Positions 1 through 64,000 of a stretch of DNA of 64,000 bases are shown piece after piece; position 1 is the stretch's first letter; each line of letters opens with the position of its first letter. Source of the stretch: Rikenellaceae bacterium (GTDB lineage: Bacteria; Bacteroidota; Bacteroidia; Bacteroidales; Rikenellaceae); the NCBI GenBank assembly GCA_015060165.1, contig SUZC01000003.1, positions 1 to 64,000 on the forward strand, written 5' to 3'. The notes under the pieces were generated by a model that was not told the origin of the DNA, did no database searches, and was given only the letters and a program-made list of their open reading frames with translations. Made by a program: the position numbers and the translations under genes.

Positions 1-1284
1 CATTATGACAACATCAAGCGTATGGTCAAGGAAAAGACCGGGCGTGCCATGCAGGAGAAGGAGCGTGAACGCAAAGGCAAAAACGGAAAGATTATCAAAG
101 TGGCGGGGTGTTCTCCTATCCGTGAAGGTGTATTGCTTATCAAAGCAGATACTACCTTGAATGATCTTCGCAGATTTTGTGATATATGCGAACAGCGTTG
201 GGGTATCACTCCGATACAGATTTTCATGCACAAGGATGAAGGGCATTGGCTCCCTGGCGAACCCGATGCAGGCGATAAGGAGAGCTTCAAAATTGGTGGC
301 AGATGGTTCAAACCGAACTACCATGCCCATATCGTTTTTGATTGGATGAACCACGAAACTGGCAAGAGCTGCAAACTCAATGATGATGACATGATGGAAA
401 TGCAGACATTGGCATCCGAGATTCTATCAATGGAGCGAGGACAATCCAAAGCCGAGACTGGCAAGGAGCATTTGGAACGTAACGACTTCATTCTTGAGAA
501 GCAGAAATCCGAACTCCGTAACTTGGATGCCGTAAGGCGATACAAAGAGTATCAGGTGAAGGTTGCCGAGCAAGAGGTTCAGGAAGCAGAGAGTATAACA
601 CAAGCCCTACGTGATGAAGCCCTGCAAAAAGAGAAGCAGAATGAAATGCTCGACAAGACTATCAGTGATAAACGCTCCAAGTTAAACAAGGAGAAAGGAA
701 GTCAATTGCTCGGTGCTGTTGCAGATTGGGCTACAGGAAAGTCCAAAGCACTGAAAGGTGATATAGAGGACTTGAAACTTGATTTGGCGGAAGCACACGA
801 AGCCATAGCCGAAGAACGCAAACGAACACAGGCAGAAACCGCCAAGCTCGAAGCCTATAAGAAATCAGTTGCACAGCAGATGGAAAGTGCCGTTCGCAAT
901 GCTGTACTTAAAAAGGATGATGAGATTCGCAACTTGAAAGACCGTCTTTCTTGGAGAGACAAGATGCTGAGGATATTTACAAAAATCCTAATGCAAAGTA
1001 ATGGGACTTTCAGAAAAGCTGTCGATTCAATCATCAGTTTTGCCAAGGATACATATCGCAGCATCTTCAACAGAGAGGAGACAAAGACCATCAAGAGTGT
1101 AATGGAAGCCTTTGGGAAAAATAAGGAGGATTACAGAGCTATCGGAACTTTCCTTGTGTTCACGGCTGACAAGAAAGAGAACCTATCCAATAGCGAGTAC
1201 AGCAAGGTCTCCCGTGAAGTGGATGATGTTGCTATAGGCAGATATGAGCAAGCTCAAAAGCGTGGGAACTCAATGAAGTTGTAA
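1..1284 (+). CDS. MobV-family relaxase (Mob/Pre), C-terminal part, cut by window edge
   Basis: The reading frame is open back to base 1 (codons for HYDNIKR precede the first ATG at 22), so this is the 3' part of a longer gene. MobV relaxases nick oriT of mobilizable plasmids and integrative elements and lead the strand into a conjugation pore supplied by another element. Visible support is the HKDEGHW segment (about residue 70 from the ATG) followed by NYHAHIVFDW, the His-rich metal/active-site region of the family, then a long Lys/Glu/Gln-rich coiled coil (about residues 140-300) typical of MobV C-termini. The catalytic N-terminus is outside the window. A stem-loop terminator follows. This is the main evidence that the left end of the window is mobile DNA. 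Confidence 0.85.
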   Translation, partial: HYDNIKRMVKEKTGRAMQEKERERKGKNGKIIKVAGCSPIREGVLLIKADTTLNDLRRFCDICEQRWGITPIQIFMHKDEGHWLPGEPDAGDKESFKIGGRWFKPNYHAHIVFDWMNHETGKSCKLNDDDMMEMQTLASEILSMERGQSKAETGKEHLERNDFILEKQKSELRNLDAVRRYKEYQVKVAEQEVQEAESITQALRDEALQKEKQNEMLDKTISDKRSKLNKEKGSQLLGAVADWATGKSKALKGDIEDLKLDLAEAHEAIAEERKRTQAETAKLEAYKKSVAQQMESAVRNAVLKKDDEIRNLKDRLSWRDKMLRIFTKILMQSNGTFRKAVDSIISFAKDTYRSIFNREETKTIKSVMEAFGKNKEDYRAIGTFLVFTADKKENLSNSEYSKVSREVDDVAIGRYEQAQKRGNSMKL

Positions 1285-1294
1285 ATTGATTACT

Positions 1295-1338
1295 AAGCAG
1301 GTAAAAACGATGATTTAGATTGATTTTTACCTGCTTTT
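1295..1338 (+). terminator. Intrinsic terminator after mob
   Basis: Inverted repeat AAGCAGGTAAAAA (1295-1307) / TTTTTACCTGCTT (1324-1336) ending in a T run. It separates the relaxase from the next gene. Confidence 0.7.
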
Positions 1339-1361
1339 ACTTTTAAGTCGAAAAAAAGCAG

Positions 1362-1369
1362 TATTTTTG
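1362..1369 (+). promoter_or_regulatory. -7 element of the AlbA_2 gene promoter
   Basis: TATTTTTG matches the Bacteroidota -7 consensus TAnnTTTG and lies 14 bp before the ATG at 1384. No convincing -33 TTTG is seen, so the transcript would have a very short leader. Confidence 0.45.
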
Positions 1370-1383
1370 CAAAAAATCATCGC

Positions 1384-2949
1384 ATGACAGAAAAGGATTT
1401 AATTGAATTGAGGAATGGAGCTGAAGTTACTAAGGCTCAGTTCAAGGAACGTGTGTTGGATAAATACGATACGGCATGCGAGTTGGTCGCATTCTCAAAT
1501 AGTCGCGGAGGTAAGATCGTGGTTGGTATCAATGATAAGACAGGGCACATCAACCCATTGTCTTTTGTGGAAATACAAGAAACCACAAATCTGCTGACAA
1601 ATTTAGCAAGTGAGAATGTCTTTCCTAATATCTTAATCAGTGTAGATACCGTCAAAGTTGATGGTGGACACGTTGTTGTTGCCACTATTCCCGAAGGTAA
1701 AAACAAACCTTACCACGATAACAAAGGTATTGTATGGGTGAAAAATGGCTCTGATAAACGCAGAGTATTTGACAATGCTGAATTAGCAGAAATGATGACA
1801 GAATGTGGCAGTTTTCATCCCGATGAAGCCGCAGTAAATGACTCGTCTATTGATGACCTTGACTTGGAAACCGTTAAGGCATTTCTCTTGGGCCGTTTTG
1901 CTTCCCGCTTTGAGAATGTTGGTTTATCCGAAATAGATTTGCGTAAACAGCCTATTGAAAAGTTGGTTGATATTATCGGTGAAGGTTTTACATTAGAGAA
2001 ATTGTTTAGGAATTTACGTTTTATTCGTCCTGATGGAAAACTTACAGTCGCATCAATGCTGTTGTTTGGTAAAGCACCTCAGCGTTGGCTTCCTGTTCTT
2101 ACCACTAAATGTGTTTCTTTTTATGGAAACGATGAAAGCGGTATGACTTTCCGTGATAAAGTGGATGGCGAGGCTATGGAGGGTAATCTTCTTCATCAAT
2201 TCAGCTACGTTATGGACTTTTTCCGCCGGAATTTACGAATGATTCAAGACGGCGAAGAGTTTAATCAGCAAGGCAAAATTGAAATACCTATCATTGCATT
2301 GCAAGAATTGGTGGTCAATTCAATGGTTCACCGTTCGCTCGTCCGTCAATGTCCGATCCGAATCTTTATCTTTGATAATCGAGTGGAAATCCACAGTCCG
2401 GGCACACTTCCGGGTGGATTAACAGTCAAGGATATTGAGGCTGGCACATCGTTACCCCGTAATAATTTCTTGTTCAGTAATGCTATTTTCTCATTACCGT
2501 ATGCTGGTATAGGTACGGGTATCAGACGATGTATAAGTCTCGGAATTAAACCGGTGTTTAAGAATGATGAAAATCTGAACGAGTTTGTTATTATCATTCC
2601 TCGATTAGATGAGAATGGTAACCAAGTAACTAAGTCAGATGAAAAAAGTAACCAAGTGCAGGGTGAAAAAAGTAACCAAGTAACCAAGTCAGACGAAGAT
2701 AGTAACCAAGTGAAAGGCGAAAAGGAACTAAGTCATCCTAAATTGACAAAGCAGCAAGAAGATATACGAAATTTCTGCTCTATACCACGCACTGCACAAG
2801 AAATTATGGATAGATTGGGCATTACCAACCAATCCAAGAATCGTCAAAGACATATACAACCACTTTTGGATATGGGCATTTTGGAAATGACAAACCCAGA
2901 GAATCCTACGGCCAATAATCAAAGATATCGAAGAACTCCCAAGAAATAG
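1384..2949 (+). CDS. AlbA_2 (Schlafen-like) / RecG-like C-terminal domain regulator
   Basis: 521 aa. The N-terminal 120 residues fit the AlbA_2 putative DNA-binding domain (ELVAFSNSRGGKIVVGIND, then a phosphate-loop-like IPEGKNKPYH...GIVWVKNGSDKR stretch). The middle resembles the ATP-binding HATPase_c_4 module that follows AlbA_2 in proteins often misnamed RecG helicase (ALQELVVNSMVHRS near residue 305; SPGTLPGG near 340). The last 65 residues look like a winged helix. Residues about 412-450 carry a degenerate repeat of the type SNQV-x-GEK / SNQVTKSDE, probably a flexible linker. Such proteins are common on mobile elements and are usually called transcriptional regulators; no helicase motifs are present. 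Target genes cannot be told from the sequence. Confidence 0.75.
   Translation: MTEKDLIELRNGAEVTKAQFKERVLDKYDTACELVAFSNSRGGKIVVGINDKTGHINPLSFVEIQETTNLLTNLASENVFPNILISVDTVKVDGGHVVVATIPEGKNKPYHDNKGIVWVKNGSDKRRVFDNAELAEMMTECGSFHPDEAAVNDSSIDDLDLETVKAFLLGRFASRFENVGLSEIDLRKQPIEKLVDIIGEGFTLEKLFRNLRFIRPDGKLTVASMLLFGKAPQRWLPVLTTKCVSFYGNDESGMTFRDKVDGEAMEGNLLHQFSYVMDFFRRNLRMIQDGEEFNQQGKIEIPIIALQELVVNSMVHRSLVRQCPIRIFIFDNRVEIHSPGTLPGGLTVKDIEAGTSLPRNNFLFSNAIFSLPYAGIGTGIRRCISLGIKPVFKNDENLNEFVIIIPRLDENGNQVTKSDEKSNQVQGEKSNQVTKSDEDSNQVKGEKELSHPKLTKQQEDIRNFCSIPRTAQEIMDRLGITNQSKNRQRHIQPLLDMGILEMTNPENPTANNQRYRRTPKK
2617..2730 (+). repeat. Intragenic degenerate tandem repeat (SNQV/TKSDE/GEK linker)
   Basis: The core AGTAACCAAGT and close variants recur several times at irregular spacing inside the AlbA_2 gene, encoding repeated SNQV units. 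Copy number could change by slippage without breaking the frame if whole units are gained or lost. Confidence 0.6.
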
Positions 2950-2978
2950 GAGTTTGAACCAACCCCGAAATAACAGAA

Positions 2979-3020
2979 CCCGTCAGCATCCCGTAAGAAC
3001 TGCTGGCGGGTCACGTTTTT
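2979..3020 (+). terminator. Intrinsic terminator after AlbA_2 gene
   Basis: CCCGTCAGCA (2979-2988) pairs with TGCTGGCGGG (3001-3010) with one mismatch, then TTTTT at 3016-3020. The rest of the 350-bp gap to 3299 holds an imperfect inverted repeat (about 3146-3201, TAAAAGC...GCTTTTA) and no ORF. Confidence 0.75.
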
Positions 3021-3298
3021 ATGGCTATAAGTCAACTTCCGAATGAATTGTTCCAATCCCGCACTAAGAAAAGAAACTTTTGCAAATAGACGTAATTAAA
3101 CAGCTTTTGGACGATAAAATACATAACTTCATACATCAGTTATTAGATAATAAAAGCCAAAGGGTTGCATTATGATTTATGTACACCTTTAGCTTTTATC
3201 TCCCTTAAGTGGATATTCTTGTAATATGGTGGATAGAGGTCAGCTAACATTCTACATATACTTTATTTTGGTGTGTTTTTGAAAAATATTCAAAAAAA

Positions 3299-3802
3299 AT
3301 GAATCAAAGTAAAAGTGAAAGCAAAATTACAAAAGTGATTACAGTGAGTGGAAATGAAAGAGTTACAGTTTTGGATTTGCCAGCACAAAAAGACCTATTG
3401 CTTGAAATGTTGGAAAACCTATCCTCTGAAACAAGATTCGAAGATTATGTTTTCGTAAGAAAAGGGTTTGGCCACAAGAAAGTAAAAGTAGTGGATGTGA
3501 TATATCTTGAGGCACAACAGAATTACTGCAACCTTTTCATGATAGATGGCACCAAACTGACAGTCACAATGCCAATGAATGAGGTGTATGAGTATTTTAA
3601 TCCAAGGTGTTTCAAAAGAGTGCATCGTTCGTTTGTCGTCAATCTCGAACACGTGGAATCATATGAAGGTAACATGCTTGTGATGGATGACAGCAGAATA
3701 ATAACCATTGGTCGCAATTACAGAGAACAGGTTGCAAAGGAATTCGTTTGCATTGGTTCTCGAAAGCGTGTTAGAAATAAGAAAATGCCGTTTGGTGGAT
3801 GA
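3299..3802 (+). CDS. LytTR-domain DNA-binding protein
   Basis: 167 aa. Residues about 50-150 fit the LytTR DNA-binding domain: VFVRKGFGHKKVKVVDVIYL opens it, followed by EAQQNYC and the conserved FKRVHRSFVVN block; the C-terminal part ends basic (GSRKRVRNKK). There is no receiver domain, so this is a stand-alone LytTR regulator not obviously driven by phosphorylation. LytTR proteins bind direct repeats upstream of secreted virulence or bacteriocin-type genes. The gene is 101 bp upstream of the MACPF gene in the same direction, so control of that gene is a reasonable inference. The ATG at 3299 follows an A-rich stretch without Shine-Dalgarno, as usual here. Confidence 0.85.
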   Translation: MNQSKSESKITKVITVSGNERVTVLDLPAQKDLLLEMLENLSSETRFEDYVFVRKGFGHKKVKVVDVIYLEAQQNYCNLFMIDGTKLTVTMPMNEVYEYFNPRCFKRVHRSFVVNLEHVESYEGNMLVMDDSRIITIGRNYREQVAKEFVCIGSRKRVRNKKMPFGG

Positions 3803-3847
3803 TTCTGCTGTTTAGTGAATTGATTCATCAGACTACAACCTTAAGGA

Positions 3848-3855
3848 TAATTTTG
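3848..3855 (+). promoter_or_regulatory. -7 element of MACPF gene promoter
   Basis: TAATTTTG, an exact TAnnTTTG match 49 bp before the ATG at 3904. A -33 element at the usual distance is not clear, which would suit an activator-dependent promoter (inference). Confidence 0.5.
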
Positions 3856-3903
3856 CAGTATCGGAGTTTATAAACTTAATGTATAACTTAAAACATCAGT
3901 ATT

Positions 3904-5394
3904 ATGAGTGAGCAAAATGTAACAGGTTTGCGTGGTGGTGTTAACATCTACGACGACAAGTTGGTAAACAAAACCGGATTGGGATGTGGTTGTGATATCA
4001 CAGGGGAAATCGGAAATTGTAAAACACAGATTCTTGACTTTGAGAAGTTGAAGAATGCTGGTGCTGTTGAAATTGACGCAACACAGGAGAAACTCAAAAT
4101 TATCCGTACGGGAGAAAATTATGCAGAGATGACAAAAAATGTCAATGGTGCATTGGCGAATGGTTGTGCATTGGATTTTGTAAAGATGGCCTTCAGTTGG
4201 AATTTAAGTTCTTCCTTGAAATCAAAAACAAGGAGTCTTGATATATACGAGTATGGTGTGACGATGATTGTAAACAAAATGTATGCAATGAATATCAAGC
4301 CCGAAATGTATTCGCAACTGAAAAACTTCATCAGTGATACAGCATGGGCAGAAATCAATGCTACAGGAGATGTGAACCGTACAGACATTTCTAAAATTAT
4401 GAAATTGTATGAGAAATACGGTACACACATTTCCACACAGGCATTTTATGGCGCACTATATCAGTACTTCATGTTCCGTGAATATAGTGAATGGGAAAGT
4501 AGTATGGAGTCCCAAATGAAGATTGGTATGAATGCCAAGTGCCCTATTCCAGAAACAGGAATGACAGTCAGTGGCAACAATGAAGCTTCAACGTCTACTG
4601 CTGATACCGAGTGCTACAAGAATTCCACAAAAGAGGAAATTGAACGACGAATTGGCGGAAATGTCAATATTGTTGATATGAATGAATGGTTCAATTCTTG
4701 TACGCCGGACAATCCCGATTCATGTGCACTTCTTGGATATTCTCTTTGTCCCGGTGGTTCAGATAATGGCGGTCTTGTTGCATTGTACGACTTGTTTGAA
4801 GAAAGTGACCCCCGTAGAAAAGCTATGCAGGATGCATTGGTGAAGTATGTTGAGGCACATGGAATTATTCTAACATGTTCAGAACTGGTAGTGATTGATG
4901 CTTTCGGTAAGCATTTTGCGGACGGAAATGCTCCGGCTTATCTTTATCAGGATTATAATGGTAAGAGACTAAAATACTATCGAATTGATGAAGAAATCTC
5001 AAAGCATGTAAGAGGTGTAACTAAAGGCAAATTCCATTTCTATTACTCATTAGGTCACCTCGTAGATAATGCTGTAGTTGATATGAAATTTGCAAACAGC
5101 GGAGATATTGATGGTGACTGGAAGGTTCGTGGTGACCATGCCAATGTAGGTGTTAGTGGTGATGTAAAGAACAGATATCTATGCACGAAAACTAAGAATT
5201 TCTTGAACAATGATGTACCGCGTAGCGAATTTGTTACTGGTTTTGGTGTCAAGGTTGATGGTAAAATCAAATCAATTTCAAAATATACCGAAACAGGCTA
5301 CAATTGGAAGCAAAATGGCGACAATTGGTATAAGGGACTCGTTCACGATGATGTCTATTGTATTTACACAAAAGACAAATTGAAGGATTTCTAA
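3904..5394 (+). CDS. MACPF (perforin-like) domain protein
   Basis: 496 aa. The MACPF signature is visible as LYEKYGTHISTQAFYGALYQ (about residues 161-180), preceded by an N-terminal block with GLGCGCDITGE that parallels the LGxGYxxT start of bacterial MACPF proteins. These proteins oligomerise into membrane pores; in Bacteroidales some are secreted antimicrobial proteins (BSAP type). The N-terminus (MSEQNVTGLRGGVN) has neither a Sec signal nor a lipobox, so export would need lysis or another route. The C-terminal 200 residues are Gly/Asp/Tyr-rich and may be the receptor-binding part. It sits between a LytTR regulator and a strong terminator as a single-gene unit. An antibacterial toxin role is inferred; no immunity gene is recognisable beside it. 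Confidence 0.85.
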   Translation: MSEQNVTGLRGGVNIYDDKLVNKTGLGCGCDITGEIGNCKTQILDFEKLKNAGAVEIDATQEKLKIIRTGENYAEMTKNVNGALANGCALDFVKMAFSWNLSSSLKSKTRSLDIYEYGVTMIVNKMYAMNIKPEMYSQLKNFISDTAWAEINATGDVNRTDISKIMKLYEKYGTHISTQAFYGALYQYFMFREYSEWESSMESQMKIGMNAKCPIPETGMTVSGNNEASTSTADTECYKNSTKEEIERRIGGNVNIVDMNEWFNSCTPDNPDSCALLGYSLCPGGSDNGGLVALYDLFEESDPRRKAMQDALVKYVEAHGIILTCSELVVIDAFGKHFADGNAPAYLYQDYNGKRLKYYRIDEEISKHVRGVTKGKFHFYYSLGHLVDNAVVDMKFANSGDIDGDWKVRGDHANVGVSGDVKNRYLCTKTKNFLNNDVPRSEFVTGFGVKVDGKIKSISKYTETGYNWKQNGDNWYKGLVHDDVYCIYTKDKLKDF

Positions 5395-5403
5395 AATAAT
5401 AGT

Positions 5404-5446
5404 GATTATCCTCCTATTGCCTTTGGTCTTGGGAGGATAATCTTTT
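5404..5446 (+). terminator. Intrinsic terminator after MACPF gene
   Basis: Perfect inverted repeat GATTATCCTCC (5404-5414) / GGAGGATAATC (5432-5442) followed by TTTT. Confidence 0.8.
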
Positions 5447-5541
5447 ATACACAATTCGCATTGCAATAAACTCATAAACAAAAAATGCGCTGCAAATGCT
5501 AAAAAATGCTTTCAAAAATGCCGTTTGTGCGAAAATTTAAT

Positions 5542-5954
<413 letters not shown>

Positions 5955-6152
5955 ATGATTGCAGAAGGAAAGAAGCGTTACGAACATCCAAGTATGACTA
6001 TCATCAACTTGGAGATTGCACAAATGATAGCCACAAGCGGAGATGTTACCGTAGGTGGCTGGGGCGATGGTGGAAGCCTCGGAGGTGGTGAAGCGGAGGA
6101 AAGTGCGTCTCGCCGTGGTGAATGGGGTAACCTATGGTATAACAAATTATAG
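5955..6152 (+). CDS. Small Gly-rich peptide, fimbrillin-operon leader gene
   Basis: 65 aa, no signal peptide. It begins MIAEGKKRYEHPSMTIINLE and has a Gly/Trp-rich centre (GGWGDGGSLGGGEAEE, about residues 35-50). The shape (basic start, 'xYExPxxxIxxLE', then Gly-rich tail) recurs in the next small ORF at 6161, so the two are probably paralogues and real genes. Function unknown; position at the head of a fimbrillin-type operon suggests a product secreted with, or controlling, the surface proteins, but this is inference. Confidence 0.6.
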   Translation: MIAEGKKRYEHPSMTIINLEIAQMIATSGDVTVGGWGDGGSLGGGEAEESASRRGEWGNLWYNKL

Positions 6153-6160
6153 AAGAATAT

Positions 6161-6301
6161 ATGTATAGGAATTGTAAGATATACGAAGCTCCGCAGGTGG
6201 AGGTTATTGAAGTGGCCGTTGAACAGGGATTTGCTGTTAGTAGCGTGGATGTCGATCCGTGGGGTGACGGTGGACACCTGGGCGATTATGATGTAGAATA
6301 A
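6161..6301 (+). CDS. Small peptide, paralogue of the preceding ORF
   Basis: 46 aa (ATG 6161, TAA 6299-6301), starting MYRNCKIYEAPQVEVIEVAV and ending DPWGDGGHLGDYDVE. It shares with the previous ORF the pattern 'K-Y-E-x-P-x-x-x-V/I-x-x-E', an alanine/serine turn, and the motif W-G-D-G-G-x-L-G. It lies 8 bp after the previous stop and 33 bp before the first fimbrillin gene, so it is almost certainly co-transcribed. Function not known. Confidence 0.6.
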   Translation: MYRNCKIYEAPQVEVIEVAVEQGFAVSSVDVDPWGDGGHLGDYDVE

Positions 6302-6334
6302 AAGAGTAAAAACAATATAAAAATTTAAGAAGCA

Positions 6335-7303
6335 ATGAAGACTAAGTATTTAGCTTTTGCAGCGGCTGCCTTTATGCTGGCAAGCTGCTCGAACGATGAG
6401 GATTTTGTTCCACAAGACAGCCTCAAGGACACGCCCATCACCGTTACAGTCGGTGTGGAGGGAATGTTGACCCGTGCAGGGTATGACACCGAGATTCTGC
6501 CTATTACCTTTTACTTGACTGTTAATCAGGAAGGGACGAATTATGATTACACCAACGTGCTGATGACAAAGAATGCGGGTACCGCCACTTATTCTGCTCC
6601 CGAAGGTACTACGCTGTTGTGGAAGGACGGAAATCACGAAGCAGCGGTAGTGAATGCCTATACCACCAATGCCACAACCTTCACCGTACAGACCGACCAG
6701 AGCACAACAGATGGCGTACTTGCCAGTGACTTGCTGGGTGCAGTAAAGACTGATGAAGAAGCAAGCGATATAAACATTAGTGGCAACAACATCGCAGTTG
6801 ATTTCCGTCACTTGCTCTGCAAGTTCGATGTAACCTTTTCGTGGGGTTCGGAACTTGAGGTGGAGACTATTACAGACAAGAGTATCAAGAGTGTCAAGTA
6901 TGTGGGCTTCGGTTCGGAGGTGTCGCTTGACCGTGAGGCTTGCACTGTTACAAACGGAACTGCCACTGACGACATCAAGGCATACGCCACCACTGCCGAC
7001 GAGGGTGTGACTTACCTTTCCGAAGCCATTTTTGCTCCTTATGTGGGTGAAACTCCCAAGATTGTCATCACCATCGAAACAACTACCAGCGAAGACGGAG
7101 CAGCTGTAACAGCAGAGCGTGTGTTCTCCATCAATGTGAATGCACCGACTGGCGGTTTTGTTTCGGGTAACCGCTATACTATGAATGTGACTATCGGAGG
7201 TACAGCTGCCGAAACAGGTGAAATTGGTATAGCCGAAGGTTGGGAAATCGGGGATGCCAATGGCGAAGCGGATGGTACAACAGGAAATATGGCAACTAAC
7301 TGA
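6335..7303 (+). CDS. Fimbrillin-family (Mfa-like) lipoprotein
   Basis: 322 aa. Lipoprotein signal with lipobox LASC (Cys18) followed by SNDEDF. It fits the fimbrillin/Mfa_like family of Bacteroidales: acidic linker after the Cys, then a conserved Thr-Arg (TRAG, Arg47), where maturation by an Arg-specific protease occurs in the P. gingivalis paradigm, then two beta-rich domains. In such systems the lipoprotein is exported, cleaved and polymerised by donor-strand exchange. No C-terminal extension is present, unlike its two downstream partners, so it could be the shaft/anchor subunit (inference). First of three genes in an operon with 15 and 19 bp gaps. Confidence 0.75.
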   Translation: MKTKYLAFAAAAFMLASCSNDEDFVPQDSLKDTPITVTVGVEGMLTRAGYDTEILPITFYLTVNQEGTNYDYTNVLMTKNAGTATYSAPEGTTLLWKDGNHEAAVVNAYTTNATTFTVQTDQSTTDGVLASDLLGAVKTDEEASDINISGNNIAVDFRHLLCKFDVTFSWGSELEVETITDKSIKSVKYVGFGSEVSLDREACTVTNGTATDDIKAYATTADEGVTYLSEAIFAPYVGETPKIVITIETTTSEDGAAVTAERVFSINVNAPTGGFVSGNRYTMNVTIGGTAAETGEIGIAEGWEIGDANGEADGTTGNMATN

Positions 7304-7318
7304 TAAATCAAAGAAACA

Positions 7319-8614
7319 ATGAAGACATATAAATACATCACCCTTGCGGCCCTCGCCCTCGGCTTCGCAGCCTGTACGCAGGACGACAACTTCGCGCCGC
7401 AGCAGGAGGACATCGTAAAGATTGCGTCCGCCAACATCGCTACCGAGGTACAGACTCGTGTCAACACCCTCGCAGATGGAACAATCTTTGAGAATACCGA
7501 CCAGATTCTCATGGTAAACAACAGCCGTACTACCAACAAGAACAGCGGCACATATACTTACGACGGTACTAACTGGAACCTTTCCGAAGGAGTGGTACTC
7601 TACGCATCATCAGGCACGAATGATTTCACCGCTTACTATCCGGCAAGCGTAGATTTCACATTGCCTACCGACCAAAGCACAGAGGCTGGCATCAAGTCTG
7701 CCGACCGTATGGTAGCCACTACTAACGGTGTAGCCAAAGGTGATGCCGTAGCACTCAGTTTTGAGCGTCAAAATGCCAAGATTACGATTTCGCCTATTTT
7801 GGCAACGGAGTTTACAGGCAAAAGCATCAGCAATTTGTTAATAGCCGAGGTTACACCTTTTCATCCTGAAGGAGCAACAGACTACTCAGCCATTATTACC
7901 CCTTCAGAAACTGGCTTTACCGTTTCTGTTACTGTGGATGGCCAGTCGCTCACTGCCACATCTTCCACTAAGATAGAGGTGGGCAATCACTACACATTTA
8001 ATCTGAAGGTGGGTAAAGATGTAGTAGAGATAACGAACGTCAGTGTCACAAAGTGGACGGAGCAGCCCATAAGTGATGTGGAAACAGATGAAACGCTTGA
8101 GGTATCTACACCCGAAGACTTTGAAACGGCCCTCGCAAGCGGTGGCAACATTGTACTGATGGCAGATATCGCGCTAACAAATAATGTAAAAGTGAAAAAG
8201 AACACTACCATCGTTCTTAACGGTTACACTCTCACCCCTGGCTCATTAGGATTAGGCGTTGAGAGAGGCTGCATGCTGACCGTGACTGGTGATGGTGCCG
8301 TGAACGGTGATGAGGGTCTCTGGGTATTTGCTGGAACTTTGAATCTGCAGGGTGGCACTGTTGACTGGCTGAATGTTTGTGAAACTAGCAGCACAGCCAA
8401 CATATCTGATGGTAAGGTTATAATTCTAACGGTATTTGCCGGCGGTACTGCTAATATTTCCGGAGGTTATGTGGGCGAACTTGATTATGATGAAGGCACT
8501 CTCATCATCACCGGTGGCACCTTCGGATTTGATCCTTCCGCTTATGTGGACACCTCAAATTACACTGTAACCGAAGCTGATGGCATTTGGACGGTTGCAC
8601 CATTAAATAACTAA
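7319..8614 (+). CDS. Fimbrillin-family lipoprotein with beta-helix-like C-terminal tail
   Basis: 431 aa; lipobox FAAC (Cys19), acidic linker, Thr-Arg at residues 46-47, then a fimbrillin-like half to about residue 250. The C-terminal 180 residues differ: short repeats with GGT / SGG turns (NLQGGTVDW, ANISGGYVG, LIITGGTFG) resemble a right-handed parallel beta-helix, ending DPSAYVDTSNYTVT, a tail shared with the next gene. A tip adhesin or surface-binding subunit is a fair inference. Gap of 15 bp from the previous gene. Confidence 0.7.
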   Translation: MKTYKYITLAALALGFAACTQDDNFAPQQEDIVKIASANIATEVQTRVNTLADGTIFENTDQILMVNNSRTTNKNSGTYTYDGTNWNLSEGVVLYASSGTNDFTAYYPASVDFTLPTDQSTEAGIKSADRMVATTNGVAKGDAVALSFERQNAKITISPILATEFTGKSISNLLIAEVTPFHPEGATDYSAIITPSETGFTVSVTVDGQSLTATSSTKIEVGNHYTFNLKVGKDVVEITNVSVTKWTEQPISDVETDETLEVSTPEDFETALASGGNIVLMADIALTNNVKVKKNTTIVLNGYTLTPGSLGLGVERGCMLTVTGDGAVNGDEGLWVFAGTLNLQGGTVDWLNVCETSSTANISDGKVIILTVFAGGTANISGGYVGELDYDEGTLIITGGTFGFDPSAYVDTSNYTVTEADGIWTVAPLNN

Positions 8615-8633
8615 CCCATAAATAGCATTCAAT

Positions 8634-10406
8634 ATGAAGAAAACATATCAATATATAGCCTTGGCAGTGCTGACACTTGGAATGGCAGCCTGCTCGCAGG
8701 AGGATGACTTCATTCCTCAGGGCAATCAGAAAGGTGCTCTCCTTGCCATTGCTTCGGCTGGCGTGGCAGACCTTACTACCCGTGCAACCATCACAACGAT
8801 AGAAGAAACGGACTACCTTACAGGTGGCAGCATGGGTGTGTTTGTGAAATCCGATAACACCAATACCCGTTATAAGGGTGATAACCTGGAATGGAACTAT
8901 AACGGCAGTTGGAAACCGGCAAGTACCACCGTACTATATGAAGCGGACGCTACGAAGCAGACCATTGGTGCATACTACCCTTACACTACGGAACTGACCG
9001 ATGGCACCTGTGCCATTGAATTGCCCGAAACATTCGGTGATGACTACGAAGATTACGACTATCTCTATGCCGACCATGTGGCAGTCTCTACCAACCCGAT
9101 GAGCATTCAGATGAATCACTTGTTCTCCAAGGTAACGGTAAGTGTTGCAATCAAGGGAAGCACTATTGACAACAATGATGCCGTAAAGAGCGTATCCTTG
9201 TCCAATGTTCCTCGTACAGCTGTTTGGGCTGTACCTACCGCTATACTTAGTAACTACGGCTCTGCTGACCAAATGACGGTATTGTATGCCAACGATGTTG
9301 ATAACAATGAAACCGTTGATAATTATGTGGGCTTTGCTTTTCCTAATGAAGCCACCACACTCAATCTCCGCGTGGAGATGGAGAGCGGTCGTGTTTTCAG
9401 GGGAAAGGCTTCTATATCCGGTGGTATGACCGATGGCGTTCACTATGAAATCGGCTTGAATGTGGGCAAGGATAAGATGGAAGTGAGCACAGTCAGTGTT
9501 GTGCCTTGGGGTACAGGTGCTGATATTGAAGATGGTGTTGCGAATGAGTACCTCCCAAACATCGAAGGCACTGAGTATGCGTCATTGACCGACCTTCAAG
9601 ATGCGGTGAAGGATAAACTTTCACAGGAAGGCGTGACCTCTGTTACAGTCGGTGGATATCTGTCTGAAGGAATGCACGCTGCCATTATTTCGGCGATTAA
9701 CGAGGTGAAAGACGAAGGAGCGGTAACGAATGGTTCTCTGTTAGCAGGCTCGGTTACATATACGGTGCATGCAACCTTTGCTGATGCGCTGACAGCTTGG
9801 ACGGATGGAACTACTCTGACGCTGCTAAGCAATACAGATGAATATCCGGACGATGTGACGATTGAAAACAAAACGATTGCACTGGATTTGAACGGATATA
9901 AGCTGTCCTTCAATTCTACGGACAACATGTGTATTATGATCGAAGAGACTGGTACACTGACCATTCGTGATATCAGGGGCGGTGGTGAATACAGTGCTTA
10001 TCACTTGGCTTTTTTTGTAAATGGAATCCTGAACATTGAGGGTGGCACAATCCACAATAGTGTGGGTATCCAACGTCCCGGAATCGTCAATATGACCGGC
10101 GGTATGCTGTACGGAAATAACAAGTATGGTTCGCATGCTGGAGCGGATAGCTATGGAACCTTCAATATGTCGGGAGGCACAATTTCTTCGGAATATGTCG
10201 TTTGGGATATGTCGGGAAGCGTTGTGAATATTTCAGGAGACGCTATTCTGACTGCCACAAGTAGATTGTTCAGTGGAAATGAAGGCTCCGTTATTACGAT
10301 TACCGGCGGAACCTGGTCTCACGACCCTTCGGCTTATGTGGATACTGAGAATTATATTGTAACCCCAAACGAGGATGACACTTGGAGTGTCACGGCAAAA
10401 GAATAA
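8634..10406 (+). CDS. Fimbrillin-family lipoprotein, larger, with beta-helix-like C-terminal tail
   Basis: 590 aa; lipobox MAAC (Cys20), acidic linker, TTRA (Arg50), two beta domains to about residue 310, a spacer, then from about residue 375 a beta-helix-like region with repeated GGT/SGG turns (LNIEGGTIHN, VNMTGGMLYG, FNMSGGTISS, ITITGGTWSH). The final DPSAYVDTENYIVT matches the previous protein, pointing to a duplicated or exchanged module. Last gene of the operon; a terminator follows at 10520. Confidence 0.7.
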   Translation: MKKTYQYIALAVLTLGMAACSQEDDFIPQGNQKGALLAIASAGVADLTTRATITTIEETDYLTGGSMGVFVKSDNTNTRYKGDNLEWNYNGSWKPASTTVLYEADATKQTIGAYYPYTTELTDGTCAIELPETFGDDYEDYDYLYADHVAVSTNPMSIQMNHLFSKVTVSVAIKGSTIDNNDAVKSVSLSNVPRTAVWAVPTAILSNYGSADQMTVLYANDVDNNETVDNYVGFAFPNEATTLNLRVEMESGRVFRGKASISGGMTDGVHYEIGLNVGKDKMEVSTVSVVPWGTGADIEDGVANEYLPNIEGTEYASLTDLQDAVKDKLSQEGVTSVTVGGYLSEGMHAAIISAINEVKDEGAVTNGSLLAGSVTYTVHATFADALTAWTDGTTLTLLSNTDEYPDDVTIENKTIALDLNGYKLSFNSTDNMCIMIEETGTLTIRDIRGGGEYSAYHLAFFVNGILNIEGGTIHNSVGIQRPGIVNMTGGMLYGNNKYGSHAGADSYGTFNMSGGTISSEYVVWDMSGSVVNISGDAILTATSRLFSGNEGSVITITGGTWSHDPSAYVDTENYIVTPNEDDTWSVTAKE

Positions 10407-10519
10407 CTATTTTTATAGGGCAGTCAGCGTTGGTTCGCAGTCTGCTCACTAAACTCCCAAGCCGAGCGGGAGTTATAAGTGCTCGGCAAGAGTATTAACA
10501 TACTCAAAAACACGCCAGT

Positions 10520-10549
10520 CCCCATCGTTTCATTACGGTGGGGATTTTT
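10520..10549 (+). terminator. Intrinsic terminator of fimbrillin operon
   Basis: Nine-pair stem CCCCATCGT (10520-10528) / ACGGTGGGG (10535-10543) with one G-T pair, loop TTCATT, then TTTTT at 10545-10549. Confidence 0.85.
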
Positions 10550-10616
10550 CTTATGTCGTTTAGTGGATTGTACTGCTGTATAAAGGAAATATGTATAACA
10601 TCACAATAAATCTCCG

Positions 10617-10624
10617 TACTTTCG
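10617..10624 (+). promoter_or_regulatory. Probable -7 element for the 131-aa gene
   Basis: TACTTTCG is one base from TAnnTTTG and stands 70 bp before the ATG at 10695. Confidence 0.35.
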
Positions 10625-10694
10625 CATCGTAGATCTACACGGAGAATCCGAATATCCGAATAGTAAATAGAGTAGGAAAAAATATTAAATAATT

Positions 10695-11090
10695 ATGCAA
10701 TTAAAAATGCAAACTATTAATGGTACTGCAGAAGTGTTACCTATCAATGAAGAATGTCTTGTGACAGGTTATATGGGAGACTGTGTTTCAGCCATAGTCT
10801 TAGCAAAAAAAGGGGCTAAAAATAACTATGAAATAGTTCGAGGATATCATGGCTTTGGGGGAGCAGAAAATATAAATTTTAATTCTCTTTTTGCAGGTTT
10901 ACAAAGAGAAAAATCAATATTATACATATTTAGAGGAACTCTTCAACGTTCAGATTATGCCAAAAGTAGAATTCAAGATATAGTTAAAGAATATATAACC
11001 CAACATCAAATAATTGCAGAAGTACACTATTTTGACTATAGCAATGCTAGTGTCAATAGGACAAGTGAAATAACACCTATTTGCTATTAG
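10695..11090 (+). CDS. Unknown 131-aa protein with possible Cys-His catalytic pair
   Basis: 131 aa, no signal peptide, AT-richer than the core genes. I do not recognise the family. A notable stretch is GYMGDCVSAIVL (Cys30) followed by GYHGFGG (His52): a Cys after Gly-(Asp/Ser) before a hydrophobic strand, with a His about 20 residues later, loosely recalls CheD/CNF-type deamidases (GSCVxxxL...H). The second half is ordinary alpha/beta. Its own promoter-like element and the lack of co-oriented neighbours make it an orphan cargo gene of the island. The enzymatic idea is weak inference. Confidence 0.6.
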   Translation: MQLKMQTINGTAEVLPINEECLVTGYMGDCVSAIVLAKKGAKNNYEIVRGYHGFGGAENINFNSLFAGLQREKSILYIFRGTLQRSDYAKSRIQDIVKEYITQHQIIAEVHYFDYSNASVNRTSEITPICY

Positions 11091-11186
11091 GTAAAAAACT
11101 TTTATACATCAAAATTTAGTTGTAATAGAACATTTAATCACTCATTTATCCCATTGGCGGATGCAAAGGAAGCCAAATCTAATTTA

Positions 11187-11272
11187 GAATAAGAAAAGGT
11201 CAAGCGGTAACCCGTTTGGAGCAGTTTCTTCCTCCGTTGGAGAGTAAACAGCTCCAAAACCTTTTCCTATTC
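11187..11272. repeat. Long imperfect hairpin in the island's right part
   Basis: Outer arms GAATAAGAAAAGG (11187-11199) / CCTTTTCCTATTC (11260-11272), one mismatch, and inner arms TTTGGAGCAGTTT (11215-11227) / AAACAGCTCCAAA (11246-11258), one mismatch. No T run follows, so it is not an ordinary terminator. In mobile DNA such structures can be recombination or transfer sites; nothing here proves that. The gap 11091-11722 has no other gene. Confidence 0.5.
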
Positions 11273-11485
11273 ATCGGTTTGGCTTGAATCTGCATCCGGC
11301 AACGGAGATAAACGACTGACGAAATAGTAGAAACAAAGAACAGCATAAATAATAGGTCTTTACTTGGCAACCTATCATTCAAACTGTTCTCAAATCTTTC
11401 AGAGGCTTATTATTTTAGACAGAGAGAAATTTGGCAAGCGGCAGATTTCACTCCCTCCAAAATAATAGATTGATAAGAGTGTGCT

Positions 11486-11516
11486 TTTGCCGTTCTTGGA
11501 AATTGTCGTACCTTTG
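11486..11516 (+). promoter_or_regulatory. Strong Bacteroidota promoter with no clear gene behind it
   Basis: TTTG (11486-11489), 19 bp, TACCTTTG (11509-11516): a full consensus match. The next 200 bp hold only a 7-codon ORF (ATG 11537, METSNCK) before the secreted protein start at 11723. It may drive that gene with a long leader or mark a lost gene. Confidence 0.5.
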
Positions 11517-11722
11517 TGCCGAAAACGTGGAATGATGGAAACATCAAACTGCAAATAGCACTGAAAAGAGAAGAAACACCCTTTATTGATACGCTTTGAG
11601 CGTTAAGAAACAATAAAAATGTTAAATCTTCACCTTTTAGAATGCACCCTTAAAGGTTATGACCATATTTCTGACTTATTACTCGCAAAATATTGAGTAA
11701 TAACCGGTTGTAAATACTGTAA

Positions 11723-12139
11723 TTGAAAGCAAAATTTAAATACATTACATTGGTGGCAGTAGGTTTGCTATTTGCAACTTCGTTTACAGCCTTTGCAGCC
11801 GACCAGAAGGCAAAGAAAGAGAAGAAGCCAAAACAGGAGATGATTGTTTTACACTTTTCTGATGGTAATAGTCCTAGTACAGTAAAGTTTCCTGTAGCTC
11901 CCGCTGATGTTTATTTAGAGTTAAAGAGTGGAAAACTCAATTTAATGAATAGGTTTGGAGAGGATTTCGAGGTTAGCAACCAGGCTTATCGGCGTTTAAC
12001 AAAAGTGTTTGATAAAAAGATAGGCTTTGTCTATGTTCAGAAGTCGGGTAAAGAGGCTAATATGTCTGAGGAGTTATATCAACAACTCGTGGAATTTAAT
12101 GAAAAACAAAATGAATATCTTAGGAATGTAGTATTTTAG
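11723..12139 (+). CDS. Small secreted protein of unknown function
   Basis: 138 aa from a TTG codon; an in-frame stop lies immediately upstream (11720), so TTG is the first possible start, unusual for this genome. Residues 1-25 form a Sec signal (KYITLVAVGLLFATSFTAFA, cleavage after AFA). The mature part begins with a very basic KAKKEKKPK stretch, then a small beta-rich domain. No family recognised. An alternative is that the original ATG was lost and the gene is decaying. It lies between the island and metG, with a strong terminator behind it. Confidence 0.55.
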   Translation: MKAKFKYITLVAVGLLFATSFTAFAADQKAKKEKKPKQEMIVLHFSDGNSPSTVKFPVAPADVYLELKSGKLNLMNRFGEDFEVSNQAYRRLTKVFDKKIGFVYVQKSGKEANMSEELYQQLVEFNEKQNEYLRNVVF

Positions 12140-12190
12140 TTTATCTTTTCTCGGGTAGTATTTTATTACTATCTATAAATAAGTAAAGAG

Positions 12191-12222
12191 GTTGTGGGTA
12201 GAATTCTACTCACAACTTTTTT
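12191..12222 (+). terminator. Intrinsic terminator
   Basis: Palindrome 12191-12216, GTTGTGGGTAGAA / TTCTACTCACAAC with one mismatched pair, then six T. Ends the secreted-protein transcript before metG. Confidence 0.85.
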
Positions 12223-12273
12223 GTTAAATTTAATTTTCATTACGAAACCCAACCTTAAAAAATCGGTTTAAAA

Positions 12274-12305
12274 TTTCCTATTCCATCGAAAAAATAGTAA
12301 TTTTG
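12274..12305 (+). promoter_or_regulatory. metG promoter
   Basis: TTTC (12274-12277), 20 bp, TAATTTTG (12298-12305). The -7 is an exact consensus match and the -33 has one mismatch. The leader to the ATG is about 125 nt. Confidence 0.5.
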
Positions 12306-12434
12306 GGATTGATTATGTTTAATTTGCAGTAATGTGGCAGTATATGCTTGATAGCGAGTGAATTATATGACCTATGAGTCGTATTGCCACCCATTGTGAT
12401 GAGTAATTGAGAATAAATAATTATAGATTTACTT

Positions 12435-14477
12435 ATGAAGAAGGAGTTTAAACGTTATCTGATTACATCGGCTCTGCCCTATGCCAATGGCCCTGTTCAT
12501 ATTGGTCACTTGGCGGGTGTGTATGTGCCGTCGGATATCTATGCGCGTTATTTGCGTTTGAAGGGTTATGATGTGATTTCGGTTTGCGGTAGCGACGAGC
12601 ACGGTGTGCCCATCACCATCAAGGCCCGCAAGGAGGGTATCACCCCACAGCAGGTGGTAGACCGTTATCACGAGATTATCAAGGATGCCTTCAAGCGTTT
12701 CGGTATGTCGTTCGACATCTACTCGCGTACTTCTTCACCCACTCACCGAGTGACAGCTGCCGATTTCTTCCGCAAGCTATACGATGAGGGTAAGTTTATC
12801 GAGCAGACCTCGATGCAGTTCTACGACGAGGAGGCCAAGACCTTCCTTGCCGACCGCTACATCGTGGGTACCTGCCCACGTTGCCAAAGCGAGGGTGCTT
12901 ATGGCGACCAGTGCGAGAAGTGCGGCTCTACGCTCTCGCCCGATGAGCTTATCAACCCCACATCGAAACTCTCGGGTGCTGTGCCCGTGAAGCGTGAGAC
13001 AAAGCATTGGTATTTGCCTTTGGATCAGTACGACCCCTTCCTCAGAGAGTGGATTCTGGAGGGTCACAAGGAGTGGAAATCCAATGTGTATGGTCAGTGT
13101 AAAAGCTGGCTCGATACAGGTCTGCAACCACGTGCCGTAAGCCGCGACCTGGATTGGGGTATCCCCGTTCCGGTTGAGGGTGCCGAGGGTAAGGTGTTGT
13201 ATGTATGGTTTGATGCTCCTATTGGCTATATCTCTGCTACTAAGGATCTTACGCCCGATTGGGAGAAATATTGGAAGAGCGAGGATACCAAGATGGTTCA
13301 CTTCATCGGTAAGGATAACATCGTATTCCACTGCATCGTGTTCCCATCGATGTTGAAGGCTCACGGCGACTATATCTTGCCTGAGAACGTACCTGCCAAC
13401 GAGTTTTTGAATTTGGAGGGTGACAAGATTTCTACCTCGAAGAATTGGGCAGTGTGGTTGCACGAGTATCTTGATGAGTTCCCGGGTAAGGAGGATGTAT
13501 TGCGCTATGTGCTTTGCGCCAACGCCCCTGAGACCAAGGATAACGACTTCACGTGGAAGGATTATCAGGCCCGCAACAACAACGAGTTGGTTGCAATCTT
13601 GGGTAACTTTGTCAACCGTGCATTGGTGCTCACCAAGAAATACTACAATGGGGCCGTTCCTGAGCGTGGAGAGCTTACAGAGTATGATTATGCCACCATC
13701 AATGAGTTGAGCGGAATTAAGGCCTCTTTGGAGGCAAATATCGAGTCTTATCGTTTCCGTGAGGCTTTGAAGGATGCTATGAACTTTGCTCGCATTGGTA
13801 ACAAATATTTGGCCGATACCGAGCCTTGGAAGGTGGTAAAGACTGACCCTGAGCGAGTTAAGACTATTTTGAACATCGCTTTGCAGATCACTGCCAACCT
13901 CACAATCGCCATCGAGCCATTTATGCCGTTCTCGGCCGAGAAGATTCTCTCGATGCTTGCAGTTGAGAAGTTCGGTTGGGACAATTTGGGTAATATGGAG
14001 CTTATGAAGGCAGGTCATATCATTGGCGAGCCGCAGCTCCTGTTCGAGAAGATTGAGGACGATGTTATCGAGAAGCAGTTGCAGCGTTTGGAGGATATCA
14101 AGAAGGCTAATGCCGCTGCTGCCGCTGCCGAGCACGTAACCGAGCAGAAGGAGGAGTGTACGTTCGATGACTTCCAGAAGATGGATATCCGCGTGTCGAC
14201 AATCCTTGCTGCCGAGAAGGTTGCTAAGACCAAGAAGTTGTTGAAACTTACTGTTGATACAGGTATCGACAAACGCACCATCGTATCGGGTATTGCCGAG
14301 CACTTCACTTGCGAGGAACTCGTTGGTCGTCAAGTACTTGTGTTGGTTAACCTGGCTCCGCGCGAGTTGAAGGGCATTCTCTCGCAGGGTATGATTCTTA
14401 TGGCCGAGGATGCCAGCGGCAAGTTGGAGCTTTTGGCGCCTGAGCATAAGACCAACAATGGTGCTATGGTAGGATAA
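12435..14477 (+). CDS. metG: Methionyl-tRNA synthetase
   Basis: 680 aa, normal for the long dimeric form. Charges tRNA-Met with methionine in the cytoplasm. HIGH motif at residues 22-25 (PVHIGHLAG), zinc knuckle CPRC...CEKC near residues 155-170, and KISTSKN as the KMSKS-type loop near residue 330. The final 110 residues are the EMAP-II/tRNA-binding OB-fold ([14 protein letters not shown]...TIVSGIAEH) that makes the dimer. Codon use is GC-richer than the island to the left, marking the return to core genome. Confidence 0.97.
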
Positions 14478-14510
14478 AGCGATTGTAGGCCTGTGTAATG
14501 TGTTTTGAGT

Positions 14511-14789
14511 ATGGATAAATCGTTCATTTACATACTTACAAACAAGGATAATAATGTTTTGTACACAGGCGTTACAACCGATTTAACGTTAAGAATAAAT
14601 CAACATCGTAATAAGACGTTTGGTGGTTTTTCGGCGAGATATAATTTGACAAAGCTCGTCTATTTTGAGGAGTGGCCAAATATTACTTCTGCCATACAAC
14701 GAGAGAAGGCTATCAAACGTCTGCCGCGTAGGCGTAAGATTTTGCTTATAGAGCGAATGAATCCTATGTGGCGTGAGTTGATGCAGTAA
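14511..14789 (+). CDS. GIY-YIG nuclease-domain small protein
   Basis: 92 aa from ATG 14511 (a TTG at 14505 adds two residues and is less likely). The GIY-YIG core is clear: FIYILTNKDNNVLYTGVT, then LTLRINQHR and a catalytic-type Glu (YFEEW). Stand-alone proteins of this YhbQ/UPF0213-like type are common; a DNA-repair or nuclease role is presumed from the fold. It lies 33 bp after metG in the same direction and may be co-transcribed. Confidence 0.85.
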   Translation: MDKSFIYILTNKDNNVLYTGVTTDLTLRINQHRNKTFGGFSARYNLTKLVYFEEWPNITSAIQREKAIKRLPRRRKILLIERMNPMWRELMQ

Positions 14790-14797
14790 TTATAAAT

Positions 14798-14967
14798 ACG
14801 TCATTCCGCATTTTTATATTTGTTTGCGTGATTAGAAATAGTTAGCAAGTATATAAAAATGTAGGAATCTACCTTTGAAAATAGTTCGGTGCAAAGAATG
14901 ACTTTGCGACAAATAATTTTATCAAAGGTAGATACCCATCGTCGGCTACGCCTCCGGGGTATGACGT
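14798..14967. repeat. MITE-like inverted-repeat element, copy 1
   Basis: Ends ACGTCATTCC (14798-14807) and ATGACGT (14961-14967) are inverted. Internally, CATTTTTATAT...ATATAAAAATG forms a stem. The last 40 bp (about 14928-14967) recur nearly exactly, inverted, at 19577-19616. Same family as the elements at 19577, 26966, 36753, 42478, 53183 and 59867. Confidence 0.65.
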
Positions 14968-15025
14968 ATATAATTGATTTATAAAAGTTTGCGTATTTGT
15001 AATAATATAATCAAATAGATTTATT

Positions 15026-16039
15026 ATGGTAAATATTGATTGGAAAAATCTCGGTTTCGATTATATGAAGACCGATGTCAACGCCCGATTCTATTTCAAG
15101 GATGGTGCGTGGAGCGAGATGGAAATAACTGACGATGAGTATATTAAGATGCACATGTCGACCACCTGTCTGCACTATGGTTTGGAGTGCTTCGAGGGTT
15201 TGAAGGCATTTCGTGGTGTGGATGGTAAGGTGCGTATCTTCCGTGCCGACGAGAATGCAAAGCGTATGCAGTCATCGGCTCGTAAGTTGTGCTTGCCGGT
15301 ACCAACAGTCGAGATGTTTGTAGAGGCGTGCCGCGAGGTGGTGAAGCGTAATATAGATTATGTACCACCCTACGAGTCGGGAGCGTCGTTGTATCTGCGT
15401 CCTGTGCTTATTGGTAGCAAGGTTGGTTTGGGTGTGAAGGCTTCGCCCGAAGCTATGCTGATTGTCTTCTGTTCGCCTGTGGGCCCATATTTCAAGGGCG
15501 GTATGAAGCCTATCAAGGTGGTTGTTGACCGTATGCAGGATCGTGCTGCTCCACGTGGAACAGGCGATATCAAGGCTGGTGGAAACTACGCATCGAGCAT
15601 CCTTTCGGGTGAGAAGGCTCACGATATGGGTTATTCTAATGTGATGTATCTCGATGCAGCGGAGCATAAATATATCGAAGAGTGTGGTGCTGCTAACTTC
15701 TTTGGTATCAAGAATGGTACCTATGTAACTCCAAAGTCGCCTTCGATTTTGCCTTCGATTACTAATAAGAGCTTGCGTACGTTGGCTGAGGATATGGGTT
15801 TGAAGGTCGAGGAGCGTCCTATCGCTATCGATGAGATTGGCGAGTTTGAGGAGGCTGGCGCTTGCGGAACAGCAGCGGTTATCTCCCCTATCGAGTCGGT
15901 TTACGACTTGGATACTGATGTAAAGGTTACCTATGGCAGCGAGGTTGGCAAGGTGTCGCTTGCATTGTACAACCGCTTGCAGGATATACAGTATGGTCGT
16001 TCTGAGGATAAGTTTGGTTGGAATATTATTGTAGAGTAA
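15026..16039 (+). CDS. ilvE: Branched-chain amino acid aminotransferase
   Basis: 337 aa, fold-type IV PLP enzyme of BCAT class II. It interconverts Leu/Ile/Val and their 2-oxoacids using glutamate/2-oxoglutarate. The PLP lysine is Lys183 in GTGDIKAGGNYAS; the substrate/PLP signature EECGAANFFGIKNG and the phosphate-binding GACGTAAVI follow. Stands alone between a repeat element and the convergent mnmG operon; a shared bidirectional terminator follows at 16181. Confidence 0.95.
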   Translation: MVNIDWKNLGFDYMKTDVNARFYFKDGAWSEMEITDDEYIKMHMSTTCLHYGLECFEGLKAFRGVDGKVRIFRADENAKRMQSSARKLCLPVPTVEMFVEACREVVKRNIDYVPPYESGASLYLRPVLIGSKVGLGVKASPEAMLIVFCSPVGPYFKGGMKPIKVVVDRMQDRAAPRGTGDIKAGGNYASSILSGEKAHDMGYSNVMYLDAAEHKYIEECGAANFFGIKNGTYVTPKSPSILPSITNKSLRTLAEDMGLKVEERPIAIDEIGEFEEAGACGTAAVISPIESVYDLDTDVKVTYGSEVGKVSLALYNRLQDIQYGRSEDKFGWNIIVE

Positions 16040-16180
16040 TAGAAGCCGTCTAACAAGGCTCTTTTGGCATCTGCCTTGAGTCTGAATTCCTCACATACAC
16101 TTGGTATGCTGCGGATTCAGTCTCTGCGAGCAGCTTCAAAATAGCTCTTGTTATACAACTTCTTTTGTAGTTAAATAAAA

Positions 16181-16220
16181 TTAGGGTTGTCCAAACAAAA
16201 CGGACAACCCTAATTTTTTT
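16181..16220. terminator. Bidirectional terminator between ilvE and mnmG
   Basis: Perfect 12-bp stem TTAGGGTTGTCC (16181-16192) / GGACAACCCTAA (16202-16213), T7 on the right and an A-rich flank on the left, so it can end transcripts from both convergent genes. Confidence 0.85.
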
Positions 16221-16235
16221 GTTCCACGTGGAACA
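16220..16235. promoter_or_regulatory. parS-like ParB binding site
   Basis: TGTTCCACGTGGAACA, a perfect 16-bp palindrome, fits the bacterial parS consensus (TGTTNCACGTGNAACA). parS recruits ParB/CTP clamps for chromosome segregation and normally lies near oriC; mnmG (gidA) is also often origin-near. No parA/parB or dnaA gene is in the window. Confidence 0.75.
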
Positions 16236-16257
16236 ATTATCTCTTCACTACCCTACT

Positions 16258-18165
16258 CTATCGGCCAAATTTTATTAGCAAAACGTTGATGTCGGCCGGG
16301 CTTACACCTGGTATTCGCGACGCCTGACCAATTGTGCGAGGACGAATTTTCGTGAGTTTTTGGCGTGCCTCAATCGTAAGAGCGTTCATCTGCATAAAAT
16401 CAAAACCATCGGGAATCGAAATATTTTCCAAGCGATGAAGTTTTTCGGCCAATAATTTTTCGCGTTCGATGTAGCCTTTATACTTAATTTGAATCTCGGC
16501 CTGCTCGATTATTTCGGGAGTGATACAATGTTCGTCAACAAATTTTTTCAGTCGCGGCAACTCGTCGACCAGCTCCGCAAACGAAAATTCATTGCGCGAA
16601 ACCAGAGCATAGAGCTTTCTTCCTTGTGAAATTGGCTCAAAATTGTTGCGTTTTAAATAGCTCTCAATTTCCGATATTTTGACACTCAGGTTGTGCGCAA
16701 ATGAAATAAGCGATTCTACGAGCGATTTTTTTTGCTCAAAAATTTGCCACATTTCATCGCCTACGAGTCCAATTTCGCGACCAATAGGAGTCAAACGAAT
16801 ATCGGCATTATCTTGTCGGAGCAGGATTCGGTACTCGGCACGCGAGGTAAACATACGATACGGCTCATCGACTCCCTTCGTCACAAGGTCATCGATCAGC
16901 ACACCGATATATGCTTCATCGCGCTGCAAGACAACTGGCTCCTGACCATTCAACTTTCGGTGGGCATTGATACCCGCCATCAATCCCTGAGCTGCAGCCT
17001 CCTCATATCCCGTAGTGCCATTGATTTGGCCTGCGAAGTAGAGATTGTCCACCAGTTTTGTCTCCAGCGAGTGGTATAGCTGTGTGGGTGGGAAGTAGTC
17101 ATACTCGATGGCGTAGCCGGGGCGATAGACGTGTGCCTGTTCCAGACCCTTTATCTGGCGAAGTGCGGCAAGCTGTACCTCCTGCGGCAACGATGATGAG
17201 AAACCGTTGATATAATATTCATTTGTCTCCCAACCTTCGGGTTCAAGAAAGAGCTGATGCTGCTCCTTCTCGGCGAAGGTGCGCAACTTGTCCTCGATGC
17301 TTGGACAGTAGCGTGGCCCGATGCCCTGAATTGTGCCGTTGAAGAGTGGCGATAGTGCAAAACCGGTGCGAAGTGTGGCGTGAACCTGAGGTGAGGTATA
17401 GACCAAATAGCACGATTTCTGCTCCTTAACAGTCTCAGTATCAGGAGAAAAAGAGAATTTAGATGGTTTTTCATCACCTGGCTGCTCCTCCAACTGAGAG
17501 AAGTCTATCGAGCGGGCATCGATACGTGCGGGAGTTCCCGTTTTCATACGGCCTACCTCGAATCCAAGCTCGCGGAGCGACTCGCTGATGCCGTGCGAAG
17601 CGGCATCGCCTGCTCTGCCACCCTCGGCGCTGTTGGATCCGCAGTGCATCAAACCACCCAAGAAGGTGCCGTTTGTAAGCACCACGGCCTTCGCTCTGAA
17701 CTCCACTCCCATCTGTGTGCGAACACCTGCTATACGGGCTTTTTCGGCCGTAGAATCGAAGATAAGTTCGGTGGCGGCATCCTGCCAGATGAAGAGGTTG
17801 GGTTGCTGCTCCAGCTCTCGGCGCCATAGTCGGCTGAAAAGTTCCTTGTCGCACTGTGCGCGTGGGCTCCACATAGCTGCTCCCTTCGAGCGGTTGAGCA
17901 TACGGAACTGAATGGTCGAGCGGTCGGTGATGCGACCCATACGGCCACCCAAAGCGTCAATCTCGCGTACAATCTGACCCTTTGCTACGCCTCCCACTGC
18001 GGGATTGCACGACATAGAAGCCATCTTCGACATATCCATCGTGAGCAGCAGCGTGCGTGAGCCCAATTGGGCAGCCGCAGCCGCAGCCTCGCAACCTGCG
18101 TGGCCAGCTCCTACGACTATGATATCGTACTCGTAGAGATTTGTATTTGGTTGAGCAATAGCCAT
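16258..18165 (-). CDS. mnmG: tRNA uridine-5-carboxymethylaminomethyl modification enzyme MnmG (GidA)
   Basis: 635 aa. With MnmE it makes the cmnm5 modification of U34 in certain tRNAs using FAD, NADH, glycine and methylene-THF. The FAD dinucleotide fold is at the N-terminus ([12 protein letters not shown], about residues 16-27); family blocks [31 protein letters not shown] and [14 protein letters not shown] ([11 protein letters not shown]) are present, with the C-terminal helical domain ([20 protein letters not shown]). Last gene of a minus-strand set after ybeY (20 bp gap). Confidence 0.97.
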
Positions 18166-18185
18166 TTACGATGTTTTAAGTTTGC

Positions 18186-18623
18186 TTATTTTTCCAATTC
18201 GGCTATCAGTTGTGCCAGATATTTATCCTCCTTACGGTGCATTTGGCGCTCGGCCGAAGGGGTCTTGTCCTTCTGACCGCACAAGTGTAGCAGGCCGTGT
18301 ACAACCACGCGGCGCATCTCGTGGAGCTTTGTAGCACCATAAATGCGGGCATTGTCGGCAACCGTTTCGACATCGATAAATATATCGCCTGCAACCACTC
18401 GTTCACCCTTGCGATCGCTGTAATCGAAGGTGATAACATCGGTGAAGTAGTCGTGGCCGAGGAATTGACGATTCATCTCCAACAATCGCTCGGCGGAGCA
18501 GAAAATGTAGGTCACATCGCCAAGCGTGTAACCCTCCTGCTCGGCAACACTTTTGAGCCAAGCCGAGGTGAGTCGCTTTTTGGGCAGCACATAGCTGCAC
18601 GAATCGTTGTAGTATCTAACCAT
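18186..18623 (-). CDS. ybeY: Endoribonuclease YbeY (rRNA maturation factor)
   Basis: 145 aa. Metal-dependent RNase involved in 16S rRNA 3'-end processing and ribosome quality control. The signature region is VVVHGLLHLCGQKDK: His109 and His113 are the first two ligands, while the third position, usually His in HGxLHLxGYDH, is Asp119 here; a later His129 is also nearby. Asp at this spot is, to my knowledge, usual in Bacteroidota YbeY. Gaps of 15-20 bp to both neighbours indicate an operon. Confidence 0.92.
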   Translation of the reverse strand: MVRYYNDSCSYVLPKKRLTSAWLKSVAEQEGYTLGDVTYIFCSAERLLEMNRQFLGHDYFTDVITFDYSDRKGERVVAGDIFIDVETVADNARIYGATKLHEMRRVVVHGLLHLCGQKDKTPSAERQMHRKEDKYLAQLIAELEK

Positions 18624-18638
18624 AAGATTATCAGTTGT

Positions 18639-19499
18639 TTACTCTCTTGCCCACGCAAGCAGGTTACCCAGCGTAGCTATGTTGTCGGCAATGATGTCGG
18701 GTTGGCGTGGTGCCTGGTCGGCAATCTCCAAAGTGGTCTCACCAGAGAGTACCAACACACCCATAGCTCCCGCATTGAAGGCCATCTGAACATCGGTATA
18801 GATGCGGTCTCCCACCATTGCTATCTCGTTGGGTTTCAAGTCGTAGCGATGGCAAATGCCTGTCAGCATATTGGGGTCGGGCTTGCCCAGCGTGATATCA
18901 GGCTGGCGGCCTGTGGCGTGCTCAATACACTTGCATATAGAGCCGCAGTCGACCAGCACAATCTTCTGGTCGGTGGGGCATACTCGGTCGGGGTTGGTAG
19001 CAACGTAAGGGATACCCTGCTGCGCCCACCACGCTGCGCGGCACAAACGCGAATAATCGAGCGTCATATCGAATGCCACAACCATAGCGTCGGGCACATC
19101 GTTGGCATCGTCGGAAGTGGGTTCAAAACCCGCCTTCACGAACTCCGAAACCATACTCGGCGTGCCCAGCATAAAGAGTCGCTTGGCATTGGGGAGGTTG
19201 GTTTTCAGATAGTCGATGGTGGCCAATGCTGTGGTGTACATCTCCTCCTCGGTGGCCTCGATACCCATCGTGTGGAGCTTGTGCAGATAGTCGGCAATCG
19301 ACTTCGAAGGGTTATTTGTCAGGAAAGAGTAGCTCACCCCGATTTGCTCCAACTGCTTCAAAAAAGGTTTTGTATAGTCGAACAATGACATACCCATATA
19401 GATAGTGCCATCCATGTCGAGTGCCACGTGGCGTATGCCTTGGAGCTTGGTCTTAAGCTCGTCGGTTGAATAGACTGAACGATAGAATTCCTGTACCAT
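18639..19499 (-). CDS. HAD-superfamily phosphatase, NagD-like (class IIA)
   Basis: 286 aa. Motif I HVALDMDGTIY (Asp28, Asp30), motif II FLTNNPS, and motif IV GDRIYTDVQMA with the C2-type cap between, as in NagD/AraL sugar- or nucleotide-phosphate phosphatases. Substrate cannot be assigned. First gene of the minus-strand set with ybeY and mnmG; upstream is a repeat-derived hairpin. Confidence 0.88.
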   Translation of the reverse strand: MVQEFYRSVYSTDELKTKLQGIRHVALDMDGTIYMGMSLFDYTKPFLKQLEQIGVSYSFLTNNPSKSIADYLHKLHTMGIEATEEEMYTTALATIDYLKTNLPNAKRLFMLGTPSMVSEFVKAGFEPTSDDANDVPDAMVVAFDMTLDYSRLCRAAWWAQQGIPYVATNPDRVCPTDQKIVLVDCGSICKCIEHATGRQPDITLGKPDPNMLTGICHRYDLKPNEIAMVGDRIYTDVQMAFNAGAMGVLVLSGETTLEIADQAPRQPDIIADNIATLGNLLAWARE

Positions 19500-19531
19500 A
19501 TTTTTTTATAATTCAAAATTCAATATTGGCT

Positions 19532-19566
19532 AATTCTCTATCGAACATCGAGTTATATAGAGAATT
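19532..19566. repeat. Hairpin unit of the repeat family (variable stem)
   Basis: AATTCTCTAT (19532-19541) / ATAGAGAATT (19557-19566) around a loop that contains TCGAACATCGA. It occupies the same place relative to the following MITE-like copy as the terminator hairpins at 26921, 36708 and 52950, but with different paired bases. Confidence 0.6.
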
Positions 19567-19576
19567 TATATATATC

Positions 19577-19760
19577 ACGTCATACCCCGGAGGCGGAGCC
19601 GACGATGGGTATCTACCGCTGGTCTCTTACGACACTTTTATGATTCCTTTGACACAAGTCGCTCTTTGTACGGCCGTAATTCCAAAGGTAGATTTCTGCA
19701 TTTCTTCATAGTTACTAATTACTTCTCCAACCCTCACAAATGAAGAAATGCGAAATGACA
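19577..19760. repeat. MITE-like inverted-repeat element, copy 2 (inverted)
   Basis: Starts ACGTCATACC and ends near GAAATGACA. Its first 40 bp are the reverse complement of 14928-14967, one base different. It fills most of the 358-bp gap 19500-19856; no gene is seen in that gap. Confidence 0.6.
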
Positions 19761-19856
19761 TTTTTATTTTCTTTCTAATTCAAAGAACAACCCTGTGGTG
19801 CAAGGTAAACCATAAAAAGGTTTTCAAACCTCATTTTGAATTTCCTCCCTTTGCCT

Positions 19857-21050
19857 CTACTTCTTTTTGAAGCAGTCGGCGGCACGCATAGTCTCTTTGG
19901 GCGATGGTGAGTAGATGCCGAAAATCATCTTATACTCGGGCTCCATTGTTGTGACGTTCACCGATGAACCGATCACTCCCAAACGGCCGTTTTTGGCCAC
20001 TTTTGCGTTCTTCTCGACACTTACGGCATCGAGGTTGGCGTACGATGTGATGTACTCTCCGTGAGCCACAAAAACATCGTATTTGCCCGATATACGGTTG
20101 CGGCGTACATCGACAACCTTGCCTTCGTAAATCGAGCGTACGGCGGCTCCTCGCTGACCCACAATCTCGGCCATATTACCCTTGTACCTACGCACCGAAC
20201 CACCCACAACAGGTAGGTTCAGGTTGGATGTCTTACGCGAGAATGAGGCTCCTGTGGTGTTGCCCTTTGTGAGCTTACGCAGCTCGCTGATGGCCACATC
20301 CAGCTGCTCCTCACGCTCCATCTTGGCACGCAGGGCTGCCTGCTCGCGAGACGATAGTTGCTTCATAGTCTGCTTTGCCGATGCCACATCGCTACGCAGT
20401 TTGTCGCGTTGCACCTCGGCCTTGCGCTGCACTTCACCCAGCTCCTTGCGTCGCTCGGCAAGGGTTGTCTGCTGTCGTGTGAGGGCTGCATTGAGCGAGT
20501 CGATGCGTTGCAATCGTATGGCACGCAGCGAGGCTACGGCTCGTATGTTGGCTATGCGACGGGCAGCATCGGAGAAGCTCTCCGAGGCCAGGATATATGT
20601 CACATAGTTGTTCTGCTGGTGGTTACGATACGCCTCGCGTACCATCTCGCCATAGCGCTCACGTTCGTAGTCAATCTGGCGCTGGGTCGATGTGATGAGC
20701 GAGTCGTTGCGGCTGATGTCGCCCTCGATATGGTTTATCTCGCGCTCGGTGCGGTTGAGCAGCTGGTTACGCGAGTTGATCTGGCGGGTGATCGATGTCA
20801 CACGCTGCTGGGCAGTTGATTTATCCTTCTTGATTGATGAGATACGTTTCTCATCCTGCTCGATTTTCTGCTCCAACTCCTTGATTATGCGGCGCTGCTC
20901 CTCGATGCGGGCCTTCTCCTCGGGTGAGACGCTCTGCTCGGTCGATTTTTTGTTCTGGCTCTGGGCGTACGCACCATCCGACAGCAGGCTCATAGCCACC
21001 GCCATCGCTACGCAAAGCACAATTTTTATGGAGTTTCTGCTCATCACCAT
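19857..21050 (-). CDS. EnvC-like murein hydrolase activator (coiled coil plus degenerate LytM/M23)
   Basis: 397 aa from ATG 21050 (GTG 21053 is also possible; ATG 21044 is a third option). Sec signal to about residue 30 (ends GAYAQ), a long Arg/Glu/Gln-rich coiled coil to about residue 260, then a C-terminal LytM domain recognisable by VFVAHGEYITSYANLDAVSV and GRLGVIG. The first zinc motif (HxxxD) is not visible (RGAAVRSIYEGKV instead), so it is probably catalytically dead, like EnvC/NlpD, and activates periplasmic amidases during septum splitting. Its start touches the stop of the upstream TPR gene, indicating translational coupling. Confidence 0.85.
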   Translation of the reverse strand: MVMSRNSIKIVLCVAMAVAMSLLSDGAYAQSQNKKSTEQSVSPEEKARIEEQRRIIKELEQKIEQDEKRISSIKKDKSTAQQRVTSITRQINSRNQLLNRTEREINHIEGDISRNDSLITSTQRQIDYERERYGEMVREAYRNHQQNNYVTYILASESFSDAARRIANIRAVASLRAIRLQRIDSLNAALTRQQTTLAERRKELGEVQRKAEVQRDKLRSDVASAKQTMKQLSSREQAALRAKMEREEQLDVAISELRKLTKGNTTGASFSRKTSNLNLPVVGGSVRRYKGNMAEIVGQRGAAVRSIYEGKVVDVRRNRISGKYDVFVAHGEYITSYANLDAVSVEKNAKVAKNGRLGVIGSSVNVTTMEPEYKMIFGIYSPSPKETMRAADCFKKK

Positions 21051-21052
21051 CA

Positions 21053-23041
21053 CTATCTCTTTTTAGTCTTTTTGGTTGCGCTGGTGGACTCTTTGGCCGA
21101 CTTGGTATCGGTGGCCTTCACGGCACTGCCATTTGCCGCTTTCGCCTGCTCCATCTGCTGTTGTTTCTGTAGCTCCTTTTGTAGCTCCTCGGCTGCGCGT
21201 ACACGCTCCATACGCTCATCTATTGCAGCCTTGTCGGCGCCCAGTTCGAGTGCCTTGCTCCAATAGGTGCGGGCCATGAAATACTCGCCCAATTCGAAGA
21301 GTATATCGCCATAATGTTCGGGCAGAGCCGGGCTCTTGCTTGTGTCGTACGAGAGGGCCTGACGCATATATTTGCGGGCATCGTCGTAGAGTCCCTGCTT
21401 ATAGAGAATCCAGGCATAGGTGTCGAGGTATGTGGAGTTGTTACGCTCCAATTCGATGGCTCGGGCCGACATCTTCAATGCGATGGTCAAATCACGCCCC
21501 TCCTCGCTCAGGTAGTAGGCGTAGTTGTTGAGCACCGAGGCGTTGTCGTAGTGCAACTCCAGAGCCTTGTCGTAGGCCTCGTAGCACTGCTTCGCTGCCG
21601 CTTTGTGGCTCATCTTGACGTGATGGGCCAGCGTGTCGGCCTTCAGCTTCTTCTGCTTGATTAGCTGGGCACGCTCGGATATGAGGTGATAGGTGTCGCC
21701 AATGTAGCCCCACAACTGACTGCGCAGGGTGTCGTTGTCGGCATAGGGGAGTGCCTGATGGAAGGTCTCGATGGCACCCATCAGATTGTCCTTAACGTAG
21801 AGACGGTTGGCCTTGCGGATGTAGAGCAGGGCGTTGTCGGGGAATCGTTCCACCGCCATAGCCACATATCTGTCGACCGAATCGGGACGCTGTTTGTAGT
21901 CCTCGATATCGATTACGGCCATATAGTAATCCATCTGTGGCGGTTCGTCGGTAATGTGGGATTTGAAATGCTCCAGAGCACTATCCAGATTACCTCCTGC
22001 AATCAGGTGTTCGCCATATACGTCCACCACGCTCTTCTCCTTGGGATAGTGAATAGCAAGTGTAGCTGCCAACTGTCCTATTTTGTGGAAGTTGTTGCCG
22101 TAGAACCGGCGATCCTCCATAAATCGTTTTAGCATATCAACCTTTCGCTCCAGCGGAAAACCCTTCTGCGCATATAGCTGGCGCATAGTACCCAGATAGG
22201 AGTCGGAGTCGTTCTTGCGAATGGCATAGTCTATGTAGGCGCTGAGTGCCTCGATATTGGTGGAGTCCATATCGACAGCCTGTTTCAGTGTCACCCTCGC
22301 CATCGAATCCTCGCCGGCGGCCGAGTAGGCCTCGCCAAGCTGAATCACCAGATTCTGATCGTAGGGGGTCTCGTCGACAGCTTTTTTGGCCTCGTCGACA
22401 GCACGGTCGAACTGACCTGCGACCATATAGAGGCGGCGTTTGAGAGCTGCCAGCTGTGGGAACTTACCCAATCGCATCTCGGCCGAGTCGATTATGGCAA
22501 TGGCCGACAGCGGCATCTGTTGCTGCTGGTAGAGCATAGCCATAATGCGATAGTGGTCGGGATTTTTGTGGTCGACGCGGATGAGTCGACGATAGATGGG
22601 GATAGCCTCAGCGTAGTGGTTGTTGATGATGAGGGCCTGTCCGTAGAGGGCCATATACCAACGGTTCGTAGAGTCGGCCAGATAGCTCTTGCGGGCGGTT
22701 GTGAGTGCCAGCTTGGGATCGCTGTCGAGCAGTATCGAGGCCTTCTCGTAGAGGGCCGGGGTGAGTGTGCTGTCGATGGCGAGGGCCTCGTCGTAGAGTT
22801 TCAGTGCCGAGGTGGTATCCTTGTAGATGGTATACTTTTTCAGACCCTCCGTATAGCGGTAGAGGGCCTTCAACGAGTCGGGAATGATTAGTTGGGGTTT
22901 GGGCCTCTTCTCCTGCAGGGTATCCTGCTCGGTGCCTCGGTCGAGCGATGAGAGCATAGCTCCCCCCGCCCTGCCACTTACCGTGGCGAGCGTAAGGCAC
23001 AATGCTATGGCCAACACTATCGGCTTAAACCCCAATCTCAT
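21053..23041 (-). CDS. Exported tetratricopeptide-repeat protein
   Basis: 662 aa. Signal peptide at residues 1-25 (LAIALCLTLATVSGRAGG); no lipobox. Most of the protein is TPR-type helical pairs (for example YTIYKDTTSALKLYDEALAID, ALEHFKSHI, ALKMSARAIELERNN), ending in a Lys/Ser/Thr-rich tail. It probably scaffolds a periplasmic or outer-membrane complex. The stop codon (TAG 21053-21055) overlaps the start region of the EnvC-like gene, so the two are one operon and likely act together in envelope biogenesis (inference). Confidence 0.8.
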   Translation of the reverse strand: MRLGFKPIVLAIALCLTLATVSGRAGGAMLSSLDRGTEQDTLQEKRPKPQLIIPDSLKALYRYTEGLKKYTIYKDTTSALKLYDEALAIDSTLTPALYEKASILLDSDPKLALTTARKSYLADSTNRWYMALYGQALIINNHYAEAIPIYRRLIRVDHKNPDHYRIMAMLYQQQQMPLSAIAIIDSAEMRLGKFPQLAALKRRLYMVAGQFDRAVDEAKKAVDETPYDQNLVIQLGEAYSAAGEDSMARVTLKQAVDMDSTNIEALSAYIDYAIRKNDSDSYLGTMRQLYAQKGFPLERKVDMLKRFMEDRRFYGNNFHKIGQLAATLAIHYPKEKSVVDVYGEHLIAGGNLDSALEHFKSHITDEPPQMDYYMAVIDIEDYKQRPDSVDRYVAMAVERFPDNALLYIRKANRLYVKDNLMGAIETFHQALPYADNDTLRSQLWGYIGDTYHLISERAQLIKQKKLKADTLAHHVKMSHKAAAKQCYEAYDKALELHYDNASVLNNYAYYLSEEGRDLTIALKMSARAIELERNNSTYLDTYAWILYKQGLYDDARKYMRQALSYDTSKSPALPEHYGDILFELGEYFMARTYWSKALELGADKAAIDERMERVRAAEELQKELQKQQQMEQAKAANGSAVKATDTKSAKESTSATKKTKKR

Positions 23042-23074
23042 TCTATAGTGTCAATTTTTCCTTTGTTAGGCACA

Positions 23075-24118
23075 TTAGAGTGCGCTGTCAAACTGGTGCA
23101 GGAATCGTACATCGTTCTCGAAGTAGAGGCGCAAATCCTTTACGCCATACTTCAACATTGCGATACGCTCAACACCCATACCAAACGCGAAGCCCGAGTA
23201 CTTCTTCGAGTCTATGCCGCTTGACTCCAAAACGTTGGGATCGACCATTCCGCAACCCATAATCTCCAACCAGCCTGTACCTTTGCAGACGTTACAGCCC
23301 TTGCCGCCGCATAAGTTGCACGATACGTCCATCTCAGCCGAGGGCTCGGTGAAGGGGAAGTACGAAGGACGCAGACGAATCTGAGCGCTGTCGCCAAACA
23401 TCTCCTTGGCGAAGTAGAGCAGAGTCTGCTTCAAGTCGGCAAACGATACGTTCTCATCGATGTAGAGTCCCTCCACCTGGTGGAAGATGCAGTGTGCGCG
23501 GTACGAGATAGCCTCGTTACGGAACACACGACCCGGGCAAACGATACGGATAGGGGGCTTCTGGTGGTCCATAGCACGCACCTGAATCGACGATGTGTGA
23601 GTACGCAACATCACATCCTTGGTGTCGGGCTCCGATGAAGCCTTCTCAACGAAGAATGTATCCTGCATATCGCGTGCTGGGTGCTCCAATGGGAAGTTCA
23701 GAGCCGAGAATACGTGCCAGTCGTCCTCGATCTCGGGACCCTCGGCAACGGTGTAACCCATACGTGAGAAGATCTCTACAATCTGGTTCTTCACAATCGA
23801 GATGGGATGGCGAGTACCATCGGCCTCGGCTGAGCCAGGGCGTGTCATATCGCCCACAGCAGCCAACTTGGTGGCAGCCGAGTCGGCAAGCGAAGCCTTC
23901 AAGGTGTTGATACGCTCGGTGGCTGCCTGCTTCAAGGCGTTGATTTTCTGGCCAAGCTCGCGCTTCTGCTCTGCAGGTACGCTCTTGAACTCCTCCATCA
24001 GGGCATTCAATTCGCCCTTCTTGCCGAGTACTTTGATACGGAACTCCTCAACCTCGGCCGCTGTGGCGGGTGAGAAAGCCTCTACACGTTTGAGTAAGTC
24101 GTTAATCTTTTCAATCAT
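23075..24118 (-). CDS. pheS: Phenylalanyl-tRNA synthetase alpha subunit
   Basis: 347 aa. Class II catalytic subunit; works as (alpha-beta)2 with PheT, which is not in this window. N-terminal coiled coil (residues 1-85), motif 2 region FRNEAISYRAHCIFHQVEGL, and motif 3 GFAFGMGVERIAMLKYG near the end. A four-Cys cluster (CNLCGGKGCNVCKGTG) before the GCG turn is a known variation of the subunit. Read away from the patatin gene. Confidence 0.96.
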   Translation of the reverse strand: MIEKINDLLKRVEAFSPATAAEVEEFRIKVLGKKGELNALMEEFKSVPAEQKRELGQKINALKQAATERINTLKASLADSAATKLAAVGDMTRPGSAEADGTRHPISIVKNQIVEIFSRMGYTVAEGPEIEDDWHVFSALNFPLEHPARDMQDTFFVEKASSEPDTKDVMLRTHTSSIQVRAMDHQKPPIRIVCPGRVFRNEAISYRAHCIFHQVEGLYIDENVSFADLKQTLLYFAKEMFGDSAQIRLRPSYFPFTEPSAEMDVSCNLCGGKGCNVCKGTGWLEIMGCGMVDPNVLESSGIDSKKYSGFAFGMGVERIAMLKYGVKDLRLYFENDVRFLHQFDSAL

Positions 24119-24272
24119 CGTTTTTATGTTTTAATTATCTTATTTTTTCAGCTCAGTGCAATGCGGGGAGAGTTGCTAATTTTACCGCTGGTAATTACGC
24201 ACTTCCCGATTGCGTATGTTATCCTCATTGCGTGAGATTTTGGTTTATATTGTGACTCACCGCATTTGAGGC

Positions 24273-24304
24273 TTTGTTTTTTTGCTCAAAAATCAATATT
24301 TTTG
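24273..24304 (+). promoter_or_regulatory. Promoter of the patatin gene
   Basis: TTTG (24273-24276), 20 bp, TATTTTTG (24297-24304): full consensus match, about 50 bp before the ATG. Confidence 0.75.
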
Positions 24305-24355
24305 TGATACGGTAGATTTCTACGGTATATATAACGTGCAAAGTTACCAAAAAAT

Positions 24356-26863
24356 ATGAAAAATAACCGCTTTTTTTTGCTAATTGTGTTGTTGGTTGCA
24401 ATGTTGGCCAATTATCCGGCCATATCAACCTATGCACAGCCCACCCTCGCACAGCCCAATGCTAAGGGTGAGAATGTTGCTGCCGCAAGCTTGCCCGATA
24501 CGTTGCGAAGTGGCCGCCGTCGCGGTGCGAATCGTCGCCGAGCGCGAGCTATAGCCGATTCAATCCGTCGACAGCAGGAGGCTCTGCAACGTGACGCAAA
24601 GAAGTCAACAGATGGAAAAATTGGTCTGGTGCTGGCGGGTGGCGGAGCAAAGGGATTGTATCATATAGGCGTGATTAAAGCGCTGGAAGAGAGCGAGATA
24701 CCAATCGACTATGTGTCGGGAACATCAATGGGAGCCATCGTCGGTGCGCTGTATGCCGCAGGTTACTCGGTCGCCGAGATGGAGGCTATCGTTGCTTCGG
24801 GCAAGGTTGAGGAGTGGGTCTCGGGTGTGCTCGACCCTAAGTATAAATTCTACTACACTGAGCGCCCCGATTCGCCATCGATGCTCTCTATTTATGCCGA
24901 CATCAAGCGCGATTCGACAAGTGACCGTGGCTCGTTGAACTTGGCCTTGCCCCACGCATTTGTCAATACAGCCCAGATTGATTTGGCTCTTATTGAGCTG
25001 TTCTCGTCTCCCTCGGCCGCTGCCGGAGGTAATTTTGATAAGCTGATGGTGCCCTATCGTTGTGTGGCAACCGATATGAATCGCCACGAGGCGGTGGAGT
25101 TTTCACAGGGCGATTTGCCCTTTGCTGTGCGAGCCTCGATGTCGTACCCTATGCTCTTCCGTCCGGTGACCGACGACAAGGGTCGCGTGTTGGTCGATGG
25201 TGGCTGCTACGATAATTTTCCGTGGCGGGTGTTGGAGCGCGATTTCAATCCCGATTTTCTGATTGGTTCGCAGTGTCTCGATGGCGACAATTCGGCCGAT
25301 GCAGAGTCGCCCGTTCAGGAGCAGGTGATTGCGTTGGTGACTATGCCGACCGATTACTCGCTGCCCGAAGGTAAGAGTATGCTTTTCAAGCGCGAGGTTA
25401 CAGCTGGATTGTTGGATTTCGCCGCAGGAGAGCAGACCATTCAGGAGGGTTATGACGATGCTATGAGCCGTATGGATGAGTTGAAGGCACGTGTGTCGCG
25501 CCGTCGCACTGTTGCTCAGACCGATAGCCTGCGTGCGGCCTTTCGTGAGCGATGCCCTGAGTTGGTGTTCAGTGGCGGAGAGTTGAAGGGTCTGCGTCCG
25601 CGTCAGAAGCAGTATGCCCGCACCTTTATGGACTTCGAGCAACCCAAGCGTGACTCGACCCAGCGCCAGAGGCGACATATGTCCGAGGTGCGCGATAGAT
25701 TCTTCTCGCTCATTGCGTCTAACGATTTCAATATCAACTCATTCCCGAAGGTTTGTTATGACTCGTTGTATGAGGATTTCAGCATCGAGTTCGACCTCTC
25801 GACCAAGCCCAAGATGCGCTATTCGTTGGGAGCAAACGTATCGTCGACGACCAACAACCAGGTATTCCTTGGATTTAACTACTTCACCATCGGCCGCACC
25901 GCGCAGACCGTTTATGGTGACTTCTTCCTCGGTCCGGCATCGGTCATTCTCCGAGGTGGAGGCCGTACGGTTATTTTGGGTCGCACGCCGATGTATGTCG
26001 ACTACTCGGTCTCGATGGTGCGCCAGTCGACTCTGAAAGGCTCTTTCGGAGCGATTACCCCTATGCGCAACACCATCGATGCCCGCACCATCGATGTCTT
26101 TGCCAATGCGGCATATGGTGTGACTGTGACCCGTAAGAGTATCTTCGAGATGGCGGCCAACGCAGGCTATAACTACTACGTTTACGAAACTCCGTTCGAC
26201 GATGATATCCCCCACACCCACGACCGATTCCGTTATGTGGCGGGCCGTATGCTCTTCGAGCGCAGCACACTCAACAAGATTGTCTACCCAACAAACGGCA
26301 CGAAACTCTCGTTGTCGGCAATCGCTGTTATGGGTCGCGACGGCTACGATGTGCCAACAGGCGAGATGTTTGAGTTCGACAGAGTCTACAAACAGCGTCG
26401 TTGGCTGGGAGCCAAGGCTACGTGGGAACACTATCCGGGCGATTGGCGTCGCACGTGGTTCTCGATGGGTTATAATATCGAGGCGGTATATACCGACCAC
26501 CCCACCTTTGGCAACGAGTATTCGACAATCCTCACCTCGCCACGCTATGCCCCGACAGCGCACTCGAAGATGATATTTATGCCCGAGTTCTACGCCAATC
26601 GTTATGCGGCTGTGGGTTTGATGCCTACCTTCTCGCTGGTGAAGAATTTCTACCTGCGTGCAGGATTCTACGCTATGCTGCGCGACCCATTGGGTGTCGA
26701 CGACTATATGCACTATATGACCGACCTGTCGTTTGTCTATCATACCCGAATAGGCCCTGTGAGTGTAGCCATATCGAAGTACGACATAGATACCACCGAT
26801 AACTTCTATGTGACTTTCAATTTTGGATATCCCATCTTTGGTAAGCGCGGATTGTTCTACTAA
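24356..26863 (+). CDS. Patatin-like phospholipase with C-terminal outer-membrane beta-barrel
   Basis: 835 aa. Sec signal (residues 1-28), Arg-rich linker, then a patatin domain with oxyanion loop GGGAKG (95-100), nucleophile Ser124 in GTSMG, and the catalytic Asp281 in DGG. From about residue 400 comes a POTRA-like bridge, then a beta-barrel rich in alternating aromatic strands ending ITFNFGYPIFGKRGLFY-like (last residues GKRGLFY). This is the architecture of type Vd autotransporters (PlpD-like) and of related Bacteroidota proteins: the lipase is probably carried to the outer membrane or surface by its own barrel. Single-gene unit with its own promoter and terminator. Confidence 0.9.
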   Translation: MKNNRFFLLIVLLVAMLANYPAISTYAQPTLAQPNAKGENVAAASLPDTLRSGRRRGANRRRARAIADSIRRQQEALQRDAKKSTDGKIGLVLAGGGAKGLYHIGVIKALEESEIPIDYVSGTSMGAIVGALYAAGYSVAEMEAIVASGKVEEWVSGVLDPKYKFYYTERPDSPSMLSIYADIKRDSTSDRGSLNLALPHAFVNTAQIDLALIELFSSPSAAAGGNFDKLMVPYRCVATDMNRHEAVEFSQGDLPFAVRASMSYPMLFRPVTDDKGRVLVDGGCYDNFPWRVLERDFNPDFLIGSQCLDGDNSADAESPVQEQVIALVTMPTDYSLPEGKSMLFKREVTAGLLDFAAGEQTIQEGYDDAMSRMDELKARVSRRRTVAQTDSLRAAFRERCPELVFSGGELKGLRPRQKQYARTFMDFEQPKRDSTQRQRRHMSEVRDRFFSLIASNDFNINSFPKVCYDSLYEDFSIEFDLSTKPKMRYSLGANVSSTTNNQVFLGFNYFTIGRTAQTVYGDFFLGPASVILRGGGRTVILGRTPMYVDYSVSMVRQSTLKGSFGAITPMRNTIDARTIDVFANAAYGVTVTRKSIFEMAANAGYNYYVYETPFDDDIPHTHDRFRYVAGRMLFERSTLNKIVYPTNGTKLSLSAIAVMGRDGYDVPTGEMFEFDRVYKQRRWLGAKATWEHYPGDWRRTWFSMGYNIEAVYTDHPTFGNEYSTILTSPRYAPTAHSKMIFMPEFYANRYAAVGLMPTFSLVKNFYLRAGFYAMLRDPLGVDDYMHYMTDLSFVYHTRIGPVSVAISKYDIDTTDNFYVTFNFGYPIFGKRGLFY

Positions 26864-26920
26864 AATCGTCTGATGCGGTCTTTGAAGACGCCGGACTTGA
26901 GAAATTTAAAATTGGTTAAA

Positions 26921-26957
26921 TATCCTGTCTAACATTGAGTTAGGCAGGATATTTTTT
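26921..26957 (+). terminator. Terminator after patatin gene (repeat-associated hairpin)
   Basis: TATCCTG (26921-26927) / CAGGATA (26945-26951) with inner CTAAC / GTTAG, then six T. The same hairpin with one loop change recurs at 36708. Confidence 0.8.
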
Positions 26958-26965
26958 ATATAAAT

Positions 26966-27120
26966 ACGTCATTCCACATTTTTACATCAATTAACTTTTG
27001 GTGATAATATTGCGGTCTATGTAAAAATGCTGGAATCAACCGCTTATTAAAGACCTTGCAAAGACCAATCTTTTGCTGCAAAGTCTTTCTTTGAAACATT
27101 GTTCTCTGTCAGAATGACGT
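26966..27120. repeat. MITE-like inverted-repeat element, copy 3
   Basis: ACGTCATTCC (26966) to GAATGACGT (27112-27120), inverted ends. Inside, ATTCCACATTTTTACAT pairs with ATGTAAAAATGCTGGAAT across a 45-nt loop, and a second part carries TTTGCTGCAAAGTCTTTC. Nearly identical to copies 4 (36753) and 6 (53183). Confidence 0.75.
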
Positions 27121-27299
27121 TTTTAAACAATTTTAATAATTAGCTTTTTCGGGGTAAATTCTAAGAAAATCCACCCGAAAACGCAAAAAAATCAAAAAAT
27201 TTCGTCAAAATATTTGCCCCCCCCCTAAATTTTTTATTATCTTTACATCGTGCGAAAGTATTCGTGAGAAAGAAGTGTATAACCTAAAACTAAATTATT
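27119..27299 (+). promoter_or_regulatory. Duplicated promoter cassette with poly-C spacer, copy A
   Basis: A conserved AT-rich box (27119-27161), then -33 TTTG (27213-27216), nine C (27217-27225) inside a 21-bp spacer, and -7 TATCTTTA (27238-27245, one base off consensus). Almost identical cassettes precede 37169 (36986-37168) and 53493 (53335-53492). C-tract length differs among the three. Confidence 0.7.
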
Positions 27300-27872
27300 A
27301 TGAAAAAACTACTACTTATGTTGCTCGCTGTTGCAGCGTTTGCAGGGTGTAGCAAGGAAGAGAAGCCTGACAAGCTGGGAATAGAGAGAGGTGTTGTATT
27401 CGAAGATTATATTGGTAAGGAAATTCCACCTGTTCCAGATAATATAATTGAATTATTAGCAGAATCACCTTGTTGGGAGGTGGAAAAATATGAACATGCA
27501 GATGTCATAGATGGTAAGTATTATTTTCCATCTGCCAACCCCAATTTGTTTCTTGGAATTGGTTTTGGTGGAAAAGGGTATATAAATTCAATTTTTACAT
27601 TTAATAAAGACGGCTATGCAAATATGTATTATTATGGACAAATAGGTAGGCCCTCTGAGAATAATAAAGCGAAACCTTTTATGGAAGCTTTAACGAAAGC
27701 AAAAATATCAAAGATTCTCTATTATGATGGAGAGACGATGATTTTCACTCGTTATAATGGAGATAATTCCGAACTTGGACCAGCTATTTTCTTCACAAAA
27801 CGCGGTAGCCAAGAACTTCTTGATAAGTGGGTTAAGCAGGTGGATGATTATTTAAAGAGTAAAGAGAAGTAA
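27300..27872 (+). CDS. Small lipoprotein of the repeated family (member 1)
   Basis: 190 aa; lipobox AGC in FAGCSKEEK (Cys17). The first about 50 mature residues are nearly identical to the protein at 37169 (KPDKLGIERGV, FEDYIGK, IPPVPDN), after which the two diverge. Family landmarks shared with the other four members are a Trp about 40-50 residues after the Cys (ELLAESPCW) and a later strand ILYYDGETMIF. No known domain recognised; a small beta-sheet fold seems likely. Role may be inhibitor- or surface-related (see member 2). Confidence 0.75.
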   Translation: MKKLLLMLLAVAAFAGCSKEEKPDKLGIERGVVFEDYIGKEIPPVPDNIIELLAESPCWEVEKYEHADVIDGKYYFPSANPNLFLGIGFGGKGYINSIFTFNKDGYANMYYYGQIGRPSENNKAKPFMEALTKAKISKILYYDGETMIFTRYNGDNSELGPAIFFTKRGSQELLDKWVKQVDDYLKSKEK

Positions 27873-27898
27873 AAGATTGATTGTATAGCTCGTTTCAT

Positions 27899-27930
27899 AG
27901 CCGCTGCGCCGTAAGGCGTGGCGGCTTTTT
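27899..27930 (+). terminator. Terminator after lipoprotein member 1
   Basis: AGCCGC-TG-CGCC-GTAA-GGCG-TG-GCGGCT (27899-27926) then TTTT. A near copy ends the gene at 53493. Confidence 0.85.
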
Positions 27931-27967
27931 ATGAATTACACAGCCCCCAAGTCGGGGGCTGTGACCG

Positions 27968-28996
27968 TTATTTATGTTTCTCGATGTGCGTTTGATGGCG
28001 GAAGTGGAGATACCACCTCACATACTCCTCGCAGTGGCGTTTCGAAAGGCCGCGATGTAGCGATATGTTCTCTTTGAGCTGCCCGAAGAACGACTCCAGG
28101 GCGGCTGTGGTACGAGGCACATCGGGGTGCTCGACAAATTGGAACATATTGGGCAAGGCACGCCGCAGGTGGGTGTAGGCCTTGCACACCATTCGATGCT
28201 CCTTCCACTCGATGCCCGAGGTGAAGGGGCCGCTTTTGCGGGTGACGTAATGGCGGTGTGTGGCATACCACTCCTTGAAATGGGCTATCCATTCGTCGCG
28301 TTGGGTGTGGTTGCGAATAGTGCATATACGTCCGGCCAGGCGCCGAAGCTCCTTGGCGGCGGTGCTATGCGGGAAACGCGTTATCCAGCTCTGACATTCG
28401 CGTTGAATGTGAGCCACACAGCGTTGTCGCACCACATCGGGGCACGCCTCTTCGACCGCTTGGATGATGGCGGGGCTGCCGTCGGTTGTGACGCTCTTAA
28501 TATTTACGCCGGAGTACTTGATTGTGTTGAGATCTTCGACTATTTCGCACGCTCTCTCGTCGTCGGTAATTCTGTAAAAGAGAGTTGTTTTTATGGTCTC
28601 GTCTCTGTACACTACAAGACACACCTTATTGGGGAACCAGGTACCGTCAATCGAAAGGTTAATTCCTTCCTCACAATTAAAAATCTTCCACACAGGATAC
28701 GACCGCAAATAGGTGTCGAACCATCTCGATAGCTGGCGACTGCTATGACCGCTCATCTGCGAGATCTCGGCAATAGTCTGCTTGCGTAATATCCACCACT
28801 TAAACCATATAAATCGATTGGCACTACTTACATCCTTTCTGCGCGATGTGAAACAAATGCCGCAATTTTTGCACTTGTATCGCTGATGCCCTCGCTGTCT
28901 TCCCCATTTAATCGTCTCCAAATAACCACAGTGGGGGCACCTTTTTCGCTTGGGTGCTGCCATAAAAAAACCTCTTTCGGTAAAAAGTGTACTCAA
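27968..28996 (-). CDS. Transposase with N-terminal zinc finger (IS256/Mutator-like, IS1249-type)
   Basis: 342 aa from the upstream ATG; a start at residue 12 (MAAPKRKRCPHCG) is also plausible. Zinc-ribbon CPHCG...CKNCG near the N-terminus, a helix-turn-helix (IAEISQMSGHSSRQLSRW), then an RNase-H-like DDE core with NLSIDGTWF (first Asp), SVTTDGSPA (second Asp) and TAALESFFGQLK (Glu). This matches Mutator/IS256-superfamily enzymes of the IS1249 kind. A stem CAGCCCCC / GGGGGCTG (27942-27962) lies at its 3' side. I could not find terminal inverted repeats or a target duplication, so element ends are undefined (roughly 27932-29070). Confidence 0.8.
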   Translation of the reverse strand: MSTLFTERGFFMAAPKRKRCPHCGYLETIKWGRQRGHQRYKCKNCGICFTSRRKDVSSANRFIWFKWWILRKQTIAEISQMSGHSSRQLSRWFDTYLRSYPVWKIFNCEEGINLSIDGTWFPNKVCLVVYRDETIKTTLFYRITDDERACEIVEDLNTIKYSGVNIKSVTTDGSPAIIQAVEEACPDVVRQRCVAHIQRECQSWITRFPHSTAAKELRRLAGRICTIRNHTQRDEWIAHFKEWYATHRHYVTRKSGPFTSGIEWKEHRMVCKAYTHLRRALPNMFQFVEHPDVPRTTAALESFFGQLKENISLHRGLSKRHCEEYVRWYLHFRHQTHIEKHK

Positions 28997-29269
28997 ATAT
29001 AGTGATTATTTCGCTGCGAAAGGGCAACTTTTGTTCTTTTGAGAGGAATTTGTCGGTGCAATTTAGCCGTTTTTAGTTGGTGAAATCGACACTTAAGAGT
29101 TGGTATAGGCGCGTGGTTGCGGAATCCGAATTGCACACATAAAAATTTCAGATTCGGCCTGTTGACCGGTATGTCTATATTTTAATGCGCAAAAAAAATG
29201 AATAAACAAAAAAACTTGCAAAATTATGTAAGTTTCTCGCCCTTTTTGCGACTATTATAGATAGATAAA

Positions 29270-29300
29270 TTTGACATTTGAGATTTATTCGCTACATTTG
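29270..29300 (+). promoter_or_regulatory. Promoter of the lipoprotein at 29365
   Basis: TTTG (29270-29273), 19 bp, TACATTTG (29293-29300): full consensus. Confidence 0.75.
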
Positions 29301-29364
29301 TATCAAATTGCGGGCCGTGGGCAAAATCCCTTTGTGCCGCTTATGAATTTTAAATTCAAATGTT

Positions 29365-29982
29365 ATGAGAGGATTTTTGAAAATAGCAAAATTATTATTG
29401 GTGGGAGCTTTGTGTTGCGCCTCTATGGCCGCTTGCTCGAAGGATGATGACGATAATCAGAAGACAGAGGAGCCCGATGTTGACCCGCACTACGAATTGG
29501 CTATGCTCGAGACATATTTCTATGCTACCCCGAGTGCCGATTTGTTGGAGATGGCCGATGTTAAGTGTGTGGTTACCGACTACGAAGGCAAAACCAAAAC
29601 CCACGACCTCAATAAGTACAATATGATTGAGATCACGGTGACTGCCGAGCGTCCTTTCGATCCCGACATGTATAGCGGTACTCGCTCATCGTGGATTAAC
29701 CTGCCCGTAACGGCAAAGTTTGAGATTCAGGTGACTCCTAAGTCGGGCGTCACTCCCGACCCTGAGCGCACCTACGAGGCTGCTTTGGAGATGGGTGGTA
29801 TGATGGTTGCGAATAACAACTTTGCCTACGCTCTGAGCGAGATCAAGACCTCGGACAGCTGGTCGAAGTCGCTGGTGGGTGGCGAGGGCCTCAATGAGTG
29901 GCTTGGCTCGACATTCCCACAATCGATGGGTTTCAAGTGCGAGTTTGTGAATGGCAAGTATAAGACTTCGTTGGTGAAGTAG
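29365..29982 (+). CDS. Lipoprotein of unknown function
   Basis: 205 aa; lipobox MAAC (Cys24) followed by SKDDDD, an acidic start that in Bacteroidota can act as a surface-export signal (LES-like). The remainder is a beta-rich domain without a recognised family; no Cys besides the lipid Cys region. Upstream of sppA by 90 bp in the same direction, with its own promoter. Not related to the five-member lipoprotein family in sequence. Confidence 0.7.
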   Translation: MRGFLKIAKLLLVGALCCASMAACSKDDDDNQKTEEPDVDPHYELAMLETYFYATPSADLLEMADVKCVVTDYEGKTKTHDLNKYNMIEITVTAERPFDPDMYSGTRSSWINLPVTAKFEIQVTPKSGVTPDPERTYEAALEMGGMMVANNNFAYALSEIKTSDSWSKSLVGGEGLNEWLGSTFPQSMGFKCEFVNGKYKTSLVK

Positions 29983-30072
29983 CAGGGAAGCGCGGAGCGC
30001 AAAGTCGGAACGTTTGGGAACAAATGTGATATATTTTTGAGAGTTAAGAGGGAAACAGAATCAAAAAACTAT

Positions 30073-32088
30073 ATGGAAGAGAATAAAATTAATCAAGGGG
30101 CCAATGAGGCATCCGAGATTGTAAAGGAGCAGCCCGAGCAAGTGAAGGATCAGGCCGCAGAAATTGTAAAGGAGCAAGCAGCCGAGCAGGTGAAAGAGCA
30201 GCCCGAGCAGCCAAAGGAGCAGGCCACAGAGCCTGCAAAGGAGCCAGTAGCGGCAGCTCCCGTAGCAGCATCGGCTAAACCCAAAGCCAAAAAGGCAAAG
30301 GCCGGCAAGGGTGGAGCATCGTTTGGTAAAATATTTTTGGCGGCATTGTTGGCTGTTCTGGCAGGTGGAGTGGTTACATCAATCTTCTTTGCAATCCTAT
30401 TCTCGGGATTCTCGGCATTGATGCAGCCTACGCAAACAACTATTCCAGAGAGCGCAATCTTGCGTATTGATTTAAGCGAGAACTTGGTTGAAGCACCCAC
30501 AAAAGACCCAATGGCGATGTTCGACTTCGCTTCGATGACTACCAGCGGAGAGCTTACGCTCTACAACGCTCTGCGTGCTATCGAGAAGGCATCGACCGAC
30601 GAGCGTATCAAGGGTATCTATATCAATCTAAACGGTGCCGGCTCGGCATCGATAACCTCATTGGAGGAGTTGCGCGCCGCTATCGAGACATTCAAGCAGA
30701 GTGGTAAATTTGTGGTTTCATACAACGAGGTTTATTCTCAGATTGCATACTACTTCTGCTCGGTGGCAGACAAAATCTTTATCCAGCCCGAGGGTTCATT
30801 CGAATGGAAGGGTTTGTCGGTTGACAATATGTTCTTCAAGGGCTTAATCGATAAGTTGGGTATCGAGGTAAGTATCTTACGCCCTACGGTTTGTAAGTAT
30901 AAGAGTGCCGTTGAGCCATTCTTCCTGACAAAGATGTCTGACGCCAACCGCGCACAAAACCAGCAGTTGGCCAACACTATGTGGGGTATTATTACAGAAG
31001 CCGTATCGAAATCGCGTGGCATAAGCGTTGAGGCACTCAATAAATTGGCCGACGATTTGGCTATTACTCTGCCTTCGGAAGCCGTTGAGCATAAGTTTGT
31101 CGATGCTACATTGTATGCCGACCAAGTAGAGGAGCTCTTCAAGAGCGAGTATGGCATCGAGAAGCCCGAGTACGTATCGTTGGGCGAATACGCTTCATCA
31201 CTCGTTCCAAATGCCGCGAAAGCCGCAGCTCCAAAGGTGGCTATCGTCTATGCACAGGGTGATATTGTTGATGGTAGTGGTAGCGACGACAATATCTATG
31301 GCTACACACTCGCCAAGACCATCAAAGGTGTGGCCGAAGACGACGACGTGAAGGCTGTTGTGTTGCGTGTCAATTCAACCGGTGGTAGTGCTTTGGCATC
31401 GGATATCATCTGGCGCGAGATAAAGCTCTTGCAGCAGAAGAAGCCTATTATCGTATCGATGGGTCACACCGCAGCCAGCGGTGGATACTACATTTCAGCT
31501 CCTGCCGACGCAATCGTTGCAGACAAGTTCACGCTCACAGGTTCAATCGGTGTGTTTGGTATGTTGCCAAGCTTTGGTGCAGCTTTGGAGAAGAATTTGG
31601 GTGTTACAATCGACGGTGTTACAACCAACAAATATTCAAGTATGGGCAATGGATTCTCGCCCCTTGCAGCTCAGGAGCATCAGGCACTTATGCGCGGTGT
31701 GGATAGAGTATATGAGCGTTTCACTTCGCTTGTAGCCGAGGGTCGTAACCTCACAATCGAGAAGGTATTGGAGATTGCCGAGGGTCGCGTTTGGACAGGT
31801 GTCGAGGCGCAGCAGAACGGTTTGGTTGACACTTGCGGAGGCATTACTGCCGCATTGGCAATTGCAGTAGAGAAGTCGGGCTTGGGCGATAACTTCCAAA
31901 TCGTGGAGGTTAAGGAGGAGCTCACAGGCTTTATGGCAATGTTGGAGAGCCTCAACGTGAGGATTCGCGCAGCATTTGCCCCACAAGGCGAGATTGGCGA
32001 ATTCTATAAACAATACAAACGAATCGAGAATATGCTCTCGAAGAAGGATATCTACACATACTGCCCCTACATCTATCGTGTTGAGTAA
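30073..32088 (+). CDS. sppA: Signal peptide peptidase SppA, 67K type
   Basis: 671 aa from ATG 30073 (an in-frame TTG at 30037 is within a promoter-like TATTTTTG and is rejected). Cytoplasmic N-tail of about 75 residues rich in Glu/Gln/Lys repeats (KEQPEQ, KEQAAE) and Ala/Pro, then one membrane segment (FLAALLAVLAGGVVTSIFFA, about residues 85-115), then the duplicated S49 domain. The catalytic Ser lies in HTAASGGYYIS of the second half; the Lys partner is in the first half. Degrades signal peptides and damaged membrane proteins. The long repetitive N-tail is an unusual addition. Terminator at 32119. Confidence 0.93.
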   Translation: MEENKINQGANEASEIVKEQPEQVKDQAAEIVKEQAAEQVKEQPEQPKEQATEPAKEPVAAAPVAASAKPKAKKAKAGKGGASFGKIFLAALLAVLAGGVVTSIFFAILFSGFSALMQPTQTTIPESAILRIDLSENLVEAPTKDPMAMFDFASMTTSGELTLYNALRAIEKASTDERIKGIYINLNGAGSASITSLEELRAAIETFKQSGKFVVSYNEVYSQIAYYFCSVADKIFIQPEGSFEWKGLSVDNMFFKGLIDKLGIEVSILRPTVCKYKSAVEPFFLTKMSDANRAQNQQLANTMWGIITEAVSKSRGISVEALNKLADDLAITLPSEAVEHKFVDATLYADQVEELFKSEYGIEKPEYVSLGEYASSLVPNAAKAAAPKVAIVYAQGDIVDGSGSDDNIYGYTLAKTIKGVAEDDDVKAVVLRVNSTGGSALASDIIWREIKLLQQKKPIIVSMGHTAASGGYYISAPADAIVADKFTLTGSIGVFGMLPSFGAALEKNLGVTIDGVTTNKYSSMGNGFSPLAAQEHQALMRGVDRVYERFTSLVAEGRNLTIEKVLEIAEGRVWTGVEAQQNGLVDTCGGITAALAIAVEKSGLGDNFQIVEVKEELTGFMAMLESLNVRIRAAFAPQGEIGEFYKQYKRIENMLSKKDIYTYCPYIYRVE

Positions 32089-32118
32089 GAACCAACCATA
32101 AGACAATTAGCATAGTGA

Positions 32119-32158
32119 ACCCGAGGAGTCCCGTGATGGTAGCCTCGGGTATTTTTTT
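32119..32158 (+). terminator. Terminator after sppA
   Basis: ACCCGAGG (32119-32126) / CCTCGGGT (32143-32150), then T7. Confidence 0.85.
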
Positions 32159-32262
32159 GCCTAATGGTCTGCTTGGGCAAAAGCGATAGGAATTCAAGAT
32201 TCAAAATTATATTCCCGCCCGAAGGCCAATTTTTAATTCTGAATTCCCCTCGCCCATCTCAA

Positions 32263-32306
32263 ACGTTTTTAAACAATTTTAATAATTAGCTTTTTCGGGG
32301 TAAATT
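32263..32306 (+). promoter_or_regulatory. Conserved upstream box before the C10 protease
   Basis: About 44 bp nearly identical to the first part of the lipoprotein promoter cassettes (27119, 36986, 53335) and similar to 34424. Here the following promoter sequence differs and lacks the poly-C tract. A TAATTTTG (about 32394-32401) could be the -7. Confidence 0.55.
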
Positions 32307-32463
32307 CAATGTTTTTACACTGAATTTTGCGAAATTATACACTGGATAAAAAAAATATTTGGCCAAATTATTGTGCGAATGAGAAATTGTAGTTAATTTT
32401 GTAATGTGCGAAAGATTATTGTGAGAGAGAAACTTTGAGTATTTAATTTAAAATTAAAAAAAT

Positions 32464-33771
32464 ATGAAAAAGCTTTTAAATTTTTCTCTGGCAATAATTG
32501 CGGTAGCTTTTGTTGCCTGCTCTTACGAAGATGTAGCATTGTCTACAAATGAAAGTCCCTCAAATCCTTACGAGGTTACACCCGATGAGGCCGTTCAGTT
32601 GTTGCAGACTGTAATGGGCGGAGAATCTACCCGAGCCATATCTGTTGGCTCGATTCAAACCCTGAGAAAAAGTGATTTTGTTCCCACCACTCGCGGAGCG
32701 GAGGATGGAGATGTTGTCTACATTGTCGATTTGGAGGATGGCGGAAGTGCTATTATGGGCGCCGACAAACGTATGGAACCCATCTATGCTATTCTCGATG
32801 AAACAAAGATTTCTCCCGAACAATTAACACTCTCTGCTACTCGCTCAGACGATGGCGAGCAGGATATCGAGGAGTATGTGATGGGGTTGGTGAATAATAA
32901 GATACAAGTAGATGTAATGGGTTTTGAGCATACGCTTCCTGAAATGCCGATGATTCCAAGAGACCAAACTTGGACAGAAACTACGGTAATTGGTCGTCAG
33001 TCCCCTTTGCTTAGAACAAAATGGGGGCAGGACCATCCGTTTAATTTGCGTTTTCCTTTGATTGATAACTGTGTGTTCAACCGAGAGTTTGCAGGGTGTG
33101 TGACAGTTGCAGTTGCACAAATTATGTGTTATAATAGATTTCCCAATCTTGTGGGTAATCGAGCTATTTCATGGAATTTAGCAAGTCAATATGATTTTGA
33201 AAACACTTCCCCATCTGATGATGTTATAAATGCAGTTGCATGGCTTATGTGGGCAGTTGCATTGGAATTACCTGCAGATTGGGGTGGTACGGATACTCGT
33301 GATGATGGAACAGCTTCAAGTATAGAAGATGCGGCTGCATTAATGACAAGACATGGATATTATAGTGTGCAAATTATCAACGAACTTAATACAACCGTAG
33401 TAATTGATATGTTATGCGATAGGGAGCAGCCCGTTTATATTAGGGGTAGAAGTGAGGTCGATGGAGAAAGTGCATATCATGCGTGGCTTATTGATGGGTG
33501 TAATGTTTATAAAGAAGATTTCTGGGTTAGGCATTATATAGATTCTTTTAGGTTTAACGAATATATAGAAAATACAAAAGAATATAATTTATTGCATTGT
33601 AATTTTGGTTATGAAGGGAGATGCGATGGTTATTACTCTTCAGGGTTATTCAAATTATATCCAGCTCCTAGCTTAGATGATGAATATATTGATAGTTCTG
33701 TTGGTGATTTGCCAGGTAGTAAATATGAAAATTATGCATCTGATTTTAAAATAATGGTATATGATTTATAG
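32464..33771 (+). CDS. C10-family (streptopain-like) cysteine protease, lipoprotein
   Basis: 435 aa. Lipobox VAC (Cys19). Residues 20-170 form a propeptide-like region; the catalytic domain has Cys212 in NREFAGCVTVAVAQIM and His339 in AYHAWLIDG, with the HCNFGYEGRCDGYY block near residue 380, where most relatives have Trp (HCNWGW). Family members (SpeB, PrtT, Bacteroides Bfp/Btp) are secreted as zymogens and cut after removal of the propeptide. Here membrane anchoring is predicted. The lipoprotein gene 10 bp downstream is in the place where C10 inhibitor genes sit in other species. Confidence 0.85.
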   Translation: MKKLLNFSLAIIAVAFVACSYEDVALSTNESPSNPYEVTPDEAVQLLQTVMGGESTRAISVGSIQTLRKSDFVPTTRGAEDGDVVYIVDLEDGGSAIMGADKRMEPIYAILDETKISPEQLTLSATRSDDGEQDIEEYVMGLVNNKIQVDVMGFEHTLPEMPMIPRDQTWTETTVIGRQSPLLRTKWGQDHPFNLRFPLIDNCVFNREFAGCVTVAVAQIMCYNRFPNLVGNRAISWNLASQYDFENTSPSDDVINAVAWLMWAVALELPADWGGTDTRDDGTASSIEDAAALMTRHGYYSVQIINELNTTVVIDMLCDREQPVYIRGRSEVDGESAYHAWLIDGCNVYKEDFWVRHYIDSFRFNEYIENTKEYNLLHCNFGYEGRCDGYYSSGLFKLYPAPSLDDEYIDSSVGDLPGSKYENYASDFKIMVYDL

Positions 33772-33781
33772 TAGATAAATT

Positions 33782-34348
33782 ATGAAAAGAATTCTATTTA
33801 TGATGCTCGCCGTTGTAATGTTTGCAGGGTGCAGCAAGGAAGATGAAAATCAAAATCAGTTGGAAAATATTATCCAATCGATGGGCCAAAGCCAACTCTC
33901 TGCTATGGATATTATGAAATCAGCCGAGTGTTGGCAGGTAAAAATCATATATCAATATACCGAGGCTGGTGGTAAGGGTGATAGTAAATTGTATTACGAC
34001 CCTGAGAATATGAAATTGGAAGGAGGAAGTCGAGGCGCGAATTACAGAGTAGCCGATGGTAATTTTTATGAATTGCGCTCTCACCCTCTAAATTCTTATC
34101 CATACTATTATACTTATGCCCTTTCTGGTGCTGGCAATAGTTTTTCACTTGTTCGCAAGCACGATAGCCTTGTTAAAACAATGAATATTGTGGCATACGA
34201 CGATAAGAGTATGGTTATAGAATTTTACAATCCTGCCATAAAGGAGTATCCCTACTCGCGAGAGTATGTTGTCCGTTGGAGTCCGAGCGATGAATATTGG
34301 GATATGTTAACAGCCTACGAGGATTTGCCAGAAGATGAAAGACCATAA
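33782..34348 (+). CDS. Small lipoprotein of the repeated family (member 2), possible C10 protease inhibitor
   Basis: 188 aa; lipobox FAGC (Cys17). It starts 10 bp after the C10 protease stop and must share its transcript. Family landmarks: SAECWQVKI, EAGGKGD and the strand NIVAYDDKSMVIEFY. In streptococcal and Bacteroides C10 loci a small protein encoded next to the protease inhibits it; position and size make that role plausible here, but no sequence match to Spi or Bfi/Bti proteins can be claimed by eye. Terminator follows at 34363. Confidence 0.7.
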   Translation: MKRILFMMLAVVMFAGCSKEDENQNQLENIIQSMGQSQLSAMDIMKSAECWQVKIIYQYTEAGGKGDSKLYYDPENMKLEGGSRGANYRVADGNFYELRSHPLNSYPYYYTYALSGAGNSFSLVRKHDSLVKTMNIVAYDDKSMVIEFYNPAIKEYPYSREYVVRWSPSDEYWDMLTAYEDLPEDERP

Positions 34349-34362
34349 TTTGAATTTTAAGG

Positions 34363-34393
34363 CCGCCGCCTGAAAAAGGGTGGCGGTTTTTTT
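34363..34393 (+). terminator. Terminator after C10/lipoprotein operon
   Basis: CCGCCGCC (34363-34370) / GGTGGCGG (34379-34386), one G-T pair, then T7. Confidence 0.8.
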
Positions 34394-34423
34394 GAATTTT
34401 GAATTCCCCGCGCCCAACCCAAA

Positions 34424-34558
34424 ACGTTTTTGAATAATTTCAATAATCGGCTTTTTGGGGGTGGCGATTTTTTTATGAATAAGAGGGGTGGCGTTGGTTA
34501 TAACTTGTGTGGAGATAAGTGCTTTGCGTACAATTTTAGTGAATATTTATTACCTTTG
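34424..34558 (+). promoter_or_regulatory. Upstream box and promoter of the M13 peptidase
   Basis: 34424-34462 is a diverged copy of the conserved upstream box. TTTG (34523-34526), 24 bp, TACCTTTG (34551-34558) is the likely promoter, with a rather long spacer. No gene is seen in 34394-34641. Confidence 0.45.
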
Positions 34559-34641
34559 TGCCGCAATTGCGGAGTTTGCGCCGTGGCGAAGGACGCCGTA
34601 TATTGGTTTACATCATTGTAGATTTTTGAAAAACAATAAGA

Positions 34642-36675
34642 ATGAAAAAGTTATTATTAACCATCACAACAATTGCAGTTATGGCAAGTTGTAAGAATGC
34701 GGCCGACGAGCAGCGTCCTGCTATCGACCGTGCTAATTTCGACGAGAGCGTGGCTCTCAACGAGGATTTCTATCAGTACGCTACGGGCGGCTGGCAGAAG
34801 GCCAACCCTATGAAGCCTGAGTTTTCGCGTTACGGCGTGTTTGACATCTTGCGCGAGAACAACGAGGTGCGTCTTAACGACCTCTTCTCATCGATGACTC
34901 AGTCGAAGGCCGAGAAGGGCAGCGTCGAGCAGAAGATCGCCGACCTCTACACTATGGGTCTCGACTCAGCTCGTCTCAACAAGGAGGGTGTGGCTCCATT
35001 GAAGGCCGACCTCGACCAGCTTATGCAGGTGTCGGAGTTGCAGCACGTTACAATCGCTTTGGCACGTATTCATATGGCTGCCGGCAATCCATTGTTTGGC
35101 ATCGGCGTGAGTGCCGATTTGATGAACTCTAACATCAATGCTCTCTATGCCGATCAGTCGGGTCTGGGTATGGGTAACCGCGACTACTATCTCGACGAGG
35201 AGCACGCATCGAAGCGCGAGGGTTATGTGGAGTGGCTTACCAAGGCCTTCACATTGTGTGGCATCGCCAACCCTGCCGAGTCGGCTAAGGGTGTGTTGGA
35301 GTTCGAGACCAAGATGGCTAAGTCGTTCCGCTCGAATGTGCAGTTGCGCGACATTGCATCGCAGTACAACCCAATGACAAAGGCCGATTTCGTGAAGCGT
35401 TACGACGCTATCGATTGGGCTACCTATTTCCGCGATATGGGCATCGGCGAGTTCGACAAGATTATTGTGGGCCAGCCTGAGGTGTTGGACACTGTCAACG
35501 GCTTGCTCAAGAAGGAGCCTCTCGCTACCATCAAGAACTACTTGGCTGCCAGCGTTATTTCGAGTGCAGCGGGCTATGTGGGCGATGAGCTCTACACCGC
35601 ACACTTCGATTTCTTCGGTCGCCAGATGTCGGGTCAGCAGCAGATGCGTCCCCGCTGGAAGCGTGCTATGGCTGTGCCCAACGGAATCCTGGGCGAGGCT
35701 GTGGGCGAAATCTATGTGAAGAAGTACTTCCCTGAGAGCGACAAGCAGCGCGTATTGGAGCTTGTGAAGAATTTGCAGACCGCTTTGGGTCAGCATATCG
35801 ACGCTCTGGATTGGATGTCTGCCGAGACCAAGGCCAAGGCTCGCGAGAAGTTGGCAACCTTCACTGTGAAGATCGGCTACCCCGACAAGTGGAAGGATTA
35901 CTCATCGCTCTCGATTGACCCTGCATACTCTTATTGGGAGAATATGAAGCAGGCATCGGCGTGGTATACAGCCGACAATATCTCGAAGCTCGGTAAGGAG
36001 GTTGACCGCGACGAGTGGCATATGACACCCCAGTATGTCAACGCATACTATAACCCCACAACCAACGAGATATGCTTCCCAGCGGCTATTCTTCAGCCAC
36101 CGTTCTATAACTCGGCTGCCGACGACGCTGTAAACTACGGTGCTATCGGCGTGGTTATCGGCCACGAGATGACTCACGGCTTCGACGATCAGGGTCGCCA
36201 CTTCGACAAGGTGGGTAATATGGCCAACTGGTGGACCGATGCCGATTCAGAGGCTTTCAAGAAGAAGACCGATGTGTTGGTTGAGCAGTTCAACAAGGTA
36301 GAGTGCCTTCCAGCCAAGGATGGTCAGCCTGCGATTATGGCCGATGGCGCATTGTCGCTCGGCGAGAATATTGCCGACCAGGGCGGTTTGCGAGTGGCTT
36401 ACACCGCATTGCACAACTCATTCGAGGGTAAGGGCGAGCCTGCACCTATCGATGGCTTCACTGCCGATCAGCGCTTCTACCTCTCTTACGCTACAATCTG
36501 GGGTCAGAACATCCGCGATGAGGAGATTGCACGCCTCACCAAGACCGATGTTCACTCACTCGGCAAGAACCGTGTGAATGTTACCCTGCGTAATATCGAC
36601 ACCTTCCACAATGCCTTCGGCATCACCGAGGGTGCTATGTTCCTGCCCGAGAACGAGCGAGTTATCATCTGGTAG
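34642..36675 (+). CDS. M13-family metalloendopeptidase (PepO/neprilysin-like) lipoprotein
   Basis: 677 aa; lipobox MASC (Cys17). N-terminal alpha domain, then the zinc site HEMTHGFDDQG (His508, Glu509, His512) and GENIADQGG carrying the third ligand Glu; NAYYNPTTNEICFPAAIL and the C-terminal VIIW end are family marks. M13 enzymes cleave short peptides; being a lipoprotein it would act at the periplasm or surface in peptide use. Single gene, ended by the hairpin at 36708. Confidence 0.95.
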   Translation: MKKLLLTITTIAVMASCKNAADEQRPAIDRANFDESVALNEDFYQYATGGWQKANPMKPEFSRYGVFDILRENNEVRLNDLFSSMTQSKAEKGSVEQKIADLYTMGLDSARLNKEGVAPLKADLDQLMQVSELQHVTIALARIHMAAGNPLFGIGVSADLMNSNINALYADQSGLGMGNRDYYLDEEHASKREGYVEWLTKAFTLCGIANPAESAKGVLEFETKMAKSFRSNVQLRDIASQYNPMTKADFVKRYDAIDWATYFRDMGIGEFDKIIVGQPEVLDTVNGLLKKEPLATIKNYLAASVISSAAGYVGDELYTAHFDFFGRQMSGQQQMRPRWKRAMAVPNGILGEAVGEIYVKKYFPESDKQRVLELVKNLQTALGQHIDALDWMSAETKAKAREKLATFTVKIGYPDKWKDYSSLSIDPAYSYWENMKQASAWYTADNISKLGKEVDRDEWHMTPQYVNAYYNPTTNEICFPAAILQPPFYNSAADDAVNYGAIGVVIGHEMTHGFDDQGRHFDKVGNMANWWTDADSEAFKKKTDVLVEQFNKVECLPAKDGQPAIMADGALSLGENIADQGGLRVAYTALHNSFEGKGEPAPIDGFTADQRFYLSYATIWGQNIRDEEIARLTKTDVHSLGKNRVNVTLRNIDTFHNAFGITEGAMFLPENERVIIW

Positions 36676-36707
36676 TCGAAGGAATTGAGAATTCAAAATT
36701 GGTTAAA

Positions 36708-36744
36708 TATCCTGTCTAACATCGAGTTAGGCAGGATATTTTTT
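36708..36744 (+). terminator. Terminator after M13 gene (repeat-associated hairpin)
   Basis: TATCCTG (36708-36714) / CAGGATA (36732-36738) plus inner CTAAC / GTTAG, then T6. Copy of the hairpin at 26921. Confidence 0.8.
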
Positions 36745-36752
36745 ATATAAAT

Positions 36753-36988
36753 ACGTCATTCCGCATTTTTACATCAATCAACTTTTGGTGATAATATTGC
36801 GGTCTATGTAAAAATGTCGGGAAGGTTGCGATTAAGGTGAGAGCAGAGTATGTTTGCATACTTTGCCGAACCGTAGCAACCAAAAGCCGCGAACGCGGAT
36901 TAATCAACCGCTTATTAAAGACCTTGCAAAGAACAATCTTTTGCTGCAAAGTCTTTCTTTGAAACATTGTTCTCTGTCAGAATGACGT
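36753..36988. repeat. MITE-like inverted-repeat element, copy 4, with about 86-bp insertion
   Basis: ACGTCATTCC (36753) to GAATGACGT (36980-36988). Relative to copy 3 it carries extra DNA at about 36817-36902, which has its own inverted repeats: GCAGAGTATG (36843-36852) / CATACTTTGC (36857-36866) and CCGCG-AA-CGCGG (36887-36898). Confidence 0.75.
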
Positions 36989-37168
36989 TTTTAAACAATT
37001 TTAATAATTAGCTTTTTGGGGGTAAATTCTAAGAAAATCCACCCGAAAACGCAAAAAAATCAAAAAATTTCGTCAAAATATTTGCCCCCTCCCCTAAATT
37101 TTTTATTATCTTTACATCGTGCGAAAGTATTCGTGAGAAAGAAGTGTATAGCCTAAAACTAAATTTTT
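36986..37168 (+). promoter_or_regulatory. Duplicated promoter cassette with poly-C spacer, copy B
   Basis: Box 36986-37028; -33 TTTG (37081-37084), spacer of 22 bp opening CCCCCTCCCC (37085-37094), -7 TATCTTTA (37107-37114). About 95% identical to copy A; here the C tract is interrupted by one T. Confidence 0.7.
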
Positions 37169-37732
37169 ATGAAAAAGCTATTATTTATGTTGCTTGCTGT
37201 TGCAGCGTTTGCAGGGTGTAGCAAGGAAGATAAGCCTGACAAGCTGGGAATAGAGAGAGGTGTTGCATTCGAAGATTATATTGGTAAGGATATTCCGCCT
37301 GTTCCAGATAATGTAGTTGAGTTGCTTGCACAGTCGCCTTGTTGGGTGACAGAGAAAGTGGAGTATGCCAATGTGGTCGACGGAAACTTTTATATTACAG
37401 ATTTTTCAAAGTCTGGGTGGCTTGGAGTGGACTTCATTGGTTCTGTATATGATATTGATAATGAAGGAATTGTAACTTGGTATTACAATACGGTAGTAAG
37501 ATATCCTTCCACTAACCGGCCTAATATTGAATTTGCTCCTAATCGTAGAATATTTGAAAAAGGGATTTCTAAATCTAATATACTCTATTTTGATGGAGAT
37601 GAGATGGTTTTTACCACACATTGTTTGCAAGCAGGAGAGACCGGAGGACTCACTTTGTATTTTGTTAAGGTAGGAAATAAAGAGATACTTGACGAATGGA
37701 AAGAACAAATTGACAATTATTACAGCGATTAA
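37169..37732 (+). CDS. Small lipoprotein of the repeated family (member 3)
   Basis: 187 aa; lipobox FAGC (Cys17), then SKEDKPDKLGIERGV. The N-terminal 60 residues match member 1 almost residue for residue up to the family Trp (AQSPCW); after it identity drops sharply although the strand pattern (NILYFDGDEMVF) is kept. A conserved 5' end plus promoter with a diverged 3' end points to gene conversion or selection for diversity in the exposed part. Followed by a strong terminator. Confidence 0.75.
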   Translation: MKKLLFMLLAVAAFAGCSKEDKPDKLGIERGVAFEDYIGKDIPPVPDNVVELLAQSPCWVTEKVEYANVVDGNFYITDFSKSGWLGVDFIGSVYDIDNEGIVTWYYNTVVRYPSTNRPNIEFAPNRRIFEKGISKSNILYFDGDEMVFTTHCLQAGETGGLTLYFVKVGNKEILDEWKEQIDNYYSD

Positions 37733-37749
37733 AATTATAGACTGATTGT

Positions 37750-37778
37750 CGCCACCTTTCGGGGTGGCGGTTTTTTTT
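37750..37778 (+). terminator. Terminator after lipoprotein member 3
   Basis: CGCCACC (37750-37756) / GGTGGCG (37763-37769), then T8. Same stem as at 62806 and 59991. Confidence 0.85.
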
Positions 37779-37824
37779 ATGCCTATAATCTTCGATTATC
37801 AATTTTTGTTTCACGAGCGTCGAG

Positions 37825-37855
37825 TTATCAACAAAATCGGAGGTTGTTAACAACC
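37825..37855. promoter_or_regulatory. DnaA-box-like site and 14-bp palindrome upstream of dnaB
   Basis: TTATCAACA (37825-37833) is one base from the DnaA box TTATCCACA. GGTTGTTAACAACC (37842-37855) is a perfect palindrome. A TATTTTTG (37899-37906) could be the dnaB -7. A single near-match to a DnaA box is weak evidence. Confidence 0.3.
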
Positions 37856-38030
37856 ATTCTGTTCATAAATTTTGCTCGGCAAATCGTTGCGGATTGACTA
37901 TTTTTGAGTAAATTTGAAATTTGAAATACCCTGCAATTGCTCGTTTTGTGGTAAAAATGGCATCGAAAAGGGTGTAAATAGCTAATAAATAGCATTTTGT
38001 ATTTACCTTACGAATAATAATTATAAACAT

Positions 38031-39653
38031 ATGGCAAAGGACTATACTCCATCGGCAGCCAACCGCGCTGCGTATGAAAAATTGAGCGAGGCTCCCATCG
38101 TCGGCACCGTTCCACCTCAGGCTGTTGAGCTCGAGGAGGCTGTGCTGGGTGCGTTGATGCTTGAGCGCGACAGCATCATAGCCGTGCAGGAGTATGTCCG
38201 CCCCGAAACCTTCTATACCGAGGAGCACCAGCTTATTTACAAAGCCATCGAGTCGTTGTCGGCCGAGCTGAAGCCCATCGACCTCTACACCGTGACCGAG
38301 CGTCTGCGTTCGCGCAAGGAGCTCAAGAAGGTGGGTGGTGCGGCCTATCTGGCTACCCTCACCCAAAAGGTAGGTTCGGCAGCCAATGTCGAGTTCCACG
38401 CCAAGATTATCGCGCAGAAGTATGTGCAGCGAGAGCTTATTCGTTCGGCTACCGAGATTCAGCGTCGCTCGTACGATGAGGAGCAGGATGTGACCGACCT
38501 TATCGGTTATGCCGAGAGCGAGATCTTCAAGGTGGCCGAGGGTCACGTGAAGCGCTCGGTGCAGAATTCGAAGGATATCCTCGCCCGCGCATTGAAGCAG
38601 ATTGAGGATGCGAGCAAGAATACAAGCGCCTTTGTGGGTGTGCCGTCGGGATTTGTCTCTATCGACCGCGTGACACTCGGCTGGCAGCCCAGCGACCTTA
38701 TCATCATCGCGGCACGTCCGTCGATGGGTAAGACCGCCTTTGTGTTGTCGATGGCGCGCAATATGGCGATCGACCACGAGTCACCCGTAGCGTTCTTCTC
38801 GCTTGAGATGTCCGACGTGCAGCTTATGATGCGACTCATCGTTGCCGAGACGGGATTGAGCGGTAGCGATATCAAGTCGGGCCGACTCACGCCTGAGCAG
38901 TGGCGTCACCTGGAGAGTGCCACCAAACCTTTGGGTACAGCGCCGTTGTATGTCGACGATACGCCGGCCTTGTCGGTCTTTGAGTTCCGCTCGAAGGCCC
39001 GTCGTTTGAAGATTCACAACGATATCAAGATAATCATTATCGACTATTTGCAGCTGATGACCGGCAGCACCGAGTCGAAGGGTAACCGTGAGCAGGAGGT
39101 GGCTTTCATTTCGCGTACGTTGAAGGCCATTGCCAAGGAGTTGAATGTGCCCATCATCGCCCTCTCGCAGCTCAGTCGTGCCACCGAGACTCGTGGTGGC
39201 TCGCACCGTCCGCAACTTTCGGACCTTCGTGAGTCGGGAGCTATCGAGCAGGATGCCGATATCGTGGCATTCATCCACCGCCCTGAGTATTACGGCATCA
39301 ACCTCGACGAGAATGGTATGCCGACAGCAGGTTTGGCCGAGATCCTCATAGCCAAGCACCGTAACGGAGCAGTGACCGATGTGAAACTCCGATTCTTGAA
39401 GGATCAGGCACGTTTTGCCGATATGGATGCCGACGAGAACTCCACTGCGGCCGATCCTATGGGTACGCAGCGTAAGTACAACTACGTGCAGAGTAATATG
39501 CCCGATCCTGATGACGATGGCTCAGGACAGATGGGAGCTATTGGTGGCGGCTTAGGCGCAGCTATGGGTGGCGGCGAGTTTGATCTGGGTATCAATCAAG
39601 GCCCTGCCAATATCGACAAGCAGGCTCCGCTGACCGACGAGGTGCCATTTTAG
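38031..39653 (+). CDS. dnaB: Replicative DNA helicase DnaB
   Basis: 540 aa. Hexameric helicase of the replication fork. N-terminal domain with PPQAVELEEAVLGALMLE, RecA-like core with Walker A ARPSMGKTAF and Walker B IIIDYLQLMTG, and the arginine-finger/switch region KHRNGAVTDVKLRF. The last 60 residues are a Gly/Asp-rich tail. No intein. It is 104 bp upstream of the comM-like gene. Confidence 0.97.
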   Translation: MAKDYTPSAANRAAYEKLSEAPIVGTVPPQAVELEEAVLGALMLERDSIIAVQEYVRPETFYTEEHQLIYKAIESLSAELKPIDLYTVTERLRSRKELKKVGGAAYLATLTQKVGSAANVEFHAKIIAQKYVQRELIRSATEIQRRSYDEEQDVTDLIGYAESEIFKVAEGHVKRSVQNSKDILARALKQIEDASKNTSAFVGVPSGFVSIDRVTLGWQPSDLIIIAARPSMGKTAFVLSMARNMAIDHESPVAFFSLEMSDVQLMMRLIVAETGLSGSDIKSGRLTPEQWRHLESATKPLGTAPLYVDDTPALSVFEFRSKARRLKIHNDIKIIIIDYLQLMTGSTESKGNREQEVAFISRTLKAIAKELNVPIIALSQLSRATETRGGSHRPQLSDLRESGAIEQDADIVAFIHRPEYYGINLDENGMPTAGLAEILIAKHRNGAVTDVKLRFLKDQARFADMDADENSTAADPMGTQRKYNYVQSNMPDPDDDGSGQMGAIGGGLGAAMGGGEFDLGINQGPANIDKQAPLTDEVPF

Positions 39654-39756
39654 GGTTGTGGCCGATTGATTCGATTCGTAGATTTGAAACGATATAATGA
39701 AAACCGACAAGCGAGAGTCGTAAAAATCGCAAAATAGATAGTAAGGAAATAGCAAA

Positions 39757-41289
39757 ATGTTTGTTCGCACTTATACGGGAGCCGTTGCAGGCATCGGGGC
39801 TGTCGGAGTGACAGTCGAGGTGAGCATCACAGGAGGAGGCGCAGGCTTGTTCCTTGTGGGTCTGCCCGACAATGCTGTAAAGGAGAGCGAGCAACGCATA
39901 CGCTCGGCCTACGAGAATTCGGGATTCCGTATGACCCAGCGCAAGTGTGTGGTCAACTTGGCTCCAGCCGATTTGCGTAAGGAGGGGTCGGGATTCGACC
40001 TGCCTATTGCAGTGGCTATTCTGGCTGCTATGCAGCAGGTTATGCCTGAGTCGCTCGACGAGGTGGCCTTTGTGGGCGAATTGTCGCTCGATGGGTCGGT
40101 CAGAGCAGTAAAGGGGGTGTTGCCCATCGTGGCTGAGGCTCGCGAGCGAGGATTCAAACGTATATATGTTCCCGAGGAGAATGCCACCGAGGCTGCTGTG
40201 GTGGATGGCATCGAGGTGTTGCCTGTGGTGTCGTTGCAACAGGTGGCAGCTTCGCTCAATGGCCAGGCCGAGATTGAGCCTATAGAGGCTGTGGTTGCGG
40301 CCGAGCAGGAGCAGAGCGAGTATGCCGAGGATTTTGCCGATGTGAAGGGTCAGGCACACGTCAAGCGTGCATTGGAGATTGCCGCAGCGGGAGGTCATAA
40401 TGTGATTATGATAGGCCCTCCCGGTTCGGGAAAGACTATGTTGGCAAGGCGTATACCTTCGATTTTGCCGCCTATGACGCTCGATGAGGCGTTGGAGACC
40501 ACCAAGATTCACTCTGTGGCAGGTAAGCTGGGTACGCATCGCGGATTGATGAATCATCGTCCGTTCCGGGCCCCACACCATCTGGCGTCGCCTGTGGCGC
40601 TGATTGGCGGAGGTCAGAATCCACAACCCGGCGAGGTGTCGCTGGCACACAATGGAGTGTTGTTTCTCGACGAGATGCCAGAGTTTGGACACTCGGTGCT
40701 GGAGGTGTTACGACAGCCGTTGGAGGATAAACACATCAGTATTGCCCGTGCGCGATATGCGGTGGATTACCCCTCGAATTTCACACTTGTGGCATCGATG
40801 AATCCCTGCCCCTGCGGATATTATAACCACCCCACCAAGGAGTGTACCTGTTCGGCTGCGGCCGTACATCGCTATATGGGCCGAATATCGGGGCCGTTGA
40901 TGGATCGAATCGACCTTCACGTTGAAGTCATTCCTGTGTCGAGGGAGGAGATGTCATCGGAGGTGCCTGCCGAGAGTAGTGCCGAGGTGCGACGTCGTGT
41001 GATGGCGGCTCGCAAGGTGCAGGCCGAGCGATTCCGAGGTACGGGGGTGCATACCAATACGATGATGACATCGGCTATGTTGCGACGTTTTTGTCCGCTA
41101 TCGGCCGAGGTGCGTGCTCTGCTCGATAGGGCGATGGAGCGATTGCAGCTCTCGGCCAGAGCCTACGACCGCATAATCAAGGTGGCTCGTACGATTGCCG
41201 ATTTGGATGGCGCGGAGGATATTGCTCCGTCCCACATATCGGAGGCCATAGGTTATCGCTCGCTCGACCGCGACAGTTGGGGACGATAG
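39757..41289 (+). CDS. comM: YifB/ComM-family magnesium-chelatase-like AAA+ ATPase
   Basis: 510 aa. N-terminal ChlI-like domain (FLVGLPDNAVKESEQRIRSA), AAA+ core with Walker A GPPGSGKTML and Walker B VLFLDEMPEFG, a four-Cys region CPCGYYNHPTKECTC, and a C-terminal Mg-chelatase helical part. ComM in Haemophilus and Vibrio drives branch migration during natural transformation; in other bacteria the role is less clear. Clear orthology to YifB; the symbol is by family. Confidence 0.9.
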   Translation: MFVRTYTGAVAGIGAVGVTVEVSITGGGAGLFLVGLPDNAVKESEQRIRSAYENSGFRMTQRKCVVNLAPADLRKEGSGFDLPIAVAILAAMQQVMPESLDEVAFVGELSLDGSVRAVKGVLPIVAEARERGFKRIYVPEENATEAAVVDGIEVLPVVSLQQVAASLNGQAEIEPIEAVVAAEQEQSEYAEDFADVKGQAHVKRALEIAAAGGHNVIMIGPPGSGKTMLARRIPSILPPMTLDEALETTKIHSVAGKLGTHRGLMNHRPFRAPHHLASPVALIGGGQNPQPGEVSLAHNGVLFLDEMPEFGHSVLEVLRQPLEDKHISIARARYAVDYPSNFTLVASMNPCPCGYYNHPTKECTCSAAAVHRYMGRISGPLMDRIDLHVEVIPVSREEMSSEVPAESSAEVRRRVMAARKVQAERFRGTGVHTNTMMTSAMLRRFCPLSAEVRALLDRAMERLQLSARAYDRIIKVARTIADLDGAEDIAPSHISEAIGYRSLDRDSWGR

Positions 41290-41350
41290 AGAAATTCAAA
41301 ATTAGGTCTTACGACCTTTTTATGATAGGTTAAGAGATAAAGGAAGATAT

Positions 41351-42451
41351 ATGAAACGAGTAATTCTTTCGGGTGGCGGTACGGGAGGCCATATATATCC
41401 CGCAGTTGCCGTTGCCGAAGCATTGAAAAGAAAACATAAAGACAAGGTGGAGATTCTCTTCGTCGGTGCCGAGGGCAAGATGGAGATGGAGAAGATTCCC
41501 GCTTTGGGCTACGATATAGTGGGTCTGCCTGTGGCGGGCTTGCAGCGCCGATTGGATTTGAAGAATCTGCTTGTGCCGTTCAAGGTTGTGAGCAGTGCTA
41601 TGCGTGCCCGCAAGGTCATCCGCGACTTTTCGGCCGATATAGCCGTAGGTTTTGGTGGCTATGCCAGCGCACCCGTGCTGTGGGCTGCACAGCAGATGGG
41701 CGTGCCGACAGTCATTCAGGAGCAGAACTCCTACGCAGGCCTTACCAATAAGTTGCTCTCGCGTTCGGCAAAGCGTATATGTGTGGCCTACGACGATATG
41801 GAGCGTTTCTTTGCTGCCGACAAGATTATCAAGACGGGTAATCCGCTGCGTGGTACATTCTCACGTACGAAGTCGAAGAGCAGCGAGGCTCTGGCATATT
41901 ACTCTCTTCGCGAGGATTTGCCTACGTTGTTGGTTGTGGGCGGCTCGCTCGGTACACGTACGCTGAACGAGATGATGAAACGTTGGGTGGAGCAGCTCGA
42001 TGGCCAGCCCTCGCCCATTCAGATTATCTGGCAGACGGGTAAGTTCTACGAAAAGGAGATGCGTGCCTTCTTCGAGCAACACAAGGTGGAGAACATCTGG
42101 CAGGGGGCTTTCATCGACCGTATGGATTATGCTTACGAAGTGGCCGATGCCGTAATCTCGCGCAGCGGTGCTTGCACTGTATCGGAGCTGTGCCTGGTGG
42201 GTAAGCCGACGATTTTCGTTCCTTCGCCCAATGTGGCCGAGGACCATCAGACCAAGAATGCTATGGCTCTGGTTGAGCGTGATGCTGCCCTTATGGTGCG
42301 CGATGCCGAGGCTGCCGCAAAAGCTATGGCTGTGGCGCAGGAGTTGCTATCGGACAAGGAGCGTCTGGCTCAGTTGAGTCGCAACATCTCGTCGCTCGGT
42401 ATTGCCGATGCGGCCGAGCGTGTAGTGAGGCAGATTGAAAAGGAGTGGTAG
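41351..42451 (+). CDS. murG: UDP-GlcNAc: undecaprenyl-PP-MurNAc-pentapeptide transferase MurG
   Basis: 366 aa GT28 transferase making lipid II from lipid I at the inner face of the membrane. N-terminal GGGTGGHIYPAVAVA loop, GGYASAPVLWAA, and the C-terminal UDP-GlcNAc site ISRSGACTVSEL...NVAEDHQTKNA. Starts the division/wall block murG-murC-ftsQ-ftsA-ftsZ, although a 442-bp repeat-filled gap follows it. Confidence 0.97.
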   Translation: MKRVILSGGGTGGHIYPAVAVAEALKRKHKDKVEILFVGAEGKMEMEKIPALGYDIVGLPVAGLQRRLDLKNLLVPFKVVSSAMRARKVIRDFSADIAVGFGGYASAPVLWAAQQMGVPTVIQEQNSYAGLTNKLLSRSAKRICVAYDDMERFFAADKIIKTGNPLRGTFSRTKSKSSEALAYYSLREDLPTLLVVGGSLGTRTLNEMMKRWVEQLDGQPSPIQIIWQTGKFYEKEMRAFFEQHKVENIWQGAFIDRMDYAYEVADAVISRSGACTVSELCLVGKPTIFVPSPNVAEDHQTKNAMALVERDAALMVRDAEAAAKAMAVAQELLSDKERLAQLSRNISSLGIADAAERVVRQIEKEW

Positions 42452-42477
42452 GCCCTGTTGGGAGATAAGAGATAAAA

Positions 42478-42617
42478 GAGCAAAGAGCAAAGATAGACTT
42501 TGAGGCAAAGAACTGTTCTTAGGTAGGCCCTTAATATAAGGTTGATTCCTACATTTTTACATATATCCTAATACCATCACAAAAAGTAGGTTGATGTAAA
42601 AATGTGGAATGACGGAT
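42478..42617. repeat. MITE-like element, copy 5 (inverted, diverged)
   Basis: In reverse orientation the marks are GGAATGACGG (42606-42615) at the outer end, then the stem ATGTAAAAATGTGG / CCTACATTTTTACAT. The distal end (about 42478) is approximate. A second GGAATGACGG at 42860-42869 may belong to another partial copy. Confidence 0.55.
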
Positions 42618-42637
42618 ATGAAAATAAAAAAACGCAC

Positions 42638-42804
42638 CGATGAATTTTAGGACTCAGGGCAGACGGGGAAATTTCCGTTAAGAAACAGAGACCTTTTGAT
42701 TGCTTCAAAAGTGCGAAGCATCTGTTTTAGGAAATTTCGGTGGCTGACCCCTAAAATTTATCATTGCGCCGCTTTTTGCTCCACTTTTTACGGCTAAAAA
42801 GTGG
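42638..42804. repeat. Large stem-loop region between murG and murC
   Basis: Outer arms AATTTTAGGACTCAG (42643-42657) / CTGACCCCTAAAATT (42744-42758); next GGAAATTTCC (42667-42676) / GGAAATTTC (42730-42738); inner CTTTTGA / TCAAAAG around TTGCT. A separate perfect 10-bp hairpin CCACTTTTTA-CGGC-TAAAAAGTGG follows at 42781-42804. It could be a structured RNA, a processing site or another small mobile element. Confidence 0.55.
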
Positions 42805-42893
42805 TATAAAACATAAAGACTTTGCGACAAAGACTGCTCTTGGGCAGGTATTAAATAATGGGAATGACGGAGATATATAATTTTGAATAAGAT

Positions 42894-44282
42894 ATGACAA
42901 ACAGCTACACCAACATATATTTCCTCGGTATTGGAGGTATCGGAATGAGTGCTTTGGCGCGATACTTCCTGCACGAGGGCCGAAAAGTGGCGGGCTATGA
43001 CCGTACACCCACACCTCTTACCCACGCTTTGGAGCAGGAGGGTGCCGAGGTGTGCTACGACGATGAGGTGGAGAATATCCCTGTGGCGTTTCGTGACCCC
43101 GCAACCACGATGGTTGTCTTTACTCCAGCAGTGCCGAGCGACCATCCGCAGATGTGCTTCTTCCGCGAGGGCGGTTTCCTGATGGAGAAACGCTCGCAGA
43201 TGCTGGGTCACCTCTCCGAAGGGAAGTATGTGATGGCTGTGGCGGGTACTCACGGCAAGACCACAACATCGACCCTTATAGCGTGGCTTAACCACGCCTG
43301 CGACTGCGGTGGCAATGCCTTTTTGGGAGGTATCTCGAAGAATTTCAACGGCAATATGGTTTTGGGCGAGGGTTGTCGTTTGGCGGTTGAGGCCGACGAG
43401 TTCGACCGTTCGTTCCTGCGTCTTAAGCCCGATGTGGCAGTAATTACGGCTGTGGCTGCCGACCACCTCGATATATACGGTACCTACGAGGCTGTGGTCA
43501 AGGCTTTTGGTCAGTTTGCTGCACTTATCAAGCAAGGAGGTCATCTGATTCTGAAAAAGGGTGTCGAGATAACTCTGCCCGGCGAGGGTGTGAGCGTATG
43601 GAGATACAGCTACGATGAGCCTTGCGATTTCTATGCTCGCAATGTGGAGTTGCGCGAGGGCGGATATTACTATTACGATATTGTGACCCCCAGCGGCGTC
43701 ATCGAGCGATGCACGTTGGGTATTCCCGGCTGGGTTAACATCGAGAACTCGGTGGCTGCGGTGGCTTCGATGTGGTGTGCCGCGAAGAGCGAGGGCCGTG
43801 AGATGGACCTCGATTTGTTACGCAAGGCATTGGCCGAATACTCTGGTGTGAAACGCCGTTTCGAGTTTTATATCAACACCCCACGTCAGGTATATATGGA
43901 CGACTATGCACATCACCCCGAGGAGTTGGAGGCGACACTCACTTCGGTGCGAAAAATGTTCCCCGGCCGCAAGGTGACGGCTATTTTCCAGCCCCACCTC
44001 TACACCCGTACCCGTGACCTATATAGAGAGTTTGCCGAGGCGTTGTCGAATGCCGACGATGTGGTACTTGTGCCGATCTATCCTGCTCGTGAGCTGCCCA
44101 TCGAGGGTGTATGCTCCGAGATGATTGGCGAGCTGGTGAAGGCTCCGTGGCAGATGTGCGAGAGAGAGAATTTGGCCGAGTTGTTGGGTGCGGCCGATAC
44201 TGATGTGGTGGTAAGTTTTGGCGCAGGAAATATCGATGCCTATTGCGCTGCCATAGCCGAGCGTTTGCAGGAAAAAGCGTAG
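42894..44282 (+). CDS. murC: UDP-N-acetylmuramate-L-alanine ligase
   Basis: 462 aa. Adds L-Ala to UDP-MurNAc. N-terminal Rossmann-like GIGGIGMSALARYF, ATP loop AGTHGKTTTSTL, central DEFDRSFL and C-terminal DDYAHHPEELEATL. ATG at 42894, 9 bp after a TAATTTTG (42878-42885), which would give an almost leaderless message if used. Close to ftsQ (41 bp). Confidence 0.97.
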   Translation: MTNSYTNIYFLGIGGIGMSALARYFLHEGRKVAGYDRTPTPLTHALEQEGAEVCYDDEVENIPVAFRDPATTMVVFTPAVPSDHPQMCFFREGGFLMEKRSQMLGHLSEGKYVMAVAGTHGKTTTSTLIAWLNHACDCGGNAFLGGISKNFNGNMVLGEGCRLAVEADEFDRSFLRLKPDVAVITAVAADHLDIYGTYEAVVKAFGQFAALIKQGGHLILKKGVEITLPGEGVSVWRYSYDEPCDFYARNVELREGGYYYYDIVTPSGVIERCTLGIPGWVNIENSVAAVASMWCAAKSEGREMDLDLLRKALAEYSGVKRRFEFYINTPRQVYMDDYAHHPEELEATLTSVRKMFPGRKVTAIFQPHLYTRTRDLYREFAEALSNADDVVLVPIYPARELPIEGVCSEMIGELVKAPWQMCERENLAELLGAADTDVVVSFGAGNIDAYCAAIAERLQEKA

Positions 44283-44323
44283 CGAAACAGAGTAGAAAAC
44301 GAGAATATTATCGTAAGAAGTTA

Positions 44324-45418
44324 ATGCACAAAGCTATAAGGATAGTGTTGCTCACCTTGTTGTGGGTCTTTGTAGTGGGTTTTGTGGTGCTGTTCAACAG
44401 CCGAGCAAAGCACCACCGATCGGTCGCGAAGGTACATAGCGTGAGCATCAATATCACCGATAGCCTGCTCGACGAATCGCTCCTCACGAGTGAGGGTGTG
44501 CGTCGTTGGATTGCGCAGAGTAAACTTCAAACCATCGGCCAACCAATCGACAAAGTCGACCTCGCAGCCATTGAACAGGCGATACGTCGCAACGGTTTTG
44601 TGGAGCGTGCGAGTGCTTATGTCACCTACGATGGAGCGTTGCGTATCGATGTGAGCCAGCGCCGTCCGATGCTCCGATTGCTGGTCGACGGGTTCGATTC
44701 GTATGTCACCGAGGATGGTTATCTCTTCACCGCGCCACGTGCGGCATCGGTCTATGTGCCGGTGGTTACGGGTGACTACAAGCCTCCATTGCCTGTGAAA
44801 TATGTGGGTTCGGCCGGGGAGCATATCTCGAAGCTGATAGCCGACTCGGAGCAGCGTATAATGGAGTTGCAGCGTGAGAAAGTGCCTCTGTTCAAGCAGG
44901 ATAAGGTTATCGACGACTCGCTGCGCAACGTGCGCCGAATGCGTACAAGCAAAGGAATTTTCGAGTCGTACGACAATTTCGACAAGCGTGTGGCTCAGTT
45001 GAAGGCCCGCAAGGCGGCTTTGCGCAAGAAGTATCGATATATGATTCGTGAGAACGATAAAAAGATCGATGCAATCACGCTCAAACAGCAAGCAGAGCGC
45101 GACAAGCAAAAAAAGTTGCTCAAAAGGTATGAAGATTTCCTGAAACTCATTAACTTTGTAAAATATATCGAAGATGACCCATTTTGGAGAGCTGAAATTG
45201 TTCAGGTGGTGGCGTCTACGATGACAAGTGGCGATGTGCGACTGGAGTTGATCCCTCGCACAGGTCGTCATATTGTTCAGTTTGGAACGTTGGATAACGC
45301 CGAGGCCAAGCTCGAAAAGTTGCTGTCGTTCTATGAAAAGGGCCTTAAAAACATCGGGTGGGATGTCTATCGCACCATTTCGGTCGAGTATGAGGGTCAA
45401 GTGGTCTGCACCAAGTGA
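44324..45418 (+). CDS. ftsQ: Cell division protein FtsQ
   Basis: 364 aa from ATG 44324; the open frame continues upstream into murC without a sensible start. One N-terminal membrane helix (IRIVLLTLLWVFVVGFVVLF), a POTRA-like domain (VDLAAIEQAIRRNGFVERAS, DVSQRRPMLRLL), then a longer Lys/Arg-rich periplasmic part than in Proteobacteria, with a coiled-coil-like segment (about residues 170-270). Bridges FtsL/FtsB and early division proteins. Identity rests on domain and position between murC and ftsA. Confidence 0.9.
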   Translation: MHKAIRIVLLTLLWVFVVGFVVLFNSRAKHHRSVAKVHSVSINITDSLLDESLLTSEGVRRWIAQSKLQTIGQPIDKVDLAAIEQAIRRNGFVERASAYVTYDGALRIDVSQRRPMLRLLVDGFDSYVTEDGYLFTAPRAASVYVPVVTGDYKPPLPVKYVGSAGEHISKLIADSEQRIMELQREKVPLFKQDKVIDDSLRNVRRMRTSKGIFESYDNFDKRVAQLKARKAALRKKYRYMIRENDKKIDAITLKQQAERDKQKKLLKRYEDFLKLINFVKYIEDDPFWRAEIVQVVASTMTSGDVRLELIPRTGRHIVQFGTLDNAEAKLEKLLSFYEKGLKNIGWDVYRTISVEYEGQVVCTK

Positions 45419-45456
45419 GGCCAGAATGAGAATTAGGCAGTAGCGCAGGCATCGTT

Positions 45457-45494
45457 GGTGTGAGTTAAAGAGAACCGGTGTGAGTTAAAGAGAA
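45457..45494 (+). repeat. 18-bp direct repeat between ftsQ and ftsA
   Basis: GGTGTGAGTTAAAGAGAA at 45457-45474 and again at 45477-45494, 20-bp period. No obvious role; may be slippage-derived. Confidence 0.7.
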
Positions 45495-45514
45495 GAAAAA
45501 CAAGAAAACAAGAT

Positions 45515-47059
45515 ATGGAGAAGAAGAGTTACATAGTAGCCGTCGACGTAGGCTCATCGGAAGTGGTGGTTGCCGTAGGTTCGTATGCCGAAGGTGGTGT
45601 CATCAACATCGAGTGTGTGGTGGCCGAACCAACCGAGGGTGTGACCGCAGGATTGGTCGACAATAATCAGATCGTGGCGTCGGCACTTATTCGTGCCCGT
45701 CAGGCTGCCGAGCAGCAGGTGGGTGTGGCTATCACCGATGCTTATGTGAGCATCTCAGGTAAGTTTGTGCGTTGCGCACGCTATACCGATCACGTCTTTG
45801 TCGAGGATGTCGAGAACTGCATCTCACAGCGCGATATCAACGCTTTGCGTGAGCGTATGGAGAATGTCAAGGCTGCCGATGGCGAGATAATTATGGATTT
45901 TTTCCCCATCAACTACAAGAGCGATATGGGTGTCGAGATGAAGAACCCCGAAGGCTCTTATAGCAAGCAACTCTCGTCGACCTACAACTTCATCCTCTGC
46001 GAGCGTTCGGCCAAGGATCGTTTCCGCCGAGTATTCCTCGATGCGGGTATCAAGATTCGTGGTATGTATGCCAGCGCTGCTGTGGTGGCCGAGTCGGTCG
46101 TTAATAGCGACGAGAAACAGGAGGGAGTAGCTGTGGTCGATATCGGTAGTGGTGTTACCGATGTTGCAATCTACTATGGCGGCGTGCTCAACTACATCGC
46201 GTCGATTCCTATCGGTGGTGCTGCTGTGAATAACGATATTCGCCACTTCAACGGATATATCCCTGCCAAGACTGTCGAGAATTTGAAGAAACGTTACGGT
46301 TCGGCCGTAGTGAGCCTCACTCCCGACGAACTTATTCAGGTGCGTAAGGGAAGCCGTGCAATCAAGCCTATTCCGCGATTGAATCTGGCTGCCGTTATCG
46401 AGGCACGTATGACCGATATCGCCGAGTATGTGTGGAACGAGATTCGCGAAGCAGGATTTGCTAAGAAACTCTCGGCCGGTATAGTACTTACGGGTGGAGT
46501 GGCCGATTTGAAGAATGTGGCCGACCTGTTCAACCGTGTGACCGGTCAGGAGACTCGCGTGGCGTGTGCTGAGATTGGCGTTTCGACTGAGTCGCTCGAG
46601 AAGGTTTCATCGCCCAACTTTACGTTGGCTGTTTCTATGTTGTTGCGTGGTGCTAAGGTGGGTGCTTGTCCAGTGGGTGTTATTCACTCATCTGCGCAGC
46701 CCGTTGAGCGTGAGCCTATGGTTCACCCTCATAACGGTATTGCCGCCTCTGCCGCCCAGTCAGCTTCGGCAGCAGGTGCAGGTATTGGTGCTGCTCAGGC
46801 AGCTCCGGCACAGCCTACCCAGCCTCGTACTGTGAACGAGAGCTTCGGTGCTCCGGCAGCTGGTGAGACCCCGGCTCACTCTACTGCGCAGACCCTCACA
46901 ACGCCCAATATCGCAACTCCTGAGCCCAATGATTATGAGGACGACGATGATTTCGACGACGATGTAAAGAGAAGCGGCGGATTGTTTGGTAAAATCACAA
47001 ACTGGTTCAACGATGCCTTCCGCAATCCCGACGTGGGCGATGATGACGATAATTATTAA
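45515..47059 (+). CDS. ftsA: Cell division protein FtsA
   Basis: 514 aa actin-like protein that tethers FtsZ to the membrane. ATPase blocks VAVDVGSSEVVVAVG (phosphate 1), VVDIGSGVTDVAIY (phosphate 2) and GIVLTGGVADL (adenosine), with the 1C/SHS2 domain in the first third. After about residue 395 comes an Ala/Pro/Gln-rich linker of roughly 80 residues, then an amphipathic membrane helix LFGKITNWFNDAF near the end, then an acidic tail. The linker is longer than in E. coli. 36 bp before ftsZ. Confidence 0.96.
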   Translation: MEKKSYIVAVDVGSSEVVVAVGSYAEGGVINIECVVAEPTEGVTAGLVDNNQIVASALIRARQAAEQQVGVAITDAYVSISGKFVRCARYTDHVFVEDVENCISQRDINALRERMENVKAADGEIIMDFFPINYKSDMGVEMKNPEGSYSKQLSSTYNFILCERSAKDRFRRVFLDAGIKIRGMYASAAVVAESVVNSDEKQEGVAVVDIGSGVTDVAIYYGGVLNYIASIPIGGAAVNNDIRHFNGYIPAKTVENLKKRYGSAVVSLTPDELIQVRKGSRAIKPIPRLNLAAVIEARMTDIAEYVWNEIREAGFAKKLSAGIVLTGGVADLKNVADLFNRVTGQETRVACAEIGVSTESLEKVSSPNFTLAVSMLLRGAKVGACPVGVIHSSAQPVEREPMVHPHNGIAASAAQSASAAGAGIGAAQAAPAQPTQPRTVNESFGAPAAGETPAHSTAQTLTTPNIATPEPNDYEDDDDFDDDVKRSGGLFGKITNWFNDAFRNPDVGDDDDNY

Positions 47060-47095
47060 TAGAGCTTCTTAGAAACGATTTGAATATTTTTCGAG

Positions 47096-48418
47096 ATGGA
47101 AGATTTGATGAACGAACTCTCGATGCCCAAGCAGGCATCTTCAATCATAAGTGTAATCGGTGTTGGTGGTGCCGGTGGTAATGCCGTAAACCATATGTGG
47201 AACACCGGTATCAAGGGTGTGAACTTCTTGGTCTGCAACACCGATCAGAAGGCGATGGATAATTCGCCCGTGAAGGATAAAATCCGTCTGGGTAAAGATG
47301 GTCTGGGTGCAGGTAACGATCCTGAGCGTGGCCGTGAGGCAGCTATGGAGTCGCTCGAGCAGATTAAGCAGTATATCGAGGCATCGGGCACCCGAATGAT
47401 TTTCGTCACCGCAGGAATGGGTGGTGGTACAGGTACAGGAGCCTCACCTGTGATTGCCAAATTGGCGCACGAGATGGGATTGCTTACTGTGGCTATCGTT
47501 ACTTCTCCACTTGTTATCGAGGGTCCGGCTCGTTGCGAGCAGGCAGCACGCGGAATCGAGGAGATCAAGAAGTATGCCGACTCGTTGCTTGTAATCAACA
47601 ACGACAGCATCCGCGAGATGTACGGTAAGCTCTCACTCCCGCAGGCATTCCGTAAGGCCGACGATATCTTGGCAATGGCTACAAAGGGTATCGCCGAGCT
47701 TATCACCGTCGAGAGTGCTTATGTGCGTGTCGACTTTGCCGATTTGGAGCGTGTGATGAAGGGTAGTGGTCGTGCCCATATGGGTGTGGCTTCGGCCGAG
47801 GGCGAGGGCCGTGCTTTGGAGGCTGCCCGTCGTTCTCTCTGCTCACCACTTTTGGACAGTAACCTGATTGCTGGTGCTAAAAATGTGCTTATCAATATCT
47901 CGGCTGCCGATATCGATAGCGTAAGCTACGATGAGACGATGGAGATTTTGAATTATATCCAGAGCTATGCAAGTTATAAGGATGAGGATGGTATTGAGCA
48001 TCGTGCCAACCTTATCTGGGGAGCAAGTTCGAAGCCTATGGGCGAGAATGTAATCGAGGTAGTTGTTGTGGCGACAGGATTCAGTGCCGATGAGTTTATC
48101 CCTCGCGCTATGCCTCCTAAGATTGAGATAGCGCTTCCTGAGGAGCCGGAGACCGAGGAGGAGATTATCTCTACGTTGGAGCCTGCCAAGAAGCCACTCG
48201 ATGCAGCACCTCGCGCACCTCACGCTTCGATGCCTGCAATTTTGGATCGTCGTCCTTCGAAGTATGCCAATTTGGAGGCCGAGTTGCGCATCCCATCGTA
48301 CCGCCGCCGTAATGTGGAGCTTGTTGTGGAGAACGACGGCACTGCACGTCGCAAGGAGGTATTCCGCGATGAGCAGGAGCAGGAGCCCACAATCAATACA
48401 GGCGAATTGTTCAAGTAG
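47096..48418 (+). CDS. ftsZ: Cell division protein FtsZ
   Basis: 440 aa tubulin-like GTPase. N-terminal GVGGAGGNAVNHM, tubulin signature GMGGGTGTGASP, T7-loop region. A disordered linker (about residues 335-395) leads to the C-terminal peptide LRIPSYRRR, the FtsA/ZipA-type contact site, here followed by about 35 extra residues. An inverted repeat GGTTGC (48452) / GCAACC (48472) follows with a weak T run. Confidence 0.97.
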   Translation: MEDLMNELSMPKQASSIISVIGVGGAGGNAVNHMWNTGIKGVNFLVCNTDQKAMDNSPVKDKIRLGKDGLGAGNDPERGREAAMESLEQIKQYIEASGTRMIFVTAGMGGGTGTGASPVIAKLAHEMGLLTVAIVTSPLVIEGPARCEQAARGIEEIKKYADSLLVINNDSIREMYGKLSLPQAFRKADDILAMATKGIAELITVESAYVRVDFADLERVMKGSGRAHMGVASAEGEGRALEAARRSLCSPLLDSNLIAGAKNVLINISAADIDSVSYDETMEILNYIQSYASYKDEDGIEHRANLIWGASSKPMGENVIEVVVVATGFSADEFIPRAMPPKIEIALPEEPETEEEIISTLEPAKKPLDAAPRAPHASMPAILDRRPSKYANLEAELRIPSYRRRNVELVVENDGTARRKEVFRDEQEQEPTINTGELFK

Positions 48419-48506
48419 CTTGCAGCTCGAAAGGGCGCATTAAGTGATAAGGGTTGCCCAACATCAGTTGAGCAACCTTGTTATGTAAAATATAAACAAC
48501 GAAAAT

Positions 48507-49814
48507 TTGGAAGAGTTGGCAATTACATATTTGGGTTTTGCCCCCGAGGTCGGTATTATGCTGGTGGTGATGATTCTGCTGCTTATGATATCGGCGTTGG
48601 TGTCGGGTTCTGAGGTGGCATTCTTCTCGCTATCGCCCAGCGAATTGCAGCGGATGCGCGAGAAACCCGATGCGCGGGATAGTCAGATTCTTGCACTATT
48701 GGCCGATGTCGATAAACTGTTGGCTACGATATTGGTTACCAACAATTTGGTAAACATCTGTGTCGTTATCATCTCGTCAAACATCATGGATAGGCTCTTT
48801 GTGTTCAATCGCTTTGAGTTCCTGTTCAAGACGGTGCTTGTGACCTTCTTGTTGCTGCTCTTTGGTGAGATTCTGCCCAAGGTACTTTCACAGGGCAATC
48901 CGCGCGGATTTGCCCGTATGGTGGTCTATCCGGTGAAGTTCTTTGGTTGGATTACTTCGCCGTTGTCGTATGTGTTGGTGCGTACGTGTGGCCGAATAAG
49001 CCGTTTTGCAACGCGTAATGCCGAGATTTCAATGGAGGAGTTGGCCGATGCGGTCGATTTGGCTAAGGGCTCGGCGCAGTCGCAGCAGGAGCATCAGATG
49101 CTGGAGGGAATTGTCAATTTCGTAAATACCGAGGTCGAGGAGATTATGCGTCCGCGAATCGATATCGTGGCTTTGGAGATTACGGATACTTTCGAGCAGG
49201 TGAAGCGCACTATTATAGAGTCGGGTTATTCGCGAATTCCTATCTACGATGAGGATCTGGATAATATCAAGGGCGCACTCTACGTGAAGGATCTTTTGCC
49301 GCATATCAATTCGGGCGATGAGTTTGGTTGGCAACAACTTATCCGCAAGATTTACTTCGTTCCCAAGCATAAGAAGATTGACGATTTGTTGCGCGATTTC
49401 CAGGAGAACAAGATTCACGTCGCTATTGTGGTCGACGAGTATGGAGCAACGCAGGGATTGGTGTCGCTGGAGGATATCCTGGAGGAGGTCGTGGGCGAGA
49501 TTTCCGATGAGAGCGATGTGGAGGAGTCGTTCTACGAGCGTCTGAACGCCAACACCTACATCTTCGATGGTAAGACCCACATTGTCGATTTCGAGCGTGT
49601 GGTCGATTTGGGAGAGGATATCTTTGCCGATGTGCAGGGCCGTGCCGAGACGCTGGCAGGATTGATGTTGGAGCTACGCCGTGACCTCTTGAAGAAGGGC
49701 GATATGGTCGAGGCTCACAATATACGTTTTACGGTAAGCAAGATGGATGGCCGTCGTGTCGACAAAATCAAGGTCGTTGTGGGCCATTCTGCAGGTTCAA
49801 ATCAGGAGGAGTAA
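48507..49814 (+). CDS. gldE: GldE-like CNNM/CBS-domain membrane protein
   Basis: 435 aa from TTG 48507; no ATG is available before residue 18, and an in-frame stop at 48486 limits the start. DUF21/CNNM membrane domain (ISALVSGSEVAFFSLSPSEL), a CBS pair (about residues 210-330, RIPIYDEDLDNIKGALYVKDLL), and a C-terminal CorC/HlyC domain. GldE is associated with gliding/type IX secretion in Bacteroidota, but homologues are frequent in non-gliders, where an ion-transport role is likely. Overlaps the next gene by one base (TAATG). Confidence 0.85.
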   Translation: MEELAITYLGFAPEVGIMLVVMILLLMISALVSGSEVAFFSLSPSELQRMREKPDARDSQILALLADVDKLLATILVTNNLVNICVVIISSNIMDRLFVFNRFEFLFKTVLVTFLLLLFGEILPKVLSQGNPRGFARMVVYPVKFFGWITSPLSYVLVRTCGRISRFATRNAEISMEELADAVDLAKGSAQSQQEHQMLEGIVNFVNTEVEEIMRPRIDIVALEITDTFEQVKRTIIESGYSRIPIYDEDLDNIKGALYVKDLLPHINSGDEFGWQQLIRKIYFVPKHKKIDDLLRDFQENKIHVAIVVDEYGATQGLVSLEDILEEVVGEISDESDVEESFYERLNANTYIFDGKTHIVDFERVVDLGEDIFADVQGRAETLAGLMLELRRDLLKKGDMVEAHNIRFTVSKMDGRRVDKIKVVVGHSAGSNQEE

Positions 49815-50413
49815 TGGACAACTCACTATCGCTAAGCCTGCCCGAGGGGTTACTCGTTGTTGAGCCTATCGGGTCGCTGGCAAGCCTGGAAGAGGAGGCT
49901 ACGTTTGCCGATCGAGCGTCGCTTGAGGGCATAACATCGTCTGCGCGCCGAGCTGAACGATTGGCGTGGCGAAGGGTGCTGCGTAGGGTCGAGGGCGAGG
50001 CGTGCGAAGTTTTCTATACGGAGCAGGGGGCACCCTGCCTGAAAAATTCCCATTATCAACATATCTCGGTGTCGCATTGTGCCGACTTGGTGGCTGTGGT
50101 GTTTGCGCAGTCGCCTTGCGGGGTCGATGTGGAGCGTGTGGAGCGTAATTTTGAGCGTGTGGCACGTCGCTATGTCTCGGCTACCGAGCAGGCTCTTGTG
50201 ACCGGAAAATGCGATTTGGCAGCCATCTGGTGCGCCAAGGAGGCTATCTATAAGTTGATGGGCCGCGTGGGGGTCGATTTTGTTAGGGATATAGAGATTC
50301 TATCGATTGACTTCCCGCAGGGCGAGATTGTGGCCCGGGCGAGCGATATAGGCGAGATTAGACTGGGATTGATGCAGCCTGATTCGGAACATATATTGGC
50401 CTATACAAAATAA
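49814..50413 (+). CDS. 4'-phosphopantetheinyl transferase superfamily protein
   Basis: 199 aa, Sfp-like. It transfers the 4'-phosphopantetheine arm of CoA to carrier proteins. Motifs: CGVDVERVE (Mg ligands Asp/Glu) and AAIWCAKEAIYKLMG (the W-x-x-KE-x-x-x-K block). The start codon shares its A with the gldE stop, indicating coupled translation, as known for gldE-pptase pairs in Bacteroidota. Confidence 0.88.
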   Translation: MDNSLSLSLPEGLLVVEPIGSLASLEEEATFADRASLEGITSSARRAERLAWRRVLRRVEGEACEVFYTEQGAPCLKNSHYQHISVSHCADLVAVVFAQSPCGVDVERVERNFERVARRYVSATEQALVTGKCDLAAIWCAKEAIYKLMGRVGVDFVRDIEILSIDFPQGEIVARASDIGEIRLGLMQPDSEHILAYTK

Positions 50414-50434
50414 CGGAGCTGCATATATATACTA

Positions 50435-50486
50435 AAAAATTGCATATTATTGCACGCGGACTCCGTTTTGCATATATGCAATTTTT
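50435..50486 (+). terminator. Terminator after the gldE operon
   Basis: AAAAATTGCATAT (50435-50447) / ATATGCAATTTTT (50474-50486). Stem ends in T5; nested CGGA/TCCG pairs lie in the loop region. Confidence 0.7.
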
Positions 50487-50660
50487 ATATGCTGCGGGCT
50501 AATTTTTCCCAACAGAAAGTGTAGCTTTTTTGTGGGGTGGTGCGACTATATTTTAGCAGGGTTTCCTTCATAGCACTATGTGTTAATGAAGACGGCAGTC
50601 GAAGAGTGATAGCATATAAGTGAAGAGAGACAATAACAGAGAATAAAATATATCAGTTGT

Positions 50661-51584
50661 ATGGATATTTTACAAATCGAAAACGTCACGAAACGTTATT
50701 CAAAACATACGGCACTCGACAATGTGTCGCTTAGTGTGCCACGAGGCTCAATCTACGGATTACTGGGCCCCAACGGTGCAGGAAAGACCACGCTTATCCG
50801 CGTAATCAATCGTATCACATTGCCCGACCAGGGTCGTGTGATATTCGATGGCAAGCCCATCACTGATGAGGATATCTACCACATCGGCTACCTGCCCGAG
50901 GAGCGTGGATTGTATAAGAAAATGAAGGTCGGCGAGCAGGCTTTGTTCTTTGCTCGCTTGAAGGGATTGTCACGCCGTGAGGCTCTTACTCGCCTGAAAG
51001 AGTGGTTTGTACGTCTCGGTATCGAGAGCTGGTGGGATAAGAAGGTTGAGGATCTGTCGAAGGGTATGGCCCAGAAGGTACAGTTCGTCACTACGGTGCT
51101 GCACAACCCTAAGTTGCTCATTTTCGATGAGCCATTTTCGGGTTTCGACCCCATCAATGCCAACATTCTCAAGCAGGAGATTCTGCGTCTGCGCGATGAG
51201 GGGGCAACGGTGATCTTCTCGACCCACAATATGGCCAGCGTTGAGGAGATTTGCGACCACATCACTCTCATCAACAAGTCGCACAACATTCTCTCTGGTT
51301 CGGTCGATGAGCTTCGTCACCGTTTTGGCGAGAATGTGTTTGAGGTTACCTATGGTGGTCAGAGTGCCGATTTCGAGGCTGCGATGGCTCCGTTGGCCGA
51401 CCTGATGGGTACGGTTGAGGTGGCCGATACTCCCTACCACACTTCGCGTATTCGCTTGAAGGACGATGCCACTGTACGCCAGAGCATTGCTATGGCCAAC
51501 GATAGCGTCGAGCTGCGTTCGTTCCGCGAGGTGATGCCGAGTATGAACGACATATTTATTCGTGCCGTCGAAGGAACTTTGTAA
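50661..51584 (+). CDS. ABC transporter ATP-binding protein (ABC-2/NatA type)
   Basis: 307 aa. Walker A GPNGAGKTTLI, signature LSKGMAQKVQ, Walker B LLIFDEPFSGFDP and H-loop STHNMASVE. Pairs with the permease 22 bp downstream to form an ABC-2 exporter; NatAB-like Na+ or drug/lipid export is possible, substrate unknown. Confidence 0.93.
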   Translation: MDILQIENVTKRYSKHTALDNVSLSVPRGSIYGLLGPNGAGKTTLIRVINRITLPDQGRVIFDGKPITDEDIYHIGYLPEERGLYKKMKVGEQALFFARLKGLSRREALTRLKEWFVRLGIESWWDKKVEDLSKGMAQKVQFVTTVLHNPKLLIFDEPFSGFDPINANILKQEILRLRDEGATVIFSTHNMASVEEICDHITLINKSHNILSGSVDELRHRFGENVFEVTYGGQSADFEAAMAPLADLMGTVEVADTPYHTSRIRLKDDATVRQSIAMANDSVELRSFREVMPSMNDIFIRAVEGTL

Positions 51585-51606
51585 TTAACCGTTAAACTCA
51601 ATAGCG

Positions 51607-52920
51607 ATGAATAAGATTGGAATCATTATAGCTCGTGAGTTCAACGAGCGAGTTCGTAAAAAGTCGTTTATCATTACGACTATACTTATGCCGGTGTTGA
51701 TGATCGGTATGATGGCAGCACCCACGCTGATGATGCTCTTTGCCAAGGGCGAAACCAAGGAGTTGCTGGTTATCGACCAGAGTTCGCTCATAGCACCCAA
51801 CCTCGAAGGCGATGGAGAGCTTGTCTTTATCCCCTCGACCGAGAGTTTGGAGCAGGCCCGTGCCAACCAGGATGTCTTTGGAGTGTTGTGGATAGGCGAG
51901 GATATTGTCGATAACCCATCGAATGTGAAACTCTACACCAACTCCTCATCGTCGATGTCGCTCGAGGAGAATATCTCGTCGCAGATGGAGCGAATCATCG
52001 AGCACGAGCGTCTGCAACGCTACGATATCGAGAATCTGGAGCAGATAATGAAGGATGTGAAGGTCAACGTTACCCTCACTAACTTCCGTAACGACCTGGC
52101 CGAGGAGGGCAAGGACGAGGAGGCTACTTCGTCGGTGATTGCTTACCTGCTGGGATTGGTGTTGGGTATGATGCTCTATATGTTCCTGATTATTTACGGC
52201 TCGATGGTGATGACCTCGGTTATCGAGGAGAAGGGTAGCCGCGTGCTGGATGTGCTGGTGTCGAGTGTGAGCCCATTCCAGTTGATGATGGGTAAGATTT
52301 TGGGTGTGGCTGCTGTGGCTGTGACTCAGATTGCTATCTGGGGCGTGCTGGTGTGTGGCTTGGGTTCGGCTTTGCTGCCGGCGTTGATGCCGCAGGATGT
52401 GATGCAGAGCGTCGAGGCGGTGCAGGCAGGCGCTATGACCTCGGCACAGGCAGGCATCGATGCCGATATGCTCTCGGCAATCTCGTTTGCTACCGATACA
52501 GGTCGCCTGGTGATGATGTTCGTGTGGTTGCTCCTCTTCCTGGTGGGTGGTTTCTTGTTCTACTCGGCAATGTTTGCTGCCGTAGGCTCGGCTGTCGACT
52601 CTATTCAGGATGCCAACCAGTTGCAGACCCCTATTACTGTGCCTATCATCTTGGCGCTCATCCTGGCTATGTCGGTCTTCAACGACCCCAACTCGCCACT
52701 CGCATTCTGGGGCTCGATTATACCGCTCACATCGCCTGTTGTGATGATGGCCCGCATTCCGTTTGATATTCCTACATGGCAGATTCTGCTCTCGCTGGTG
52801 TTGCTCTATCTGTCGGTTGCCGGTATGGCGTGGGTGGCAGGCAAGATATACCGAGTGGGAATATTTATGCACGGCAAGAAACCTTCGTTCAAGGAGTTGC
52901 TTTCGTGGGTTAAGCAGTAA
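51607..52920 (+). CDS. ABC-2 type transporter permease (NatB-like)
   Basis: 437 aa. One N-terminal membrane helix (SFIITTILMPVLMIGMMAA), a large extracytoplasmic domain (about residues 55-165), then five or six further helices starting at VIAYLLGLVLGMMLYMFLII with the family motif SVIEEKGSRVLDVLVSSVSPFQ. Forms the channel for the ATPase encoded just before it. Confidence 0.92.
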   Translation: MNKIGIIIAREFNERVRKKSFIITTILMPVLMIGMMAAPTLMMLFAKGETKELLVIDQSSLIAPNLEGDGELVFIPSTESLEQARANQDVFGVLWIGEDIVDNPSNVKLYTNSSSSMSLEENISSQMERIIEHERLQRYDIENLEQIMKDVKVNVTLTNFRNDLAEEGKDEEATSSVIAYLLGLVLGMMLYMFLIIYGSMVMTSVIEEKGSRVLDVLVSSVSPFQLMMGKILGVAAVAVTQIAIWGVLVCGLGSALLPALMPQDVMQSVEAVQAGAMTSAQAGIDADMLSAISFATDTGRLVMMFVWLLLFLVGGFLFYSAMFAAVGSAVDSIQDANQLQTPITVPIILALILAMSVFNDPNSPLAFWGSIIPLTSPVVMMARIPFDIPTWQILLSLVLLYLSVAGMAWVAGKIYRVGIFMHGKKPSFKELLSWVKQ

Positions 52921-52949
52921 TTGGAATTCAAAATTCAAAATTGGTTAAT

Positions 52950-53165
52950 CCTCTGTCTGATGTCGAATCAGGCAGAGGATTTTTGTATTGAGTCAAAGTA
53001 ATCATAAAACAGTCGTAAGACTGCTGTCTGATGTCGAATCAGGCAGAGGATTTTTGTATTGAGTCAAAGTAATCATAAAACAGTCGTAAGACTGCTGTCT
53101 GATGTCGAATCAGGCAGAGGATTTTTGTATTGAGTCAAAGTAATCATAAAACAGTCGCAAGACTG
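52950..53165. repeat. 71-bp tandem repeat, three copies, each with a terminator hairpin
   Basis: Unit starts TGTCTGATGTCGAATCAGG at 52954, 53025 and 53096 (period 71). Each holds CTGTCTGAT...ATCAGGCAG then T5, so the first copy (52950-52984) ends the ABC operon and two more terminators follow. A single diverged unit is at 59772-59850. Confidence 0.85.
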
Positions 53166-53182
53166 CGTCATTTATTTATATA

Positions 53183-53334
53183 CATGTCATTCCACATTTT
53201 TACATTAACCTACTTTTGGTGATAATATTGCGGTCTATGTAAAAATGCTGGAATCAACCTTTTATTAATGACCTTTCAAAGAACGACCTTTGCTGCACAC
53301 TCTTTCTTTGAAACATTGTTCTCTGTCAGAGTGA
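53183..53334. repeat. MITE-like inverted-repeat element, copy 6
   Basis: Begins CATGTCATTCC and ends near GTCAGAGTGAT; internal stem ATTCCACATTTTTACAT / ATGTAAAAATGCTGGAAT. Directly followed by promoter cassette C. Confidence 0.7.
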
Positions 53335-53492
53335 TTTTTTAAACAATTTTAATAATTGGCTTTTTCGGGGTAAATTCTAAGAAAATCCACCCGAAAACGT
53401 AAAAAAATCGTCAAAATATTTGCCCCCCCCCCTAAATTTTTTATTATCTTTACATCGTGGGAAAGAAGTGTGTAACCTAAAACTAAATTATT
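53335..53492 (+). promoter_or_regulatory. Duplicated promoter cassette with poly-C spacer, copy C
   Basis: Box 53335-53377; -33 TTTG (53419-53422), ten C (53423-53432) within a 22-bp spacer, -7 TATCTTTA (53445-53452). Shorter than copies A and B by two small deletions (before the -33 and after the -7). Confidence 0.7.
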
Positions 53493-54617
53493 ATGAAAAA
53501 ACTACTACTTATGTTGCTCGCTGTTGCAGCATTTGCAGGGTGTAGCAAGGAAGAGAATGTCATCTTATCGGAGGGCGATAAGATAACTCGAAGTATCGAG
53601 CAGATAAATACCCCATTATTGTCAGTATTGCAGAGTTATCGATTCTGGGAGGAGTCAAGGACATTTGCCTACACCGAGCCTGATGGTAAGGGAGAGGAGA
53701 TAGCGGTGTTCGATGCGGCCAAGGTAGCCAGCTCCGAGGGGGTTGATTACAAGCAAGACCCTTGGGGTAATTGGCAACCTTACGAGGTGTTGTCGTACCG
53801 TGATGATCAGTTTGTGAAGTATATCCCAATGACCAAGCGAGTAAGGACATATCACTATTACGATTTCGATATTGTCGATTTTGAGGATGGGATATTTACA
53901 TTTACTCGCAATTCAGAGGAGTACTATCTAAAGGTTTTGGCATACGATAATAATAACTTGTGGATTGAGACCAACTGTTATGATAAGGATAAGAATTATC
54001 AGAAGGAGTTTGGTCGAGCCGATTCGTATCCCTATGTGAGAATTCTTTATACGGGCTTGCCGGAAAAGTCGTATCCGCTTGAGGGATGGGCATCGGAGGA
54101 GGAGATAACTCCTTTCGAGGTTGGGTATCCTGTTGTGTTGCCCGAGAATTTCTTTGATATTGCTGAAGATGCTCCAATTTGGAAGGCGACTAAAAGCTAT
54201 TCTCTTGTGTATGATAGAGATAATGTTATGTTTGGTAAAAATCTCGTCGTACATAAAGCTCTAGGTGAGAAGCCTTGTGTCGAGAACTTTGATCCTAAGA
54301 GGGGTTATTCTTGGTACAAATTTGTGGATGGAACATTCTACAAGATATCATACGAGCTAAAAGCAATTGGTTTTGGTGTGGTTCAACCTTGTTTGACGAT
54401 AAGTAAATGTGATAATCCTTTTAACTTCCTGTTGGGTATAACGGAGAATAATCAGATAATAATTTCAGAGAGAGATTATAAAGTCTTAATAAACGAGCCT
54501 TATTATCAGTCGGGCGATTTCAGAGAGTTAACCTGTTATTATCTTTCTGAGGGTACGGAAGAGGATATTGAGCAAATAAAGCAGTTGCTTGAAGATCCTG
54601 ATATTAAAAAAGAGTAA
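53493..54617 (+). CDS. Lipoprotein of the repeated family (member 4), two-domain version
   Basis: 374 aa, twice the usual family length. Signal and lipobox (Cys17) are identical to member 1. Two copies of the family domain can be read: first with SYRFWEESRTFAYTEPDGKG and KVLAYDNNNLWIETN; second, from about residue 225, with AEDAPIWKATKSYSLVY and LLGITENNQIIISE. The linker is LPEKSYPLEGWASEEE. Domain copy 1 most resembles member 2 (downstream of the C10 protease). Function unknown. Confidence 0.7.
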   Translation: MKKLLLMLLAVAAFAGCSKEENVILSEGDKITRSIEQINTPLLSVLQSYRFWEESRTFAYTEPDGKGEEIAVFDAAKVASSEGVDYKQDPWGNWQPYEVLSYRDDQFVKYIPMTKRVRTYHYYDFDIVDFEDGIFTFTRNSEEYYLKVLAYDNNNLWIETNCYDKDKNYQKEFGRADSYPYVRILYTGLPEKSYPLEGWASEEEITPFEVGYPVVLPENFFDIAEDAPIWKATKSYSLVYDRDNVMFGKNLVVHKALGEKPCVENFDPKRGYSWYKFVDGTFYKISYELKAIGFGVVQPCLTISKCDNPFNFLLGITENNQIIISERDYKVLINEPYYQSGDFRELTCYYLSEGTEEDIEQIKQLLEDPDIKKE

Positions 54618-54637
54618 TGTCTAAAATTTCGTTTCAT

Positions 54638-54672
54638 AGCCGTTGCGCCGTAAGGCGTGGCGGCTTTTTTTT
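54638..54672 (+). terminator. Terminator after lipoprotein member 4
   Basis: AGCCG-TTG-CGCC-GTAA-GGCG-TGG-CGGCT (54638-54665) then T7; a G9 run follows at 54675-54683. Confidence 0.85.
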
Positions 54673-54716
54673 GTGGGGGGGGGAGATAGCCTCGGAGCGG
54701 TCTGAAAGAAGAAAAT

Positions 54717-54747
54717 TTTGATTTTTGCATTTTCTTTGTTATATTTG
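54717..54747 (+). promoter_or_regulatory. mqnA promoter
   Basis: TTTG (54717-54720), 19 bp, TATATTTG (54740-54747): full consensus, about 130 nt leader to the ATG at 54885. Confidence 0.75.
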
Positions 54748-54884
54748 CATTATAGAAAATGTGCCAACAGGTGTGCCTATCTGGCCGAGAAGGGTGTGGA
54801 AGGTGTGGTGGTGATTTTCTAATATGGTGAAATACAAGCTATTAGCTTGTTGAATGTTGAACTAAACTGAATACTGTATGGACG

Positions 54885-55655
54885 ATGGTTACTATTCCAA
54901 GCATAGCGGCTGTGTCGTATCTCAATACGATACCGTTCATCTACGGTATTCGCCACGAAGGTAATCTTCGTGCCAATCTTCTATTGGCTCCACCCGCTGG
55001 GTGTTATGCCAATTATGCCGAGGGTCGTGCCGACATCGCTCTGATGCCATCGGCTATGATTCCCACCCTCAAATCTACCAATATCATCACCGATTATTGT
55101 ATAGGCGCTTCGGGCAAGGTGCGCACTGTGGAGCTATTCTCGAATGTTCCCATCGATAAAGTGCGTCGCATCTTCCTCGATGCTCACTCGCGTACGTCGG
55201 TGCAGCTGGTGGGTTATCTGGCGGCCAATGTGTGGCACATCACCCCTGAGTGGTACGATCTTACCGACTACACTCAGGTGGCCTATGCCGAGCCTACGGA
55301 TGCATTCCTGCTTATCGGCGACAAGGTGTTCGACCACGAGGAGCTGTTCAACTACAATTACGACCTCTCGGAGGAGTGGCACAAAGCCACAGGCCTGCCA
55401 TTTGCATTTGCTGTGTGGGTGGCTCGCAAGGGTACGCCGTACGAGCATATTGATGCTCTGCAACGTGCCTTGACCTTCGGTGTGGAGTCGGTGTGGGAGG
55501 CTGTTGTCGAGGAGGGATTCGACAAAAAGCCTTATAACGCCTATGAATATCTGACACAAAACATAGATTTCGTCTTTAATGCCGAGAAACACGCAGCACT
55601 GCAAAAGTTCTGGGACGCAGGTGTGAAGGTCACGCCTCGCGCCAATCCCGGTTGA
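54885..55655 (+). CDS. mqnA: Chorismate dehydratase MqnA (futalosine menaquinone pathway)
   Basis: 256 aa. Solute-binding-protein fold enzyme that turns chorismate into 3-enolpyruvyl-benzoate, the first step of the futalosine route to menaquinone. Family blocks: VSYLNTIPFIYG at the start, GRADIALMPSAMI, LDAHSRTSVQL and IGDKVF. A nearby ATG at 54878 is out of frame. Genes for the other pathway steps are not in the window. Presence of MqnA indicates menaquinone by the futalosine route rather than the MenFDHCEB route. Confidence 0.88.
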   Translation: MVTIPSIAAVSYLNTIPFIYGIRHEGNLRANLLLAPPAGCYANYAEGRADIALMPSAMIPTLKSTNIITDYCIGASGKVRTVELFSNVPIDKVRRIFLDAHSRTSVQLVGYLAANVWHITPEWYDLTDYTQVAYAEPTDAFLLIGDKVFDHEELFNYNYDLSEEWHKATGLPFAFAVWVARKGTPYEHIDALQRALTFGVESVWEAVVEEGFDKKPYNAYEYLTQNIDFVFNAEKHAALQKFWDAGVKVTPRANPG

Positions 55656-55795
55656 AGAGAGTAGGAGCCTCAGAGAGAGGCTGCGGAGACCCTCGCTGTG
55701 GGTGTGGCGAACGCCCATAGCGTAACTTAACAACGAGTATGTGCCGTAAGGTAGTCGGCACAAGGAGTTCAACCCGTAAATTGAGTTTTGCAGCT

Positions 55796-56776
55796 ATGCT
55801 TACAATCTACTTAAAGCAATACAACAAGATTATTCGTAACGCCGAGCCCGAATTGCTGGACAATTTGGGTTACGATGATATTCTCTGGATCGACCTGCTC
55901 TCGCCTTCAATCAAGGAGCAGAAGGCCGTGGAGAACTTTATGGAGGAGAGCCTCCAGACTCGCCAGCAGGTCGAGGAGATCGAGTCAACTTCGAAGTACT
56001 CGGAGAACGAGAACTCGATTATCTCGAATACCAACTTTTTCGTGCCGCAGGGCGAGACATTCTCGGTGGAGCCCGTCTCGTTTATCATTTCAAACGAGGG
56101 TGTGCTGGTGTCGATGCGTTCGGCTGAGTCGCGCACATTCCGCGAGGCCGAGAAACGCTTGCAGATGAACTATCGAGGTTACTCGACCGGATACCATATC
56201 TTCATCTCGCTATTGGAGGTGCGTATCGACTTCGATGCCGACCTTGTGGAGTTTGTGGCCAAGCAGGTCGCAGCCTTGAGTAAGGCAATCACCACCGAGG
56301 ACTCTATCGACAAGGATGTAATCTATCGCATCAGCGCCTTGCAGGAGAATACTATGGTCTTGCGCGAGAATATCTTCGACCGCCAGCGTATTCTGTCGAG
56401 CATCTTGCGAAGTGAGCGATTCCCCAACGATATCTATCCTCGCCTGCAGCTGATGATCAAGGACGTGAACTCGCTTATCAACCACGCCGACTTCAGTTTC
56501 CAGCGATTGGACTATATTCAGGATTCGGCGCTGGGCCTTATCAATATCGAGCAGAACGAGATTGTGAAGATCTTCTCGGTGGCAGCCGTAATCTTCCTGC
56601 CCGCAACACTTATCGCGAGTATCTATGGTATGAACTTCCGTGTGATGCCTGAGCTCGATTGGGTGTGGCAGATAGGCGATTTGACCCTGCCGATGGGTTA
56701 TCTGTTTGCCATTCTGCTGATGGTGCTCGCCTCGGGAATTACAATCTGGTTCTTCCGATATAAGAAGTGGTTGTAG
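55796..56776 (+). CDS. corA: CorA-family magnesium transporter
   Basis: 326 aa from ATG 55796 (upstream in-frame ATG 55739 would add 19 residues unlike the family). Cytoplasmic funnel domain with long helices, then two C-terminal membrane helices with the selectivity motif YGMNF (TLIASIYGMNFRVMPELDW) and a basic end FRYKKWL. Pentameric Mg2+/Co2+ channel. Convergent with tpiA. Confidence 0.93.
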   Translation: MLTIYLKQYNKIIRNAEPELLDNLGYDDILWIDLLSPSIKEQKAVENFMEESLQTRQQVEEIESTSKYSENENSIISNTNFFVPQGETFSVEPVSFIISNEGVLVSMRSAESRTFREAEKRLQMNYRGYSTGYHIFISLLEVRIDFDADLVEFVAKQVAALSKAITTEDSIDKDVIYRISALQENTMVLRENIFDRQRILSSILRSERFPNDIYPRLQLMIKDVNSLINHADFSFQRLDYIQDSALGLINIEQNEIVKIFSVAAVIFLPATLIASIYGMNFRVMPELDWVWQIGDLTLPMGYLFAILLMVLASGITIWFFRYKKWL

Positions 56777-56873
56777 GGAAATTTTGAATTGGGTTTTACA
56801 ACCCTTTTATGATTACTTTGATACAATATTATAAAGGGCCGGTTGGCCCTTTATTTCGTTTGCATATATACAA

Positions 56874-56905
56874 AAAAGAGTGTGCCCACGTGGAACACAC
56901 TCTTA
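56874..56905. terminator. Bidirectional terminator between corA and tpiA
   Basis: AAGAGTGTG / CACACTCTT arms with a core CCACGTGG; A-rich on the left, T-rich on the right. The core resembles parS on one side only. Confidence 0.75.
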
Positions 56906-56950
56906 TAGATATTTGTATGACGAAGAAATTACCTCGTCAGGCAGTTTTTA

Positions 56951-57703
56951 TTAGAAGCCCTTACCGATAGCGAGGAAATCCTCAGCCTTCAAGGCAGCAC
57001 CACCGATCAAACCACCGTCAACATCCTCCTTAGCGAAGATCTCAGCAGCGTTTGAAGGCTTGCAAGAGCCACCATAAAGGATTGGGCACTCAGCAGCAGC
57101 TGCGCCAAACTTCGATGCCAACACCTCGCGGATGTAAGCGTGAATCTCCTGAGCCTGCTCTGCTGTAGCAGTCTCGCCTGTACCGATAGCCCAAACTGGC
57201 TCGTAAGCGATTACGAGGTTCTTGAACTGCTCCTCTGTGAGGTTGAATACTACCTCCTCGATCTGAGCCTTGCAAACGTCGAAGTGCTTGCCAGCCTTAC
57301 GCTCCTCCAAGCTCTCACCTACGCAGTAGATAGGCTTCAAACCGTTGGCATAAGCCTGAACCATCTTCTTGTTCAAAGTCTCTGAAGTCTCACCATAGTA
57401 CTGGCGACGCTCAGAGTGACCCAAGATAACGTACTCGCAACCCAAAGCTGCAATCATCGAAGCTGCAACCTCACCTGTGTAAGCACCCTTAGCCTCGGTA
57501 GCGCAATCCTGTGCACCAACAGCGATTGATGAGCCCTTAACAGCCTCAACAACCTGTGAGATGTGAGTGAAAGGAGGGCATACGATGAAGTTTACGCACT
57601 CGCAAACCTCGCCACGACCAGCCACTACATTCTTTGCCAACTCAACGCCCTCAGCGGGGAGAGTATTCATCTTCCAGTTACCTGCTACAATCTTTTTTCT
57701 CAT
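56951..57703 (-). CDS. tpiA: Triosephosphate isomerase
   Basis: 250 aa, normal length. Interconverts DHAP and glyceraldehyde-3-phosphate. GNWKMN (Lys near residue 11), GHSERR (catalytic His), AYEPVWAIGTG (catalytic Glu) and GGSCKPSNA. Between it and lysS (57704-57897) no gene is seen. Confidence 0.98.
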   Translation of the reverse strand: MRKKIVAGNWKMNTLPAEGVELAKNVVAGRGEVCECVNFIVCPPFTHISQVVEAVKGSSIAVGAQDCATEAKGAYTGEVAASMIAALGCEYVILGHSERRQYYGETSETLNKKMVQAYANGLKPIYCVGESLEERKAGKHFDVCKAQIEEVVFNLTEEQFKNLVIAYEPVWAIGTGETATAEQAQEIHAYIREVLASKFGAAAAECPILYGGSCKPSNAAEIFAKEDVDGGLIGGAALKAEDFLAIGKGF

Positions 57704-57897
57704 TTTTCTGTAAATTTTTTATGTTTTTAATATGTATGTTTTTCTTTTCAAAAAATCTTCTTTTGGCCTTATCCCAAAGAAGTTGTATAACAGAGGGGAT
57801 TTTTAGGCTTGTGAAGTTCTTAGACCCGCAGCATACTCGGCGTATGTGAGGATTTTAAGGACGAGCGTAACGACAAAATCACCCTGTTAGAGGCTTC

Positions 57898-59634
57898 TTA
57901 CTCGGCCTTCTGCGCATCAATCCAAGCCTTCACCTCGGCAGTAGCCAGGCCCAACTTGTTCTTCTTGTTGAAGCCGCAGAGGTCGTTGAAGAGCTTACCG
58001 CCACCATTGGCTGCTGTGTTCTGGAACGACTCAACGGTGATGTAACCCATCTTCTGGATTGCCTCAACCCACTCGGCGGGGATACCTGCCTCGACATACT
58101 TCTCGGCATCGTCGGCCACAACCTTCTTCTCGGGGCGCATAGTGGGGAAGAACAACACGTCCTGGATAGATGGCTGGTTGAGCATAAACATCGTAAGGCG
58201 GTCGATACCGATACCCATACCTGAGCAAGAGGGCATACCGTACTCCAAAGCACGCACAAAATCCATATCGATAAACATCGCCTCGTCGTCGCCCTTCTCC
58301 GAGAGCTTCAACTGCTCCTGGAAACGCTCCAACTGGTCGATAGGATCGTTCAACTCCGAGTAAGCGTTGCAGAGCTCCTTACCGTTCACGAACAGCTCAA
58401 AACGCTCGGTGAGATCCTGATTGTCGCGGTGACGCTTGCACAATGGCGACATCTCGCGTGGATAGTCGCACACGAAAGTAGGCTGAATCAAATCGCCCTC
58501 GCAGTACTGGCCAAAGATAGCATCGATGAGCTTACCCTTACCCATCGTATCGTCAATCTCGACATTCAAACGCTGGCACGCCTCGCGAAGCTGCTCCTCC
58601 GACTGGCCTGTGATATCGTAACCTGTCTTTTCGAGGATAGCGTCGGTCATAGTAAGGCGGCGGAACGGAGCCTTGAACGAGATCTGCTTGCCGTCGATCT
58701 CCAACTCGGTGGTGCCGTTTGTAGCCATTGCCACACGCTCCAACATCTTCTCCGTAAACTCCATCATCCACTTATAGTCCTTGTAGGCAACATAAATCTC
58801 CATACAAGTAAACTCTGGGTTGTGGGTGCGGTCCATACCCTCGTTGCGGAAGTTCTTACCGAACTCGTAAACTCCGTCGAAACCACCCACGATAAGACGC
58901 TTCAGATAGAGCTCTGTAGCAATTCGCATATAGAAATCGGTATCCAAAGCGTTGTGGTGAGTGATGAACGGACGAGCCGATGCACCACCCGGAATGGGCT
59001 GCAGGATTGGAGTCTCAACCTCCACATAGCCGTGCTCGTTGAAGAACTCACGCATAGTGGCCATAATCTTGGCACGCTTGACAAACACCTCGCGAACGTG
59101 GGGGTTCACTACCAAATCGACATAGCGCTGGCGATAGCGTACCTCGGGGTCGGTCAGAGCATCAAACTGCTTGCCGTCCTTCTCCTTGACGATGGGCAAT
59201 GGGCGGATTGACTTCGAGATAACGGTCAACTGCTGGCAGTGTACCGACTTCTCGCCCGAATTGGTGATGAATGCAAAACCCTCGACTCCCACAAAGTCGC
59301 CAATATCCAACAACTTCTTGAATACTGTGTTGTAGAGCGTGGGGTCGCCCTCCGGGCAGATATCATCGCGGCGGATGTATACCTGAATACGGCCCGAGTG
59401 GTCCTGCAACTCGAAGAATGAGGCGCTACCCATAATGCGGCGGCTCATAATTCGACCTGCGATACGCACCTTAGCGTACTGCTCTTTGTTCTCCTCGGTG
59501 AGGTTTTGTGAAATCTCGGCAGCTGTGGCCGTCACATCGTACATCTGGGCCGGATAGGGCTCGATGCCCAACTCGCGCAATGCTGCGAGTGACTTACGGC
59601 GCAAAACTTCTTGTTCGCTGAGTTCCAAGCTCAT
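57898..59634 (-). CDS. lysS: Lysyl-tRNA synthetase, class II
   Basis: 578 aa. N-terminal OB-fold anticodon domain (RIAGRIMSRRIMGSASFFEL), class II motif 2 (GKNFRNEGMDRTHNPEFTCME) split here as NFRNEGMDRTHNPEF, motif 3 GMGIGIDRLTMF. The C-terminal 70 residues (about 505-578) exceed the E. coli enzyme and match an extension frequent in Bacteroidota. It has its own minus-strand promoter. Confidence 0.97.
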   Translation of the reverse strand: MSLELSEQEVLRRKSLAALRELGIEPYPAQMYDVTATAAEISQNLTEENKEQYAKVRIAGRIMSRRIMGSASFFELQDHSGRIQVYIRRDDICPEGDPTLYNTVFKKLLDIGDFVGVEGFAFITNSGEKSVHCQQLTVISKSIRPLPIVKEKDGKQFDALTDPEVRYRQRYVDLVVNPHVREVFVKRAKIMATMREFFNEHGYVEVETPILQPIPGGASARPFITHHNALDTDFYMRIATELYLKRLIVGGFDGVYEFGKNFRNEGMDRTHNPEFTCMEIYVAYKDYKWMMEFTEKMLERVAMATNGTTELEIDGKQISFKAPFRRLTMTDAILEKTGYDITGQSEEQLREACQRLNVEIDDTMGKGKLIDAIFGQYCEGDLIQPTFVCDYPREMSPLCKRHRDNQDLTERFELFVNGKELCNAYSELNDPIDQLERFQEQLKLSEKGDDEAMFIDMDFVRALEYGMPSCSGMGIGIDRLTMFMLNQPSIQDVLFFPTMRPEKKVVADDAEKYVEAGIPAEWVEAIQKMGYITVESFQNTAANGGGKLFNDLCGFNKKNKLGLATAEVKAWIDAQKAE

Positions 59635-59716
59635 ATATTTCTCTTTTTATAAATTTTGCAATGGTGAAAAACTCCAATAATAGCTTATTGCCCTTGGGCA
59701 TATGCGCTTTTCAGCG

Positions 59717-59747
59717 CAAAGTTACCTATTGTAATTCAAAATTCAAA
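59717..59747 (-). promoter_or_regulatory. lysS promoter
   Basis: On the minus strand: TTTG (59747-59744), 19 bp, TAACTTTG (59724-59717). Full consensus; leader of about 75 nt. Confidence 0.7.
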
Positions 59748-59771
59748 ATTCAGAATTCAAAATTTACTAAT

Positions 59772-60017
59772 CCTCTGTCTGATGTCGAATCCGGCAAAGG
59801 ATTTTTTGTTGTATCGCGTCAAAGAGTCATAAAACAGTCGTAGGACTGCGTCATTTATTTATACACACGTTATTCCACATTTTTACATCAATCTACTTTT
59901 GGTGATAATATTGCGGTCTATGTAAAAATGCTGGAATCAACCGTTTATTTTTGGCCTTACAAAGAACTTCCTTTGTCGCAAAGTTCATGAGCCACCTTTT
60001 GGGGTGGCGATTTTTTT
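59772..60017. repeat. Single 71-bp-type unit, MITE-like copy 7 and orphan terminator
   Basis: 59772-59850 is a diverged single copy of the 71-bp unit. ACGTTATTCC (59867) starts MITE-like copy 7, running to about 59985 and losing its far end. At 59991-60017 lies GCCACC / GGTGGC plus T7, the terminator type found behind lipoprotein members 3 and 5, but with no gene in front of it: possibly the scar of a lost family member. Confidence 0.6.
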
Positions 60018-60241
60018 GTTTTCCCTGCCGATTTTCCTGCAAAAAGAGGGCTTGTGAGGTGCAGCGATTCGGCGGAAAAATTGCGAAAAGTGACCACTCG
60101 GTAGTTCAATCAAGAAAATGGATGTTAAACTTAACGTTTTGTTAACATTTACTTAATGGGCAGACAATCAACGAAATAGCACGAAAAATACTTGAATTAT
60201 TCAAAAATTTAAACAATTTATTAATTTTTCTTATTAAATTA

Positions 60242-60273
60242 TTTGCACCGAATTATTTTTCGCCTTATCTTTG
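60242..60273 (+). promoter_or_regulatory. Promoter of the structured RNA
   Basis: TTTG (60242-60245), 20 bp, TATCTTTG (60266-60273): full consensus; start of RNA expected near 60280. Confidence 0.8.
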
Positions 60274-60279
60274 CAGCGA

Positions 60280-60434
60280 AGTTTTAAGGTTCATTTAGGT
60301 TAGTAGTTTTAGGTTGGTAGAGGCTATCGGAAGGTTGTAACCCCGGAGTGATGTTTCTGTGGCACACTCGGTTACTAAGACAATAAGCGGTGCTCGCTTT
60401 GCGTCGAATACCTCCGAGACCTCGGTTTTTTTTT
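60280..60434 (+). ncRNA. ssrS: Structured small RNA, candidate 6S RNA
   Basis: About 155 nt between a full promoter and an intrinsic terminator, with no ORF. Predicted pairing: a central hairpin GTAACC-(CCG)-GAGTG ... CACTC-GGTTAC (60336-60376), and closing pairs between AGGT/GAGG near 60311-60323 and CCTC/ACCT near 60410-60422. A long rod interrupted by bulges is the 6S RNA shape, and Bacteroidales 6S (formerly the Bacteroidales-1 motif) has about this size. SRP RNA was considered but its GGAAG/AGCA core is not convincing. Identification is by shape and context only. Confidence 0.5.
60411..60434 (+). terminator. Terminator of the structured RNA
   Basis: CCGA-GACC-TCGG (60413-60424) followed by nine T. 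Short stem but a perfect U tract. Confidence 0.65.
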
Positions 60435-60639
60435 GCCCTTTTGCGAGCGATTTGCAACCGATTTTACCATTTTGTCGCCCTCATTCTACCGCCCCTCGAA
60501 GCCGATTTTTTCAATCACGCAACACTTTTTAATAGTTTTTAGGCAGCCAATATTGTATCTTTTTTGTATCTTTGTATGACTATGGCCCTGCGGCTTGGGT
60601 CGAAATGGCTACGGACTAATTCAAATTTACAATATTACT

Positions 60640-62100
60640 ATGACTACGGAACAGGCAAAAAGTTTTAAGTACTGGCAGTACCGCACCATCATCGCAACGA
60701 TGATTGGCTATGCGTTGTTCTACTTCGTACGCAAGAACTTCTCATTCGCCATACCCGGCTTGGCTGCCGAGTACGGCATCTCGAACACCAGCTTTGGTCT
60801 GATAATGACCATCGTGGGTCTTATCTACGGTTTTTCGCGCTTCCTGAACGGATTGTTGGCCGACCGTGTGAACGGTCGCTGGCATATGTCGCTCGGATTG
60901 TTGTTGTGTGTGCTGGCGAGCTTCGCCTTCGGCTTTAGCCCCACGATTCTGGGCGTGAAGTTGGGAGTTGCGCCACACTCGCTTGTGGTGTTGTTTGGTG
61001 TGCTTTTGGTCTTGAACAACATCTTTCAGGGTAGTGGATTCCCTCCCTGCGCGCGATTGCTAACTCACTGGATTCCACCTCAGGAGTTGGCTACAAAGAT
61101 GTCGGTATGGAATACTTCGCACTCTATCGGAGCGAGCCTTTTGGCTATCCTCTGCGGATATATTATGGGTACGCTGGGTAGCGATATGACGGGCGATGCC
61201 GCCACCGTCGAGGCTATCCGCCAAAACCTTGTCACTCTGAACCCCGCTCTTGCCGACGACCCCGCCGCATTGAGCGAGAAGGTGGCCGCATCGGCTGCCC
61301 ACGTGGGAGCTTGGCAGTGGTGTTTCTGGATTCCTGCACTCTTCGCATTGGCAGGTGCCGCAGGCTTGGCATTCTTCCTGCGCGATACACCTAAGTCTGT
61401 AGGTCTGCCTGAGTTGGAGGTGGCACATACAAAGGTCGAGGATAATACCAATTCGGCCGAGTATAAGGCATTCCTTCGCGAGAAGGTGTTCCGCAACCCA
61501 CTTATCTGGATTCTGGCATTTGCCAACTTCTTCGTATATGTGGTGCGCTTTGCGGTACTCGACTGGGGCCCGAAATTCTTGCAGGAGGCTCGCGGTTTGG
61601 ACCCAATGGAGGCCGGTTGGATTATCTCGATTTCGGAGATTATGGGTATCATCGGTATGCTTGTGGCAGGTTGGGCAACCGATAAGCTCTTCAAGAGCAA
61701 GGCTCACCGCACTTGCGTATTCTGTATGTTGGGTGCTGCTGTATTTATGGCAATCTTCTACTTTATGCCAGGCACAGCCCCCGCGCCGCTGTTGGCAGGT
61801 GTGTTGGGTATGGTGGGATTCTTCATCTATGGCCCTCAGGCACTTATCGGTATCGCTGCAGCTAACCAGGCCACCAAGAGCGCTGCCGCAACAGCTAACG
61901 GCGTTACGGGTATCTTCGGTTATCTGAGTACCTTCGTGTCGGGTTTGGGTATCGGTGCTATGGTCGACTGGGTTAACCGTGTGAACCCCGGCCAGGGCTG
62001 GAACTATGTCTTCCTGATGATGATTGCTATGGCTGTGGTTGGTATGCTTATCTTCCTGTTGATGTGGCGTGCCAAGGCCGATGGTTATGACGAGAAATAG
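60640..62100 (+). CDS. Organophosphate:phosphate antiporter-type MFS transporter (GlpT/UhpT-like)
   Basis: 486 aa from ATG 60640 (a TTG at 60595 gives an unlikely 15-residue addition). Twelve membrane segments; N-terminal RTIIATMIGYALFYFVRKNFSFAIPGL, with the Arg before FxxRKNF, and the conserved GLIYGFSRFLNGLLADR loop fit the OPA family. Glycerol-3-phosphate or hexose-phosphate uptake in exchange for phosphate is probable; substrate not settled. A TATCTTTG (60567-60574) may be its -7. Confidence 0.88.
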   Translation: MTTEQAKSFKYWQYRTIIATMIGYALFYFVRKNFSFAIPGLAAEYGISNTSFGLIMTIVGLIYGFSRFLNGLLADRVNGRWHMSLGLLLCVLASFAFGFSPTILGVKLGVAPHSLVVLFGVLLVLNNIFQGSGFPPCARLLTHWIPPQELATKMSVWNTSHSIGASLLAILCGYIMGTLGSDMTGDAATVEAIRQNLVTLNPALADDPAALSEKVAASAAHVGAWQWCFWIPALFALAGAAGLAFFLRDTPKSVGLPELEVAHTKVEDNTNSAEYKAFLREKVFRNPLIWILAFANFFVYVVRFAVLDWGPKFLQEARGLDPMEAGWIISISEIMGIIGMLVAGWATDKLFKSKAHRTCVFCMLGAAVFMAIFYFMPGTAPAPLLAGVLGMVGFFIYGPQALIGIAAANQATKSAAATANGVTGIFGYLSTFVSGLGIGAMVDWVNRVNPGQGWNYVFLMMIAMAVVGMLIFLLMWRAKADGYDEK

Positions 62101-62164
62101 TTAGAAAGCCGTCTAAGATGGCTATTTCGGCGGCTGGCAAGGGCAATTCAATATTCAAGATAGC

Positions 62165-62785
62165 ATGGTTATGAAGAGATTATTATTTTTGATGTTAACG
62201 CTTGCAGCATTGGTTAGCTGCGAGAGCGAGTACGACAAGATGTCTGAGTACGAGAAAGTCGTTTATGAAATAGGTACAAATCCGAATCTTTCGCTTGAGG
62301 ATGTGTTGAAAAACACACCAATATGGACAGAGGCAAAAGTAATTAGGAGCTCTCAGCCAGAGGGTAATGGTGATGTGTCGGTACAAGATTTTGAGGGAGA
62401 AGTTATTCCCGCTGGAGGAGTGCGCTACTATTTCGTATTCGGTGATAAGTTTAGATATTATACTACTTCAACAATTGGTGTTGGTTATCAAGGCTACTAT
62501 GTCGATTATGATTATAACATAGGCAAGAGTAATATAATCGGTTTGGAGAATGGTCTTAATGTGGAGGATTACAAAGTATTTGGAATCGCTTTTGATAAGA
62601 TAAATGTTGTGGCTTATAGCGAGAATCGTATTGTGATTGACCTTTACGACAAACTCTATGCAAAGCAACCTTATGTGACGTTTGTACTTAAATCGAATAC
62701 ACAGGCTCTTAAAGAGAAAAAAGAGAAATATTGTACTGATATTAAGACCTATGAACAAGCCTTAGTGGAGTTAAGTCAAAAATAG
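62165..62785 (+). CDS. Small lipoprotein of the repeated family (member 5)
   Basis: 206 aa from ATG 62165, or 204 from ATG 62171 (MKRLLFLM, closer to the others). Lipobox VSC. The Cys is followed by ESEYDKMSEYEK rather than SKE. Family landmarks: LKNTPIWTEAKV, EGNGD and NVVAYSENRIVIDLYD. It lacks the duplicated promoter cassette. It has the shared terminator type at 62806. Confidence 0.65.
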   Translation: MVMKRLLFLMLTLAALVSCESEYDKMSEYEKVVYEIGTNPNLSLEDVLKNTPIWTEAKVIRSSQPEGNGDVSVQDFEGEVIPAGGVRYYFVFGDKFRYYTTSTIGVGYQGYYVDYDYNIGKSNIIGLENGLNVEDYKVFGIAFDKINVVAYSENRIVIDLYDKLYAKQPYVTFVLKSNTQALKEKKEKYCTDIKTYEQALVELSQK

Positions 62786-62805
62786 ATATTTATTCTGCAC
62801 CATAT

Positions 62806-62834
62806 TCGCCACCTTTCGGGGTGGCGATTTTTTT
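62806..62834 (+). terminator. Terminator after lipoprotein member 5
   Basis: TCGCCACC (62806-62813) / GGTGGCGA (62820-62827), then T7. Confidence 0.85.
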
Positions 62835-62837
62835 AAT

Positions 62838-62879
62838 AGGGAATTTAAGGAATTTAGTGAGCTTTTCCTTAAATTCCCT
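62838..62879. repeat. Perfect 15-bp hairpin upstream of kbl
   Basis: AGGGAATTTAAGGAA (62838-62852) / TTCCTTAAATTCCCT (62865-62879), loop of 12. Confidence 0.8.
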
Positions 62880-62923
62880 AAACTCCTTAATTTCCTTATC
62901 TATTAACTCTCCTTCTTGTTTGA

Positions 62924-62940
62924 GATTACAAATTGTAATC
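62924..62940. promoter_or_regulatory. Operator-like palindrome upstream of the kbl promoter
   Basis: GATTACAA-A-TTGTAATC, perfect 8-bp arms, ending 26 bp before the -33 of the kbl promoter. A dimeric regulator could bind; none is identified. Confidence 0.45.
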
Positions 62941-62966
62941 AGAATTCTCTTTTTGTGCAAAAAACT

Positions 62967-62998
62967 ATTGCGTGGAAAGATTTAATTTCGTAATTTTG
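62967..62998 (+). promoter_or_regulatory. kbl promoter
   Basis: ATTG (62967-62970), 20 bp, TAATTTTG (62991-62998). Leader of about 130 nt to the ATG at 63133. Confidence 0.6.
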
Positions 62999-63132
62999 TG
63001 AGAAATTGTAAGTTTGTAGGTCTCGTTGGGAGCGTAATTGCAACTTTGTTGGGCATTTATAGCGGCGGGCCAACGACGATATGCATCAATGCAAGAGAAT
63101 TTTACAAAGTTAAACATATAAATTTTTAAGCT

Positions 63133-64000
63133 ATGTACGGAAAAATCAAAGAGCATCTCCAGCAGGAGTTGGCCGACATCAAGGCTGCCGGTCTCTACAA
63201 AACAGAGCGTATAATCGAGTCGCCACAGCGTGCCGAGATTCAGGTTGCAGGCAAGCCTGTACTTAATTTCTGCGCTAACAACTACCTCGGTCTTTCGGAC
63301 AATCAGCGCCTTATCGACGCAGCTAAGAAGGCTATGGACGAGCGTGGTTTCGGTATGTCATCTGTTCGTTTCATCTGCGGTTGCCAGGATATGCACAAGC
63401 AGTTGGAGAAGGCTATTGCCGACTACTTCGGAACTGAGGATACAATCCTCTATGCAGCTTGTTTCGATGCCAATGGTGGTGTGTTCGAGCCATTGCTTAC
63501 CGAGCAGGACGCTATCATCTCTGACGCATTGAACCACGCCTCAATTATCGACGGGGTGCGTTTGTGCAAGGCTGTGCGCTATCGTTTTGCAAATGCCGAT
63601 ATGGAGGAGTTGGAGGATTGCTTGAAGCGTGCTCAGGCTCAGCGTTTCCGTATCATCGTAACCGACGGTGTATTCTCAATGGATGGCAACGCAGCTCCGT
63701 TGGATAAGATCTGCGCATTGGCCGAGAAGTACGATGCTTTGGTTATGGTCGACGAGTGCCACTCGGCAGGTGTGTTGGGTGCCACAGGTCGTGGTATCAC
63801 CGAGCTCTACAACTTGCGTGGTCAGGTGGATATCCTCACAGGTACTTTAGGCAAGGCCTTTGGTGGTGCTGTGGGTGGTTTCACAACCGGTCGCAAGGAG
63901 ATTATCGATATGTTGCGCCAGCGCTCACGTCCATACCTCTTCTCAAACTCATTGCCACCCGCAGTCGTAGGTGCAAGCATCGAGATGTTCAAGATGTTGG
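63133..64000 (+). CDS. kbl: Glycine C-acetyltransferase (2-amino-3-ketobutyrate CoA ligase), 5' part
   Basis: 289 codons visible; runs off the window. PLP enzyme of the alpha-oxoamine synthase family that splits 2-amino-3-oxobutyrate with CoA into glycine and acetyl-CoA (threonine breakdown). Marks: NFCANNYLGLSDN, ALNHASIIDGVRL, VDECHSAGVLGATGRG and the PLP lysine in TLGKAFGGAVGG. A plain SPT- or BioF-type homologue is less likely given the N-terminus (ADIKAAGLYKTERII). Confidence 0.93.
   Translation, partial: MYGKIKEHLQQELADIKAAGLYKTERIIESPQRAEIQVAGKPVLNFCANNYLGLSDNQRLIDAAKKAMDERGFGMSSVRFICGCQDMHKQLEKAIADYFGTEDTILYAACFDANGGVFEPLLTEQDAIISDALNHASIIDGVRLCKAVRYRFANADMEELEDCLKRAQAQRFRIIVTDGVFSMDGNAAPLDKICALAEKYDALVMVDECHSAGVLGATGRGITELYNLRGQVDILTGTLGKAFGGAVGGFTTGRKEIIDMLRQRSRPYLFSNSLPPAVVGASIEMFKML

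Follow-up and report, generated by a model that had tools for sequence, protein, structure and literature searches.

Poly-C tracts in the promoter spacers of duplicated lipoprotein cassettes in a Rikenellaceae bacterium: candidate slippage switches

Introduction

Could a run of C residues inside a promoter spacer serve as a slippage switch for surface lipoproteins in the Bacteroidales? The question is raised by three predicted lipoprotein genes in the window (the whole 64,000-nucleotide stretch of Rikenellaceae DNA that was analyzed). The original prediction held that gain or loss of one C in their promoters could switch promoter strength, and that this would differ from the phase variation usual in the order, most of which works by DNA inversion. 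On the latter point it agrees with a 2025 review, which, in the sections available, names inversion or invertases for Bacteroides wherever it names a mechanism (PMC11868660). For slippage in the phylum a single remark was found, which concerns a B. fragilis polysaccharide gene with a run of C (PMC3090145, in part), and a search of the open-access literature, with most subscription journals outside its scope, found no report of a homopolymer spacer promoter in Bacteroidota. The spacer type itself is known from Neisseria meningitidis, where, in the available text of two papers, opc, porA and fetA carry a homopolymer between the -35 and -10 elements; that of opc is poly-C, and the gain of one C (11 to 12) raised Opc expression (PMC2791445, PMC3447861).

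Results

Three near-identical cassettes with C tracts in a promoter-like spacer

The three upstream cassettes, the promoter-like elements within them and the genes that follow are listed here.

27119..27161, + strand: cassette core (43 bp), copy A, exact match
36987..37029, + strand: cassette core, copy B, 1 mismatch
53335..53377, + strand: cassette core, copy C, 1 mismatch
27213..27245, + strand: poly-C spacer promoter A; TTTG 27213-27216, C9 27217-27225, 12 nt, TATCTTTA 27238-27245; spacer 21
37081..37114, + strand: poly-C spacer promoter B; TTTG 37081-37084, C5TC4 (CCCCCTCCCC) 37085-37094, 12 nt, TATCTTTA 37107-37114; spacer 22
53419..53452, + strand: poly-C spacer promoter C; TTTG 53419-53422, C10 53423-53432, 12 nt, TATCTTTA 53445-53452; spacer 22
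27300..27872, + strand: gene A, predicted lipoprotein, 190 aa
37169..37732, + strand: gene B, predicted lipoprotein, 187 aa, paralogue of A (49% identity)
53493..54617, + strand: gene C, predicted lipoprotein, 374 aa; residues 39-198 predicted lipocalin-like barrel

The tract is enclosed by TTTG and TATCTTTA in each of the promoters (C9 in A, C5TC4 in B, C10 in C; spacers 21, 22 and 22 bp), exactly where the original prediction had placed it. The pattern TTTGCCCCCNCCCN{10,15}TANNTTTR has 3 matches in the window and 0 in 100 dinucleotide shuffles, and the only two plus-strand runs of at least nine C in the window are those within promoters A and C. One G9 (54675-54683) is also present, 34 bp before a canonical-looking promoter at 54717. 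From the end of the -7-like box to the ATG of the predicted lipoprotein gene the distance is 41-55 bp for the three window promoters. Promoters of the Bacteroidota primary sigma factor start transcription about 7 nt downstream of the -7 box.

The nearly identical upstream cassette that had been claimed for the three genes is borne out: copies A and C (at 27 kb and 53 kb) differ by 5 substitutions in 217 aligned bases, and copies A and B (27 kb and 37 kb) by 7 in 241. By this similarity the window cassettes are duplicates. With the cassette as query, the genome (23 contigs, 2.19 Mb) yielded a fourth copy beyond the window, on contig C19 at 7684-7839, which reads TTTG-C8-GAAAAAAATTATG-TAACTTTA with a 21-bp spacer and precedes a 341-aa predicted lipoprotein gene; six shorter matches fall in the upstream part of the cassette. 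No other species yielded the long cassette: 69 of 180 genus genomes gave matches to it, but beyond the genome under study these are short stretches (best 65 bp, 86%).

The 43-bp core also occurs at 32265-32307 of the window, ahead of a C10 peptidase gene starting at 32464, and at position 65026 of contig C14. A different module stands behind the core at 32265, so that one core is followed by two different modules, as if upstream blocks were mixed and matched. Just upstream of cassette C, a 71-bp unit is repeated three times in tandem (52953-53166, 99% matches), and the same unit lies upstream of the core on contig C6 (L005). The C10 peptidase gene (32464-33771) encodes a Spi-type inhibitor domain; behind it, at 33782-34348, comes a relative of gene C, likewise a predicted lipoprotein, and the two are a possible protease-inhibitor pair.

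Predicted lipoprotein genes behind the promoters

The four predicted lipoprotein genes have in common a 5' cassette that continues through the signal peptide, and their bodies differ. The short genes A and B are alike beyond the signal peptide too, and the 374-aa and 341-aa genes have little in common past it. They carry signal peptides with a lipobox; matches to the lipoprotein-anchor profile were below its cut-off. Gene A has a low-confidence structural model (pLDDT 63), whose matches to lipocalin-like folds are not significant. Gene C is 98% identical to a protein named Alistipes sp., and by transfer of that name the genome is taken as an Alistipes. Among the relatives of gene C, the poly-C layout precedes 4 of 9 loci in its own genome and 0 of 13 loci in 11 other genomes.

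The layout recurs in a few genomes

In all, five genomes yielded 19 distinct poly-C spacer promoters: 4 in the genome under study (G000), 1 in Alistipes sp. RGIG1682 (G053), 6 in Alistipes sp. RGIG7366 (G088), 3 in Alistipes sp. RGIG7730 (G093) and 5 in uncultured Bacteroidales SI.B16 bin 204 (G268). The pattern TTTGC7N{8,20}TANNTTTR gave 14 matches in 6 of 250 family genomes, against 1 for the backwards control. Twelve of the 14 were convincing (G000 3, G053 1, G088 7, G093 1), the seven in G088 being six loci, as two contigs overlap there by 141 bp; the matches in G209 and G229, with no same-strand gene at the usual distance, were read as chance and left out. Relaxing the pattern to C5 in 180 genus genomes gave 39 matches in 23 genomes (control 5) and gained the interrupted window copy B and a C5GC5 tract in G093; 25 of the 39, outside G000, G053, G088 and G093, were left out. 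About 14 of those left out are a TTTGCCCCCG-N8/9-TATCTTTG-like element with a 14- to 15-bp spacer in other Alistipes genomes (L086, L087, L089, L091, L099, L102, L105 and others), which looks like a separate dispersed promoter-like repeat; the remainder are scattered.

A scan of one genome per species (84,980 species) returned 30 stretches, 13 of them in four genomes (G088 7, G053 1, G093 1, G268 4); the other 17, with spacers of 17-22 and from many phyla, were left out, as were three matches in viral contigs. Two of the 17, in Bacteroidota metagenome genomes (L148 and L169), pair TTTG-C8 with a spacer of 18 bp ahead of a secreted protein and are possible further members. When the five genomes were searched together, there were 18 matches (control 0), and a fifth G268 copy, with C6, was gained. 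Across 393 genomes of the order the only matches were those in the genome under study and one site in G290 (control 0), and the G290 site was rejected as a poly-C promoter for its terminator-like hairpin. Since one terminator-like site is all that the order adds to the genome's own, the layout is, by these searches, rare and lineage-specific.

G268 is likely a bacterium of another family than Alistipes. In an RpoB tree, read with a midpoint root only and with the misframed rows G197, G186, G005 and G198 left out, it splits with four other-family genomes from the Alistipes family (support 100/99). Its RpoB is 72.6% identical to that of G000, compared with 77-83% for other genera of the Alistipes family; RpoB was not found in G093, G180 and G195.

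The genes behind the promoters differ among these genomes. In G088, G053 and G093 they belong to a family of secreted proteins 281-321 aa long; of four that were tested, one matched DUF3857 above cut-off. Searching 180 genomes with the family headed in G088 found it in 10 (9 places in G088, 6 in G093, 2 in G053 and 0 in G000), and inspection of these places revealed CTTG-C14 in G093. Four of the five genes in G268 share the motif MKK.ANLLVCAFL..SLASC; of two tested, one has Big_2 and the other BACON plus leucine-rich repeats. Judged from Pfam and the 180-genome protein search, with the G268 proteins set apart by Pfam content, the secreted proteins or lipoproteins behind the promoters thus form three sets that are apparently unrelated.

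Tract length, flank length and total spacer

Over the 19 sites the spacer is 21 bp at 14, 22 bp at 3, 19 bp at 1 and 25 bp at 1, and the tracts range from 6 to 14. All tract comparisons are between paralogues or between species, and all of the genomes concerned are draft assemblies in many contigs. The one-base difference between tracts A and B is the only internal indel in 241 bp, and C8 versus C6 at two G268 loci (L179 and L184) is the only internal indel in 233 bp. Tracts A and C differ by one C (9 and 10), and those copies have two larger indels outside the tract, at short direct repeats. Within G093 alone the tracts are C8, C5GC5 and C14; the C14 copy has CTTG instead of TTTG and lies at a contig edge. 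Other sets are uniform or nearly so: in G088 the tract is C9 at each of the six distinct copies, and in G268 it is C8 at four of five. The tract of copy B is probably stable because a T interrupts it.

Tract and flank compensate one another. In different genomes, the flank is 13 nt where the tract is C8 and 12 nt where it is C9; over 10 distinct, not phylogenetically independent combinations, the Spearman correlation of tract and flank length is -0.96, and the number of sites summing to 21 has a permutation p of 0.016, related sites again not being independent. This compensation therefore argues that total spacer length is under selection.

How do these spacers compare with those of other promoters? 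The published motif of the Bacteroides primary sigma factor, sigma-ABfr, has TTTG and TANNTTTG-like boxes (PMC7366714, in part). The genome under study has 389 TTTG-TANNTTTG pairs (backwards control 93), a count of TANNTTTG boxes that excludes the window -7 boxes, which end in A, not G. Among the first 100 pairs listed of the 389, spacers of 19 and 20 bp are dominant (28 and 21 pairs), 21 and 22 bp are found in 4 and 5, and 23 bp in 11, the last an indication of noise in the counts. The window spacers exceed the dominant 19-20 bp by 1-3 bp.

Apparent gene exchange behind the promoters

At one poly-C locus shared by G053 and G088 the flanks are alike (91% upstream, 89% downstream) and the genes are different. 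The first G053 gene there is 97% identical over 1226 bp to a gene at another poly-C locus of G088; the second differs. The left boundary of the identical stretch lies between -24 and +104 of TTTG. Taken together, this swap-like locus and the sharing of 5' cassettes in G000 and G268 suggest that gene bodies have been exchanged behind poly-C promoters.

Other long C tracts and inverted repeats

G000 has 14 C runs of at least 8: one of length 8, nine of 9, three of 10 and one of 11; the G9 at 54675-54683 of the window is among them. A random run process would put about three-quarters of them at length 8 (P 8e-8), and the series does not fall off as it would by chance. Because 11 of the 14 lie outside TTTG-Cn promoters, the tracts in this genome need not all be switches; eight of nine non-promoter tracts examined are outside any ORF of at least 80 aa. 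A TGATAATCAG-like motif lies no more than about 10 bp from a C9/G9 or C10 tract at L014 and L016 in this genome and at L046 in another Alistipes.

An invertible promoter was considered for the window sites and rejected, as near-perfect inverted repeats do not surround the promoter. The one pair that flanks the tract is A/T-rich, 18 nt long and 78% complementary, and it is present in copies A and B but not in C; other pairs do not enclose the tract. For a four-stranded G/C structure of the ordinary intramolecular form, a single run is too short.

Discussion

We lean toward the view that the poly-C tracts are slippage switches, of the spacer type of Neisseria opc and porA placed on a Bacteroidota promoter. 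The arrangement looks like such a switch because a run of 8-10 C would set the promoter 1-2 bp past its optimum. A TTTG / TANCTTTA pair whose spacer starts with poly-C stands ahead of four predicted lipoprotein genes, and replication slippage in the tract would take the spacer back and forth between 21-22 bp, which is over-long and likely weak, and the 19-20 bp that is usual. Loss of one or two C would give 20 or 19 bp, and each gene would be switched independently. Such a scheme supposes that the primary sigma factor uses the two boxes, that a spacer of 21-22 bp makes the weak state, that cells of one population differ in tract length and that these differences serve surface diversity. Promoter A (21 bp) would then be low and one C from on, promoter B (22 bp) low, with its T as a lock, and promoter C (22 bp) off, and the C6 copy in G268, with its 19-bp spacer, would be an on state.

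The idea that a C gained or lost works as a promoter switch is therefore upheld in part. In its favor, the tract does lie in a promoter-like spacer past the usual length, the lengths differ between near-identical copies and the layout recurs before other secreted families. Against it stand the T in copy B, the relatives of gene C elsewhere that lack the tract and the window -7 boxes ending in A. The strongest counter-evidence, on present comparisons, is that G088 has C9 throughout and G268 has C8 at most of its sites; this fits a fixed 21-bp geometry. A genuine switch can look stable, as the opc tract did not change among 89 colonies of a mismatch-repair-proficient strain in the available text of that study (PMC3447861).

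That fixed geometry is the main competitor, though we consider it rather unlikely: a class of long-spacer promoters in which 21 bp with a C tract is the working arrangement, perhaps with a DNA-twisting activator, and in which length differences are neutral or mark decayed copies. It would account for exactly 21 bp at most of the sites despite C8 and C9 with different flanks, and for the uniform sets just mentioned. Spacers of 19, 22 and 25 bp nonetheless exist, also between close copies, the interrupted tracts indicate that C is not required at every position, and the other promoter-like pairs of this genome hardly use 21 bp. It is less probable still that the tract is inherited baggage: it would have spread along with a duplicated 5' cassette whose main role is to provide homology for gene-body exchange, and its length would have no regulatory effect. 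The duplication of the cassette together with the signal peptide and the G053/G088 exchange behind one such promoter are what this would predict, but the layout stands before apparently unrelated gene sets, with different flanks and in distant genomes, and tract and flank lengths compensate. Homopolymer assembly errors are a very improbable source of the length differences. The five genomes are indeed drafts in many contigs, with the C14 tract at a contig edge; yet the interruptions by T (copy B) and by G (G093) are base changes, different flank lengths are not homopolymer miscalls, and C6 versus C8 is a two-base difference.

The proposed switch borrows features from several known systems. As in opc, porA and fetA, a homopolymer lies between two promoter-like elements, here by sequence only; unlike in Neisseria, the promoter type is TTTG / TANNTTTG and several genes of one family carry the tract. 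The sites resemble sigma-ABfr promoters in their TTTG and TANNTTTG-like boxes, and differ in boxes that end in A, in spacers of 21-22 bp rather than the 19-20 bp dominant in the genome, and in a poly-C, not AT-rich, spacer. With the invertible promoters of Bacteroidales they share the order and a proposed on-off control of surface products, whereas the proposed change here is a one-base slip without bracketing inverted repeats. The variable lipoproteins of mycoplasmas are a paralogous set, each with its own repeat in the promoter. These contingency loci are alike in having paralogous lipoproteins with a repeat in their own promoter; combinatorial switching is a mycoplasma feature, and the 2025 review, in its available sections, names combinatorial lipoprotein variation in mycoplasmas (PMC11868660).

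A broader and more tentative proposal, which we hold as possible rather than probable, is that some Bacteroidales have a two-layer diversity system: plug-in cassettes for secreted proteins and lipoproteins, each with its own slippable poly-C promoter, and gene bodies exchanged between the promoters. It would have arisen on at least three protein families and in two bacterial families, and would work through slippage of homopolymers, whereas the order is known for promoter inversion.

Metagenomic reads that already exist would allow a direct test at the 19 sites of the five genomes. If the slippage reading is true, these tracts would be a natural experiment on the tuning of a Bacteroidota promoter by its spacer length, through a one-base change of the kind that inversion finders would miss. 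Gut bacteria known for their DNA-inversion switches would then also use homopolymer slippage, in their own promoter type.
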